Source: Phytopythium helicoides (taxonomy: Eukaryota; Oomycota; Peronosporomycetes; Pythiales; Pythiaceae). From it: 64,000 nucleotides of DNA. Position numbers and translations under genes: made by a program. Below the pieces are notes generated by a model. That model was not told the origin of the DNA and searched no databases. It saw only the letters and a list, made by a program, of their open reading frames with translations. Numbering within the stretch: position 1 is the stretch's first letter; each line of letters opens with the position of its first letter. The stretch spans positions 186,001 to 250,000 of the forward strand of contig JANFNE010000025.1 in the NCBI GenBank assembly GCA_024867545.1. Reading direction: 5' to 3'. This document shows positions 1 to 64,000 of the stretch, in pieces.

Positions 1-102
1 GCGGGTCTGTCCGTAGGGATATTTTCTTGATTGCCACGACACCTAAGTTCACAATTGAGTCCATGCCATTGTTATTCGCGACACTTTTGAATTTGTTTTC
101 TT

Positions 103-1259
103 CTAGCTACTGCTGAACAAGTTGACCGACGAGAGCGCGGTAGCCGCCGTGTCGGGCCAGTTGCTCCAGTCAACGCTAAAGAGCAGAGCCGACTCACATG
201 AGCTGCCGAGACTCTCCGTCGAGATATAGGCCGGCTCCCAGTAGTAGATGCCAGCACCAAGGCTGTTCGGCAGGTCCTGAAGCACGCCAATGACAGCCTG
301 CGTCCACTCGATCTGGCCCTCGGCACTAGCTGGGTAGCTGGCACTCAACTCCACTCCTGAGCAACTGTTCGGGTAGTCGGTCTCGGCGATGTAGATTGGC
401 TTGTTGTACGTGTTGGCCATGCTCGTGAGCGACGTTGTGAGGGCGTTTATGGTCGCGTCGGTTGTGTAGAACGGGTAGAACGAGAAGCCGAACACGTCCA
501 CGTCATCCGTCGTGACCGTGCCGGTGGCAAACAAACTCTTGAAGAACCACATGACCGTTTCCTCCTTCCAGCCGTTGTCCAGGTGAATCATGACGTCTGG
601 TTTCGTCGTCCCGGCGCTCACAGCGTCGTCCACACCAGCGCGAGCAGCGGCCCAGAGTGTCGCGAAGCCGCTGAAATCGTTGTTGCTGATCTTGCCAAGC
701 GGGTAAAGCATGCCTCCCGTAACTTCATTGCCGAGTGCCAGCACAGCAATATCAACACCTCCGGCTGTGAAACTCTGTAGCGTCGAGCTGACGTAGGATC
801 GCAGGTCGGAAGCGAGGCTGTCAACTGATGAGGTCGACCAGGACGACGGGATCCCCTGTGTATCGGCGTCTGCCCATGTGTCCGAGAAATGCATGTCGAG
901 ATAGATGCTGTAGCCCGCCTTCTTGAAGCGCTGTGCAAGTCCCAGCGTGTAGTTGAGACCGTAGTCGTCGCCCGTCCAGATGCTAATCAGGAGAAGCATC
1001 AAGGTGAGACTGGGGAGTCTGTGTGTCTTACAATATCTCTTGCAACTCCTTACCGAAGACGAACGCTCTCCATGCCACCGGCGCCTAGGATGTCCTCGAC
1101 CGCAGACGCCTTGCCGTCCGTCGAGTACCACGTCGCTCCCTGGTCGGTCTCCATGAGGCCAACGGACGACAGATCATGACCCTTGACGAAGGCAGCAGCC
1201 TGACGGGCGGCCACAGCCACGGCCACAACCGCAGCGGTGAAGAGCTGCTGGCAACGCAT
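103..1259 (-). CDS. Secreted GH53 endo-beta-1,4-galactanase (copy 1)
   Basis: Predicted to cleave beta-1,4-galactan side chains of pectin outside the cell. Exons are 1054-1259 and 103-982 on the minus strand, joined by a 71-base GT-AG intron; the join keeps frame and gives 361 residues, the usual GH53 size. The start at 1259 puts an Ala/Val-rich signal peptide in front of the G-H-D-L-S-S segment that opens the mature enzyme. Family motifs are visible: L-G-N-E-V (acid/base Glu), H-L-D-N-G-W, F-G-F-S-F-Y-P-F-Y, and A-E-T-D-Y-P, which carries the nucleophile Glu. It is the first of three tandem paralogues on this strand. The family call is strong; substrate preference within galactans is inferred from the family. 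Confidence 0.9.
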
Positions 1260-1678
1260 TCTGCTGGCTGCAGGCGCTGCAAATGCGAAAATGAGGGGTA
1301 GAGGTCGCCTCGGCGGCTGTGCAGATTCTACAGCAGAGACAGCCAGTCTCGACAGACTCTCGTGGCTGCCTGATGAGCACATGCGTTGAGTCACGACGCA
1401 AAGATTAGCCCCAGCTGTACGGCTGGAAGGAGAAATGCTAGGACATGATCGTTTTGATACTCAGCTACCTGCAAAGGCGAGACGGATGTTTTGGCTCTCA
1501 GCAGAGCCTTTCATGAGTTCTCATGACTACGCATGATTGCAAGTCGCGCATTGCAGCGACGTCACCGCCTTATGGTTTCCACGCACGACGGAGGGAAGTG
1601 GTATGTGTGTGCATTTCAACTCAAAGAGCTCAGTTATCAATCGGTCCACACGTGAAAACCGTGTGCTCCAATGCAGAT
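1260..1678. other. Intergenic spacer between galactanase copies 1 and 2
   Basis: About 420 bases holding the presumed promoter of copy 1 and the 3' flank of copy 2. I see no coding sequence, repeat or RNA gene here. Confidence 0.6.
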
Positions 1679-2761
1679 CTACAAGTATAGATTGACCGAG
1701 TCGAGCGCCACGGCGGTCGTGTTGGGCCAGTACGTCCAGTCAACACTGAAGAGCAGAGCCGATTCACACGCGCTACCGAGAGATGCCACCTTGATGTAGG
1801 CTGGCTCCCAGTAGTAGACACCAGCTCCGAGTCCGTTAGGAAGGCCCTCCAACACGTCGATCACGGCGTGCGTCCACTCAATCTGACCGGCTACGCTCAC
1901 CGAGATGTTGGTGCTGAGCTCGACCCCCGGGCAGCTGTTGGGAAAGTCGATCTCGGCCACGTATAGCGGCTTGCCGTACGTGTTAGCGAGCGTCGTGAAC
2001 GACGAGTTGAGCGCGTCCAGCGTAGCCTCCACGCCGTAGAACGGGTAGTACGAGAAGCCAAGCACGTCGACGTCGTCGGTCGAGACGATCCCAGTGCCGA
2101 ACAGCCCCTCGAAGAACCACATGACGGTCTCCTCCTTCCAGCCATTGTCGAGGTGGATCATGACCTCCGGGCGAGATGAGCCGGCACACACAGCGTCCTC
2201 GACACCGGCACGGGCAGCAGACCAGAGCGTGGCAAAGTTTTCAAAGTCGTCGCCACCCTCCGTGATCTTGCCGAGCGGCCAGAGCATGCCGAATGTGATC
2301 TCATTGCCCAGAGACAGCAACTGCACATCCACGCCACCGGCCGTGAACGCCTGCAGCGTCGAGTTGACGTACGAGCGCAGGTCAGCCGAGAGGCTCTCGA
2401 TGGATGACGAGTTCCAAGCTGAAGGCGTGTATTGCGTGTGTCCATCAGCCCACGTGTCGGAGAAGTGCATGTCGAGGTAGATGCTGTAGCCCTTGGCGGC
2501 AAAGCGCTGTGCCAGGCCAAGCGTGTAGTTGAGGCCGTACTCGTCCTTAGTCCAGATGCGGAGACGGACGCTCTCCATGCCTCCGGCGCCAAGGATGTCT
2601 TCAACCTCAGCACGCTCACCAGCCTCGGTGTACCAGTGCGCACCCTCGTTGACCTCCATGTAGACGGCCGAAGACAGGTCGTGGCCCTTGATGACTTGGG
2701 CGTCGACACTTGAAAGCGCGAGCATGGCAGCTCCGGCTGCAGCCACCAGCGACGTCAGCAT
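1679..2761 (-). CDS. Secreted GH53 endo-beta-1,4-galactanase (copy 2, intronless)
   Basis: A single open frame of 360 residues starting with an Ala/Leu-rich signal peptide that ends near V-D-A-Q, followed by V-I-K-G-H-D-L-S-S as in the neighbours. The acid/base motif L-G-N-E-I-T and the nucleophile motif A-E-I-D-F-P are both present; the second differs from E-T-D-Y-P in copies 1 and 3. Several N-x-S/T sequons fit an extracellular enzyme. The intron found at the R-L-R/(I/L)-W-T position in copies 1 and 3 is absent, so this copy either lost it or comes from a spliced transcript. Confidence 0.9.
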   Translation of the reverse strand: MLTSLVAAAGAAMLALSSVDAQVIKGHDLSSAVYMEVNEGAHWYTEAGERAEVEDILGAGGMESVRLRIWTKDEYGLNYTLGLAQRFAAKGYSIYLDMHFSDTWADGHTQYTPSAWNSSSIESLSADLRSYVNSTLQAFTAGGVDVQLLSLGNEITFGMLWPLGKITEGGDDFENFATLWSAARAGVEDAVCAGSSRPEVMIHLDNGWKEETVMWFFEGLFGTGIVSTDDVDVLGFSYYPFYGVEATLDALNSSFTTLANTYGKPLYVAEIDFPNSCPGVELSTNISVSVAGQIEWTHAVIDVLEGLPNGLGAGVYYWEPAYIKVASLGSACESALLFSVDWTYWPNTTAVALDSVNLYL

Positions 2762-3503
2762 GATGGACGGACTGACTGGATGCGCGGTGCTTGGAGTCAG
2801 GAAGAGGATTGAAGAATGAACCGACTGGCGAGGGAGATGCCGACGTGATGATTAGCCCACTACGGGTTCCATGAGCCTTCTAGGTACCAAGGCAGCTTCC
2901 CGCGCGCATTGAAGATGGAGCGGGGCCAGAGTCAAGGAGCTAACACTGCTCGATGTCGACAGCCCTCGAGACCACTCTTTTCGAGCGCTGCGCAGCCCTT
3001 GCCCGGTCTGACTCACCTTCTGCATGCCCCCCGCACCCACAACCCAGCCGAGTTTACTCAACCAAGCGGACAGCGGTGCAACAGGTTCCCATCATCGATG
3101 ACACTGATCAAACACTGTCCGTTCGAGTCTACGGTGCCATTCGATGACGGACGGTTGTAGTTGCTCACAACTGGATTCATTCACGTTGAAAACTGCAGCC
3201 ACAATCTCTCTATCGATAGCTCTTGATTGCTCAAGGCCGTGAACTCTTGCTGTTTCTCTCGAGAGTTGACCACTCCGCCCTGACTGTGCGCACCAAGTTG
3301 AACAGCGAGCTTCCTGCGTTTCTGCTGTTCGGGTCATGCCACGTTGAGACCATCCATGACAACTTCAAGGTTACGATCACCTTGCACATCATTGAAGGAA
3401 AGCTCAAAAACGGCGACTGTGGTGCATTCAAGTCCCCACCAACTACAACGACGCACTGCCGTCGACTACGACACTACAGTAGGAGAAGTCGATCTCTTCT
3501 TCC
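2762..3503. other. Intergenic spacer between galactanase copies 2 and 3
   Basis: About 740 bases. Open frames occur on both strands but have no recognisable protein features and lack the codon bias of the flanking genes. It presumably holds the promoter of copy 2. Confidence 0.6.
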
Positions 3504-4649
3504 TCACTTGAACATGTTGACAGAGTTGAGCGCCTTGGCCGTGGTCTTGGGCCAGTTGGTCCAGTCCACACTGAAGAGTAGTGCTGACTCGCACGCGCTG
3601 CCAAGACCAGCCACCTTGATGTACGCAGGTTCCCAGTAGTAAATGCCCGCACCGAGGCCGTTCGGGAGGCCGTTGAGCACGTCGATGACAGCCTTGGTCC
3701 ACTGGATCTGGCCCGCCACGCTCACCGTGATGTTGCTGCTCAGAGTCACACTCGAGCAGCTGTTCGGGTAGTCCGTCTCGGAGATGTAGATCGGCTTGCC
3801 GTAGGTCGTGGCGAGCGAGCTAAGCGATGACTTGAGTGCGTCGATCGTCGCCCCCGTATCGTAGAATGGGTAATATGAGAACCCAAACACGTCCACGTCA
3901 GAGGTCGAGACAAGGCCCGTGGCGAAGAGACCCTTGAAGAACCACGTGACGATCGATTTCTTCCAGCCGTCCGGCAAGTGAATCATGACCTGTGGGCGTG
4001 TGGTCCCGGCCTTGACGGCGTCCTCAACGCCTGCACGTGCGGCAGCCCAGAGCTTGGCAAAGCCCGGAAATCCGTTCACACTGATCTTGCCGAGAGGCCA
4101 GAGCATGCCGTAGGTGATTTCATTGCCGAGCGAAAGAATCTTGATCTTGACGCCAGCCTTGGTGAATGCTGCGAGCGTGGTGCTCACGTACGAACGAAGA
4201 GCGGCTGCGAGAGTGTCAGCACTCGAGCTGTCCCAAGCCGAAGGAATTCCTTGGGTATGTCCATCAGCCCATGTGTCCGAGAAGTGCATGTCGAGGTAGA
4301 TAGTGTAGCCTGCCGCGTAGAAGCGCTTGGCCAGTGCCAGCGTGTAGTCAAGTCCGTACTCGTCCTTGGTCCACAAACTGCAATGATAACGACCTTAGTG
4401 GATACCCTTGCGAATACTGTGGTGCGGAAGGAACAAAACTCACCGGAGACGCACGCTTTGCATGCCGCCAGCGCCTAGAATGCTCTCGAGCGAGGCCTTG
4501 GTCCCGGCCTCGTTGTACCACGATGCCCCCTCGTTGGTCTCCATGTAAACCGCAGACGACAGGTCGTGGCCCTTGACCAGCGCGTCCACACCAGTGAGCG
4601 TAGTCAGGGCTAGCGCCACAGCGGCGACGAATGCCAAGAGTGAGGGCAT
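3504..4649 (-). CDS. Secreted GH53 endo-beta-1,4-galactanase (copy 3)
   Basis: Exons 4444-4649 and 3504-4377 on the minus strand with a 66-base intron; the join (R-L-R then L-W-T) keeps frame and gives 359 residues. The intron sits at the same codon as in copy 1. The signal peptide (M-P-S-L-L-A-F-V-A-A...) is followed by the conserved G-H-D-L-S-S block. Catalytic motifs L-G-N-E-I-T and S-E-T-D-Y-P are intact. The usual H-L-D-N-G-W block has become H-L-P-D-G-W followed by K-K-S-I instead of K-E-E-T, so this copy has drifted around one active-site loop. It is probably active but may differ in substrate range. Confidence 0.9.
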
Positions 4650-5618
4650 TCTTGGCTCGGAGATGCTTGAGTTAGGAGGCTGGGGCTGGAGATACGTTTG
4701 CTACTTGGAGAGGAAAAGCAGAAATGACCAACTGGGAATGGAAGCACTAGCTTGAAGTGATGGAGTCTTGCAGATCGGGATGGTGGCCAGGACTGATACT
4801 GATGAGGGCATCTCTGCTGGTAGCAAGAAGCACGCAGCTTGTCGGTATTTTCACGGCAGCATCGACGCCAGACTCTCATTGGAAGCACAGACATGTGCAC
4901 CCGGTGCCCCCACGATCCCATCGGAGCCGCAGTTGCCGAGAGGAGAGCTGGTGGACAGTGATGCAACTTGTTGCCGCCTGGCTGTAAGGCTGCATGGACC
5001 ACCCACTACAGTACCGGGCTGGTCCATGCAACCTTGCAGTGTGATGGGCTGCAGTGTTCACACGGAGTTGGCTGGACGCCGCATCTTCCGCCCGGCTACA
5101 CACTCCAAGTTGAAGTTTCCTCCACGTCTGCTGTTCGACAACGTTGCTTGGCTCAGTCTGAGAGTTGGCGGGGTTCATCCTGCACTTCAAACACGAGCAA
5201 ATGTAGCGTGGCACTGCTTCATGCAGCTGTGCAGCGATCGGAAGGTCAAGCAATCATCTCGTGTTCAGTCCCGAATCGGAACTCCTGATTGTTCCTCTTG
5301 CATGACCTGGAGCCAGAAATACTTGTACTGGACAACAAAGCTGTGAGCGCAAGAGCATTGAGTGATGCCTTCAATGCACACACTGCTTTCTCAATCCAAG
5401 GATAGAATCGTCATTTCTACACGCACAATCAGTTGAAAATCATATTCACGGATCTGGATGATAATACCTTTGAGACAACTGAACGAGACAACGGAGGTTG
5501 AAATATGCAGCTCCATATATAAACCTCCTCGTTTCGACTTCTCATTTGGTTGGCTCAATAGGTTAACTCATTTTCATCTTTCGGCGTCGGCCACGATACA
5601 ACCATCCTTTGCAGCATC
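4650..5618. other. Intergenic region between galactanase 3 and WLGC-A
   Basis: Nearly 1 kb separating divergently oriented genes. No convincing gene is seen. It contains a short imperfect inverted repeat (listed separately) and the presumed promoters of galactanase 3 and WLGC-A. Confidence 0.55.
4986..5035. repeat. Short inverted repeat (16-base arms, one mismatch)
   Basis: Arms at 4986-5001 and 5020-5035 are reverse complements except for one base, separated by 18 bases. They could form a hairpin or be the remnant of a small palindromic insertion. No function is claimed. Confidence 0.5.
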
Positions 5619-7542
5619 ATGGCCGTCGGCAACGCCCCGAATAATGAGCCGACAGCTAACAATCCACAGGTCGCCCCTCCCGCTACTAGGAAGTCCCTTC
5701 CGTCAAGCCACATGCAGTCGCTGACCCTCATATCTCTTCCCACCCACCGACGCTCGAGCTTAGGAGCCACCCCATCTGCGAAGACCCTTCCACACCGTCC
5801 GCACTCGGACATTGGCGTCATTTCAGCCACTCTAGCGCCCCTCGACGAATTCAGCTCGAGCTTTCGTGATGTATTTGGATACCTCGGGATTCCCATGGTA
5901 ACTGCCTTCATACTGTCCGCAATCGCGATGGCGTTCACCGCGGTCGTGCAAGTTTTCCCCGACGAAATTGGCAACATGATTCTACAGACGCAAAACCTGG
6001 ATCACGGAGACTTCCTCATGCTTTCTAGACCGTCAATGCCGATGGTTGTGGCATCAACGATTTCTCTGGGCGTGTTTTGTTTCGGCTATATAGCACTTTT
6101 GGTCTTCATGTTCTCGCTCCGGAAGCGCAGCTTTATCGAGTCCATCTCAAGACCGACGCGCACCGCTTCACCGGCCCACCTTGCACTCGTGCGTATGATT
6201 GAGAAGATGAGAGCCTACGTCCTGACCAATCGAGATGCCACTGTTCGGCACGCGAAAGCGGAGGGAAGTCGTGTACGGTCTCCATCAATGCAAGTGCTGA
6301 AAAACAAGCTGTCAAACCAAAAGAGCGGTGTGAGCAACCTCGTTTTCGAATTTACGAGTATGGAGGGCCACTACCACGAATATTATGTAAGTGTTGGTGA
6401 TATCGCGGTCTCGAAACTTTGTCTGATGCTCGTTTGAAACCACAACAGGTAGCCATCTTCGACATCCCAAAGCTCATTTTCCAAACCGCTACTCTGATCA
6501 CGTACTTGAAAAAGGGGTTCCCATTAGCGATTGTGATTTTCTTTGCACTGCCACTCGCTTTCAACTGGGTAATCTCCTTCTACCGATTTCAGCGGCGATC
6601 CTCGGATCCAACACTCGTCGTCACCCGCATATTTTATCTGTACGCTATGCCTACTGCACAGGCCACGAGTTGAATACTATACTAATCTCATACGCTTTGA
6701 TGCGCAGCTTCGACCTATTCTTTGCAGTGTTCGCACCGATTTTTGCTCTGCTTTACTCGTACTACAACTTTCACTTGGATCGAGCCAATTTCGAGACACG
6801 CAAGGAGACACTGACGCTCGGGAGCTTCGATACGATCGCCAAGCTTTTCGCGGACCCTGTTCAAATCGAGGTGTTTCGACAGGGGTTCTCCAATCTCCAA
6901 CTGACGAAGCCATACTACCTTGTGATCAAGACCTTTCTCAATCTACTAGGCATCTACAAGTGGAAAAAGGTGATTGTGCATTTGATTGTGGAGAACTACC
7001 ATCGCCAGCAAGCAGCACCACAAGCTGAAACACAGCGCCAGAGAGTGCTATCGCACTCCCGGCGTCACCTTTTGCTTGGAGCGACGGTGTTCCTATGTTG
7101 CTCGCTCGGAATCGCTGTATACACCCTTGTAGCCATCATCACCAGCATCGACCGGTGCGCACATTACCCAAAATGCGCCGTATACTCCTACGTCTGGCAC
7201 ACAAGAAGCGACCAAACCTGCTCTTGCATCGTATTTATTGATCGAGACACGATGCCGCGCACTTATGATGAGTGGATCAATGCGACCGACGTGACGGAGC
7301 AAGTGCGGACGCTGGCGGCAGCAGGTACATTGGAGACGTTGCAGCTCATCAATCGCGCGATGCCGGAGGTGCCAGAAGAGTTACGACGGTGCAAGAATCT
7401 CAAGACATTGTGAGTACGGTGGAATTGGCAAATATTGTTGCTGATAACTAACTCAACTGCGCTCTTATCGACCAGAATTCTGTTGTACTCGCAGACGCAG
7501 AGACTACCAGATTGGACTAATGAATGGACTGAGCTTCAATAC
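5562..7542 (+). repeat. Left copy of a 1.98-kb direct repeat (WLGC-A side)
   Basis: Matches 8842-10822 at a constant offset of 3,280 bases. I found two substitutions, one changing residue 2 from Ala to Val and one in the third intron. It covers the 5' flank from about 57 bases before the ATG, exons 1-3 and nearly all of exon 4. Exon 5, just outside, is clearly diverged. Confidence 0.9.
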
Positions 7543-8321
7543 ATGTGAGTGCGACTGTTGATTCCTGATGTGGCATATGCGCGCTGACTAACTTTCGCTT
7601 CGTTAGGCATCTCGAAGGTGATTTCATTCACTACCCTCTTCAATACTTACCGAATAACCTATTTGTGGGCATGCTCGGACTGAGGTTCCTCCGAATCGCT
7701 GGTGCTGCTAAGCTTAAAACGTTTCCATCACTTGAGAGCCAATATGATTTATCGACTCTAGTTATTACTCTCGCCCGATCGCTGCGAGAGCTGCCGAGCT
7801 TCGATCATCTAACCAGCCTGCGAACAATGATCCTCGCCGAGCTGACTCATATCCCTGTGCTCCCTTCTCTCGCAAAGCTCCAGAGTCTTACAACATTTGC
7901 GCTTTTCCGACGCAATGAGGTCTGCTGTAACGGTTACGCGACAGGACTCTGTGATCTCGCCAACTTTCAGTGTCTCAATCAAGAAAATGAGCCTGATGTT
8001 GAGTGTGTGAATGCTCGAATGAGCGCACAGGACCACGCGGTTGTGAAGCGCGCCAACGGCTTACTTTGTACCTCAAATATTACTCAAGCCATCGACGTGT
8101 CCGAGCCAACGCGATATAGCACGGATGATATCTGCGGGGGTGTCATGTATCGCGAATGTTTCCTCGACGGGATTCGCGGGATCTGCTACAATGGTCGAAT
8201 GCAAGTCGTACACTGCGACGTGTTCGGTGAGTATGAGAAGATGCGGCGACTGCAAATCGTTCGAGGCGTGGGAGACCCTTGCGATCCGAAGGTCGAGGCG
8301 TGGCTCGGGTGTGAAGAATAA
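5619..8321 (+). CDS. WLGC-A: polytopic membrane protein with LRR and WLGC domains
   Basis: Exons 5619-6386, 6449-6639, 6708-7409, 7476-7544 and 7607-8321; all joins keep frame and give 814 residues. The cytoplasmic-looking Pro/Ser-rich N-terminus precedes membrane segments around F-D-V-F-G-Y-L-G, M-P-M-V-V-A-S, V-I-F-F-A-L-P-L-A, F-D-L-F-F-A-V-F-A-P and H-L-L-L-G-A-T-V-F. A Cys cluster (C-x5-C...C-x-C), short LRR-like repeats (L-P-S-F-x-x-L-x-x-L) and a Cys-rich end (V-C-C-N-G...C-F-N/Y-N-G-R-M-Q-V-V...G-V-G-D-P-C-D-P...E-A-W-L-G-C) follow. Five membrane crossings would put the LRR and WLGC parts outside the cell. The family is described in oomycetes by the WLGC motif; its biochemical role is not known to me. 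A receptor or adhesion role is inference. Confidence 0.8.
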
Positions 8322-8898
8322 TGCCATTAGATTGGAGTTTAATTTGAATGCATTTCAAACAGCACAGGAGCGAAACAATAGATGCCTATAGTATTCTTCA
8401 CCCCACAATTGAGCAACATCAAGTCAGTCACCCATGGAACGAGACCTTTTAGCAACCGAGAGATCAGAAGCTCCCCATATGGACTACAAGTGCCTCGCTA
8501 CTTTGAGTACCGCGAAGGCGCAATAGGATCAACCGCAAACAACTGGTATAGGATGACAAATGCAAATGCAAGTTTTGTTGCTCCCAAGATGCTGTTGAGT
8601 CACCACAATATTAGCAAAACAAAACTTTATTTATTGCCACCAAGGCTCGATGATATCCTGCTCGTTTTGTGTTTCAAATTCAGTTTCGGTTATGACACAG
8701 ACGGATGGGAAATCGTGGAAGCATAAACCCATCTTAAGTGTGAGTAGTCCGATTACACTAACAGATTCGACTTCTGACCTGGACTAAAACAGTATCGTTC
8801 TAAAAAGAGCTTGCCCAGAACTCATCTCGTCGTCTTAAGCAGTTAACTCATTTTCATCTTTCGGCGTCGGCCACGATACAACCATCCTTTGCAGCATC
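8322..8898. other. Intergenic spacer WLGC-A/WLGC-B
   Basis: About 580 bases. Unique sequence follows the WLGC-A stop; from 8842 on it is the 5' flank copied with the direct repeat. AT-rich with no gene recognised. Confidence 0.6.
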
Positions 8899-10822
8899 AT
8901 GGTCGTCGGCAACGCCCCGAATAATGAGCCGACAGCTAACAATCCACAGGTCGCCCCTCCCGCTACTAGGAAGTCCCTTCCGTCAAGCCACATGCAGTCG
9001 CTGACCCTCATATCTCTTCCCACCCACCGACGCTCGAGCTTAGGAGCCACCCCATCTGCGAAGACCCTTCCACACCGTCCGCACTCGGACATTGGCGTCA
9101 TTTCAGCCACTCTAGCGCCCCTCGACGAATTCAGCTCGAGCTTTCGTGATGTATTTGGATACCTCGGGATTCCCATGGTAACTGCCTTCATACTGTCCGC
9201 AATCGCGATGGCGTTCACCGCGGTCGTGCAAGTTTTCCCCGACGAAATTGGCAACATGATTCTACAGACGCAAAACCTGGATCACGGAGACTTCCTCATG
9301 CTTTCTAGACCGTCAATGCCGATGGTTGTGGCATCAACGATTTCTCTGGGCGTGTTTTGTTTCGGCTATATAGCACTTTTGGTCTTCATGTTCTCGCTCC
9401 GGAAGCGCAGCTTTATCGAGTCCATCTCAAGACCGACGCGCACCGCTTCACCGGCCCACCTTGCACTCGTGCGTATGATTGAGAAGATGAGAGCCTACGT
9501 CCTGACCAATCGAGATGCCACTGTTCGGCACGCGAAAGCGGAGGGAAGTCGTGTACGGTCTCCATCAATGCAAGTGCTGAAAAACAAGCTGTCAAACCAA
9601 AAGAGCGGTGTGAGCAACCTCGTTTTCGAATTTACGAGTATGGAGGGCCACTACCACGAATATTATGTAAGTGTTGGTGATATCGCGGTCTCGAAACTTT
9701 GTCTGATGCTCGTTTGAAACCACAACAGGTAGCCATCTTCGACATCCCAAAGCTCATTTTCCAAACCGCTACTCTGATCACGTACTTGAAAAAGGGGTTC
9801 CCATTAGCGATTGTGATTTTCTTTGCACTGCCACTCGCTTTCAACTGGGTAATCTCCTTCTACCGATTTCAGCGGCGATCCTCGGATCCAACACTCGTCG
9901 TCACCCGCATATTTTATCTGTACGCTATGCCTACTGCACAGGCCACGAGTTGAATACTATACTAATCTCATACGCTTTGATGCGCAGCTTCGACCTATTC
10001 TTTGCAGTGTTCGCACCGATTTTTGCTCTGCTTTACTCGTACTACAACTTTCACTTGGATCGAGCCAATTTCGAGACACGCAAGGAGACACTGACGCTCG
10101 GGAGCTTCGATACGATCGCCAAGCTTTTCGCGGACCCTGTTCAAATCGAGGTGTTTCGACAGGGGTTCTCCAATCTCCAACTGACGAAGCCATACTACCT
10201 TGTGATCAAGACCTTTCTCAATCTACTAGGCATCTACAAGTGGAAAAAGGTGATTGTGCATTTGATTGTGGAGAACTACCATCGCCAGCAAGCAGCACCA
10301 CAAGCTGAAACACAGCGCCAGAGAGTGCTATCGCACTCCCGGCGTCACCTTTTGCTTGGAGCGACGGTGTTCCTATGTTGCTCGCTCGGAATCGCTGTAT
10401 ACACCCTTGTAGCCATCATCACCAGCATCGACCGGTGCGCACATTACCCAAAATGCGCCGTATACTCCTACGTCTGGCACACAAGAAGCGACCAAACCTG
10501 CTCTTGCATCGTATTTATTGATCGAGACACGATGCCGCGCACTTATGATGAGTGGATCAATGCGACCGACGTGACGGAGCAAGTGCGGACGCTGGCGGCA
10601 GCAGGTACATTGGAGACGTTGCAGCTCATCAATCGCGCGATGCCGGAGGTGCCAGAAGAGTTACGACGGTGCAAGAATCTCAAGACATTGTGAGTACGGT
10701 GGAATTGGCAAATATTGTTGCTGATAACTAACTCAACTGCGTTCTTATCGACCAGAATTCTGTTGTACTCGCAGACGCAGAGACTACCAGATTGGACTAA
10801 TGAATGGACTGAGCTTCAATAC
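8842..10822 (+). repeat. Right copy of the 1.98-kb direct repeat (WLGC-B side)
   Basis: Partner of 5562-7542, offset 3,280. Its right end falls inside exon 4 of WLGC-B, two bases after which the copies diverge. Confidence 0.9.
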
Positions 10823-11610
10823 TTGTACGTGTTTTGTTTTTTTATTGACCTGTGTGGTGCCGGTAGTTACTTTTTGCATGATGGTGCAGCCATATTGAAG
10901 GTGATTTCATTCACTATCCTCTTCAGTATCTACCGTATAATCTTTTCATACATATGCGTCAGCTACGCTTCGTTCGAGTCGGTGGTGCTGCTGCACTACC
11001 AGTGTTCCCATCCTTGGTAGGACAACACCAGCTCTCGACTCTCGTTGGCTCTATTGTCCGCGGTTTGCGAGATTTCCCAAATCTGGATGATCTCACAGGT
11101 CTTCGTGCACTTATCATTGCCGACGCTGTTCAATTACCAACGCTTCCGTCGCTTTCCAAGCTGTCAAGTCTTCGGATGTTTGCAGCTTTTCGCCGAAATC
11201 AGATTTGCTGTAACGGATTCGCCACAGGATACTGTGATCTCACCAATTTCCAGTGTCTAAAACGAGAGAATGAACCAGAGGTTCATTGCGTGGAAGCAAG
11301 AATGCCCGCAGAAGATCTTGCAGTAGTTCAAAGAGTCCACGGATTTCTGTGCGGCAAGAACATCACGCAGGACTTGGAAGCCTCGGAGCCTACTCGATAC
11401 AACACAGATAACGTCTGTGAAGGTGTCCAGTATCGCGAATGCTGGGTGAACAATATTCGCGGTATCTGCTACAACGGACGAATGCAAGTCGTCCACTGCG
11501 ATGTGTTCGGCGAATATGAGAGGATGCGACGACTGCAAATCGCTCGGGGTGTGGGAGACCCTTGCGATCCGAAGGTGGAAGCATGGCTTGGATGTTCCAG
11601 GTACGTCTAA
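8899..11610 (+). CDS. WLGC-B: polytopic membrane protein with LRR and WLGC domains
   Basis: Exons 8899-9666, 9729-9919, 9988-10689, 10756-10824 and 10890-11610, giving 816 residues. Residues up to the end of exon 4 match WLGC-A apart from Ala2 to Val and the last residue or two. Exon 5 (LRR and WLGC domain) is clearly different, with its own repeats (F-P-N-L-D-D-L-T-G-L, L-P-S-L-S-K-L) and the end E-A-W-L-G-C followed by S-R-Y-V. So A and B share one membrane module but carry different predicted ectodomains. From 9965 on the gene lies in the left arm of the inverted duplication, and its exons 3-5 reappear as WLGC-E. Confidence 0.8.
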
Positions 11611-13333
11611 GCTCTCAGTCGCCAAGTGAACAACTTAAATTGGCCGAAATCGTTGTGGTACATGCCGAAACAACCACTTGGTCGTGCATAAGGGAACCAA
11701 CGACGACGGCGGCAGAGTAGTCGTACATATAAAAATAAAGCGGACGTTCAGTTCCGAGCTTTTCTGGTGGCTGATCTTCTTGACTTCGTGGTTTACGCAC
11801 TACAGTATGGCGTCGGCTTCCATTGCTCCTGCACCATCCGAACCTTCCGTGCCAGAGTCTACGCCAAACTTTGTAGCGACTCTACCTCCCTCTGCCAGCT
11901 GTTCCGCCATGTTAGGTGATTCGCTTCAATCAACAGAGCCTAACTTAAAGCCAACCAGAAGGTCATCGGTGGACTCAGCTCCGTTTCAAAAGCATTCGAA
12001 TCTACACTTCCATCTCGATACATCGTCACAAGCAGGCCTGAGTCGCCGTCACTCCAGCTTTCATCCAGCAAACGCGGCATTGCCAGCGTTCCAAAGTCTC
12101 TCTGTCGGTTTCTTTGATGTTTTTGGGTATCTTGGTCTGATGATGATAGCTGCCTTTGCTTCATCGTCCATCGCTATGATCTTCCTAGCTTTTGTACAAA
12201 TCTTTCCAGACGAGATTGGAAATTGGATACTCAACACACAATCACTCGACAACGGTGACTTTCTCATGTTCTCCCAGGCATCACTTTGGCTTGTCGCGCT
12301 CTCCTCGATTACTCTGCTGGCGTTCTCAAGTGGCTACGTAGCGCTCATCGTCGTCATGTTGTGGTTTCGATCGCCTAAACTCCTGCAGATGATTTCTCGC
12401 CCGTCAAGAACTGCGTCAATTGGACATCGCATTCTCGCAAGATTTCTTGCTCAAAGCCGATTCGAGCGCTGGATCCCACAATTGGCATCAGTGATGCCGT
12501 CCGAGATTTCTGTGGCAAGGAAAAGCGACAGAAATCAAGTACTCCGACGAGTAACGACGGTTCGCCGACAGATTGCTAGCCGATTAATATTTGAGTTTAC
12601 CAGTATCGAGGGTCAGTTTCACGAGTATCATGTGAGTCTCCGTCATGGCTGTGCTGGCCAAGAATATTAGCTCACCAGAGTAGAATGTACTCTACTAAAT
12701 CGTTTTGGTTCATTGCACAGGTTGCAGCGTTTGACGTTCCCAAACTCACCTTCCAAACCGTTAGCTTGGTGCTGTACATGCATGATGGATTTCCTCTAGA
12801 GCTAATAGTCTTCTACGCACTGCCATTGGCTGTAAACTGGGCAGTGTCGTTCTACCGATTTCAGCGAGAGACACCCGATCCGATGTTGGTGACTTCACGG
12901 ATCGTTTATCTGTAAGTGAAGTCTTCAAGGATCTGCTGTTTGGTGCTCATACCAATTCTAACTGGACTATCCACCGCAGTTTTGACTTGTTCTTCGCCGT
13001 GTTCGCTCCTATTGTTGTGCTCGTCTATGCGTACAAAAATTTCAACATGGATCGTGCTACCTTTGCCTCTCGAGAGGACGCGCTCACCCCTGGCATGTTT
13101 GATCGGATAGCGAAGCTATTTGCAGATCCAGTTGAGGTTGAAGTCTTCCGTCAAGGCTTTTCCAGCATGCAGATCACCAAGCTGTACTATTTGGCTATCA
13201 AGGCTTTCCTTAATCTACTGGGCATCTACAAGTGGAAAAAGGTGATTGTACACTTAATTGCAGAAAGTCACCATAGGTTTCTGAATACCCCGCGAAGTGC
13301 GAGTCGGGAAATCTCGCGGCGACGACATTCACG
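9965..13333 (+). repeat. Left arm of a large inverted duplication (3,369 bases)
   Basis: Near-identical to the reverse complement of 18172-21540; positions pair as x and 31505-x along the whole arm, so there is no net indel. Only scattered substitutions were noticed. It spans exons 3-5 of WLGC-B, the spacer, and exons 1-2 plus half of exon 3 of WLGC-C. Confidence 0.9.
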
Positions 13334-13385
13334 CACCTCGACATCTCTGCCGCTTTTTTCCGCCTTACGGTGGTCGCCCATCTGA
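11807..13385 (+). pseudogene. WLGC-C: 3'-truncated WLGC gene
   Basis: Exons 11807-12631, 12721-12911 and a third exon from 12980 mirror the intact WLGC-D. The copy stops at 13333, inside exon 3, where the inverted repeat ends. Beyond that the frame reads unrelated residues to a stop at 13385. It therefore has the N-terminal tail and the first four membrane segments but lacks the fifth segment, Cys cluster, LRRs and WLGC domain. The 5' end, ATG and splice sites look sound, so a truncated membrane protein could still be made. An upstream in-frame ATG at 11678 exists; 11807 is preferred because the paralogues start with similar hydrophilic tails. Confidence 0.8.
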
Positions 13386-13671
13386 ACGCTACTGTTTTTC
13401 ATCCAATGAAATATCGTCAATTCTCCATTTCGTCCAATCACCTGTCGTTCCCTCGTGTATTTTCAGCTCCATGTCGCGCGAAGGTCGCGCCAACGCCCGC
13501 CCAGAACGCCAACACTCTTGCACGTTCTACGAGAACGTGCAAGCGATCCATCGCCCAAGCGTCGACCAGTTCGCCACTTCACCTGGCTTCAAGCGCGCGC
13601 TCCGCTGCTGCAGCATTGAACCTGCCTGTGTGTGTGTGTGTGAGTGTATAGCTACGACGTATACCTCCCCC
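13334..13671. other. Junction between WLGC-C and the VPS9-domain gene
   Basis: Sequence immediately after the left arm of the inverted duplication. One frame is open from inside WLGC-C through this stretch into the VPS9-domain gene. It includes an in-frame ATG at 13471 and a short (GT)n run near 13629-13645. It may be 5' UTR plus promoter, or an N-terminal extension of the downstream protein. Confidence 0.5.
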
Positions 13672-16041
13672 ATGGGCCTGGGCGGCGCGCGCGTCGAGCC
13701 GCCAGCCGTGTGGACGGCGCCCGACTGGGCGCTGCACCCGGTGATCGAGGACTTTTACGGCCGCGCGCGGGCGCCGCGGACGCGCGCCGGCTCCTTCCTG
13801 GACGTGATGAGCTCTCCGGCGCACCGCGTGGCCACGACGACGCTCGGGGCGGCCAGCTGCGGCTATGCGGGGCCTGGCGCGGCCGAGAGCGAGCTGGAGG
13901 CCGCGAGGAGGCGCTCGGTGGCGCTCTCGGGCTCGACGTACTCGAGCGAGGACGAGCTCGCGGCGATGGGTGGGCTCGCGGCTTTCAGGGCGCCGAGGGA
14001 CGTCGGGGCCGCGGGGTTCGCGAGCTGGGAGGGGCTGAGGAGGAGGAGCGAGTTTGTGCCGGTGCCCTACGCGAGCGAGGAGGCGGCCGGACGCGGTGGA
14101 GCCCCCAAGAGGAGACGCAGACCCATGGAGAACCCGCAAGCAGGGGGAAGCGGCAGCGAGCTCAGTCCTGTCGGCTCGCTCGTGATGTCCGAGGGAGAAA
14201 GTCCCGGCGTGCTCACGCCGTCCTCGTCGGCCAGCTACAGCAGCAGCAGACTCAGGGTCAAGCTGTATGAGACCCTCGCGGAGATCGACACGAGACTAGC
14301 CATGGAGCACGAGCTCGCCAAGACGGCGCAGCGCATGATGAAGAAGGCAGAGATCAAGGCGGACAAGCAGCCGAACCCCATGTGGGTGCTGCTCTGCGGT
14401 GCGCGCTCGACGACCGCTGCATCCTCGGACGGACTGGCCTTCCTCTATGAGCGCCTATCCGTGTTTGTGCACAATCGGGCGCTCAACCAACTGCAACGCC
14501 ACCGTCGCCACGTGAGCGGTATCCTGCAGATTGTTACGTCGCACAACCCAGACCTGGAGCTCACCGAGAAGCAGCTCGACTCGTTCGAGTCGGCTGACGA
14601 CATGCTGGGCAACGACATCAAATATACAGTGCTGCGGAAACAAATGGAGCTGCTGGGCACACGGATGATCAAGCGGAAGGAGGCTCTTGTGCACGCCAAG
14701 ATTAACAACGGTAACAATTGCTTCGACCGACCACGAGTCAAGAACGCCATGCTGCGCAAGCTGCTCGAAGCCGTGAGCTGGTACCGCCTTGTACAGCTCA
14801 ATTCTCGAGAAGAGTCGGCTTCATCATCCGTTGCCGCTCCACCTTCAACTTCGTCGCTGGAAGGAGCTCTGTCCGAAATTTCGGGATCGACAGCATCGTC
14901 GATCATGAGCTCTTCGCGCGCACTGCAAGAGTTTCAGGTGGAGAAGATCCTGAACGTTCTCGCGGGTGAAGACTTTTATTCCGACTATAACGAGCTCATG
15001 TGCCGTCCCGACTGGTGGGAGATCGCGCAGGCGCACTTTGAGAACATTATATTCTCGGCGACCGAGTCGCGAGTTTGCCAGTGGATGAACCAGATGTCAC
15101 ATGATGTCGTCTACACCAGCGAAGAAGGACTCGATGAAGAATTCACGGGCAAGCGATTCTCTCAGCGTGGTTTGGACGACGAATCTGCAGCCGGGCACCA
15201 GCAGGGACGCCGAGCCGACTGGCTGCATGATCCGTCGCCGGAGCAACTAATCGACTTTGTCGACCGACTCACGCACAGGATACGGCGCGAGTTTGACGTT
15301 GCGAACGATGTCAGCAAAAGTCTGCACACATTCATCCAGCGTACGGTGTTCGCTCGCATCTCAATTCTGGGATTCGGTCAGCGCACGCTTCGCGACTGTC
15401 AGCGCAAGGACAAGTTGTGGCGTAAGAAGTGTGCAGAACTCAGCGGGGTAGCCATGGAGAATCTCGGCGTTCCCACCGAGCTTGCTTCCAAGATTCGCTC
15501 CCACCTACCCAGTCGCCGTCTCAGCAAGAGCCGCAAGCAGCGCGTGTACCTCATTCGTGCCATCGAGGCATTCAATGGCATGACGAACGTGGTCCCGTGC
15601 GACTTGCTTGACGAGCTCATGCACGGCGTCGTCATTCTGCATCACGAGGCAGCGCTTGTTCTCGGCACGACGCAGTTCTCTGTCGAGACGTTCTTCCCAC
15701 TACTCGCGTACGTCCTGCTGCACTGTCACCTGCCACTGATCCACGCACAACTGCACCAGCTCGAGAATTTCGCGATCAACGGCGCGAACGCAAATGGGGA
15801 AGAGTCGTACTATGTCTACTGCGTGCACGCTGCGGTCGAGTACGTGTGCAACACGTCGCCAACTGCGCTGCCAACTGCGCCACCTATCTCTCAAGACAGC
15901 GAGGCTGGTCTACAATCGGTCGCGCCACTGTCTGCCATTGCGACTGCTGGTGTGGACGTCACCAAGCTCAGCGAAGAGCTCAAGGCGCCTGTGAGTCCTA
16001 CCGACGCGATATTCGCTCCCGAGCGTTCGTCGCTCGCATGA
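13672..16041 (+). CDS. VPS9-domain protein (predicted Rab5-family guanine nucleotide exchange factor)
   Basis: Open frame of 789 residues from the ATG at 13672; the same frame stays open upstream, so 13471 (856 residues) is an alternative start. Residues around 600-730 show the VPS9 pattern: L-L-D-E-L near its start, F-F-P-L-L-A-Y-V-L-L-H, L-P-L-I-H-A-Q-L, and G-E-E-S-Y-Y-V-Y-C-V-H-A-A-V-E-Y-V, the usual GE...Y...AA end. The N-terminal third is low-complexity and Ser/Arg-rich; the middle is helical. VPS9 proteins load Rab5-type GTPases on early endosomes. It is embedded in the centre of the inverted duplication, unrelated to the WLGC genes around it. Confidence 0.75.
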   Translation: MGLGGARVEPPAVWTAPDWALHPVIEDFYGRARAPRTRAGSFLDVMSSPAHRVATTTLGAASCGYAGPGAAESELEAARRRSVALSGSTYSSEDELAAMGGLAAFRAPRDVGAAGFASWEGLRRRSEFVPVPYASEEAAGRGGAPKRRRRPMENPQAGGSGSELSPVGSLVMSEGESPGVLTPSSSASYSSSRLRVKLYETLAEIDTRLAMEHELAKTAQRMMKKAEIKADKQPNPMWVLLCGARSTTAASSDGLAFLYERLSVFVHNRALNQLQRHRRHVSGILQIVTSHNPDLELTEKQLDSFESADDMLGNDIKYTVLRKQMELLGTRMIKRKEALVHAKINNGNNCFDRPRVKNAMLRKLLEAVSWYRLVQLNSREESASSSVAAPPSTSSLEGALSEISGSTASSIMSSSRALQEFQVEKILNVLAGEDFYSDYNELMCRPDWWEIAQAHFENIIFSATESRVCQWMNQMSHDVVYTSEEGLDEEFTGKRFSQRGLDDESAAGHQQGRRADWLHDPSPEQLIDFVDRLTHRIRREFDVANDVSKSLHTFIQRTVFARISILGFGQRTLRDCQRKDKLWRKKCAELSGVAMENLGVPTELASKIRSHLPSRRLSKSRKQRVYLIRAIEAFNGMTNVVPCDLLDELMHGVVILHHEAALVLGTTQFSVETFFPLLAYVLLHCHLPLIHAQLHQLENFAINGANANGEESYYVYCVHAAVEYVCNTSPTALPTAPPISQDSEAGLQSVAPLSAIATAGVDVTKLSEELKAPVSPTDAIFAPERSSLA

Positions 16042-16142
16042 AGCAGTCTCACACCCTATTTAACATCAATCGAGTGGGCAATGTGTATTTGTCGTGCATC
16101 AACCGTGCGTGCATTGTGGTTGTCCATCCTGAACTTGCAGGC

Positions 16143-16734
16143 TCAGTGCGGCTTTGGCACGTGGCCGTCGACGTAGAAGTTGCGCGTGGCCTTGGGAAGC
16201 GTGACCGTCGTGCCCTCAAAGCCCTCGTCGACGATGACCTGGCAGCCTAACCGCGACGTGTCGGTGAGTCCGAAGGCCATGTCGAGCATGTCCTCCTCGT
16301 CCTCGCAGGCCTCCTCGAGGCTGTCAAACACGGGCTCCTCGAGGATCACGTGGCACGTCGAGCAGGCCATGGACGACTCGCACGCTCCCTCCAGGTCGAT
16401 GTCGTTGGCGTGCGCCACCTGCAGCAGCGACATGCCCGTCTTGGCGTCCACGGTCACCACGGACCCGTCGGGCTTCTTGAAATGGATGTGCACGCTGTCC
16501 ACGGTCTCACCATTAGCTCACGCCCTGGTCAGGATCCGCAAGAGGGAGCTCGAGACTCACGTCGGGTTGTTGGCGAATGCCGACATGTCCCCATGCGCCA
16601 CTAGCGAGCCAAAAAGCGTCAGAAAACCGCGAAAAAGCGAGCGAGGGCCTCACGGAGGACCCACCGGCGGCCGAGCGGTGGAACAAGCGCGTCGCAGGCG
16701 CCCGCAGCGCGCGTTTGGCCACGAGCCGCAGCAT
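16143..16734 (-). CDS. Mitochondrial adrenodoxin-type [2Fe-2S] ferredoxin
   Basis: Exons 16561-16734 and 16143-16505 on the minus strand with a 55-base intron; the join reads P-D then T-V-D-S-V-H-I and gives 178 residues. The N-terminus (M-L-R-L-V-A-K-R-A-L-R...) is basic and lacks acids, as in a mitochondrial presequence. Iron-ligand cysteines follow the adrenodoxin pattern C-x5-C-x2-C at about residues 100, 106 and 109, with the fourth at about 146 in R-L-G-C-Q. The acidic helix between them (D-E-E-D-M-L-D) is typical of partner-binding ferredoxins. Likely role: electron donor for mitochondrial Fe-S cluster assembly or heme synthesis. Convergent with the VPS9-domain gene. Confidence 0.9.
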
Positions 16735-16902
16735 TTCTGGCGGCGGAGCGCTGCGCGTTTGACGTTTTTGCAAGTGGTGGATGGAGGTTGAGTGGAGCTG
16801 CTCGCGGCGGAGTGTTGGTGGGGGAATAATCACTTGCGCTTAGTATGCCACGCGCGACTCGGGCTTGGCGCGACACATGTAGCCATGTTTGCTCATGTGG
16901 GG

Positions 16903-19698
16903 TCATGAGCATCCGAGCCACGCCTCGACCTTCGGATCGCATGGATCGCCCACGCCTCGAACGATTTGCAGTCGCCGCATCTTCTCATATTCGCCAAACA
17001 CGTCGCAGTGTACGACTTGCATTCGACCATTGTAGCAGATGCCGCGAATCCCGTCGAGGTAGCATTCGCGATACATGACACCCCCGCAGATATCATCCGT
17101 GCTGTATCGCGTTGGCTCGGACACGTCGATGTCCTGCGTGATGTTATTTCCGCAGAGAAATCCATTGACTCTCTTCACAACCGCGTGGTCCTGTGCGGAC
17201 ATCCGAGCAGCCTCACAGTGAACTTCTGGCTCGTTTTCTCGCTTGCGGCATTGGAAGTTGGTGAGATCGCAGTATCCCGTCGCGTAACCGTTGCAGCAGA
17301 CTTCATTGCGTCGAAATAATGTGAAGGAGGTTAAACTCTGGAGCTTTGCGAGAGAAGGAAGCACAGGGATATGAGTCAGCTCTGCCAGGATCATCGTTCT
17401 CAAGCCAGTTAGGTGGTCGAACCTCGGCAGCTCTCGCAGTGATCGGACATTGGTGATGACTAGTGTCGATAAGTAGCGTTGGCTCTCGAGGGACGGAAAC
17501 TGCTTCAGTTTCGCCGCCCCAGCAATTCGTAGAAATCTCAGATCACGCATGACCGTTAACAGATTGTAAGGTAGGAATTGAACAGGATAGTGGATGAAGT
17601 CGCCTTCGAGATGCCTACCCAGGCGATCAATTGGTGAGCTAACATCTTCAAAGTTCATTCGTCGACGACGTGCACACTCAGAAGCACTCACATGTATCGC
17701 ATTTGAGTCCATACGCTTGCCCACTCGGGAAGGGACTGTGTCTGTGAGTACAACAGAATCCTACAAATCAGCATAAAACACGTTAGTTGTTGTCATCATC
17801 GTTGTAAAATTGTCAACACATACAATGTCTTGAGATTCTTGCACCGTCGTAACTCTTCTGGCACCTCCGGCATCGCGCGATTGATGAGCTGCAACGTCTC
17901 CAATGTACCTGCTGCCGCCAGCGTCCGCACTTGCTCCGTCACGTCGGTCGCATTGATCCACTCATCATAAGTGCGCGGCATCGTGTCTCGATCAATAAAT
18001 ACGATGCAAGAGCAGGTTTGGTCGCTTCTTGTGTGCCAGACGTAGGAGTATACAGCGCATTTTGGGTAATGTGCGCACCGGTCGATGCTGGTGATGATGG
18101 CTACAAGGGTGTATACAGCGATTCCGAGCGAGCAACATAGGAACAGGACGGCCCCAAGAAGTAAGTGTCGTCGTGAATGTCGTCGCCGCGAGATTTCCCG
18201 ACTCGCACTTCGCGGGGTATTCAGAAACCTATGGTGACTTTCTGCAATTAAGTGTACAATCACCTTTTTCCACTTGTAGATGCCCAGTAGATTAAGGAAA
18301 GCCTTGATAGCCAAATAGTACAGCTTGGTGATCTGCATGCTGGAAAAGCCTTGACGGAAGACTTCAACCTCAACTGGATCTGCAAATAGCTTCGCTATCC
18401 GATCAAACATGCCAGGGGTGAGCGCGTCCTCTCGAGAGGCAAAGGTAGCACGATCCATGTTGAAATTTTTGTACGCATAGACGAGCACAACAATAGGAGC
18501 GAACACGGCGAAGAACAAGTCAAAACTGCGGTGGATAGTCCAGTTAGAATTGGTATGAGCACCAAACAGCAGATCCTTGAAGACTTCACTTACAGATAAA
18601 CGATCCGTGAAGTCACCAACATCGGATCGGGTGTCTCTCGCTGAAATCGGTAGAACGACACTGCCCAGTTTACAGCCAATGGCAGTGCGTAGAAGACTAT
18701 TAGCTCTAGCGGAAATCCATCATGCATGTACAGCACCAAGCTAACGGTTTGGAAGGTGAGTTTGGGAACGTCAAACGCTGCAACCTGTGCAATGAACCAA
18801 AACGATTTAGTAGAGTACATTCTACTCTGGTGAGCTAATATTCTTGGCCAGCACAGCCATGACGGAGACTCACATGATACTCGTGAAACTGACCCTCGAT
18901 ACTGGTAAACTCAAATATTAATCGGCTAGCAATCTGTCGGCGAACCGTCGTTACTCGTCGGAGTACTTGATTTCTGTCGCTTTTCCTTGCCACAGAAATC
19001 TCGGACGGCATCACTGATGCCAATTGTGGGATCCAGCGCTCGAATCGGCTTTGAGCAAGAAATCTTGCGAGAATGCGATGTCCAATTGACGCAGTTCTTG
19101 ACGGGCGAGAAATCATCTGCAGGAGTTTAGGCGATCGAAACCACAACATGACGACGATGAGCGCTACGTAGCCACTTGAGAACGCCAGCAGAGTAATCGA
19201 GGAGAGCGCGACAAGCCAAAGTGATGCCTGGGAGAACATGAGAAAGTCACCGTTGTCGAGTGATTGTGTGTTGAGTATCCAATTTCCAATCTCGTCTGGA
19301 AAGATTTGTACAAAAGCTAGGAAGATCATAGCGATGGACGATGAAGCAAAGGCAGCTATCATCATCAGACCAAGATACCCAAAAACATCAAAGAAACCGA
19401 CAGAGAGACTTTGGAACGCTGGCAATGCCGCGTTTGCTGGATGAAAGCTGGAGTGACGGCGACTCAGGCCTGCTTGTGACGATGTATCGAGATGGAAGTG
19501 TAGATTCGAATGCTTTTGAAACGGAGCTGAGTCCACCGATGACCTTCTGGTTGGCTTTAAGTTAGGCTCTGTTGATTGAAGCGAATCACCTAACATGGCG
19601 GAACAGCTGGCAGAGGGAGGTAGAGTCGCTACAAAGTTTGGCGTAGATTCTGGCACGGAAGGTTCGGATGGTGCAGGAGCAATGGAAGCCGACGCCAT
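16903..19698 (-). CDS. WLGC-D: polytopic membrane protein with LRR and WLGC domains
   Basis: Exons 18874-19698, 18594-18784, 17824-18525, 17692-17760 and 16903-17614 on the minus strand; lengths sum to 832 residues in frame. Exons 1, 2 and the first half of exon 3 are the intact partner of truncated WLGC-C. From about 18143 to 17824 the sequence switches to near-identity with WLGC-A/B, a conversion-like tract that encodes the fifth membrane segment and Cys cluster. Exon 5 resembles WLGC-A (L-R-F-L-R-I-A-G-A-A-K-L-K) and ends E-A-W-L-G-C-S. The gene is a mosaic: C-like membrane half, A/B-like middle, A-like ectodomain. It begins in the right arm and ends in the centre of the inverted duplication. 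Confidence 0.8.
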
Positions 19699-21540
19699 AC
19701 TATAGTGCGTAAACCACGAAGTCAAGAAGATCAGTCACCAGAAAAGCTCGGAACTGAACGTCCGCTTTATTTTTATATGTACGACTACTCTGCCGCCGTC
19801 GTCGTTGGTTCCCTTATGCACGACCAAGTGGTTGTTTCGGCATGTACCACAACGATTTCGGCCAATTTAAGTTGTTCACTTGGCGACTGCGAGCTTAGAC
19901 GTACCTGGAACATCCAAGCCATGCTTCCACCTTCGGATCGCAAGGGTCTCCCACACCCCGAGCGATTTGCAGTCGTCGCATCCTCTCATATTCGCCGAAC
20001 ACATCGCAGTGGACGACTTGCATTCGTCCGTTGTAGCAGATACCGCGAATATTGTTCACCCAGCATTCGCGATACTGGACACCTTCACAGACGTTATCTG
20101 TGTTGTATCGAGTAGGCTCCGAGGCTTCCAAGTCCTGCGTGATGTTCTTGCCGCACAGAAATCCGTGGACTCTTTGAACTACTGCAAGATCTTCTGCGGG
20201 CATTCTTGCTTCCACGCAATGAACCTCTGGTTCATTCTCTCGTTTTAGACACTGGAAATTGGTGAGATCACAGTATCCTGTGGCGAATCCGTTACAGCAA
20301 ATCTGATTTCGGCGAAAAGCTGCAAACATCCGAAGACTTGACAGCTTGGAAAGCGACGGAAGCGTTGGTAATTGAACAGCGTCGGCAATGATAAGTGCAC
20401 GAAGACCTGTGAGATCATCCAGATTTGGGAAATCTCGCAAACCGCGGACAATAGAGCCAACGAGAGTCGAGAGCTGGTGTTGTCCTACCAAGGATGGGAA
20501 CACTGGTAGTGCAGCAGCACCACCGACTCGAACGAAGCGTAGCTGACGCATATGTATGAAAAGATTATACGGTAGATACTGAAGAGGATAGTGAATGAAA
20601 TCACCTTCAATATGGCTGCACCATCATGCAAAAAGTAACTACCGGCACCACACAGGTCAATAAAAAAACAAAACACGTACAAGTATTGAAGCTCAGTCCA
20701 TTCATTAGTCCAATCTGGTAGTCTCTGCGTCTGCGAGTACAACAGAATTCTGGTCGATAAGAACGCAGTTGAGTTAGTTATCAGCAACAATATTTGCCAA
20801 TTCCACCGTACTCACAATGTCTTGAGATTCTTGCACCGTCGTAACTCTTCTGGCACCTCCGGCATCGCGCGATTGATGAGCTGCAACGTCTCCAATGTAC
20901 CTGCTGCCGCCAGCGTCCGCACTTGCTCCGTCACGTCGGTCGCATTGATCCACTCATCATAAGTGCGCGGCATCGTGTCTCGATCAATAAATACGATGCA
21001 AGAGCAGGTTTGGTCGCTTCTTGTGTGCCAGACGTACGAGTATACAGCGCATTTTGGGTAATGTGAGCACCGGTCGATGCTGGTGATGATGGCTACAAGG
21101 GTGTATACAGCGATTCCGAGCGAGCAACATAGGAACACCGTCGCTCCAAGCAAAAGGTGACGCCGGGAGTGCGATAGCACTCTCTGGCGCTGTGTTTCAG
21201 CTTGTGGTGCTGCTTGCTGGCGATGGTAGTTCTCCACAATCAAATGCACAATCACCTTCTTCCACTTGTAGATGCCTAGTAGATTGAGAAAGGTCTTGAT
21301 CACAAGGTAGTATGGCTTCGTCAGTTGGAGATTGGAGAACCCCTGTCGAAACACCTCGATTTGAACAGGGTCCGCGAAAAGCTTGGCGATCGTATCGAAG
21401 CTCCCGAGCGTCAGTGTCTCCTTGCGTGTCTCGAAATTGGCTCGATCCAAGTGAAAGTTGTAGTACGAGTAAAGCAGAGCAAAAATCGGTGCGAACACTG
21501 CAAAGAATAGGTCGAAGCTGCGCATCAAAGCGTACGAGAT
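18172..21540 (-). repeat. Right arm of the large inverted duplication (3,369 bases)
   Basis: Reverse complement of 9965-13333. The inner end falls in exon 3 of WLGC-D. The outer end falls in the intron just before exon 3 of WLGC-E, where unrelated sequence begins. The spacer between arms is 4,838 bases (13334-18171). Confidence 0.9.
19895..21517 (-). pseudogene. WLGC-E: 5'-truncated WLGC gene (copy of WLGC-B exons 3-5)
   Basis: Sequences corresponding to exons 20816-21517, 20681-20749 and 19895-20615 mirror WLGC-B exons 3, 4 and 5 with intact splice sites and stop. Exons 1 and 2 and the promoter are missing, because the duplication boundary at 21540 cuts the preceding intron. Upstream of that, the frame reads unrelated sequence. 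An ATG in exon 3 could start a protein from the fourth membrane segment on, but nothing suggests a promoter. Best read as a fragment, useful as a donor for conversion with WLGC-B. Confidence 0.8.
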
Positions 21541-21859
21541 GTGTATCCACACGTGACCTTCGAGACGCGAGGATCTCTTCAAGAGAATCGTACGTAGCTG
21601 ATCTCTTCCTAGGGGCTTCTCAACGACGCTGCTACCTTTCCTGTGGATGCATGGCGGCACGTGGTGTCTGCACAAGTGGACGTCGATGTCAAGTCGAGGT
21701 AATCGCGCTTTCAACGTTGGGCGCGTGCAACCATATACTTTACCGACGCTGAGACGCTCCGGTCCGCAGTATGCCGGAATTTATTTGGTAATGTTGCATG
21801 TACTGGTTTTTATGCACTGAATTAATAGGTAAATACCGACTTTTCAACCTTCCGCGGTC
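21541..21859. other. Spacer between WLGC-E fragment and ORC4
   Basis: About 320 bases of sequence unrelated to the WLGC family, starting exactly at the duplication boundary. It includes the likely ORC4 promoter. An open frame on the minus strand continues out of WLGC-E but has no recognisable similarity. Confidence 0.5.
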
Positions 21860-22242
21860 ATGCAGGTCGACGGCGCGAGCGTCGAGGCCGCGCGGCGTCT
21901 GCTGCGCGCCAGGCTGGGCTCCGCGGCCGCGTTCCTGCCGCGCGAGGACGAGGGACAGGCGCGCGAGTCGCCGCTGGCGGCGGCGGCGGCGCAGCTCGCG
22001 CAGCTGCTGGAGCGCACGGTGCGCTGCGGCGACAGCCAGTCGGGGCTGCTGGTGACGTCGGCGGGCGGTGGGGCGCGCGCGGCCGTCTCGAGCGCGCTGC
22101 GGCGGCTGCGGGAGGACTGCGGGCCGTTCACGACGGTCTACCTGAACGGCGTCGTGCTGCAGAACGAGCTGGAGGCCTTTAAGGAGATGGCGGCGCAGCT
22201 CGCGAGGTCTACGGCCGTCAAGCTGCCAGTAAGCGCCCGCGT

Positions 22243-22293
<51 letters not shown>

Positions 22294-23386
22294 GGAGGCG
22301 GAAGCGCTGACGGCGGAGTGTGAGCTGGCAGACCATGTCCTACTGGAACATGTACGAGGACCTGCGCGCGCTCGTCGTGAGCGCGAAAGAGCCCGTCGTC
22401 GTGCTGCTCGACCACTTTGAGCAGTTTGCGGTCGCCAGCAACAACGCCAAGCAGATGCTGCTGTACAACCTGCTCGACTGGCTGCAGTCCAAGGACGTGC
22501 ACATGGGCGTGCTTGGCATCACGACTGACTTCAACGTCGTCGACAACCTCGAGAAGCGCGTCCGATCACGGTGCAGAGCCTTGTTGTTTCGTCCGGTCAT
22601 GCCATTCATGGCTAACAGCATGTCAGGTTTTCCAATCTCCAGATTGTTATCGATCGACCGACGTTCGCGCACATCCAAAGACTACTGGCAGACCACTTAA
22701 TGCTACCGATGAGTGCCTCTGAAGATGGCGACGAGGACCTTGGGCTGGACCCAGAGTACGTCAAAGCGTTCAACGCTCGTGTCGAGGAGCTGTTACTGTC
22801 GTCGTCGCCAAAGAGCGCTCTGCAAGCACGACTCGAATTTGACTTCGACATCGGCAAACCGCTAGAGTTTTTCCTCCGCATGACGTCTACTGCGGTTGGG
22901 TTTCTCAGTGCTGATGAGCCGCTGCTGTCATTATCACACTTTTCCCGCGCCAAGCAAGCGCTTGAGCCAGACCACCAGCTCGCAGTGTTGCAGACAATCA
23001 GCGAGAACGCGCTCGCGTTACTCGTGGGCATGAGTCACTTGGAGAAACAGGGGCAGCGTGTTGTGACCCTTGAAATGGTCTATAAGCGCTGGGAGCAGTT
23101 CTATCGCTCGCACGAGATGCTCGCACAGATGCCTACACGAGCGGAGGCTCAGCGCGCGCTGGAGCATCTTGTAGGACTTCAACTTGCTGACGATGCTGGC
23201 GACGCATTCCGCATCGGTCGGGTCAGTAAACAGGCAGCTAGTGACGCACTTCAACCCGAGTATCGAGCTGTGTACTCGAATGTGCCACCGCGGTCGCTTG
23301 ATGGTATGATCCGCAACCGTAGCATAAAGTGCTCCACCATCTTGACCGAGTGGTCGATCCACGGAGGCGGGGCGACTGCTATCTAG
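21860..23386 (+). CDS. ORC4: Origin recognition complex subunit 4 (ORC4)
   Basis: Exons 21860-22228, 22332-22570 and 22627-23386; joins keep frame and give 455 residues, near the usual ORC4 length. Recognised from the AAA+ core: V-V-V-L-L-D-H-F-E-Q-F-A, L-L-Y-N-L-L-D-W-L-Q, V-L-G-I-T-T-D-F-N-V-V-D-N-L-E-K-R-V-R-S-R followed by F-S-N-L-Q-I, and a winged-helix C-terminus. ORC4 is part of the origin-binding complex that loads MCM helicase. The Walker A region reads T-S-A-G-G-G-A-R-A, without the usual GKT, and Walker B has D-H instead of D-E, so this subunit probably does not bind ATP normally. The first intron carries a 47-base T run. Confidence 0.85.
22246..22292 (+). repeat. 47-base poly-T tract in ORC4 intron 1
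   Basis: An uninterrupted run of 47 T, between a GTAAGC donor at 22229 and the acceptor ending at 22331. It may be a true homopolymer, a retroposon tail read on the other strand, or an assembly slip. Confidence 0.85.
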
Positions 23387-23478
23387 CTATCATTACCTCG
23401 CTCATTGAGCGTTGAAAATAGACTTGCTATTGAATATTGATCTGGGTGCTGTGGCACTTCGAGTCAACTCACTCTGCA

Positions 23479-25276
23479 ATGGATTGCGAAGTTGGTGCTT
23501 CACCCTCCCGCAAGAAGTACCTTGTCGGGCATTGCGGGCAGAAGGCGACAACAATGTTCGACTACGTGTACGATAGCAGATGCATGCCTAGTTGACGTGA
23601 ATCTTCGTTCTCATTTGGTAAAACCAGACATTTGTCTGCCAAAGCGCTACGCAACGTTCGACATGGCCAACCTTTAGATCATGCAATCCAACTGAAGCAT
23701 ACCCCGTCGTCCGGAGTATGTTTTCTAACTCCCCTTCAGGGGCACAACCGTTTTCTAACATCGTCTATCACTTCTGCAGCGCGCTCGGCACTTCAATCAA
23801 ACCGCTCATGACACTGGTGATCCAGAGAGAGTCATCGAGCAGCGAAAAGAAGAGTTTGAGCACGTTCCCAACATTCGTGCCTTCAGTGCTACGAGGATAT
23901 CGAGTCCAGTGAATCGAGGCAGCCCTAGAGGTGCTGCTTCGTTTCTTCGCTACGGGCGTACTGTGCGATTAATTGCAGACGATGGTGGCGTGCTTCTTAT
24001 CGATTCGGATGGCTCATTCAAGAAGGGAACCCCGCCTTTGGCGTCTGATCGACGATCGCAACTAATGCTGTTCGAGAGGAATCCACTCGGGGTAGGACCA
24101 ACTTCAAAGAGTATTCGAGCAGGTCATGATGTATTCCTTACCCAAGGTGTTGCATCAGTGTTAGACGACCACCGTGTGATTCACGCTGACTCGCGAACGA
24201 TGCGCAGCGTGAATACTGTGACCGACAAAAAACGTAATCACAGTGATCCCGATAGCTCTAGAACGTGGCGTCTTGTCAAAGTCGAAGCTGTGGGAGATAG
24301 ACGTTTGGGGGTTGTTGGGAAGAGTACGCTGCAATCGATCGAGGCGGACTACTTTCAGCAAGGGAGTTCGCTTGAAATTCGTCAAGGCGAGCATGTAGTC
24401 TGCTATGAGCCTTTGGAACCCAAGTCTGCAAGAGATACTAAACTACCATTCGCATCAAGCGAAGTTAGTAATGATTCGCAGAGTACGAGCCCTGTTATTC
24501 TGTTCACGAACGAGGAAAATTCGACGAGAGCGAATTCGATACAGGAAGTTTGGCTCGCTATCAACCCGCCACCATCGCTTTCCACGAAGTGGCAAGTTGT
24601 CGATGTGGTGGAAGAACAACTCCAGCAAAAACGAAAAGTGCTAGTAAAGCCTATTGTGCAGCACAGTCTCGGAACCAAGAAAGTGCCTCTTTCGGCAATG
24701 TGCACCGACTCAAACCCTTTTGGAGCAGCAAAAGAAGTCTCGGTAAGAGGCGAACTTTCTTTGTTTGCTTTGTTTTTCGGAGTCATAGGTAGCTCACAAT
24801 GATTTTCACCCTAGGTTGTGCTGTTGGCATCACAAAACACCGAAAGGTGCGAAATCGGCGATCTCGAGTTAAAGGATCAATTGGACCGAGCAGCCCGCAT
24901 TATAGTTCGCTTCCTGCGGCGCATCTGTGTGGACGAAGCAGCAAAGAAACGTATAACGGAGTTGGCGCAAACGAGGCGACGACAGCTGCATCGCCTTACT
25001 CTCGGAACCCTTGGAGGCAGCGGGGGAGACTTGTCGACTGATCAGCAGCTACGCATTCTGCGGTGCTATAAACCGCAAGTGTATGCTGCACAGCCTCTTT
25101 TGGTGTCGTCTTTGAATATGCCACCACAACACTCTGCTGCTCGTCGACAAATGTTTCGAAACCGGCAGCGAGCACAGCTGGAAAGAATAGCGCGCATCAG
25201 CAATGAGATCTCTGTTTTGCGGGATACGCGTCTGCAGCGCACATTTGGGATGCGTCCGTCCACAAGCCAATTCTAA
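23479..25276 (+). CDS. Protein of unknown function with beta-rich repeats and an IQ-like helix
   Basis: Well-supported exons are 23780-24742 and 24815-25276 (intron 24743-24814, GTAAGA...CTAG, frame kept). The 5' end is uncertain: an ATG at 23479 can join at 23565 to 23780 through a 214-base intron in frame, giving 503 residues. The middle holds two W-(R/Q)-(L/V)-V-x-V segments with alternating hydrophobic residues, suggesting a beta-trefoil or similar repeat fold. Near the C-terminus A-A-R-I-I-V-R-F-L-R-R-I resembles an IQ calmodulin-binding helix, followed by an Arg-rich coiled segment. I do not recognise the family. It is convergent with the next gene, also of unknown function. Confidence 0.45.
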
Positions 25277-25362
25277 ATGCACTAGAGACGTAGGATTTCC
25301 TCTTTGGAATCTCAAAACAATGCGATTGCCAAGATTGTTTAGAAGATTTGTGTACTCAAAAA

Positions 25363-27016
25363 TCAACCTTCTGTTCCACTAGTATTTTCGCTGTTCACTA
25401 CTTCTGCCAAATGGGTGCTCACGAGGAACCACGTCGTTCGTTGGTCGGCCAATCCTACTGGATTCACCTTCGGTACGAAGGAAAACGGCTCATATATCTT
25501 TAACATCATTCCAGGCGCGGGCTTCACGAATTCGGATGTGTGTGCGGATAGAACGACTTGAACCTGCTCGTTTGCGATTGTCGGGGTCGGGCAACGGTCT
25601 TTGACGTCTGGAGTGAACGAGCAGATCATGCACTCAAATAACCTGTCTTGAGCCGAGCGAGCATGCCCCGTGATGCGAAGTGTGACATATCCTCGGTCTT
25701 GGATCCGCTCCACTGCGCTCGCAGCTCCAATAACCGATTGATTTTGCAGCAAGCTCTGTCCATCTGAGCGCAACAGAGTTGTTTCGCGATTGCTCCGCCG
25801 AATTGCCCTGCGTAGTGCTTCACCTATCTCTCCACGTATTTTTGATACTATGCCATCCTCTGACTTGGATCTACGGCTGTTGGAGATATTCGTTGGCTTG
25901 GATGGAGAAAAGATGTGCGGTGTAAAGCTCTCTGCTTTCATTTGGCGATCCGTATCGAGGATCGAGTCGTCATCTATAGGCTGGCTGTATCCTGTCTACC
26001 AGCAAGCAACAATTGTTAGGCACTCCACAGCAGAGAGCGATAAAAAGGCTGCCATACTTGAGTTTCACCCACGAAACTTTCTGATAGTTTCTGCTGCGAG
26101 AGGGTCGTCGCGCGATGCAGCACATCTGAAAGACGCGGCTTCTTGGCTACTCTTCGCTCCGCAGCAAACACGTCACTGCGCTGACTCGACTGAGCGTTCT
26201 GAAGCGCAGCTGAGGCAGACCACCTTCTGCAACACAACAACAATGAGTTTCTTGCGTAAGTTGGTTGTGAAACAGCGGTAGTCATTTACGAACCTGGAGC
26301 TCCCGGCATCTTTCACATCCAGACTGCGGCGCTTCAGCGTGTTGAGCGACTTGCGTCTGTTCTTGGTATCTCGTGCCGACGGCTGGCTGGACCTCACGCC
26401 CCACCGCGCCGGCCGAGAGTCCGCGGCCTCAAAGCTCAGTCGCTTGCTCTCCTTCTGCTTCATCTTGGCAGCAGCAGAGACCGTCTTCTTGACCTCGAGC
26501 TGCTGCGAAGAACTCCCTGCCGCCGGAACTGTCACCGCAACCAGTCTCTCCAGGCCTTCAGAGAGCTCCTCACTCCTCTTCTCCTGGCTAGAGCTCGGTC
26601 CTTGGACTTCACGAGCAACCTCGTGCACACCCTCCGTCTCGTCCTTCCTCGAGGGCTCCAGCAGCGCCGCAAACGGGTTGTCGTCCGCTTCCTCCTCTTC
26701 CTCTCCACCTCCTTCCTCATCACTAGCATCTGCTCCACACCAACGACCGTCAGCACCTCCATCTGCGACCCCCCAAGCCCTCCAGAGCCCTCGCACCAAG
26801 CCGAAACAGCGCCTGACGCCCGAACAAATCCCTCGGCTTCTCGCGCACGTCGCCGCCTGGTTTCTGCGGCGTTTTCGGCCGCACCGGCGCGTCCGGAGAG
26901 AAGAGAAGGCTGCGAGAGCCGTCGGGCACCGCCAGGTCGCGATACACGATCCGTTCCTCGCCCTCATCGTCCGCAGCGCGCGCCACCGCGCGACCACCTC
27001 CGCGGCGCATGTTCAT
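25363..27016 (-). CDS. Protein of unknown function, acidic/basic N-terminus and beta-rich C-terminal domain
   Basis: Exons 26797-27016, 26294-26729, 26058-26226 and 25363-25995 on the minus strand, found from splice signals and frame closure; 485 residues. The N-terminal half is low-complexity: an acidic run (D-E-E-G-G-G-E-E-E-E-E) and Lys/Arg/Ser-rich stretches (K-N-R-R-K-S-L-N-T-L-K-R-R-S) that could be nuclear-localisation or phosphorylation sites. The C-terminal 120 residues look folded and beta-rich, with V-T-L-R-I-T-G-H-A, M-L-K-I-Y-E-P-F and W-F-L-V-S-T-H, a pattern reminiscent of an OB fold. No family is recognised. ATGs at 27016 and 27010 are both possible starts. Confidence 0.55.
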
Positions 27017-27159
27017 GAGCGCCTTTTGCTTGGCGGGAAATGTTTGATTGAATGACTCGTCACTTTCGGTTTAATGGCATGTATTGCATTGAATGACTTA
27101 CAAATCGTAAAAAGTGACATGGCTACATGTAGCCATGTGGTCAAGTTGAAGTGGAAGTG

Positions 27160-29758
27160 TTACGAGGTCGAGCAGCCGAGCCACTGTTCGATCGCAGGGT
27201 CGCACGCGGGGCCGACACCGCGCGCGATCTCGAGGCGACGCATGTTGATGTAGTCGGGCACGGTCACGCAGTTGATGACCTGCATGCGCGAGTTGAAGCA
27301 CATGCCGGGCTTGCCGTTCACCTGGCACTGCTTGTACATGATGCTGCCGCACGCCTCGTCAGTCGTGAGCAGTGTCGGAGCCAGCTTGGTGAGGTCAATA
27401 GTTGCAGTCTTGTTGCAGTAGGAGCCGCCGAACGTACGAAGAGTGGCATTGTCTGCGGCTGAAATACGCGCGTCTGTGCACTGCACGACAGACTCACCTG
27501 GCTTTGGGCTGCATGAGAACTGCGTTAAGTCGCACTCACCAAAGAGGAATCCATTGCAGCACACAGCAGATCGGTATCGCAAAGAGATTGCCTTGAGGTG
27601 CTTGAGATGAGAGAATGACGGAAGCGTCGGTACGTGAGTCATATCGACCAGTATCAGAGTCTTCAGTCGGACGAGTCCATCAAAGCTTGGGAGTTCGCTC
27701 AGTGAGAAGCCACCCGCAATGGCAAGATACTGCAGCTGGGGTAAATTTGTTAAAGACGGTATCTTTGGAACCTTGGAGATCGACCCTAAATGCAAGAATG
27801 TCATGTGGCGGTAGTTGTCAAACATACCATCGGGGAGGGCCTTCAGACGGCGGCTCGTAAAGTCCCCTTCATAGTGCCTGGAGATTGAGGCGTCAGCGTT
27901 AGTAAATGATATGGCTATACTGTTCACATCACTTACAAGTACTCGAGCGATGAAAATTCGGAGACCCAGTCGGGAAGCACTTCCGTTTTCGAGTAGATGA
28001 GGATCAACTGCTCGAGGTTTTGGCATTTGCGGACTGAATCAGGGAGCACTGGAACAGCTCGATTGATGATCTGAATGATTCGTAACTCTCCAGCGTACGC
28101 CAGCTCTTCGAGATTGGCTGTTGTGTCAACCGGGTTGTTCCATTCCTCGAATGTAGTCGGCGCTAGTTGTCGGTCGACAAACATGAGGCACGTACAGTGC
28201 TTGTTTCCAACGTTCCACTTGTAGCTGGAAATTCCACACCGCGAGTACTTATGACACAGTTTATGAGTCGAATCCACCGCAACAACAGAGTATACAAACA
28301 CCGCAATACCAGCAAACAAGAATATCCCAGCGACAAACAATTTAGGTAGATCACGCTGGTGAAGATGATACTTCTTGATTTCAGACGGCACAGCTGTCTC
28401 TTCCTCTCTCAGCTCTTCGCTCCTGGGCTTAACTTTCTGAAACTTCGAATCTTTCGTAGGTGCATCTTGGTTATTATTCTGAGTGTGGAAAAGGGTGTAG
28501 ATGATTTTTGTCCACTTGTACAACGAAAGCGCATTCAGGGCAGACTTGTAAAAGATGGATGACCCGTTGGTGAGCTGGAGGTAGTGGAAGGCACTGCAAA
28601 AGCCAGTAATCTGAGCGGGATTTCCGAATAATCGCGCAATGCGGTCAAATGAGCCCTTGGGTAACGTCTCTTCTCGTACTCGGAATGTGTTCCTGTCGAA
28701 TTCAAAGTTGTACACAAAGTACACGAGCACAACTAGCGGTGAAAATACGGCAAAGAAAAGGTCAAACCTAGCATCAAGTCGTTGTTAGGATGTCAATACG
28801 CAATAAAGGAAGGCAAAACAGTCGAATGGACTTACATGTAGAATTGCCGTGACAGCACGAGTCGCGGATCTACATGGAATCGCTGATAGCGGTAGCAAGC
28901 AACGAGCCAATTCGCAAGGAGTAAAACCGAGTAGAAAAAAATGAGAGAAGTTGGAAAACCACGGCGCAAGTATGTTATAAGAGTCGTTGTCTGAAATATG
29001 AGCTTTGGTAGATCCAACGCTGCATTCTGTCAGTATTGAGTGGCATCAATTTCAGTAAGTGCAACAGCATCGAAAACAAAGAAAAAGTCGTAACCTACAA
29101 AGTAGTGGCGCTCCAATGGTGTCGGGTGTGTGAATCGAGATTTCATGGCACGAAAAGATTGCTTCACTAGCTGTAAACCTTGAGCATGTCCAGGTCTGGA
29201 CCCAGTATGGTTTGTAGTTGTCGTAGTGTTTGTCGTAAACCACTGGCGACCAAATAGCATGTAGACGACAAGCCACAGGTAGCCGATTCCAAACACAAAA
29301 AGGAGCACAACAGATGAAGCCACAACTGGTGTTTCAACTTGAGCTAGCATCCAGAACTGCCCGTTGTCAAAATGAGTAGTGCTCATTATAGCATTTGCCA
29401 TGTCATTCGTGTAAACTTGAATGAACGCGAGCATGAAAGTCCAGAGAGCTGACAATGTGAAGACAACAACCATCGCCACTCCTAGGCGCCCGAAAACTGC
29501 AAAAAAGGAGTCGACTTCTGTGGTGACAGAACCAGTGAAAACTTGTAGTTTCGACATTCGCTTGTTGGTTTGAGTGGTTTCGTTGTGAATGACGGAGCTA
29601 GATTGATCTTTGTTGGCGAGGTTATCACCATCCTGAATGCCGTCTGTTCCATCGACAAGAGTGCTTATATGCGCAGCGTTCACAGGTTCTTCATCTTCTT
29701 CACATGCCCTTTCTAGTATAGGCGGCAAGGAAGGGGCTTCGTTTCCACCTACGTCCAT
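27160..29758 (-). CDS. WLGC-F: polytopic membrane protein with LRR and WLGC domains
   Basis: Exons 29099-29758, 28836-29026, 27937-28767 and 27160-27877 on the minus strand; 799 residues. Exon 2 is again exactly 191 bases. What are exons 3 and 4 in WLGC-A, B and D are fused here. Membrane segments follow the family pattern (F-G-R-L-G-V-A-M-V-V-V-F, V-V-A-S-S-V-V-L-L-F-V-F-G, L-I-F-F-Y-S-V-L-L-L-A-N-W-L, F-F-A-V-F-S-P-L-V-V-L-V-Y, L-F-V-A-G-I-F-L-F-A-G). Then come the Cys cluster (C-H-K-Y-S-R-C-G...C-T-C), LRRs and the end E-Q-W-L-G-C-S-T-S. It heads a clean head-to-tail array F-G-H-I, more diverged from one another than A-E. Confidence 0.8.
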
Positions 29759-29997
29759 TTCGTAGAAGGCGCACCGAGAACCCTCTCTTCAGCTCAAGCT
29801 GCCTCGTATTGTCCACTGTGAGCTGAATGAAGCGGGGCTCACTCCGCTAAAGACATGTGGAGTATCAAAACCTCATGATGAGTGCACAACGGATTCGCTA
29901 TTCATAGATCCATAACGCCTATGTGATTGAGTTTATTGAGTACCCTCAAGTCTATCTTCGGCAGTAATAATGTCGAATAGAAACAAATATATATAAA

Positions 29998-32612
29998 TTA
30001 CGAGCAGCCAAGCCAAGCTTCAACCTCAGGATCACACGGATCACCTACTCCCCTCTCGATCTGCATTCGACGCATCGCTTGATACTCGGGAATGATTACA
30101 CAATTGACGACCTGCATTCGCGAGTTGAAGCATATCCCTGTCTGGTTGTTGAGCTCACACTGCTTGTACAATACTCCTCCGCACAATCCATCCGTTGTGT
30201 ATGAAGTTGGAGCGATCATCATAAGATCGACATTGTCTGAGCCATCCGTTGGGCAGTAAAATGCGTTGACAGAATGTAGTACTGCGAGATCTTTGGTGGG
30301 AATTCGATCGTTCGTGCATGTGACAAGCGGTTCGTTTGCACGAGGGTAGCAAGCGAACGCAGTCAAATCGCACTTCCCCGTCAAATATCCGTTGCAGCAC
30401 ATGGAGTTGCGAAATCGCAGCGTAAAGCTCTTGATTGATTTGAGAGGTGTCAGTGCTGGTAGTTTGGGGATATGAGTGCCGTCAGCGAGTAGAAAACTTT
30501 GAAGATGGCCCAGGGAGTCGAAGCTTGGCAGAGCTGTCATTGACTCAAGACCGGCAAGTACGAGGTATTGAAGGTGATGGAGATTCAAAAGCGACGGAAC
30601 TTTGGGAACATCTACGATCCCTCCGAGATGAAGGAACGTAAAGTGATCCCAGTGGTCGAACATACCTTCAGGGAGCGCTTGAAGTCTCCGTGGGGTCAAA
30701 TCAGCTTCGATGTGCCTAAGTCAAAGTCAAACACGCCAATTCGTTAGTAACAAATGAGTTCCGACGGCTACATCTATACTTACAGATATTCCATGCTGTG
30801 GAGCTCCCCAATCCATTCAGGCAAGTGCTGAGTCTTGGAGTAAATGAGAATGATGCGTTCGAGACCCTGGCAGTTGCGCACGGATTCAGGAATTTCTGGT
30901 AGAGCACGATTAATTATCTGAATAATCCGAAGCTCCCCTGCGACTGCAAGCTCTGCTAGATTAGCAGTAGTATCCTCTGGATAATTCCATTCGGCAAACG
31001 ACTTGATCACAGGCTGGCGATCAACGAACATTAGGCAGGTGCAATGCTCGTGTCCGATATTCCACTGATAACTGTATATGGTACAGTGGGCATACTGGTG
31101 GCAAAGCTTTGCGGTCGAGTCAACAGCAACGATTGAATATGTGAAGAGGGCTGATCCAGCGAGAAAGAAGAGGGCGCCAACAATGCGCATTGGCCAGGCA
31201 CGGTGACTAGCGATATTTGTGGGTGGGGCCGAATTTACTGGTGGTGATGCTGTAGCTAGATAAGCTTCCTTCTTTTGGGTATCAAGACAGTGGTCATTGC
31301 TAATCCCGCGGCTGAGAGGCTTGACTACCGATCGACGTTTGTCGTGGAAGTTTTCGATCAGAGTCACAATAATTTTACGCCACTTGTAGAGTGAAAGTAT
31401 ATTCAGTGAGGCTTTGAAAAATATGTGGCTTGCAGACGAGAGCTGCAAATAGTGAAAGGCGCTGCAAAAACTCGAGATCTGAGCCGGGTCACCATATAAG
31501 CGTGCAATTCGGTCAAAATTCATGGGTGACATAGTTGCTTGCTTGATTTCAAAAGTTGCACGATCAAACCGGAAATCGTAAATGAAGTACACCAGCACCA
31601 CGAGCGTCGCGAACACTGCGAAGAACAGGTCGTACATGTAGAAAAGACGAGCGACAATCAGCCGCGGATCAACAAGGTATCGCTGATATCGATAGCTCGA
31701 AACAAAGAAATTGATGAGAAGTAAAGAGGAGTAAAAGTAGATGAGGGGTGTTGGAAAGCCGCGGCGAAGATACGTGAAAAGGGTAGCGGCTTGAAAAATC
31801 AGTTTGGGAACGTCCAAGACTGCGTTCTAGTGGTATCAACAATTAAAGTTGTTGAGTCAAATTGATTCAGGGTTTTTGGATCTGTAGGGGATACGTACAT
31901 AATAATGGCGCTGAAGAGGCGGTAAGTCGTGTAGGTAGTGCAGTGTAGCCTTCAAACCCGAGGACACTCTGTTGCATGATCTCTTGATGATAGGGACTGA
32001 TGCAGAATCTGTTGGTTTGTGCCCCGTTTCTTGTTTAAGCTTGCGTTGACCAGTTAGTCGAAAGAATATCACCATATAGATAGCAAGCCACAAGTACCCA
32101 AGTCCAAAGAGCACTAGAAGCACTACTGCAACTGCTATGACGCCGGGATCAGGCTGCGGAAGCAACCAAAACTGACCGTCGTCAATCTGAGTTGTGTTCA
32201 TGATGGCGTTTGCCATCTCATTAGGGTAAACTTGAATGAAAGCGAGTGTGAACGTCCACAGAGCTGATACCACGAATATCACCACCATGGGTAGTCCGAA
32301 GTAGCCAAAAACTTCAAAGAATGTCTCGGCCTCATCAAGCGAGTTGCGCGAGAAAGTATTGAAGCGATCTGCTATCGCAGATGGACGCTTGCCAATCGAA
32401 GCTCTATGTGCAGATATTGCTGGCAATGATGCTTTATCGGGGCCTTCATCCCTCGGAATGGTACAGGAGTCATTCTCGAGACGTATGTCTTCTGTTTGCT
32501 TGATCAGATTTAACACGTTCACTGGTTCATCAATCACATGGGTCCCTTCTCGCGTAACAAGCTCGTCAACGCCTTGGGGCCGTGCATCTAGGCTAAGGGT
32601 TCCGACTCCCAT
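29998..32612 (-). CDS. WLGC-G: polytopic membrane protein with LRR and WLGC domains
   Basis: Exons 31899-32612, 30784-31826 and 29998-30715 on the minus strand; 824 residues. This is the most intron-poor intact member: the intron after exon 2 is missing (R-L-F-Y-M-Y-D-L-F-F-A-V-F read straight through), as is the one between exons 3 and 4. Five membrane segments, the C-H-Q-Y-A-H-C-T-I...C-T-C cluster, LRR-like repeats and the E-A-W-L-G-C-S end are all present. An upstream in-frame ATG at 32717 would add a hydrophobic leader; 32612 is chosen because paralogues start with hydrophilic tails. Confidence 0.8.
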
Positions 32613-32909
32613 TGCTGTCTCGCGACCAACCTCACAACTTCTACCGAATTGCAACAGTGCGAAGCACACGCCGAAAACGGACAGAGACCACAACCAAAAT
32701 AGAGACAAGTGACTCAATCAAAATCGCTGGACAAGAAACTATAACCATCAACGATTACTTTCTACTTTTGGGTGGTCATTGCAAGAGCGTCTTTCTAAGT
32801 CCCCCAGGACGACGGACTTTAAGTGCAGGAAGATCGAAACCACTCAGGGCTTTATCAAGTGCGTCATAGATTGAAGGTATAGGCACCTTTGTGTCTGTAT
32901 AATGATAGA

Positions 32910-35656
32910 TTACTTACAGCCTAACCAAGCCTCGACAGCTGGATCGCAGGGATCACCGACACCGCGGGCAATCTGGAGCTGTCTCATCGCAATGTACCCT
33001 GGTACAATTACACAGTTGATGACTTGCATACGAGAGTTGAAGCATATTCCTGGTTTGCCATTCAGACTGCATTGCCGGTACAAAATGCCTCCGCACAACG
33101 TTCTAGTCATGTATTCCGTTGGTGCGAGTCGAGTGGTATCCAGTGTCATGTTGGCTGGGCAGTAGGTTGAGTTGATAGAGTCGAGCTTCTTTTTATCTGC
33201 AACAGAGATTCGCTCGTCGGTGCATGTGACTAATGGCTCATTTGCGTGAGGAGAGCAATAATAGTCGGTCAGGTCGCATTTTCCTGTCATAAATCCGTTA
33301 CAGCATACGGCATTGCGGTATCGAAGTACGAACAATTGAAGATGGTTTAGCCGAGCAACTGACGGAAGTATAGGTGCATGCGCAGCATCAACAACCTGGA
33401 TCCGCTGGAGCTTGTGAAGCTTTGAGAAGTCAGGTATCTCGGGGATTGAGATAAGACCAGCCATGACCAAGTACCGCAGATTGTGGAGCTTCTCCAGCGA
33501 TGGGATTACGGGGACATGGAAAATGCCGCCAAGATGAAGAAACGCAAGATGTGGCCAATTGTCGAACATGCCGTCTGGAAGCGAAGTGAGTTGTACAGAG
33601 GTCATATCACCTTCATAGTGACTGAAGAACACGTAGGGGGAAACCACATAAGTTAAAGACCAGATGTAAGTCATTTGGGAGAGAAGGTTACGTACAAATA
33701 CTCGAGCTGAGAGAACTCGGTGATCCAGTCAGGAAGTTCAGTCGTCTTGGTATAGATAAAGATGATCTGTTCTAAATGCTTGCACCGGCGTAGAGATTCC
33801 GGGAGCTTTGGTACTGCGCGATTAATGATTTGAACAATGCGCAACTCCCCGGCAATTGCAAGTTCTCCGAGACTGGCAGAGGTATCTACTGGATGCAGCC
33901 ATTCATCGTATGTCTTGACCACCCGCTGTCTGTCTACGAACACTAAGCATGTACAGTGCTTGGCACCAACATTCCACTGGTAGCTTGCCACCACGCAGTG
34001 CTTGTACTTGTCACAAAGCTTTTTCGTCGAGTCAACCGCGACACCTGCATAAGTAAAAATTATTCCACCAGCAATGAGGAACGATGCAGCCACAAGCAGC
34101 TTGGCCCAGTCACACTTGACTGCTCGCGCATGTTTTACCGCAACAGCAACGGCTTTTGCACTTCCTTGATGTTTCATATCCAAAGTTTTGGGAACATGAG
34201 GCGCTACGATTGTTTTCTTTGCTTTCGGCTCTGAATTCTCCTGTAGAGAAGGATCCCTCGTGCGTTCCCGTGCATTGTGGATGAGAGCAGCCGTAATCTT
34301 TCTCCATTTGTATAGCGATAACACGTTGAGTGCAGACTTGTAGAAAAGAGAGCTGCCACTCGTGATTTGCAGGTAATGAAATGCGCTGCAGAAACTTGAG
34401 ATCTGCTCGGGACTTCCATACAATCGAGCGGTATTATCGTACGTGCCTTTGGGCAGCATCTCAAGGCGAGGCCCAAAAGCCGCACGGTCGAAATTGAAAT
34501 TATAAATGAAATAGACCAGCACAGTGAGGGGAGCAAACACTGCAAAGAACAGATCAAAGCTGTATAATAGCGTTAGAATGGCATTCGTGATTGCGGCTAA
34601 AAGAAAAGCTTGGAACGTACCCGTAGAACAGCCGAGCAATGACAAAATGAGGATCGACTTGAAGCCGGCGGTATCGATAGCATGACACGAGCCAGTTAAC
34701 AAGCAAGAGGTGCGAGTAGAAGAAGATAAGGGCCTTCGGAAATCCACGGTTAAGGTAAGTGAACAGCGTTGTGGTCTGAAATATAAGTTTCGGGACATCG
34801 AGCGCTGCATTCTGCGGGCTCATTGAAAGAGTCAGTATACACAACATGGAGATTGCGTCAATGGTCTTCCTGTACTTACAAAGTAGTGTCGTTTTAGAGG
34901 TGTTGGATTGGTGCATTGCTCCCTCAGCCAAATCATCGCCTCACTGAATTTGGTCATTTCTTTGCTCTGTTTAAGGTCTGGCGAATCTGATGTTTGAGTC
35001 TCGTGAGATTGTTCTGAAGGAGGCCTTTTCAACGGCTGATCAATATTCCGAAGGCCCACAAGCATGTATACGGCGAGCGCGAAATATCCGAAAGCAAATA
35101 GCACCAGCAAAACTACCGAAGATACAACAATCGGTGTGTCAGGCTGTGGTAGCAGCCAGAAATCGCCGTAGTCGAACTCGGCAGTATTCATGATACTGTT
35201 AGCCATTTCGTTTGGATACAGCTGGATGATTGCCAGCACAAGCGTCCAGAGCGCCGAGAAGACAAACACGACGATCGACGCAATCCCGAGGTAGCCAAAG
35301 ACGTCGAAGAATGACACAACTCGACTCCTCGCAACGGCCACTCGAATAAATGATCCGTGGCTCACAGCGTGCAAGAATCCCGATGCGGATGCAGGGATTG
35401 CAAGCATTGAATGTCGCTTAGGAGGAGGTGCTCTCGGAGTTGTTGGCTCTCTCGATACCATGGCTGGAGCTGAAGCACACACGGGTAGGCTTCTACGAGC
35501 CAATGCGTCGTTCGTTTCGTGAATGAGAGCATCAACTGAGGTCAAAGAGACGGGAGCCATGCTTGCAAGCTCGGTGGCTGAATGTGTTCTTTCCACTCGG
35601 GCGAGCTCCCGGACATCTGGGTCTGACCGGCGTTTTGGCTGGTCTTCCGACGCCAT
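32910..35656 (-). CDS. WLGC-H: polytopic membrane protein with LRR and WLGC domains
   Basis: Exons 34880-35656, 34621-34811, 33696-34559 and 32910-33621 on the minus strand; 847 residues, frame kept at all joins. The N-terminal cytoplasmic tail is Ser/Pro/Arg-rich (D-Q-P-K-R-R-S-D-P-D). The loop between membrane segments 4 and 5 is longer than in A-E and very Lys-rich. Five membrane segments, C-D-K-Y-K-H-C-V-V...C-T-C, LRRs and E-A-W-L-G-C-K at the end are clear. An upstream in-frame ATG at 35725 is less likely. Confidence 0.8.
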
Positions 35657-35932
35657 GCTGTACTTCGAAGACCTGGAATTGCTCGACCACAGAGAAAGCT
35701 GAGCAACTATCAAGAACACTGGCAAACTGCGAGTGAATGAAGGAACGACTGTTCGCCATCGCGTCCGTTATATTGCTTCTTCGTCGAATTCAAAAACCAA
35801 AGCTGGTCGCTGACGCCATCACTAGCCAAAATAGATTGGAAAGATAGTTGATGAAGACAAGAGTAAATGTTAAATGACGAAACCAACCATATGGGCTCTG
35901 TTGTCCAAGTTTGTGGTCGTGCGATTTCTAGT

Positions 35933-38697
35933 CTACTGCGTTGCCTTACACCCAAGCCAGGATTCAATTTCTGGGTCGCATGGGTCGCCCACACCTCGCT
36001 GGATCTGAAGCTTCCGCACTGTGATGTATTCGCTGTTGGCGACGCAGCTAATGACCTGCATACGAGCGTTGAAGCAGATACCAGCAATACCGTTCAACGC
36101 ACACTGACGATACATCGTTCCCCCGCAGAGCTCGTCAGTGGAATGCTTTGTGGGCATGAGCTCCTTACTGTCTACTGTTAAATTCTTTGTGCACAAGCTT
36201 GCATCAATTGCCCCGAGCTTTACCTTGTCAGAATCTGGTAAGCGTGCGCTTGTGCAAGTCACATTAGGCTCATCTTCTCGAGGTTTACACTGGAAAGCAG
36301 TCAAATCGCACTCGCCAGTGATAAAGCCGTTACAGCATACAGCATTTCGTTTGATTAACTCCATGTGCTTCAGCATTTTCAACGGTTGGAAAGATGGAAG
36401 AGTCTCGACGTGCTGTGCATCGACAATGCTTAATGAACGGAGGTCATCCAAGCCGTCAAACTCTGGAATGGAAGTAATCGAGAAGAGACTAGTCAACGTC
36501 AGTGTCTGCAGATGGTGAAGATTGCTGAATGACGGTAGTTCTGAGATCCCTGCCATCCCACCTAGTCGGAGAAAAAACAAGTGAGGCATGTTTGAAAAAA
36601 CATTGTTTGGTATAGACTGAAGCGTTCGATTGGTATAGTCTGCCTCAATGTGGCTAGCGGTAATGATTACAGATGTTAGACATGCAAATCGACACAATAA
36701 GACACCACATAAAAAAACTGATTACGTACAGATATTCCAACCGAGAAAAGTTTTGGATCCACTCTGGCAGACGCGTTGTTTTGGTGTATATGAGGATGAG
36801 TTGCTCAAGCTGACTACAGTGCTGTAGCGTTTCAGGTAGTTCTGGCACAGCACGATTAATTATTTGCACGATGCGTAGCTCACCTGCCATCGCAAGTTCT
36901 TCAAGGACAGAAATTGCATCCTCTGGATTTTCCCATTGTGCAAAAGTTTTTGGTGCAGTCTCGCGATCAACAAACATCAGACACGTGCAATGCTTTGAGT
37001 TGACATTCCACTGGTAGCTCACGACACCGCATTGAGCGTACTTGTTGCACAAACTGTCGCTTGATGTGATAGACACAATTGAAAAAACGAGCACACTCAC
37101 TCCTGCAAAGAAAAAACTTGACGATAGCAGCATCTTAGAAGGCGTTCGCTTGCCAAATTCGTCTCGCACTTTCTGTGTGATAGAGTCTCGAAGAGCACCA
37201 ACTGATCCTGTCGATCGCTCTGCTGTGCTAGCTGGCCGTGACTGCTCGTTGACCGATTGTCGCTCACTCTTTGTGTCAGCATGGTGTTTATGTCCATGCC
37301 GAAACTTTTGTTCTAAGTCAAAGTTATGTGCAAGCGCGAAGATAATCTTGAACCACTTGAACAATGAAAGGAGATTCAGTGCTGATTTCATAAGCAATGA
37401 TCCCACGGTTGTGAACTGCAGGTAGTGAAAGGCACTTCGGAAGCTTGAGATGTGTGCCGGGTCGCCGAAAAGTCGAGCTGTCCGGTCGAAGACAGAAATC
37501 TTGAAGCCCTCTTGACGTGTCGCAAATGCAGCTCGATCAAATTCAAATGTGTTGAAAAAGTAGACCAGAACAACAAGCGGTGCGAAAACAGCGAAGAACA
37601 GGTCGAACCTGTTTACGGAGTTAGTTTATGTGAGAGATCGAATAAGATTGAGAGAATGAACTTCACGCACATATAGAATAGCCGTGGGATGATCAGAAAA
37701 TGATCGATTAGGTAGCGCTGGTACCGGTAGAATGATAAAAACCAGTTGGCAAGCTGCAGAGTCAGGTAGAAGTAGATAATGGGCAATGGAAAGCCCAGGC
37801 GTAAATACGTGATGAGCGATGCCGTCTGAAAAAATAGTTTGGGCATATCAAGCAGCGCATTCTACAGTATCAGCGAGTACTATGTCTTTAGTATTGTTTT
37901 CGCACAATATCAGAGACATCTAATTGGCTTACCATATATTCACGCTTTTCTGGAGTCATCACTGCAAAGCGTCGAGCAAGCTGACGAACAGCCAATACGA
38001 TCTTATGATTTTGAGAGTTTACAGCACGATGCACAGATGACTTCACTTTGGTGCTGCTGTTCAGATTTTGTAAGGAGTCTTTGGTCGATGATGTTTTCGG
38101 CATTGGACGGCATGAAAAGTACAGCATCAAGGCTGCTAAAGCCAGATATCCTAGACCAAAGAGTATGAGCAGCGCAACTGCTGCACCTGTTAGCTCCGAC
38201 GGGGGCTTGGGCAAAAGCCAAAAGTTTCCGTTATCGAAGCTAGACGTCCTCATAAGGCTGTTCGCAATTTTTGTTGTGTATACTTGAATGACGGCGAGCA
38301 TAAAAGTCCAAGCAGCTGACAGTACGAATGCAATGAACATTGGGATGCCTAGAACGCCAAAGATTTGGTAGAAGCGGCTCACGTCACTCACCACCACTTC
38401 TATTATCGACGATCGGCGGGGCTGGGGCAACAATGGAGCTGGGGATACTGGACTGATTGCCATATCCACCATTTTGAGTCTGTGAGCAAGGGGAGTATGA
38501 CCCAGAGCCGCTGAAAGTGGTTTTTCAACTTCAGGTGCGTTGTCGGTTGCAAGAATGATAGCTTCTAGCCCGCCCGGGTCATCAAACACCCTAGAGTCTT
38601 CTCTTTTCCCTACCACATGCTCATTCCTCAGCGCAGATACGTCTTGTGGTTCGCTAGAATGGTTGGTTTGCTCGCCAAAACTCTGGTCGTGTGGCAT
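35933..38697 (-). CDS. WLGC-I: polytopic membrane protein with LRR and WLGC domains
   Basis: Exons 37933-38697, 37671-37861, 36730-37608 and 35933-36653 on the minus strand; 851 residues. The membrane core (I-F-G-V-L-G-I-P-M-F-I-A-F, A-V-A-L-L-I-L-F-G-L-G-Y, I-I-Y-F-Y-L-T-L-Q-L-A-N-W-F) and Cys cluster (C-N-K-Y-A-Q-C-G-V...C-T-C) are conserved. The C-terminus reads E-S-W-L-G-C-K-A-T-Q, so the Ala before Trp is replaced by Ser. The exon 1/2 junction lies after Y-M rather than H-Y-Y/F, a slight drift. An in-frame ATG at 38805 exists upstream. Last member of the array. Confidence 0.8.
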
Positions 38698-38901
38698 GAC
38701 GTGTAACAACCGTGTTAACACTATCAGGTCGAAAGCAAAAGTGTCTTTGCCAAGAAGGCTGACTGGAATAGTGTAGCGGTCTTTCTGAAGTCTTGTTGAG
38801 TCCAAGAATATCTAAGGATCGCATCAATTTGAATGAGCTGACGGCATTTTATTTTCAAAAGCAAAACGATTCACCCGATTCGGCTCGAAACCACTCTCTG
38901 T

Positions 38902-40485
38902 TCAGTCCACAGTTGGAACCACCCCGCTTTCCCACGAAAAAGTTGCCCCTGGCCATTTCGTTCTGAGTATCTCTTCCAAAGGTGGAGCTCCATGACCGCC
39001 ACTTTTCCCCGCATTAACGAGTGGCACTGATGAGCCGATGAACTCGCTCGAGCTTTCCAGCTTGATGCGGCACTTGGCAAGTTGTGGCTGCTGCCAAGTT
39101 GTCTCATTGGTATCAGCAGCCCTACCGCGCAATTGCAGTCCGTTATAATAGTAAAAATCGAACTCCAGCAGATCATTCGTATCGATTGCCTGACTTTGCG
39201 ACGTTTCATTTGCATGCGATGGCGCTGGCATGGCTGAGGCAGCTCCATTTTGCTCGGCATCAAACTGTGCCTGCAGCTCGCGTGCAACATCAGAGTCGGA
39301 GCGCTGACGGTGGGTCGACGACGCAGAGTTTGATGCGTATTTTCCACTCAACGCGAGCTCCACGTCACCGGTGTGTAGGAGCACCGATACTGTTTTCCAG
39401 TAGTCGTCCCAGAGAATGATTCCTGCTCCTTCGGCCATCTCGAGCTTGGCTAGCAGTCGTGCCATCCAGTAGTCGTTTGACAGAATATCAGATGCAACCC
39501 CAAGCTGCTTGAGCGACTGCTGAAGCGACTGGACGCCCAGGAAACCCGATTCGGCCGGGTCGAGCGCCTTGAAGACGCGCTGGATATGCTGAAAGAGGCG
39601 CTCGGACGGCGACTCGCGACAGACGGCGGGGTCCACCGCGAAGCCGACCGAAAAGTGCGAGGCGCTGCCAATGACCCATACTGGCGCCTCGGGAGACTTG
39701 AAGAACGTCCCGACCTGGCAGTAGCGCAGCGCTTCGAGCTGCGTGAGGTAGCCCACTCGCGCGCGCTGCTGCACGCCGCGCAGCATGAGCCCCGTGTCAC
39801 CCATGGGCACGGCGCCGTCAAACACATTGGACGTGGCTCTCCCCGTGAGCAGCAGGTTGATCAGCTCCTGTCCGCAGTGTCCAAACTGCCCCGTGAGCGC
39901 AGCGTCAGGGTCATCCATCTCTTCCCTCACGCGCGCCACCGTCTTGGTGCGCAGCGCGCTCAGCACGAAGCTCACGACGCCGGTCTCTCCCTTCAGCACC
40001 TCCTTGTGCTGCGTCCACAGGCTCGCGACCTCCGCAACCTCCGCCGGGGCCTCGTACTCGATGCACCGGAGGTTCTCCACGCCTTGCTCCCCCGCCGACG
40101 TCGCCACGAGCACCACCTTGACGCCCCGACTCCCGTCGCAGCGCGCCATCTGCACCAGCAAACTGCCCAGCGCCTCGCCAAGCCGCTCCATTTGCTGCTC
40201 CTCGCTCGCCACGCGCAGCGCCAGCAGCCGCCCGAGCGACAGCTTCAGGTCCCGGTCGCCCTCGAACAGCAGCAGCCGCAGCAGCTCGGCTTGGACAGCC
40301 GCCAGCACGCCGCAGGGCCCGCCGTGCGCCTGCGCGAGCCCCAGCGCGAACTGAGACGCGCCGCTCGGCAGGAAGTCGAAGCCCTGGCTCAGCCAGCGCC
40401 TCGCGTCGGCGCTGGGCGCCGCGAGGCCCGCGCGCGGCCACAGCAGCGCTCGCAGCGCGGCCACTTGGGCCCCCGGAAGCTCCAT
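38902..40485 (-). CDS. MINDY-3/4 family deubiquitinase
   Basis: Intronless frame of 527 residues. The catalytic Cys motif G-G-P-C-G-V-L-A-A-V-Q lies at residues 55-65 (Cys58) and the catalytic His at about 277 in V-W-V-I-G-S-A-S-H-F-S-V. Between them C-G-Q-E-L-I-N-L-L-L-T-G-R-A...N-V-F and L-R-Y-C-Q-V-G match the MINDY-4 type. After the His there is a helical segment (F-K-A-L-D-P-A-E-S-G-F-L-G) that resembles a degenerate EF hand, as in MINDY-3. The C-terminus L-E-E-I-L-R-T-K-W-P-G-A fits the family. MINDY enzymes remove Lys48-linked ubiquitin chains. The N-terminal third is very GC-rich. Confidence 0.85.
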   Translation of the reverse strand: MELPGAQVAALRALLWPRAGLAAPSADARRWLSQGFDFLPSGASQFALGLAQAHGGPCGVLAAVQAELLRLLLFEGDRDLKLSLGRLLALRVASEEQQMERLGEALGSLLVQMARCDGSRGVKVVLVATSAGEQGVENLRCIEYEAPAEVAEVASLWTQHKEVLKGETGVVSFVLSALRTKTVARVREEMDDPDAALTGQFGHCGQELINLLLTGRATSNVFDGAVPMGDTGLMLRGVQQRARVGYLTQLEALRYCQVGTFFKSPEAPVWVIGSASHFSVGFAVDPAVCRESPSERLFQHIQRVFKALDPAESGFLGVQSLQQSLKQLGVASDILSNDYWMARLLAKLEMAEGAGIILWDDYWKTVSVLLHTGDVELALSGKYASNSASSTHRQRSDSDVARELQAQFDAEQNGAASAMPAPSHANETSQSQAIDTNDLLEFDFYYYNGLQLRGRAADTNETTWQQPQLAKCRIKLESSSEFIGSSVPLVNAGKSGGHGAPPLEEILRTKWPGATFSWESGVVPTVD

Positions 40486-41031
40486 CTTGAAGTGTTGCTG
40501 GGCCAGGAAGGAAGGGGAGGGAATGATTTGATTGGTGGAAAATGGGAGAAGTGGAGGGATATGATTGGAGGAAAAGATGCGTTATGCTGCGACAGGCTTT
40601 TTCCGACGCATTTTCGGCCAACTTCAAGGTGCGCACCGGGCAGAAGAGTCGCTGGAGGCGCGTCATGTGGCCCTCGACGAGCAAAAATGCACCGCTCGAC
40701 TCGACTGCAGCGAGGTGGCGTCGCTCTGCTTGTCTTTTGTTGGCGAGAAAGTGGGTATATGGAGAGTGCTTTCGAGATTTGGAGAGGTGGAGAAGTGGGG
40801 ATACATGGGAAGGTAGTTGTTGTATTGCTTGCGAGTTGGTTGGTTGGCTGCTGCTGCTGCTGCTGCTGGTTGGGAATCTAGGATCTAGAGGCGGAGCCGC
40901 CCTTACTTAAAATGCTATCATGTGTACACTACTGGGCTCACTGGAGAACAGAACGCTGGAGGCCGATATAAATGGAGACTTGGGAGAGAGAGCGAGAGCG
41001 AGAGAGCGAGAAGCGAAGACACGATGGGGAG
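40486..41031. other. Intergenic region with microsatellites
   Basis: About 545 bases between two minus-strand genes. It contains about seven CTG units (40848-40868) and a GA-rich stretch near 40980-41022 adjoining the next gene's stop. It presumably includes the promoter of the deubiquitinase gene. No gene seen. Confidence 0.6.
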
Positions 41032-41676
41032 CTAGTGCACGGGCACGTACTGCTGCTTGCCCTCGATCCTCCGCTCCTCGCGGCGGCGGCGCGCGTACAA
41101 GACGCCCTTCTTGACGCTCACGTACAGCCCGACGAGGAAGAAGGGGAGCACGAGGAGCCAGAGGAACGGGTGCGCGGCGTCGGTCGAGCTCAGGCTCATG
41201 GCGCCGTGGCGCAGCGGCCCCCTGTGGTGCTTGGAGTAGTAGATGTTGATCTCGACGGACGAGTCGTCTTCGGGGGCCTTGGCGGCCAGCTGCGGCGTGG
41301 CCGTCGCGCTCTCGGGCGAGCCCACAATGTCCATCGCGAGCGACTCAAGGCACGCCGGGGTCAGCTCCTCGGCATGCAGCGCCATGCACACATGCACGCT
41401 TCGCATGGCCGACAGCATCTTTGCGGGTGGCACACTGTCCTGCACTTCTCGCAACAGCGCGAGCACGCGCGCCTCCGAGGCGCAGAATCGCTCGACGTCC
41501 ACCGCGCAGGCGCCGTCCACGGCCAGCGACGCGACCTGCGGAGCTGGAACTGGAACTGGAACTGGAGTTGGCTCGGTGGCGTTGGCCTGGGCGAGCTCCA
41601 GGCCTACAATGGCCGCGTCCATTGCCTCGTCGGCCTGGCGGCGCAGCGTCGAGAGCTGGGCGAGCGGCGAGTTCAT
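41032..41676 (-). CDS. Small Cys-containing protein with one C-terminal membrane helix
   Basis: First in-frame ATG at 41676 gives 214 residues; the frame stays open to 41787 but without an ATG, so a spliced 5' exon is possible. A Cys-spaced helical segment (C-A-V-D-V-E-R-F-C, later V-H-V-C-M and P-A-C-L-E-S-L) resembles one GLG1-type Cys-rich repeat. A single hydrophobic helix (F-L-W-L-L-V-L-P-F-F-L-V-G-L-Y) lies near the C-terminus, followed by a basic tail (R-R-R-R-E-E-R-R). There is no signal peptide from this start, so it would be tail-anchored unless a leader exon is missing. An imperfect P-V-P-V run comes from a GGAACT-type repeat near 41547-41565. Function unknown; the GLG1 likeness is weak. 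Confidence 0.55.
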   Translation of the reverse strand: MNSPLAQLSTLRRQADEAMDAAIVGLELAQANATEPTPVPVPVPAPQVASLAVDGACAVDVERFCASEARVLALLREVQDSVPPAKMLSAMRSVHVCMALHAEELTPACLESLAMDIVGSPESATATPQLAAKAPEDDSSVEINIYYSKHHRGPLRHGAMSLSSTDAAHPFLWLLVLPFFLVGLYVSVKKGVLYARRRREERRIEGKQQYVPVH

Positions 41677-41817
41677 CGGCGAGTCGGGCGTTGCGCAAAT
41701 GAGCTGCTGCCGTTTGACGCGGAGAGCTCTCGACTGGGCTACAGTATGGTCTCTGTAGCCGCACGATCGCACGAGGTGGAACGTCACGAGAGAGTAGAAA
41801 AAAAAAACAGTCGGATT

Positions 41818-41886
41818 TCACTTGGTTTCAGTATAGGTGGACAGCGCTGTCGTGGCATTGCGCAGAGGTATACTGAAACCAAGTGA
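41818..41886. promoter_or_regulatory. Perfect 18-base inverted repeat upstream of the small membrane-protein gene
   Basis: Arms 41818-41835 and 41869-41886 are exact reverse complements, separated by 33 bases whose start includes the small palindrome GACAGCGCTGTC. It lies about 140 bases upstream of the ATG at 41676, so it could be a protein-binding site, an RNA hairpin, or a palindromic insertion remnant. Confidence 0.6.
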
Positions 41887-42150
41887 GTTCAGGTGGCTAC
41901 AGCTTGAACTTGGGGGCGAGCGCCGAACTGCGCTATATTTGCGGCAGCAGCAGCCGAGCAATCGACCGAGCGGCAGGGAGCGGAGCTAGACAGGCACCAG
42001 CAGGTGCCGCGCCATGCGACGGACCAGCAGAGCGCCCCATTCGAGTGGCTTTAGGCGCTCGAGCAGCGAGTGTCTCGGTGCGGGTGGTCCGCCGGCTGGC
42101 TCGGCGAAATTTTTTCGAAAAAACCGGAGCACAACCGAAATTGCGATTTT

Positions 42151-42256
42151 GACTATCTAGGAGTCAATATCTTCTTGTTATGTAGACCTGGAAGTCATTG
42201 AAATAAATAAGACTTCCTGGTAGACATGTCTATATTTTATGACTATCTGGGAGTCA
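42151..42256. repeat. Short repeated palindromic motifs, possible LTR remnant
   Basis: A motif starting GACTATCT and ending GAGTC occurs at 42151-42165 and 42241-42255 with one difference. Between them a second motif, GTAGACCTGGAAGTC (42182-42196), is followed in near-reverse complement at about 42211-42225. Such nested motifs occur at ends of Ty3/gypsy elements, and a decayed element lies next door. The link is inference. Confidence 0.35.
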
Positions 42257-42849
42257 TGAGGTGGGTGGGTCACACAATCTAAATGTTGCTGTGCGAAATG
42301 CGTACGTCATTGACCTATGATGAGAACAAAAGTAGACCTCGACCGTCATAGCGCTGAAGCTTATGGTGTTGTCCTACCTGCTGATGCTGTTGCTACTCTT
42401 GCGAAAGCCTGCACAACAGAGCTGAGAGCGCAAGCGCTGATGCAAAGTCAATCAACCCTAGACCTTTTGTTGTTAGTCAGAGCACTTGATACTCCAAGGG
42501 TATATGAGGAAGACCAGCTGTAAGGTAGAAGCCGCCAGATCGGAGAGAGGGCCACATAAATCTTCAATAGCTTCCAAACCTGTCCATGATACGAACAGTT
42601 CCCATCGTTGAAGACGTTCGTTGAAATGATGCTCCTTCAGCTTCTATACGTCGAGCACGAGTCCTTGCTCAGACACAAACTCCTTGATTTATACTTTCTC
42701 TATAAAAGCCTGGAAGCAGAAGAGACGAGAGAGGAAAGAGATAAAAAGAGAAGTTTATTAGCGCAGGAAGAAAAACTTTCTACGACGGCTCTTAGGGGCC
42801 ATTGTAGGCGGATTCACGCTCTGGGGTCGGGGCTCTTCATCACAGGGGT

Positions 42850-43750
42850 TTCACATGTGCCGCTTCAACACCAGGGCCACATAGGTACCTTTTGGGATAC
42901 ACGAAAGGCATTCCAACAGTCTCATCAAGGGAAGAATCAGCGAAGAACTTTAAACGTGTGGGATGAACCTCATGATCCACGTAAGTATGCAAGTGACGGA
43001 TGATGAAGGTGTGCGGACGTGCCTCAACCACGTGAATAGAACCGACCCACTGTGCGAGCTGCCCGTCATGCACAAGCCTTTGGTCAGCTCGCGACCACAG
43101 AACGTAATCCCCAAGATCATAGCTTGCGACAACCCCTTTTTGCAGCACGGTGCATTTATCCGTGCCCTGATCGATCGTTCGAGATCGGCCACCTTGACCA
43201 TGAGTTTGTTCGTGATGTGAGACGAAAGACACTTGACTGGTAGAAATTCCAGGCGTGTGGTCCAACACGTCAACCTCATGGCCAGGTGGCGCAACCGACC
43301 ACTCGATTTTGAACCCGTAGAGCTTATGCTTGGCTGAGTCGAGCTCTGGAATTGAGAAGTTCGTAATTGCCTTGAGCGACTCATCACCACCAGCTGCTAT
43401 ATAGTCCGCGAGGATAGGAGCAGTGTCAGCAGCTATCTCTTCCACGTGACAAGTGACATCACCGAAGACTTCATGACTGGACTCGAGGTTGGTGATCTCG
43501 TCCTTGAACTGGAGGTTGAGGCGATCTAGGATGAGCTTGACGGTGCTTCGTATCTTGGTGAGCTAGGAGATTAAGAAGTGATGCTGACCGACGTGAGCGA
43601 CTGCCACACGAGTTTTGTGGGTAGTGCTAACGAGTTTGAAACTTTCACCGATGTCAGCGCTCGTTATGAGCTCTTTATCTCTCTCCCTTACGTTGTTTTT
43701 CAAAGCCAAAGAGTATAGAGTCAGTTGGACTGCTATGTATACTACCAAAA
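42850..43750 (-). mobile_element. Decayed Ty3/gypsy retrotransposon fragment (integrase C-terminal region)
   Basis: Minus-strand remnants include L-G-D-Y-V-L-W-S-R, W-V-G-S-I-H-V-V, H-T-F-I-I-R-H-L and H-P-T-R-L-K-F-F-A-D-S, the pattern of the domain after the integrase core in oomycete gypsy polyproteins. Upstream pieces are separated by a stop and frame changes, and no reverse transcriptase, protease or gag was seen. No flanking LTR pair was found. It is an old, inactive fragment. Confidence 0.6.
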
Positions 43751-44001
43751 AAAGGGCAGACCATCCCTAAATATGGCACACCCTACGTAAATAGGCTCGT
43801 CCTATCTGCGACGTGTGGCGAATCGCGATCAAGAGATTTGCTCTGCGTAATTTCTCCCCTGCTGGGCGGTGGAATGGGCGCCACATGCGCTAATTTCCCG
43901 CCTCAGCTCCATTCCTTGGCGCCCCACGCAAATGTTGCATTGCATTAGCGAAGTAGCTCTGCACTACAACTCCCTACCCGAGCTCTCGCTCCGTTTCAAT
44001 A

Positions 44002-44592
44002 TCAAAATGCTCGATTTTCCTCCTCCAGAAAGCGCTCCATCAGCTGTTGGAGCCGAGCGTGCAGACGTGGGTTGTCGCTGTGGCAGCACGACGGCGAATC
44101 GAACGGCGCCAGGACTTCGCCTGCCCCGCCAAATACGCGCAAAGTCTTCTCATCGCGCTCGAAAGGCACAAAATTCTGCCAGCCATTCAAAATCGTTTAG
44201 TCGTGGCCATCATTTTCGCCGCCGTTGTTGACACGCACCTTGTCCAGGAACTGACCGAGCCGCTCCGCTCGACTTGCTACGACCTCGTCACTATCAGTCG
44301 ATCGTGATGGCTTGCAGCTGGCGATCGAGTGCAGCAGCGCCTTGACGGCTGCTTCATTGTCGTCGTCCGCTTCCTCATCGAGCTCAATGCCTCGAATTCC
44401 GTGGCGTAGAAGCATCTTGACGTGCACCTTGCCGTCATCGCCCCCGTGGGCCAGCGCCACGTGCTCGGTCTCTGGGTCGATGGCGAGCAGCACGCCGAAA
44501 GAGAACGAGCTGTCAGCCAGCACCACGCGCACACGAGCGCCAACCATGGCCGCACAGCGCTCAAAAAGATCGAGACGCTCCTCTCGGTCCAT
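44002..44592 (-). CDS. Gemin6-like protein (SMN complex, Sm-fold plus AD domain)
   Basis: Exons 44239-44592 and 44002-44175 on the minus strand, with a 63-base intron that contains an in-frame stop; splicing joins F-L-D-K to N-F-V-P-F and gives 175 residues. Residues about 1-75 look like an Sm/LSm fold (V-R-V-V-L-A-D, S-F-G-V-L-L-A-I-D-P, H-V-A-L-A-H). The C-terminal part matches the Gemin6 AD domain pattern: helix R-A-E-R-L-G-Q-F-L-D-K, V-P-F, T-L-R-V-F-G, P-C/S...C-C-x-S-D-N, L-H-A-R-L-Q-Q-L-M-E. Length matches animal Gemin6. It would act with Gemin7 in loading Sm rings onto snRNAs. Identification rests on pattern and architecture, not on a search. Confidence 0.65.
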
Positions 44593-44734
44593 CTTCGCAG
44601 ATCGATGAAAATGTGTGAATGACAGGGGTTTGTGTGTCAAGATTGTTTTGTTACCAGAAAGCAAAGCTAAGAGATATATGCAAATGCAGGCGCACGCTAC
44701 GCTCGCGTCCATCCATCCAAGCTAACACGCATGC

Positions 44735-47700
44735 CTAGACGGTGCTCGTCGAGTACGGCTTCTCCACCTGCACCCAGAGCGCGATGATGCAAAGACCGAT
44801 GGCGATCGAGATCGAGCCCATAAAGTTACCCTGGTCCATGAGACTCGCGTAGCTCCAGCCAAAGTACTCCTGGATGCTCATACGCACGCTCGGGAAGAGC
44901 GTGACCACAATGTACAGACCCATCAGGACGGCAGCCGTCAGCATTGAGTCACCGTGCGTGTACACGCGGTTGTAGTACGACACAATGTAGCGCACAATCG
45001 CCCAGATGATGCCAAACAGCGTTGCGAAGAACACAAGCACGTTCGGCAGCTCGGCGAGCGAACCGCGGCGAGCATCGCGCTTGTCGTGCCACTTCGACTT
45101 CTTGCCCGTGAACTTCCACACCAAGGCGCCGAGCATAGCCGTCAGGTTCGTGAACGCGTACACGTACGACGCCTCCTGCGAACGAACAACGTCGTTGTTC
45201 TCGACACCGCGGGTAGACATGGCAGCAAGCAGACCCTGGATGATAAGCTTGGGAACAAGCGCGATCAGAACGCGGAGGCCGTTGACGTAGATGGGAGCGT
45301 ATCCCGTGTACAGGAAGTACAGCGTGATGTAGTACAGCAGCACGACCGAGATCGAGCCTAGCGGGTACATGGTCGAGTTGAAGTAGAACACGCGGCGCAT
45401 CATGTTGTTCGGCTTGCGGTACTTGGGGATGGCCACCTGCGGCTTCTTCCACTGCGGGTCGATCACCTTGCTCGTCAGGTTCTTCTTCATGAGAGCCGTC
45501 TGGAACGCACCCTTGGCCCAGCGCTTGCGCTGCGCCATCGCGCCAGCAACCGTGTCCGGGATCAGACCCTCAGCCAGGCGGATGCGCTCGAAAGCCTCAC
45601 CCTCAAAGTCCTTGCGGAAGTACATAGACTTCCAGCCCATGCTCAACAGCTTCTGGCCCGTGTAAATATCCTCCGTCAGCGTGCCGTACTGGATGCCAGC
45701 AATCGAGTCAAGCGCCTCGCGGCGGATGAGCGCGTTGGTACCGGCGAACGACGCACAGTCGTAGCCGTCCTGACCGGTCTGAATAGCATCGTAGAACGTC
45801 GAGTTACGATGGCCGAGCGGGTCGCCCATCTGAAGCTGGATGCAGTCGTGGAAGTACTGAGGCGTCTGCACAAAGCCAACAGCGTTGTCACGAACGTCGT
45901 CAGAGTAGTTGTGCAGCACGGCAACGTTGGCGTCCGTGTCCGAGCGATGCTTGCCGCACTTGCGGCACACGCCGCTCTTGCCAAGCTTCGAGTCACAGTT
46001 CATGCAGCGCAGTTCCTTCTTGGTGGCACGAGTGTCACTCACCGTACCGTTCACCTGGCGACGATGAATGTCGCTGTTAACGTGCATGGCGTTCTCAAAG
46101 CACTCCTTCGAGCAGTAGCTAATGCGCTCCTCCGGGACACCCGCGATCTTGCACGACGCGCAGCACATTTTGGCCACGTTGCTGCAGCCCGTGCAGCAGC
46201 AAGAAAACTTGTTGCGCTGCTGACGGTCCTCATCGTCAAAGAAGAACGGAAGCGTCGCAAGGATGAACTTCGGGTGAGGCTGCATGTCCGTGTTGAGGAG
46301 AAGGACGTAGCGGCCGTTAGCACCCTCGTTGTACAGGCAGTTGTTCACGTTGCCGGCCTTGCCGTAGTGGACAGGAGGCTTCACGCGGCCGACGAAGGTC
46401 ACATGCGGCATTCCCGGGTAGCGGTAGTCGTCACGGAACGAACCGACAGCACAGTCCGCACGGTTGACCACACGCGGACGCGAAGGAGAAGGCAGGTTGG
46501 CCGAAGAGTGCAGCTTGCGCCACGCGTACACCTCCATGTCCTCGTTCGGGTCACACACGCGGTCGTACATGAACTGCGCAACCTCCTGGCGAAGGTCACC
46601 AGACTTCTCGAGCACATCGCGGTTAAGCTCAATGGCCGGCACCGGGTTACCCTTCGTCCACTTGGTCGTGCAGTAGCCATCATCCAGCACATAGATCTGC
46701 AGGAGATGAGGCGGGTACTGGAGGTTCATGCACGCCATAAGCGTGTCAATCGTCTCCTCGGCCGGCTCAGCATAGTGGCAGAGGAGCACATCAATCTTCG
46801 GCCATAACTCATCCGGAACCTTGGGCTCGAACTCGTCAAAGTAGTGGGCACCACGACGCACGGGCTTCCACATACCGAGGTAGTAGAACGAGCCAAGGAA
46901 AAGGCCCAGAATCTCAGCGACAATGAGGGCGAAGAAAGAGACCCACTGCGGGATGGGCGGCGTGTGGAAGCACACAATGTCGTCGACACCTGCGAGCTCC
47001 ATGTACCAGTCGGGAGGCGTGAACCAGCCGTTCATCGGCTCGGTCGAGCACGTGAGCTCGTCCGGCGTGTTGTCGTAAATGTCCTGACACGGCAGCGTGC
47101 GGTTGCCGGCATCACACGGCGCGATGCCAACGACGAACCAGAAGACCAGTCCGAAAATCTCAATCAGACCCGTGAGCAGGAACAGGAAGTAGAGCAGGCG
47201 GTAGGTGAAGATGCCCTTCATGTAGTACTTTCGCACGTTGGGCAGCGACCGCTCGATAATGTTGCCCGAGCCGCAGGCGACGATCGACTCCTCGACGCCC
47301 TCGAACCAGAGGCGGTACTCGTCATCGCTCTCGGGACAGAGCACCCACACACGGCGCTTGGTGATGATCTCAAAGCCGCGGTGGGGCAGGTCGAGGCGCG
47401 CACAAGGACGCAGCTGCAGCGCGTCCTTCAGGTCGATAGCGCCGACGACCAGGTCCGTGTTGCGCGTCGTAAAGTACTGGCGGCACTCGAGGTGGCTCTG
47501 GAAGTAGTAAATCTTGGACTTCTCGAGCGCAAAGTAGCGTCGCTTCCAGCTCTTGTGCATGGGTCCCTTGATGGCGCGCTTGCCCTGCTTGTGCATGTAG
47601 CCGTGCACCGAGATGATGTTGTCCTTCTGGCCGTCAAAGTCGTCGCCGACGGCCGAGGACACGTCCATGGCGGGCTCGTGGGGGCCCTGCGGGTCGAAGT

Positions 47701-47860
47701 AGCCCTCCTGCGGGCCGACCGGCCGGCCCTCGGGGCGCCGCGCGATCTCGGCCTCCCCAGGAGCGCGCGCGTCCGCCAAGGCCGACGGCGTCGCGTACAG
47801 CGCGTAGTCATCGCCGTCCTTGCCGAGCGGCCGCGGCTGCGAGCCCTCGCCGCCGAACAT
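44735..47860 (-). CDS. Cellulose synthase with N-terminal PH domain (copy 1)
   Basis: Intronless, 1,041 residues from the first ATG at 47860; the open frame extends to 47896 without an ATG. Order: acidic N-terminus; PH domain at about 80-190 (M-H-K-Q-G-K-R-A-I-K-G...F-A-L-E-K-S-K-I-Y-Y-F); two membrane helices; GT2 catalytic region with D-D-G-Y-C, L-N-T-D-M-Q-P-H-P-K-F (DxD), L-T-E-D-I-Y-T-G (TED) and Q-R-K-R-W (QxxRW); then about six membrane helices. A Cys-rich insert with C-x2-C pairs lies between the DxD and TED motifs. The enzyme polymerises UDP-glucose into cellulose at the plasma membrane. In oomycetes the PH domain marks the CesA1/2/4 type. A close paralogue follows on the same strand. 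Confidence 0.92.
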   Translation of the reverse strand: MFGGEGSQPRPLGKDGDDYALYATPSALADARAPGEAEIARRPEGRPVGPQEGYFDPQGPHEPAMDVSSAVGDDFDGQKDNIISVHGYMHKQGKRAIKGPMHKSWKRRYFALEKSKIYYFQSHLECRQYFTTRNTDLVVGAIDLKDALQLRPCARLDLPHRGFEIITKRRVWVLCPESDDEYRLWFEGVEESIVACGSGNIIERSLPNVRKYYMKGIFTYRLLYFLFLLTGLIEIFGLVFWFVVGIAPCDAGNRTLPCQDIYDNTPDELTCSTEPMNGWFTPPDWYMELAGVDDIVCFHTPPIPQWVSFFALIVAEILGLFLGSFYYLGMWKPVRRGAHYFDEFEPKVPDELWPKIDVLLCHYAEPAEETIDTLMACMNLQYPPHLLQIYVLDDGYCTTKWTKGNPVPAIELNRDVLEKSGDLRQEVAQFMYDRVCDPNEDMEVYAWRKLHSSANLPSPSRPRVVNRADCAVGSFRDDYRYPGMPHVTFVGRVKPPVHYGKAGNVNNCLYNEGANGRYVLLLNTDMQPHPKFILATLPFFFDDEDRQQRNKFSCCCTGCSNVAKMCCASCKIAGVPEERISYCSKECFENAMHVNSDIHRRQVNGTVSDTRATKKELRCMNCDSKLGKSGVCRKCGKHRSDTDANVAVLHNYSDDVRDNAVGFVQTPQYFHDCIQLQMGDPLGHRNSTFYDAIQTGQDGYDCASFAGTNALIRREALDSIAGIQYGTLTEDIYTGQKLLSMGWKSMYFRKDFEGEAFERIRLAEGLIPDTVAGAMAQRKRWAKGAFQTALMKKNLTSKVIDPQWKKPQVAIPKYRKPNNMMRRVFYFNSTMYPLGSISVVLLYYITLYFLYTGYAPIYVNGLRVLIALVPKLIIQGLLAAMSTRGVENNDVVRSQEASYVYAFTNLTAMLGALVWKFTGKKSKWHDKRDARRGSLAELPNVLVFFATLFGIIWAIVRYIVSYYNRVYTHGDSMLTAAVLMGLYIVVTLFPSVRMSIQEYFGWSYASLMDQGNFMGSISIAIGLCIIALWVQVEKPYSTSTV

Positions 47861-48940
47861 GGTAGAGAACTGTCTGCCGCCTGTCTCGGCGTTCACGAGG
47901 CCGTAACGTGGTCAGTTTTCGGCCGTTCGCGCCGGGAAAGCCGCCCACACGCACCTCGGAGAGCGGGGGACAGACGTACTACGCGCGCGTAGTGAGCGGC
48001 GCGCGCCTTCTCAAGGAGTGGCCGCCTGCAGGTCGAGGAGGCGGAGGCGAACTGCCCGCGGGGGTTTCCGCCGCGCCTTGCTTTGCGTTGTGAACGGTCC
48101 GCCCGATAGAAAACCCGCGAGCGCGCAACAGCCGCGCGCCCATTGGTGGAAAATAAATGATATGCACCAATCGCGGATCGCGAGCGTCTTGTGGGTCCGA
48201 CTCACGAGGGCATGGGGAGAAACGGGACATGGGAGGGCTAGGGCGGGCGGATCCACTTACAAACGCCAAGAGGTTTTTTACCGCTCGGTCGTCCGCTGCG
48301 CTCCGGCCGCGCTGAAATTTTCGGCCACTTGGGTGCTGCTGTGCTCCATGTCGCGACTGGATACTTGAGGTGTGCTACACCATTGCGATCGCCATCTCGT
48401 CTGATATCACGCACCGAGCAGCTGGGGAGGGCAGTGGGTACAGTTGGCCGCTCCACTTGACCGCGCAATAGGATATCATCGGAGGCGAGTGGGTGCGAAC
48501 CATTTGGAAGATGTGGGGCTTTCTTTCATGGAGCGTGCGTGCATGGAGAGAGGGAATTACTACCGTAGACGAAAGAGTCCTCTCACACCTCACACATGAC
48601 GCTGCCCGGATTGATGGAACAGCCAATGGATTTCATGGATCCTGAAGTTTTTCGTTTCGGTTGGTGGCGACTGGTGGTCGAGTCCAACATGGGGTGGCGC
48701 CGCTTGGAGGCGAAACCGCCTTCGGAATTCGTGCTTGGATAGCTTCAGCGATCCAATAATGCTGCATGGTCTCCATAAGAGATACACATGCAAGTGACGG
48801 TTGTTGAAAAGACTACACCGAGGCAGAAGTACAAGATTGGATGTTTACTGCGGTTAATGAAAAAGAAGAGAGAAAACCAATGCATTGCTGTCGAGGCGCT
48901 CACACTCAAGTTGAGCGCCCCACCACTACGCCACAGAGCC
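47861..48940. other. Intergenic region between the two cellulose synthase genes
   Basis: About 1.1 kb. It holds the 5' flank of copy 1 and the 3' flank of copy 2. No gene, repeat or RNA feature recognised. Confidence 0.6.
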
Positions 48941-51900
48941 TTAGAACGGGTTGGACGTGGGCTCTTCGATCCAGACCCAGAGCGTGATAAACACGAGGCC
49001 GAACGCGATGAGGATCGAACCGAAAAAGTTGCCCTGGTCCGACAGGCTCGAGTAGCTCCAGCCAAAGTACTCCTGGATGCTCATACGCACGCTCGGAGCA
49101 AGCTTCACGACGAGGAACAGACCCATCATGAGACTCGCAAAGAGCAGCGACGCGCCGTGCGACGTCATGGCGCTGTTGTAGCCGGCGAGGAAGCGCACAA
49201 CAGCCCAGACAACGCCCACGAACGAGGCGAAGAACACCAGCACGTTCGGCAGCTCCGAGAAAGAGCTGCGCGACGCACCACCCGTGTTGAACCACTTGGG
49301 CTCGTTACCGGTGATCTTCCACCACAGTGCTTCCAACACGGCCGTGCAGTTGGTGAACGCGTACGCGAACCACACCTCCTGCGAACGCACGACATCCAGG
49401 TTGTCGACGGTACGGTTACTCAGAGCAGAGAGCACACCCTGGATCAGAAGCTTCGGCACCAGCGCATACACGAGGCGAGGTCCAGCCATGTAGATCGGGG
49501 CGTAGCCAGAGAACAGGAAGTAGATCGTGATGTAGTAGAACATGATGGCCGAGATCGAGCCGAGCGGGTACAGCGTCGAGTTGATGTAGAACACGCGGCG
49601 CATAAAGTGGTTCGGCTTGCGGTACGACGGCACCTGCACTTCCGGCATCTTCCACTCCGGGTCCAGGAACTTGCTGTTGTCCTTCTTCATGAGCGCGATC
49701 TGGAAGTTACCCTTAGCCCAACGCTTACGCTGAGCCAGAGAGGCAGACACCGAGTCAGGAATGAGACCCTCCGCAAGACGGATACGCTCGTTCTTCTCGC
49801 CCTCAAAGTCCTTGCGGAAGTACTGCGCCTTCCAGCCCATCGAGCACAGCACCTGACCAGTGTAGCAATCCTCAGTAAGACTGCCGTACTGGATGCCGCC
49901 AATCGAGTCAAGAGCTTCACGACGGAACATAGCGTTGGTACCGGCGAACGACGCACAGTCGTAGCCATCCTGACCGGTCTGAATAGCATCGTAGAAGGTA
50001 GCGTTACGATGGCCGAGCGGGTCACCCATCTGCAGCTGCACGGAGTCACGGAAGAACTGAGGAGTTTGCACGAAAGCAACAGCGTTGTCGCGAACATCGT
50101 CCGAGTACGTGTGCAGCGTCGACACTTCTTCGTCGTCATCGTCGGTCTGACCGCCCTTGCGAGGGTTGCACTTGCGGCACACTCCGCTCTTGCCAAGCTT
50201 CGAGTCACAGTTCATGCAGCGCAGCTCCTTCTTGCTCGGGCGAGTGTCGCTCACCGTACCGTTGACCTGGCGACGGTGGACGTCGCTCTGCACGTGCATA
50301 GCGTTCTCAAAGCATTCCTTGGAGCAGTAACTGATGCGCTCCTCCGGAACACCCGCGATCTTGCACGAGGCACAGCAGAGCTTGGCAACGGCATTGCAGC
50401 CAATACCGCAGCACAAGTACTTGGTCTTGTCCTGACGGTCCTCGTCGTCAAAGAAGAACGGAAGCGTCGCAAGGATGAACTTCGGGTGAGGCTGCATGTC
50501 CGTGTCGAGAATGATCAGGTAGCGGCCGTTCGCACCCTCGTTGTACAAGATGTTGTTAATGTTACCGGCCTTGGAGTAGTGGACCTCGGGCTTCACACGA
50601 CCGACGAACGTGACGTGCGGCAGACCGGGGTAGCGGTAGTCATCACGGAACGAGCCGACAGCACAGTCCGCACGGTTCACAACCTTCGGGCGTGAAGGCG
50701 TCGGAAGGTTTGCCGAAGAGTGCAGCTTGCGCCACGCGTACACCTCCATGTCCTCGTTCGGGTCACACACACGGTCGTACATGAACTGCGCAACCTCCTG
50801 ACGAAGATCACCGGCCGTCTCAAGAATACCCTTGTTCAGCTCGATCGTTGGGACCGGGTTGCCCTTGGTGTACTTGGCCTTGCAGTAGCCATCGTCCAGC
50901 ACGTAAATTTGCAGAAGATGAGGAGGGTACTGGAGGTTCATGCACGCCATGAGCGTGTCGATGGCCTCCTCGGCCGGCTCGGAGTAATGGCACAACAGGA
51001 TGTCCACCTTGGGCCAAAGCTCGTCCGGAACCTTGGGCTCGAACTCGTCAAAGTACTGCGCACCGCGACGAACGGGCTTCCACATACCAAGGTAGTAGAG
51101 CACACCGAGCGAGAAACTCAGCAATTCGGCGAACAGGAAGGCAAAGTACGAAACCCACTGAGCGATCGGCGGGTCACGCCAACACACGACCTTGTCGACA
51201 TCGGCGATCTTGAGGTACCAGTCAGGAGGCGTAAACCAGCCGCTGAACGGTGTGGAGCGGCAGCTCAGGTCCTCGAGCGACTGGCTGAGAATCGTGTCGC
51301 AGTCAATGGCAGCACGTGCCGAGTCGCAGGGCTCGAGGCCGATGACGAACCAAAAGACGATGGCGAGCAGCTCAACAATACCAGCAATCAGGAACAGGAA
51401 GTAGAAGATGTGGTAGGTCTGGTTGCCCTTCATGTGGTACTTTCGCACGTTGGGGAGCTTGCGCTCGATAATGTTGCCAGCACCGTTGGAGACGACGGCG
51501 TGCTCGACGCCCTGGAACCACATGCGGTACTCCTCGTCCGTCTCGGGACAAAGCACCCACACACGGCGCTTGGTGTGCACCTCAAAACCCTTGTGGGGCA
51601 GATCGAGACGTGCACACGGTCGCAGCTGCAGCGCGTCCTTGAGCTCGATGGCGCCGACGACCAGGTCGGCGTTACGCGTCGTGAAGTACTGTCGGCACTC
51701 GAGGTGCGAGTGGAAGTAGTAGATCTTGGCCTTCTCGAGCGCGAAGTAGCGGCGCTTCCAGCTCTTGTGGATGGGGCCCTTGATCGTGCGCTTGCCCTGC
51801 TTGTGCATGTAGCCGTGCACCGAGATGATGTTGTCGCGCATCTGGCCCACGCCCACGGCCTCCGACATGTTGACCGGCGGCAGCGGCGGCGCGCGCGGGT

Positions 51901-52018
51901 CGTTGTAGCCCGCCTGCGCCGCCGCCGGCCGGCCCTCCACGACGCGGAACTGGTCCCCGTCGCGCGAGATCTCGGCGTCCCCCATGTACTCGAATCCGCC
52001 GCCCTTGTCGCCGTACAT
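48941..52018 (-). CDS. Cellulose synthase with N-terminal PH domain (copy 2)
   Basis: Intronless, 1,025 residues. The same architecture as copy 1: PH domain at about 65-175, two membrane helices, GT2 core with D-D-G-Y-C, L-D-T-D-M-Q-P-H-P-K-F, L-T-E-D-C-Y-T-G and Q-R-K-R-W, and a C-terminal membrane block. The Cys-rich insert is conserved almost exactly. It differs by an acidic D-D-D-E-E run after the insert and by divergent N- and C-termini. The tandem orientation and similar lengths suggest an old duplication. Both may enter one cellulose synthase complex; this is inference from the family. Confidence 0.92.
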   Translation of the reverse strand: MYGDKGGGFEYMGDAEISRDGDQFRVVEGRPAAAQAGYNDPRAPPLPPVNMSEAVGVGQMRDNIISVHGYMHKQGKRTIKGPIHKSWKRRYFALEKAKIYYFHSHLECRQYFTTRNADLVVGAIELKDALQLRPCARLDLPHKGFEVHTKRRVWVLCPETDEEYRMWFQGVEHAVVSNGAGNIIERKLPNVRKYHMKGNQTYHIFYFLFLIAGIVELLAIVFWFVIGLEPCDSARAAIDCDTILSQSLEDLSCRSTPFSGWFTPPDWYLKIADVDKVVCWRDPPIAQWVSYFAFLFAELLSFSLGVLYYLGMWKPVRRGAQYFDEFEPKVPDELWPKVDILLCHYSEPAEEAIDTLMACMNLQYPPHLLQIYVLDDGYCKAKYTKGNPVPTIELNKGILETAGDLRQEVAQFMYDRVCDPNEDMEVYAWRKLHSSANLPTPSRPKVVNRADCAVGSFRDDYRYPGLPHVTFVGRVKPEVHYSKAGNINNILYNEGANGRYLIILDTDMQPHPKFILATLPFFFDDEDRQDKTKYLCCGIGCNAVAKLCCASCKIAGVPEERISYCSKECFENAMHVQSDVHRRQVNGTVSDTRPSKKELRCMNCDSKLGKSGVCRKCNPRKGGQTDDDDEEVSTLHTYSDDVRDNAVAFVQTPQFFRDSVQLQMGDPLGHRNATFYDAIQTGQDGYDCASFAGTNAMFRREALDSIGGIQYGSLTEDCYTGQVLCSMGWKAQYFRKDFEGEKNERIRLAEGLIPDSVSASLAQRKRWAKGNFQIALMKKDNSKFLDPEWKMPEVQVPSYRKPNHFMRRVFYINSTLYPLGSISAIMFYYITIYFLFSGYAPIYMAGPRLVYALVPKLLIQGVLSALSNRTVDNLDVVRSQEVWFAYAFTNCTAVLEALWWKITGNEPKWFNTGGASRSSFSELPNVLVFFASFVGVVWAVVRFLAGYNSAMTSHGASLLFASLMMGLFLVVKLAPSVRMSIQEYFGWSYSSLSDQGNFFGSILIAFGLVFITLWVWIEEPTSNPF

Positions 52019-53651
52019 GGCCCTCCAGCAGCGAGCGAGCGCGCGAGGCCGCCTGTCCTAATGGTCCGCCGCCAAGAGGGAAAGTGAAGGCGGAAGCGAA
52101 AGAGAGCGAGCGCGCTTCGGCTGCGGTCCACTATGGGCTAGAAGGGGGGGAAACCGCTATGGTATACAACAAACAAGTCCAATCCACGACGCGACGCATG
52201 GCACCCGAAACGACCCCAGAGAAAAAACCTCGCGGCAAGGGGGCGAATGTATTGGAAACTGTAAGTGGACAAGAAAGGGATAGGGGTGGCGGATCCGCTG
52301 CCCCTACCCCGTATATGTTTATGAAGGCTATTTCACATGCGGCACAGGAAATGCGTTTCTATAGGTCCGTAAACATCACAGACGGCTTCGAGAGCCTCAC
52401 ATTTTGTTCAAAAATTTTGAGGTCGGTGAGCCCATCTCGAAGCGGGTTCGGTATCATGACCATCTGAGCTTGACCCCAGTATGGTATATGACAATCAAGT
52501 AGAAAAACTGAAATGACTTTTCAGTCCTCCCTCTCCCACTTTTGTGAAAATCCGGGCGAAAATGATGCACAGCGCCATCGAGGTGCCAACGCGATCCAAG
52601 CCACGCCCCAAGTGCTCCAAGCCGTGCGACTCGTCGTCGCCGTCGTCGTCCGTCTGGTGATGTATGAGATGGCGACGCGAAGACCATGCTAGCGTCTGTA
52701 ACTCCGCCATCTGAAGCAAAAAATTGCTCGCCGGTACCGTACCGTACCGTAGAAAGAAAGTAGGTGGCACGCTTGAAATGCCAATGGCTGCTTTTTCGCT
52801 GTACGCGTGGTGCTCGGTGGGTTCAGATTTTGGACCCACTCGTTTCGCCACGGACAAACTGCAGCCAGTGGCTCGCCGTGACTTGCTCCGGCCTCGGCGT
52901 CACTTCCCCACGCAACCGCGGAAAGCCACGTCCGAAATCATCATGAACCCATCACATGATATCCAAACGGTTCAGACTTCAGGAACAGGAATTTTCAGTC
53001 TGGTCTAGGCGAAAGATGCCAGCGAAAATCAAGGCGGTCTCACTGCGTCGCCAGTGTGAGCTCGCTCTCAAGCGCTGAGTAGCAGCTTTGGCCACGTAGA
53101 GAGAGAGAGATTGAAGCGATGAGTAACGCGAGCAGGGACAACAAGCTACTCACGGTAACTCAACAAATTGCTTCAGCTCGACGGCGAGGACTGCCCGAAC
53201 GACCAACGATTCCTGCTCATGACGCCACCACCCCGAGGTGAGTCCACAATGTGTGCATTCGCTTCACGAGCCAAGTGCCTCCACAACCCGACACTCGACG
53301 CCAGCAGCTTCTCGATGGCAGCGACTTTCTCCAGACTGCAGTTGTTGACCACGAGCTCGACCATTAGAAATGCTCCGTCACCTTGCACCAACATCTTCCC
53401 TCAGCGTGCCACGTCCACAGGTCGGCACCACCAACGTCGCCACAACAGCCCCGCCGCGATCACGACGCGAGGTTGCCTCATTGCCGCCCAAACTGCACTC
53501 ATCTTTCTGGGTCGCACCACTTTATCCTTCTCCGCACGCGATAGGCTACAAATACATATCCATTTTCCTCCAATCATAAATAGACAAATGTTACTTTTCC
53601 CCCCCTCCCGATCCAGATCGAGACAGGCGGTGACCGCGGGCGACGGCGACC
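52019..53651. other. Intergenic region between cellulose synthase 2 and SEC23
   Basis: About 1.6 kb between divergent genes, the longest gene-free stretch. It includes a run of tandem GTACC units near 52733-52751. A minus-strand frame at 53173-53394 reads protein-like (N-N-C-S-L-E-K-V-A-A-I-E-K-L-L) but no gene model could be closed. Presumed promoters lie at both ends. Confidence 0.5.
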
Positions 53652-56210
53652 ATGCAGGGCGGCTATGGAGGCTACGACCAGCAGCAGCAGCAGCAGTATG
53701 GGCAGCAGCAGCAACAGTATGGGCAGCAGGCTCAGGGCTACGACCAGTACGCGCAGCAGCAGCAGCAGTACGGGCAGCAGTACGCGCAGCAGCAAGGCGG
53801 CTACGACCAGTATGGGCAGCAGCAGCAAGGAGGCTACGACCAGTATGGACAGCAGCAGCAGTATGGGCAGCCCTCGGCGCAGCAGCTCGCAGGCATGCAG
53901 CCGCAGGAGTGGGACTTCCACGGCATGGAGGCCAAGGACGGCGTGCGCTTCTCGTGGAACTCGTGGCCGTGCACCAAGCTCGAGCAGACGCGCTGCGTGA
54001 TCCCCACGGGCTGCCTCTACCAGCCGCTCAAGCCCATCGACGGCATGCCGCCCGCCGTCGAGTACGACCCCATCCAGTGCAAGTCGTGCGCGGCCGTGCT
54101 CAACCCGTACTGCCAGGTCGACTTTGTCTCCAAGCTATGGGTCTGCCCGTTCTGCGTGACGCGCAACCACTTCCCGCCGCACTACGCAGAGAACATCACG
54201 CAGGAGAACCTCCCCGCAGAGCTCATCCCGCAGTTCACCACGCTCGAGTACGAGCTGCAGAACCGCCAGGCAGGACCGCCCGTATTCGTCTTCTGCATCG
54301 ACACGTGCGTGCCGGAGGACGAGCTCGAGGAGCTCAAGGATGCCATTCAGCAGACGCTCAACCAGCTGCCGCCCGATGCGCTCGTCGGACTCGTCACCTT
54401 CGGCACCATGGTGCACGTGCATGAGCTTGGCTTCCCCGAGATCCCCAAGTCGCACGTCTTCCGTGGCAACAAGGACTTCACGGCGCAGCAGGTCTACGAC
54501 ATGCTCGGACTCTCGGGCATGCAGCAGCAGCGCAAGCCCGTGATGCAGCAGCAACAGCAGCAGCCGCCAGTCAACAACGCCGCTCGCTTCTTACTCCCGG
54601 TCTTCGAGTGCGGCTTCAACCTCGAGTCGATCCTTGAGGACCTCCAGCGCGACCCGTGGCCCGTGGCGGCCGACCAGCGCCCCCAGCGCTGCACGGGTGT
54701 CGCCCTCTCTGTCTGTGTCGGTCTGCTGGAGGCGACGTACCGTGGTCAGGGTGCTCGTATCATGATGTTTGTCGGTGGACCGCCCACGGTTGGCCCCGGT
54801 GCCATCGTCAACCGCGACCGCAAGGAGGACATTCGCTCGCACACGGATTTGCAAAAGGACAACGCTCCGCTGACAAAGAAGGCGCTTGTGCATTACCAGT
54901 CGCTTGCGGCTCGCTGTGTGAGCTCCAACCATGTCGTCGACATCTTTGCGTGCTCACTTGACCAGAGTGGTGTCATGGAGATGAGTGCGTGCGTGCAGAA
55001 GACTGGTGGTGTTATCGTGCTTGCTGACTCGTTCGGCCAGTCGGTCTTCCGTGAGTCGTTCCGCCGCATGTTCAGCAAGTTCTCGGAGGAGGCGGCTGAT
55101 TGTGATCGCGACCACCTCACGATGGCTTTTGCTGCTTCGCTCGAGGTGCTCACTAGCCGCGAGTTCAAGGTTGCTGGTGCAATTGGTCCGTGTGCTGCTC
55201 TCAAGCGCCAGGGCGCCGCTCCGAAGAACGTGTCGGAGGTGGAGATCGGTGTCGGTGGCACTAACACGTGGTCCATGGGCGGTATCGACCCGAACACGAC
55301 GATTGCGCTCTACTTCGACATTGCCAACCAGGCTGCACTGCCGCCCGGCAAGGCTCGATACATCCAGCTTATCACGCGCTACCAGCACGCAAGTGGCAAG
55401 TACCGCACGCGTGTTACAACAGTTTGCGGTCCGTGGACGGTCGACCCGAACGACACTGCTTCCCTCGGCCGTGGTTTCGACCAGGAGGCATCTGCCGTGC
55501 TGCTCGCACGTATCGCCGTGCACCGTTCGGAGCAAGGCGAGGAGCAGCTGGACATTATGCGGTGGATTGACCGCTCACTCATTCGTTTGGCCGCTCGGTT
55601 TGCCGACTACCGCAAGGACGACCCGTCGAGCTTCCGGCTGTCGCCTGAGTTTGCGATCTTCCCGCAGTTCATGTTCCACCTGCGTCGCTCGCAGTTCCTG
55701 ACGGTGTTTGGCTACTCGCCCGATGAGAGTGCGTACTACCGGCACTGTCTGCTGCGCGAGAGCGCGACCAACTCGCTGGTCATGATTCAGCCGTCGCTGC
55801 TGTCGTACTCGTTCAACGGCCCGCCGGTGCCGGCGCTTCTGGACGCGGCAAGTGTGCGTTCGGACACGATCCTTCTGCTGGACTCGTTCTTCTACGTGGT
55901 GGTGTTCCACGGCGACACGATCGCGGCGTGGCGTGACCAGAAGTTCCACGAGGACCCCCAGCACATCAACTTCAAGAACCTGCTTGAGGCGCCGCAAGCC
56001 GACGCCCAGCTCATCATGGACTCGCGCTTCCCCGTGCCGCGTTACATTGTGTGCGACCAGCACAAGTCTCAGTCGCGCTTCCTCATGGCAAAGCTCAACC
56101 CGTCGGTGACGCACAACAGCATGGATGGCCAGGGTGAGGTCATCTTCACCGACGACGTCAGTCTCAAGGTGTTCATGGAGCACTTGATGAACCTCGCGGT
56201 CAAGTCGTGA
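53652..56210 (+). CDS. SEC23: COPII coat subunit SEC23 with Q/G/Y-rich N-terminus
   Basis: Intronless, 852 residues. After an 80-residue Gln/Gly/Tyr-rich repeat region (units such as Y-D-Q-Y-G-Q-Q-Q-Q) the canonical protein begins: V-R-F-S-W-N-S-W-P, the zinc finger with C143, C146, C165 and C168 (C-K-S-C...C-P-F-C), trunk domain ([25 protein letters not shown]), a short Gln-rich insert near 296-307, helical domain and gelsolin-like C-terminus. SEC23 is the GTPase-activating subunit for Sar1 in ER-to-Golgi COPII vesicles. The usual family length is about 765-780, so the N-terminal extension accounts for the excess. Confidence 0.92.
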
Positions 56211-57108
56211 GCGTTACGAGTGAGGTCTGCCGCGGACCCGGGCGAAGGTCGGTGGCGGCATGTGGAGGTCTCGTCAGCCGTAATAAAGTTCATGGAGCAT
56301 TATCGTTGTTGTTGAGCAGGCATGCGTTGTTGTCGGTGCTGCGTGCTCATCATCAATCGACCTGTCGAAGGAAGGGAGGAGCCCTCCACGCTTCCAGAAA
56401 CGTAATGCGCGAAGCAGTCTCTCGGCTTCCATTTAGCAATCACATCCCCACGCAGGGCTACTGACCCGAAGCGAAAGTTGAAGCGCGTGACCGAAGTGTA
56501 GCCATTTTCTGCCACAGAGCCATCACCAATGCAATCAATCACCGCCGCAAAGCTATCCGGAGCAGCATCGTGACCATCGTCAACACTTCCATAGATCACA
56601 GCGCAAGATGTGCCGAGCTCGCGACGCGACAATGCACGCCGTGCAACGCGACGACCGCGTCAAAGTGTTGTACGTCGTATAGGTTTGGATACCGCGCCCA
56701 TGCACAGTACGCGCACGCCAGCCACCGGCTGACCGCGAAACGTCGCATTATGACCGCCACTTGCGTCTCGTCGGTCCACGCAAGCAGTACTCGCCACCGC
56801 GTAGCCACCACCACCACCACCAGCAGCAGCACCTTCCTCCCATCAACCTCCGAGTAAACCCACTCGCATCTGGCTGCGTCGGGCAGAGAGCAGCACCAGC
56901 AGCAGCCAAAACTCTATGCAAAAAAGCATCCAACGGTCCGGGCACCCACTTTTTCGTCCGCCAAAAAACTCATATCTCAAAACCCTTATCTCATTACAAT
57001 CCCCTCCAAAACCCTATAATCCACTGATCTAAGTTAATCAAACACTTTTTTTTTTTCATAAATGAAAAAAAAAGTGCCGACGGCATTTCGACTCTGGCCG
57101 CCTCGAGC
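56211..57108. other. Intergenic region SEC23/RasGAP-START
   Basis: About 900 bases. 3' flank of SEC23 and promoter of the next gene. A (CAC/CAG)-type run lies near 56806-56830 and an A-rich/T-rich patch at 57045-57072. No gene recognised. Confidence 0.55.
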
Positions 57109-59944
57109 ATGCAGCTGCTGCGCGCGCTGGGGCTCGGCGCGTCCAGGGGCCGCGGGCGGCGCCGCGCGCGCGCCAAATCGGCGGACGTGACGGCTCTGCG
57201 CGCGCTGGAGGCGCTGGCGGCGCCCGACGCGTCGGCGGCGCTCGTGTTCGCGCTCGTGCACGACGCCGAGTTTCGCCTGGCGACGGCCGTGGCTTCGGTG
57301 CGTTCGCGGGCTGCTGGCGGCGGCGGCGCGTGGATACTGACGCGTATATATGTGTGGCTGTGTGTGTAGAGCCCCGAGGGCGCGGCTGATCCCAGGGTGG
57401 CGCGCGCGCTGCTCGCGGCCTTCGGAGACCATGAGGACCAGCTGCGCAGGCTGCTCGGCAGGCTCATGTACCGCGAGATGGCCGCGACGCTCAACTGGAA
57501 CGAGCTCTTCCGCGCCAGCTCGGCTGTGACTGCTGTGAGTGCTGCGACTTGTGTGTGTGTGTGTGTATGGGGGGATAGCGAGCTGGCGGCTAATGGTTGT
57601 GCAGCTGCTGAGGGAGTACACGAGCGACCTCGGCATGGACTTCCTGCACACGGCGCTGGGCGACGTGGTCGCGGACCTGGTGAACGAGCACAAGGACGCA
57701 CCCGAGGTGCTGCTGTACGAGGTGAACCCGCGCTTCCTCACCCAGGAGGACGACCTGGCGGCCAACCAGAGGCGACTGGAGGCGCTCGCAGACCGCGTGC
57801 TCGACAAGCTGCTTCAAGCCGCGCCACTATTCCCGTATCAGGTCGCCAAGGTCTACCGCGTGCTTGAAGTCGAGATGCGGCGGCTGCTGGAGAAGGACGC
57901 GAGGCTCAACCGCATGAGCAGTCTTGGAGTTGGAATGGACCCTTCGTCAATGATGCCGAGACTCAGCTCCTTCTCCCGGATGGACCGAGCGGCAACGACT
58001 GCGGACGTGGCGACGACGCCTGAAGAGGAAAGCCGCATCTCGGTGAGCTACGGCTCCAGTAGGTCGCTGCCGCGACTCAGCTCCATCGACGAGGACCCCA
58101 CGGAGAGCTCGACTGCCGGGCTGCGGCGATCCTCACGGGGCAGCAACGCATCGCTTATCCGTGCGTCCTCATCGACGTCTTCTACCAGTGCGACGGCTCG
58201 TGATGAGTTTTTGCTGCATTTGGGGGGATTGCTGTTCCTGAGGTTCATCTGCCCAGCACTTGTGGCGCCGCATACTATGGGACTCACGCCGGATGGAGCA
58301 CCGCTGGGTAAAAGAGAACACCGCGCTCTGGTGCTTGTTGCCAAACTTCTACAGTCACTAGCAAACGGGGTAGATGGACCGCGCGGCGAGCTGTATATGA
58401 CGCCGTTTGGATCTTTCCTGACTCGCAACCGCCCGCGACTCACTCGGCTTTACGACACCATTTGTCAGCAGTTTGAGAACGACGAGCGACGAGAAAGCAC
58501 CGTCATGCGCAGCAACGCGATGCCGCGCCTTTCACAGCTGTGGGGATCGACTAACAGCCCCTGCAGCAGTATAAGCTCGTTCACGAGTGGCTCAGGTCGA
58601 GGGGTAGCTTCGGCCAGTGGAAGCCAAGGCGAGACGGGTGACAGTGCCCTGAACGTACTCCGACGCTGGATTCACGCGCACATGGACGCACTCGTTGAAG
58701 AGGTGACTGACAATGACAAATTCCAGTGGGAGAAATCAGGCAATGAACTTGATGCAGGCTCGACTCTTGCGGATGGGGCAGCACCACCAGCAAAGAGGAG
58801 GAAGAAGCGTCAGAAGCGAAAGCTCAAGACTTCCAACGGACGCGACAGCCTCGTATTCCCCGCTGACAAAATTGTAGAGGATGGAGACGACAATGAAGAT
58901 AGCTACGTAAATGGTGGCGCAGTCGAAGACAGCAGTGAAGACGAGGAGCTCGAAGAAGGGGGCGTTACGCCCGATGAGTTCGATGCACTGGTCGGCCAGA
59001 CGACTCACCGAGGTATCGAGGTCATGAAGCTGTACTACGCGCGGGTTGTCTCCCGCGGGCTTGCGAGGCTGCTGCGCATCAATGATCCCGCCCATTCACG
59101 AGAGTGGGCGCTGTACAAGAAGACTGGCGCTGACGACGAGTCTGGAGTTCAGATTTTCCGCCGCACGCGTGCATTTGCTGATCGCAACAGAAAGCTAGTC
59201 GAGATGAAGGCCGTCGTGCGTGTGCGGAAATCACCTCGCGAGGTGTTCGCATACCTCAAGACTCTCGAGAGCGCAGCCCCAAGTGTTTGTGATGCAATCA
59301 GCGAAGGTGACGCAGCAATGACGACCATTCGGCAAGTTGAGCCTCTAGACGAAACAAAAACGGTTCTGTATCGCAGCTGTGGGCGCCTGTCAATGTGGCC
59401 CTCGTGGCTAGTCAAGCCGCGCGACTCATGCGACCTACATGGTTTCGTTGAGAATACGGGTCGTGCTGACACGTTTGCAGTGCTACTTGAGTCGGTACCG
59501 CGTCCTGACGTGCCAGAGATTCGGGGTGTTGTGCGAATGGCGTTTGCCTCAGGTGGCCTGCTGGTGGAGCCTGAATTGTCTAGCGTCGCTAGAATGGAAC
59601 AGAAGCAGATTCACGGCCTCTCCGCGTCCACGACGGCAGCCACGACTCCAAGTGCAACTGCTACGATCGTTGACAGGGAGACGACAAAACTGACGTGTGT
59701 TCTTCGAGCCGACTTCAATGTAAGCCGCCTAGTGTTGTGGATGTAGTTGCAGTGGCATTGGATTGACACGATGCGTGGATGGTAGGGAACGATGCCGCGG
59801 TACTTGGCTGAGAGCATCTGCTTTCGCCAGGTCATGCGCGTGGACACACTTCGGCGACAGATTGAGTCACGTCAACCTCGACTTGGTGTCGATGAGGAGG
59901 AGAAGCAAGGCGATGGGGACCGTCCGCATCGGCAATGGGTCTAG
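57109..59944 (+). CDS. RasGAP domain fused to a START lipid-binding domain
   Basis: Exons 57109-57297, 57370-57534, 57605-59719 and 59786-59944, all phase 0, giving 875 residues. The RasGAP domain starts before L-F-R-A-S-S (putative arginine finger, about Arg111) and continues L-R-E-Y-T-S-D-L-G-M-D-F-L-H-T-A-L. A Ser-rich insertion of about 110 residues follows, then the signature F-L-R-F-I-C-P-A-L-V-A-P near residue 325. An acidic linker leads to a START-like domain at about 635-850 (W-L-V-K-P-R-D-S-C-D-L and following strands) whose last helix is in exon 4. RasGAPs switch off Ras-type GTPases; START domains bind lipids. The combined role at a membrane is inference. Introns 1 and 2 contain (GT)n runs. 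Confidence 0.8.
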
Positions 59945-60509
59945 CGATGGAAGCGCATGTAAAATGACACAGCAAGATGACGATGACCATTTGTATTAAT
60001 TTATGTATGATAAATACTCGAGCGAGCCTTCGCGGCGACAAAACGGTGAGATAAATACTGTGGACAGTGATGGAGGAGCCAGGCTTCTGAAGGGGATTGG
60101 AGGTCAGCGTGTAGATACTGAGGCGAGATCTTGCACCAAAGAGCAGCTGCAAGAGCATTGGGGCCGTAATGAGGGCTCCAAACTCAAGTCGCTGAACTTC
60201 AGAGAAATGAACGCGTTCTCCCGGGCCGTAATGAGGACCCGAAATCACGAGGTCATCCCATCGGGTGGTAAGCCGTCACCTGAAACATAAAAAGAGGAGG
60301 GAGCCAAGACAGGAGCCGTAATGAGGGCTCCTGCAATGACGCCTCGTCTCTCTATGCGTCCAAATGACCTCATCGGAAGTGGGTATATCAGCACGGCTCT
60401 CCGTAATGAGGGAGGCCTAGCAGAAAAACACCACTCGCCGACTTGCCAACCACGCGAGCAATGAGCTTGCCACCAACACTAGATGCGGCATTCTTCGTCT
60501 TCAGATTCT
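59945..60509. other. Convergent intergenic region holding a hairpin cluster
   Basis: About 565 bases between the stops of the RasGAP-START gene and the TBC-like gene, so it is probably 3' UTR of one or both. It contains four hairpins with a common loop, listed separately. No coding gene seen. Confidence 0.6.
60158..60415 (+). ncRNA. Cluster of four hairpins with a conserved GTAATGAG loop
   Basis: Loops at 60166-60173, 60228-60235, 60318-60325 and 60403-60410 are identical octamers (GTAATGAG), each closed by C-G, with three of the four also having a second C-G pair. The outer stem bases differ between copies but still pair: 8 base pairs at copies 1 and 3, six with one mismatch at copy 2, five at copy 4. 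Changing stems around a fixed loop suggest selection for RNA structure. It may be a 3' UTR protein-binding element or small RNA; strand is uncertain. Confidence 0.5.
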
Positions 60510-61244
60510 TTACTTGGTAACATCCTCCATCAACAGCACAAATGAGGTAAACGCGTGGTCCTCGGCGCCGTTCCAGAGACGCAAACACTCATGAGCAGCA
60601 GGCAGTGCCGCCCGGCTGTATCCAATGACTTCGTTGTACGTCGCGAAAGCCTGCAGCAGCCGGGTCAGGCTGCTCTTGTCTTGCTCGCTCTTCCAAAGTC
60701 CGCACTGCTCAACATCGCAGGCGATCGTCTTGGCATACAGGCATTCGCCACACGGGCAAAGGTAGTCGTCCAAAAACAACAGTGTGCGGTTGGTCGATGG
60801 CGAAGCCGCCAAGCGATGCAGACGGCTCACAAGCGGGTCGCAGATGCAATTAGCAATCGGGGCGATAGGCTCTTCATCTTCGGTGAAGTCCGGCTCATAC
60901 TCATCGCCGCACGCGTCAAAGAAGTCATCGTCTGCATCGTCGCTTTCATCTTCGCTGCCGCTCTCCACCTCGCTAAGCATCTCGGTCACATCGGTGGTGC
61001 ACGACTCGCAGTCGTCGTCCTTGATGCGAGCGCACAGTTCCCACAGATCCGGGCGAGCCATGGCTAGCAAGTCGAAGTCTTCAGTATCAGCTGCAGTTGA
61101 AGGAGAGGCTTCAAGTCCCAGCACCGTCATCTTGATGGAGCCGAAGGCTGCCGCGAGCCATGTGGTCGATAGCGACCAGAGAGAGCTCTCCTGCTGGTGC
61201 TCCAGAGCCGAGAGAAGCGCGGAAGTCGATGCAAAGTTGCCCAT
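60510..61244 (-). CDS. TBC-like protein (possible Rab GTPase-activating protein relative)
   Basis: First in-frame ATG at 61244 gives 244 residues without introns. The N-terminal third is followed by a long acidic stretch (V-E-S-G-S-E-D-E-S-D-D-A-D-D-D). The C-terminal part (I-A-C-D-V-E-Q-C-G, L-T-R-L-L-Q-A-F-A-T-Y-N-E-V-I-G-Y-S-R, D-H-A-F-T-S-F-V-L-L-M) follows the order of a TBC domain core (D-V...L..AY...VGY.QG...A...), but the catalytic Arg and Gln fingers are not recognisable. It ends early compared with TBC domains of about 200 residues, so it may be truncated, spliced at its 3' end, or a non-catalytic relative. It is divergent from the next gene with a 255-base shared promoter. Confidence 0.45.
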   Translation of the reverse strand: MGNFASTSALLSALEHQQESSLWSLSTTWLAAAFGSIKMTVLGLEASPSTAADTEDFDLLAMARPDLWELCARIKDDDCESCTTDVTEMLSEVESGSEDESDDADDDFFDACGDEYEPDFTEDEEPIAPIANCICDPLVSRLHRLAASPSTNRTLLFLDDYLCPCGECLYAKTIACDVEQCGLWKSEQDKSSLTRLLQAFATYNEVIGYSRAALPAAHECLRLWNGAEDHAFTSFVLLMEDVTK

Positions 61245-61499
61245 TATAGAGTCTATCAATCCCGTTGGCCGTTCGGAGCTGCTTTGATGTGCGCAGTCGA
61301 TCGCAAATTGGAGAATGAGCAGCTCGAAGGTTGTCTCGGCGGCTTCAACTTGGCTGGAAACGTTCTGCTCAAATTCCGCAAATACTGGCTTCCGATTGGT
61401 GGAAACGTGACCGATTCGACAAAAACCAGCCTCTGGTTGGCTACACGTTGACGCACAATCCCACGTCCTTTCAAGACCCGTTCACACGTCGCAGATTCT

Positions 61500-64000
61500 A
61501 TGTCATGCGGGACTCGAAGCGGCACTTCAACGACCCAAAAGCGCACCATGAAGAGTCCGCTGCGTTCCAATGATCGCAATGAGAAGACCAACAAGGTGTC
61601 TGGAGCCTCGACAAGACAAGCTAGAGCAGCAAAAACGCTCAAAGCGTTGAGGGAGGTGCTAGATGCTGCTAAAATTCGTGGAGTGCGGCTTGACGCATCC
61701 TTTCAGCACTTTGACAGAGCTGAGCGCGGCGGAATCGACACCAACGATCTCGTCACGGGACTACAAGAGCTTAAGCTTTTTGCTTCTGGGGCCGATTGGG
61801 ACCGGGACGCCCAGGACTGCTTGGAGCTGCTTTCTTGCGGCAAGTCGCGCGTTTATTGCTCGCGAGACGATTTTCTAGCCTTTTTCACACCAGTTGCGGA
61901 TGATGATGCGAATTCGCCAACGAAGATAAGAAGTAACCCTGCAAAGGAGAAACCTGCGACTTCACAGCATCCGAGAGAAGCAGCTGGTCAATTGCTCGAA
62001 ATTGATGTTGAAGCTTCTGTCCGTAGCCGAACAAAGAAGAAAAACGCGAATGAGCCGACGGTAACGCTACCAGAGTGGGCACATGCTCGCAGCAAGCGCG
62101 CACTCAGTGAGATTGAAAAGCTGCAACGTCAACGCGGTCGTGTCGGAGCTAAGCAGCCTGTTTCTTTGTCGCCTATGTCGATGTCAAACCCAAGCTCGTT
62201 CGATTCTGAGGACAACAACAATACCCAGTCAGGAATGGCTGACGCAGATCATGAGAACCATGGCCAAGTGCCTCATTTATCCCGACAACATGAGTCCCCG
62301 CAAAAGCAAAGTCGTATAGAGCTCAAGCCTGCATTGAAGGATAATGTGTTCATTATTGATCAAGACCACGCCATCTCATACCGGTTGCTCACACACGACA
62401 TTGACAACCCACCATCCGTCGAGAGCGAAGAGTCGGCTCGTCTTCACACAGCACTTCTCCAAGTGCTCCGAGAAAATACTGGCCAACATTCTGGTCATTC
62501 GGATCCCAGTCTTGTTCCATTCCGCCTCACAGTATTCATGGATATGTTTCAGCAACTTGACACACTAGCATCCTTCTTTGAGCCTCTTCTAATTCATTTC
62601 CCCCGAGGAAAGATCTTACTTTGTGGACTACCTGTTTGCTCTCAACGATCAACTATTTGGAACAATGACTACATCGCTGGTATCTACGGGCAGCTACTTG
62701 ATAGTTTGATGACCAAGTCTCGTGAGTGGCTGGCGCAACCAAAACTTGGAGTTGGTGCCGTGCCGCAGTATCTCGTTGGCTTCGGCACTGGAGGAAGCGT
62801 CGCGCTTCAGTTTCTCGGAATGACCGTCCCACTTGGCATATCGAGATATCCATCTCTCAAAATGTTTGCCGACGCACTTCGAGGTCTCATTTTAGTGAAC
62901 AGTGTTGTGGATATCAATAGTGCAGTGCGGGAGAACATTAGTACCTTACGCTCTCTGCTTCAAAGACCTTCGACTGACGTCATACCGCTTCATGAAGCCT
63001 GTCTTTCTTTGCTCTTTAGTGAACACTATCTTACGCAAGTTGCTTCTAGTCGACGAGCGGCTATGGAGACATTTTTCCAGACTAGGAAATCTTTCTTTAC
63101 TGGTGGGCCATCTGGCTGCAACAACAGTGAGGTACTACGATTGCTGTTACGAGGTATGGCAAAAAATATCGACGTGCGCCAAGCCGCTGCGAATCTGTCT
63201 GCTGTACCTTGTCCATTTGCTATCTTGCTCGTCCACGGGTCCCAAAACGGACTGTTTCATCCAGCCCAAGTTGAAGCACTTCTTCAAAGTCTTGGCGTGT
63301 CGTTGAATGGAATGTCTGTTAATGTAGGCGCAGCTCTAAACTGCAATTATGCAGCAGACAATGACTGTGTTGATAAGTCCATACCATATTCTGTTTCTTG
63401 GCTTAAGAGTGGTCATGAGGTCTTACAGGAGCGACCGACTTTCATGTACGAGTTCTTTCGCCAGTTAATTGTCGTCGACACGGGTTCAATGTTGAAGATT
63501 ACTCCTTCCCAATCATCAGGTGTGGCTTTGTCATCACATACTGCAGCGTTATCGGCTTTAGTGTCTCACGACGAAAACTATTTGGGAGCCTCAAAAAATG
63601 AAAACAAAGCGGTGGAAAACACCCTTGAAAACTCCACAGCAACTGATACAAATGACGTAGCTCGCAAAAGTTCGTGTGCTTATTCACGAGTCCAAGAAAT
63701 GTTAGCGCAGCATGGGCTTAAGTGGATTCAACAGGAGCTGTATGATCGTGGGCTCGAGGGCTCTGGCACATCCGAGACTATTCTCCAGCTTTATCAGCAA
63801 GTATTAGAAGAGGAAGCAGACGCAGAGCGACGACAGCAGGAGCAGCGGCAGCGACAGCAAGCTAAACTACGACAAGTTGAGCTTCTTCGTGCCGAGAAGC
63901 AGCGTGCCGAAATTGAGAGGCAGATCCGCGAGAAAGAAGTCGAATTGAATATCAAGCGGAAAGAGATAGCAGCACAGCGTAACTTTTTCGCGCAGATGGA
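61500..64000 (+). CDS. Large protein with alpha/beta-hydrolase-like segment and coiled coil (runs off window)
   Basis: One frame is open from the ATG at 61500 to the window end (833 codons, no stop), so the gene is 3'-incomplete; an in-frame ATG at 61548 is an alternative start. Residues about 60-125 look like a degenerate EF-hand pair (F-D-R-A-E-R-G-G-I-D-T-N-D-L). A hydrolase-like segment follows at about 375-600: G-K-I-L-L-C-G-L-P, the elbow V-G-F-G-T-G-G-S-V-A, and A-I-L-L-V-H-G-S-Q-N-G-L. The elbow has Gly where the nucleophile Ser should be, so catalysis is unlikely. It ends in a Gln/Arg/Glu-rich coiled coil (E-R-R-Q-Q-E-Q-R-Q-R-Q-Q). Flagellar or cytoskeletal scaffolding is a guess only. 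Confidence 0.7.
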   Translation, partial: MSCGTRSGTSTTQKRTMKSPLRSNDRNEKTNKVSGASTRQARAAKTLKALREVLDAAKIRGVRLDASFQHFDRAERGGIDTNDLVTGLQELKLFASGADWDRDAQDCLELLSCGKSRVYCSRDDFLAFFTPVADDDANSPTKIRSNPAKEKPATSQHPREAAGQLLEIDVEASVRSRTKKKNANEPTVTLPEWAHARSKRALSEIEKLQRQRGRVGAKQPVSLSPMSMSNPSSFDSEDNNNTQSGMADADHENHGQVPHLSRQHESPQKQSRIELKPALKDNVFIIDQDHAISYRLLTHDIDNPPSVESEESARLHTALLQVLRENTGQHSGHSDPSLVPFRLTVFMDMFQQLDTLASFFEPLLIHFPRGKILLCGLPVCSQRSTIWNNDYIAGIYGQLLDSLMTKSREWLAQPKLGVGAVPQYLVGFGTGGSVALQFLGMTVPLGISRYPSLKMFADALRGLILVNSVVDINSAVRENISTLRSLLQRPSTDVIPLHEACLSLLFSEHYLTQVASSRRAAMETFFQTRKSFFTGGPSGCNNSEVLRLLLRGMAKNIDVRQAAANLSAVPCPFAILLVHGSQNGLFHPAQVEALLQSLGVSLNGMSVNVGAALNCNYAADNDCVDKSIPYSVSWLKSGHEVLQERPTFMYEFFRQLIVVDTGSMLKITPSQSSGVALSSHTAALSALVSHDENYLGASKNENKAVENTLENSTATDTNDVARKSSCAYSRVQEMLAQHGLKWIQQELYDRGLEGSGTSETILQLYQQVLEEEADAERRQQEQRQRQQAKLRQVELLRAEKQRAEIERQIREKEVELNIKRKEIAAQRNFFAQM

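Follow-up and report, generated by a model that had tools for sequence, protein, structure and literature searches.

The window, a 64,000-nucleotide stretch of a Phytopythium helicoides contig, contains nine copies of a WLGC-family gene within positions 5619-38697, as detected by exon-wise tblastn of the window. Complete spliced models with GT-AG introns of 59 to 89 bp were obtained for seven of the nine and encode proteins of 799 to 851 aa, in agreement with an earlier note on this DNA that had claimed nine copies, seven of them intact. Because the intact copies share 36 to 90% pairwise identity across ∼800 aa, their resemblance is not due to chance. The copies (c1 to c9) and the associated features are as follows.

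5562-7542, + strand: c1 tract of 1,981 bp with 2 mismatches to c2
5619-8321, + strand: c1, intact, 814 aa, five exons (5619-6386, 6449-6639, 6708-7409, 7476-7544, 7607-8321)
7607-8321, + strand: c1 exon 5, the putative ectodomain exon, with LRRs and the Cys-rich WLGC domain
8899-11610, + strand: c2, intact, 816 aa, five exons
9959-13333, + strand: left arm of a 3,375-bp inverted repeat, with 12 mismatches (99.64% identity) relative to 18172-21546, opposite strand
11807-13333, + strand: c3, exons 1 and 2 plus part of exon 3, cut in exon 3 at the inverted-repeat end
16903-19698, - strand: c4, intact, 832 aa, five exons
18172-21546, - strand: right arm of the inverted repeat
19895-21546, - strand: c5, exons 3 to 5 only, starting at the inverted-repeat end
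27160-29758, - strand: c6, intact, 799 aa, four exons
29998-32612, - strand: c7, intact, 824 aa, three exons
32910-35656, - strand: c8, intact, 847 aa, four exons
35933-38697, - strand: c9, intact, 851 aa, four exons

The five membrane segments claimed earlier correspond to five strong hydrophobic segments per protein, which are also seen when 46 family sequences are averaged, and all seven intact models contain both the reported cysteine cluster (C-x5-C, then C-x-C) and the C-terminal WLGC motif. The window proteins are homologous to the WLGC family over most of their length; their WLGC assignment is based on this homology and on the motif, and the PF26605 (WLGC) annotation comes from relatives, where it is a precomputed domain on 36 of 56 and 19 of 22 proteins in two sets. 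The W, L, G, and C are invariant columns in an alignment of 39 relatives, which were chosen by eye from 78 (those left out were mainly short, fused, or near-duplicate). The LRR-like repeats were also recovered: Pfam LRR_14 was detected at an E value of ≤1 in 38 of the 39 relatives, with the scores of c1 and P0004 under the curated cut-off, and the LRR part of the family profile matched LRRTM, LGR4/5, VLR, and LRRC8A chains (among the matches listed, 60 of 213). The WLGC part matched no solved structure at an E value of ≤10 when searched as a nine-sequence profile. DUF3737 matched this part in one of nine WLGC slices (E value of 0.0024) and was also matched by 11 of 39 full proteins (best E value of 0.026); where scores were available, it fell below its own cut-off, and we regard it as a chance match.

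We identified 47 copies or fragments in the regions examined of the 49-Mb genome, 39 of which comprise four modules: TM1-2, a conserved core, TM5 with a Cys cap, and LRR plus WLGC. The same layout was found in 59 of 88 retrieved proteins. All retrieved relatives with a species name are from oomycetes, including Phytophthora, Plasmopara, Nothophytophthora, Pythium, Globisporangium, and Lagenidium, and the best matches reached E values of 9.3e-287 (c8) and 4.4e-274 (c1). The WLGC proteins (PF26605) of other oomycetes belong to the same family, with no structural difference seen; new here are the 47 copies or fragments themselves and the mosaicism of the genes. The gene order flanking the array is also found in other oomycetes, indicating that the locus is old.

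The cluster had been described as rearranging, and recent rearrangement is backed by both the inverted repeat and the mosaic genes. The truncation points of c3 and c5 are the ends of the 3,375-bp repeat. The near-identical c1/c2 tract stops two bases short of the end of exon 4, leaving out exon 5. Across exons 1 to 4 (577 codons), c1 and c2 differ by three nonsynonymous changes, two of them in the last, junction-side part, and by no synonymous change, whereas in exon 5 pS is 0.66 and nucleotide identity is 69.9%. Similar membrane/ectodomain contrasts and similar exchange were found in a second cluster on contig C1, so that genes are mosaic in two clusters, the window array and C1.

Trees built from the 39 four-module copies (out of 47) are consistent with exchange. 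The membrane and ectodomain trees conflict, with log likelihood differences (dlnL) of 155.3 and 283.4 compared to maxima of 75.2 and 101.1 among 40 random codon splits; in a slower tree search, the real split gave 159.4 and 289.1, and four random splits reached 57.8 and 114.6. Leaving out the window genes still gave differences of 118.0 and 269.9, but leaving out the C1 genes as well reduced them to 33.8 and 24.3, so the conflict is owed mainly to the C1 cluster. The TM1-2 module and the remaining core also conflict (102.8 and 113.9), so exchange occurs away from the ectodomain boundary as well. We dropped the very small AU test p-values for membrane versus ectodomain, since odd/even splits also gave p < 0.05, as did random splits in all but one of eight comparisons, and replaced them with likelihood differences relative to the 40 random splits.

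Diversifying selection was not borne out. Among close pairs, kept when dS was 0.02 to 0.8 with at least 4 synonymous differences, dN/dS was 0.10 to 0.51 per membrane or ectodomain module (12 and 20 pairs), indicating purifying selection on both. Pairwise and windowed dN/dS analyses detected no positive selection; in the ectodomain, pN/pS stayed at or below 0.72 in every 15-codon window (44 windows, 11 pairs). Constraint on the N-terminal tail is loose (dN/dS is 0.875 for c7/c9, for instance, with high dS). The earlier note had set uniform purifying selection, coupled with equal copy number across species, against its own idea of a recognition family; the first of these is what the tested close pairs display, and the evidence for such a family is mixed, with purifying selection and conserved gene order on one side and mosaic genes on the other.

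The LRR/WLGC part most likely lies outside the cytosol, behind an odd number of helices. This topology, also claimed earlier, is supported by the cysteine pattern, the charge rule, and the TM1-TM2 loop. Seventeen cysteines after TM5 are conserved at 98 to 100% in 46 sequences and are near-invariant in paralogues outside the window (lowest column, 31/34), whereas before TM5 the 46 sequences have no cysteine column at ≥70% and three at 41 to 59%. The charge rule favors N-in/C-out in 46 of 46 sequences (mean scores of 10.8 for five TMs and 15.0 for seven), and one or two weaker hydrophobic segments could raise the helix count to six or seven. The TM1-TM2 loop is acidic, and of 43 genomic copies, 30 have a sequon in it; in the 46-sequence set, the observed number was 28 versus 15.8 expected from shuffling. 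In the window array, only one of the eight copies with a TM1-TM2 module has the loop sequon. The sequon enrichment expected for the C-terminal part was not found there (89 observed versus 86.0 expected).

We tentatively favor, at somewhat short of an even chance, the explanation that these genes encode polytopic proteins of the cell surface, which may be sensors and whose ectodomains can be exchanged, and that the array is one cluster among several in an oomycete family. The variable N-terminal tail would lie in the cytosol, five or possibly seven membrane helices would form the strongly conserved core, and the last 350 residues, comprising a cysteine-capped LRR and the WLGC domain, would be on the outer or luminal side. 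Our best guess is a surface sensor whose LRR/WLGC ectodomain would recognize a ligand outside the cell and whose conserved core may transmit a signal or act with a partner. New combinations would arise when recombination places a different ectodomain exon behind a membrane half that is already present, with both halves remaining under purifying selection. Based on sequence, we infer the membrane side of the LRR/WLGC part strongly, a location at the cell surface moderately, and ligand sensing by the putative ectodomain weakly. A bolder and doubtful generalization is that the family represents a further plan of LRR surface receptor, with a polytopic conserved core, a C-terminal outer LRR, and ectodomain-exon swapping, not site-wise positive selection, as the source of diversity, a logic comparable to that of cassette-based recognition repertoires.

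It is also conceivable, if rather unlikely, that the proteins are channels, scramblases, or transporters in which the membrane core is the working part and the LRR has a regulatory or assembly role, as in LRRC8 anion channels. The WLGC family shares with LRRC8 a polytopic N-terminal part, a C-terminal LRR, and the LRR-profile match (to LRRC8A), and its TM3-TM4 core is the best conserved part (mean pairwise identity of 61%, versus 47% for the LRR and 54% for WLGC). However, LRRC8 proteins span the membrane four times, keep their LRR in the cytosol, and are not known to have cysteine caps, whereas for the WLGC family an odd number of helices is more likely and sequence evidence points to a cysteine-capped LRR on the outside. 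A sequence-level search with a nine-sequence profile of the TM3-TM4 core matched no solved structure at an E value of ≤10, thus finding no LRRC8 or pannexin homology, and the membrane part drew only stray weak Pfam matches (e.g., ATP_synt_H in 3 of 39, best E value of 0.1). LGR-type receptors do pair a polytopic core with an LRR that is extracellular and cysteine-capped, and LGR4/5 share the LRR-profile match; in LGRs, however, the LRR is N-terminal, preceding the 7TM core, whereas it is C-terminal in the WLGC family, and no GPCR family was among the Pfam matches of the 39 aligned relatives.

Less probable is an adhesion or wall-anchoring family, in which the ectodomain would tie the plasma membrane to wall glucans or matrix without signaling. 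LRR ectodomains frequently bind glycans or proteins, and Pfam scans of c1 and the 39 aligned relatives found no kinase or other signaling domain, but the core is more conserved than the ectodomain, which a simple anchor would presumably not need. Cysteine-rich domains may also bind zinc in the cytosol, and a cytosolic LRR/WLGC part with metal-binding cysteines and an even number of passes, although improbable, would fit a sixth pass contributed by a weaker hydrophobic segment (DLPKLIFQ region), a six-pass model that still favors N-in in 35 of 46 sequences, and a short, positively charged TM3-TM4 loop (∼3 K+R) that would be outside under the five-TM model. Against it, the charge score falls from 10.8 to 3.6 or -0.7 in the two six-TM models, the TM1-TM2 loop has the acidic, sequon-bearing character noted above, and the 17 cysteines flank and come after the LRR, whereas the N-terminal half has no conserved cysteine. 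Assembly errors are a highly improbable source of the mosaicism and inverted repeat: near-identical blocks within 16 kb are difficult to assemble, but mismatches are scattered in the c1/c2 tract and the repeat arms, the module contrasts recur on contig C1, and the WLGC-ferredoxin and MINDY-WLGC orders agree with other species.

If the proteins are indeed surface sensors with exchangeable ectodomains, they would constitute a kinase-free polytopic class of fixed architecture, represented dozens of times in this genome; such a class would fill a considerable gap in the picture of how oomycetes sense surfaces, partners, or hosts, and its ectodomains could be used in ligand screens. In their passages on these receptors, two oomycete LRR-receptor surveys (PMC2939053 and PMC3268121) treat LRR kinases, which have an extracellular LRR with a proposed recognition role, one TM, and a kinase. 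The WLGC family differs in its five strong hydrophobic segments and in the absence of a kinase from c1 and the 39 relatives; as PMC2939053, in the relevant passages, counted LRR receptors by a single TM, the polytopic family would fall outside that count. A literature search, in which broader topics were judged from the matches listed, found no paper on the WLGC membrane-protein family, which is large and almost unstudied. Some relatives also carry kinase, MINDY, or ferredoxin parts, which we attribute to merged neighboring gene models, judging by gene order; two kinase-bearing relatives (P0038 and P0050) look like such mergers, and we assume the same for the trypsin on P0066 and the ferric reductase on P0056.

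Exon-wise tblastn of the window, with copy 1 as the query, recovered nine WLGC-family copies from 5619 to 38697, of which seven (c1, c2, c4, and c6 to c9) have complete gene models with GT-AG introns, confirming the nine-copy array described in the earlier note. The intact copies share one module order: a variable N-terminal tail, TM1-TM2, TM3-TM4, TM5, and a C-terminal LRR/WLGC part (the ectodomain). They form two groups, c1/c2/c4 (mutual identity, 63 to 90%) and c6 to c9 (45 to 54%), with 36 to 39% identity between groups. The window also contains other tandem genes, as follows.

C19:186001-250000: the window, within the 49.06-Mb genome
Window 103-4376, minus strand: three tandem genes or gene fragments of glycosyl hydrolase 53
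Window 44735-47896 and 48941-52018: two cellulose-synthase-like glycosyltransferases, each with a PH domain, in tandem

Our own profiles for the four modules detected 47 copies or fragments in the window and 29 fetched regions of the genome, a lower bound, the regions having been picked from matches of a search that scored 53 of 189 candidates. The ectodomain was present in 43 of the 47 and all four modules in 39; some of the eight partial copies are partial merely because the fetched region stops there. These profiles found no copy in L059, a fetched region upstream of the window. An extra copy (L058, G000:C19:79000-84000) lies on the same contig ∼140 kb from c9, to which it is 92.8% identical in the ectodomain but only 79.9% in the TM1-2 module.

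The most interesting new point is ectodomain exchange, which is exon-exact in c1 and c2. These genes differ at just 2 sites across 1,981 bp (5562 to 7542), a tract ending two bases short of the end of exon 4. Exons 1 to 4 (577 codons) contain 0 synonymous and three nonsynonymous differences, two of them at the junction end, and exon 5 has a pS of 0.66 and a dN/dS of 0.15. Around TM5 and the Cys cap, c4 in turn has a ∼330-bp tract in common with c1 (dS there, 0.15), and the case for exchange in the window rests on these c1/c2/c4 tracts. On C1, a contig with a second cluster, module-level contrasts run in both directions, a pattern that rate differences would hardly produce: L035:9-1030 and L035:1747-4129 are 98.6% identical in the TM5 module and 65.7% in the ectodomain, and L032:777-3157 and L032:5289-7643 show the opposite pattern (66.6% and 88.7%).

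Likelihood differences between membrane and ectodomain trees of 39 copies were 155.3 and 283.4, versus maxima of 75.2 and 101.1 in 40 random codon splits; with a slower search, they were 159.4 and 289.1 versus maxima of 57.8 and 114.6 in four splits. The conflict was still 118.0 and 269.9 with window genes left out and fell to 33.8 and 24.3 when C1 genes were also removed (24 copies remaining), indicating that the tree signal comes mainly from C1. Conflicts between TM1-2 and the rest of the core (102.8 and 113.9) and between LRR and WLGC (39.4 and 79.0, without a size-matched control) indicate that exchange is not limited to the ectodomain junction.

Several features of the proteins support the earlier placement of the LRR and WLGC parts on the noncytosolic side. 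As family means (46 sequences), TM1 and TM2 are ∼31 residues apart and followed by a loop of ∼93; TM3 and TM4 are ∼16 apart, and a long basic loop of ∼120 leads to TM5, past which ∼347 residues include the C-x5-C/C-x-C cluster, the LRRs, and the terminal Cys-rich WLGC domain. In these sequences, 17 cysteine columns are 98 to 100% conserved, all past TM5, and no pre-TM5 column reaches ≥70% (three are at 41 to 59%). The same 17 are kept in genomic paralogues outside the window (weakest column, 31 of 34). Near-membrane K+R favored N-in in all 46 sequences when five or seven helices were assumed, either of which would put the C terminus outside; under two six-helix models, N-in was favored in 35 and 17 of the 46, and scores were low (3.6 and −0.7). 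Means for the TM1-TM2 loop are 1.2 K+R and 4.1 D+E; it bears a sequon in 30 of the 43 genomic copies but in just 1 of 8 window copies, and in the 46 sequences it has 28 sequons versus 15.8 expected. Elsewhere in the 46 sequences, observed and expected sequons were 12 and 18.4 (N-terminal tail), 27 and 27.9 (TM2-TM3 loop), 18 and 25.3 (TM4-TM5 loop), and 89 and 86.0 (C-terminal part, thus at chance level). In our judgement, the predicted ectodomain very probably lies outside the cytosol, whether at the plasma membrane or an endomembrane.

The selection evidence did not favor the surface recognition role that had been proposed. Among close pairs, which overlap in members, median dN/dS was 0.16 for the membrane module (range, 0.10 to 0.51; 12 pairs) and 0.185 for the ectodomain (0.13 to 0.42; 20 pairs), and values spanned 0.07 to 0.44 for the LRR part (17 pairs) and 0.03 to 0.50 for the WLGC part (22 pairs). 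Together with a maximum pN/pS of 0.72 among 44 windows of 15 codons in the ectodomain (11 pairs), these values argue against site-wise diversification at such resolution. The recognition role is a plausible hypothesis.

As the earlier note held, the WLGC label is known in oomycetes: relatives are filed as “WLGC domain-containing protein,” and those with a species name are all oomycetes, although some matches are nameless and the searches rely on shared words. All four modules occur in 59 of 88 retrieved relatives, which place this genome in the oomycetes, and the best database matches are 53% (c8) and 51% (c1) identical. The databases and literature searched attach no function to this family, and for neither the TM3-TM4 core nor the WLGC part did a sequence profile match any solved structure. 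The LRR is ordinary. Its predicted position, C-terminal and outside, differs from that in LGRs, where the LRR is N-terminal, and in LRRC8, where it is cytosolic. LRR kinases cross the membrane once, unlike this polytopic family. LRR receptors are defined in PMC2939053 by their single TM, a definition that would exclude the family.

An inverted repeat of 3,375 bp, its arms differing by 12 mismatches, joins 9959-13333 and 21546-18172. One arm stops within c3, the other where c5 begins, and the interval contains a VPS9-domain gene, a ferredoxin gene, and the remainder of c4; we infer that one inversion with staggered breaks would yield both truncated copies. In the window, c4 is followed by ferredoxin on the same strand, and WLGC modules are followed by Fer2 within one predicted protein in four relatives from P. 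cactorum and P. fragariaefolia. Likewise, MINDY-3/4 precedes c9, an order repeated in two predicted proteins (P. boehmeriae and Pythium insidiosum). We read these proteins as merged neighbouring genes, so gene order appears conserved, in which case the locus would be old and the inversion recent. A run of >40 adenines on the minus strand (window ∼22246-22292), near the ORC4 gene, is possibly an assembly or intron feature.

Two database relatives (P0038 and P0050, from P. boehmeriae and P. kernoviae) combine a kinase with WLGC membrane modules in a single predicted protein; these are probably merged neighbouring genes and would be notable if a real fusion. P0066 (Pythium oligandrum, 927 aa) carries a trypsin domain (precomputed PF00089) with all four modules in one predicted protein, reflecting either a merged gene model or a real addition; among the 39 aligned family members, one matches Trypsin (E value, 2.5e-51). 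In c1 (window 7541-7549), c4, c6, and c7, a stop lies in frame immediately beyond the exon 4 donor, so that unspliced intron 4 would yield a protein lacking the ectodomain. Nine database models end at this donor (P0001, P0034, P0038, P0041, P0042, P0045, P0046, P0050, and P0052), which may be gene-model error.
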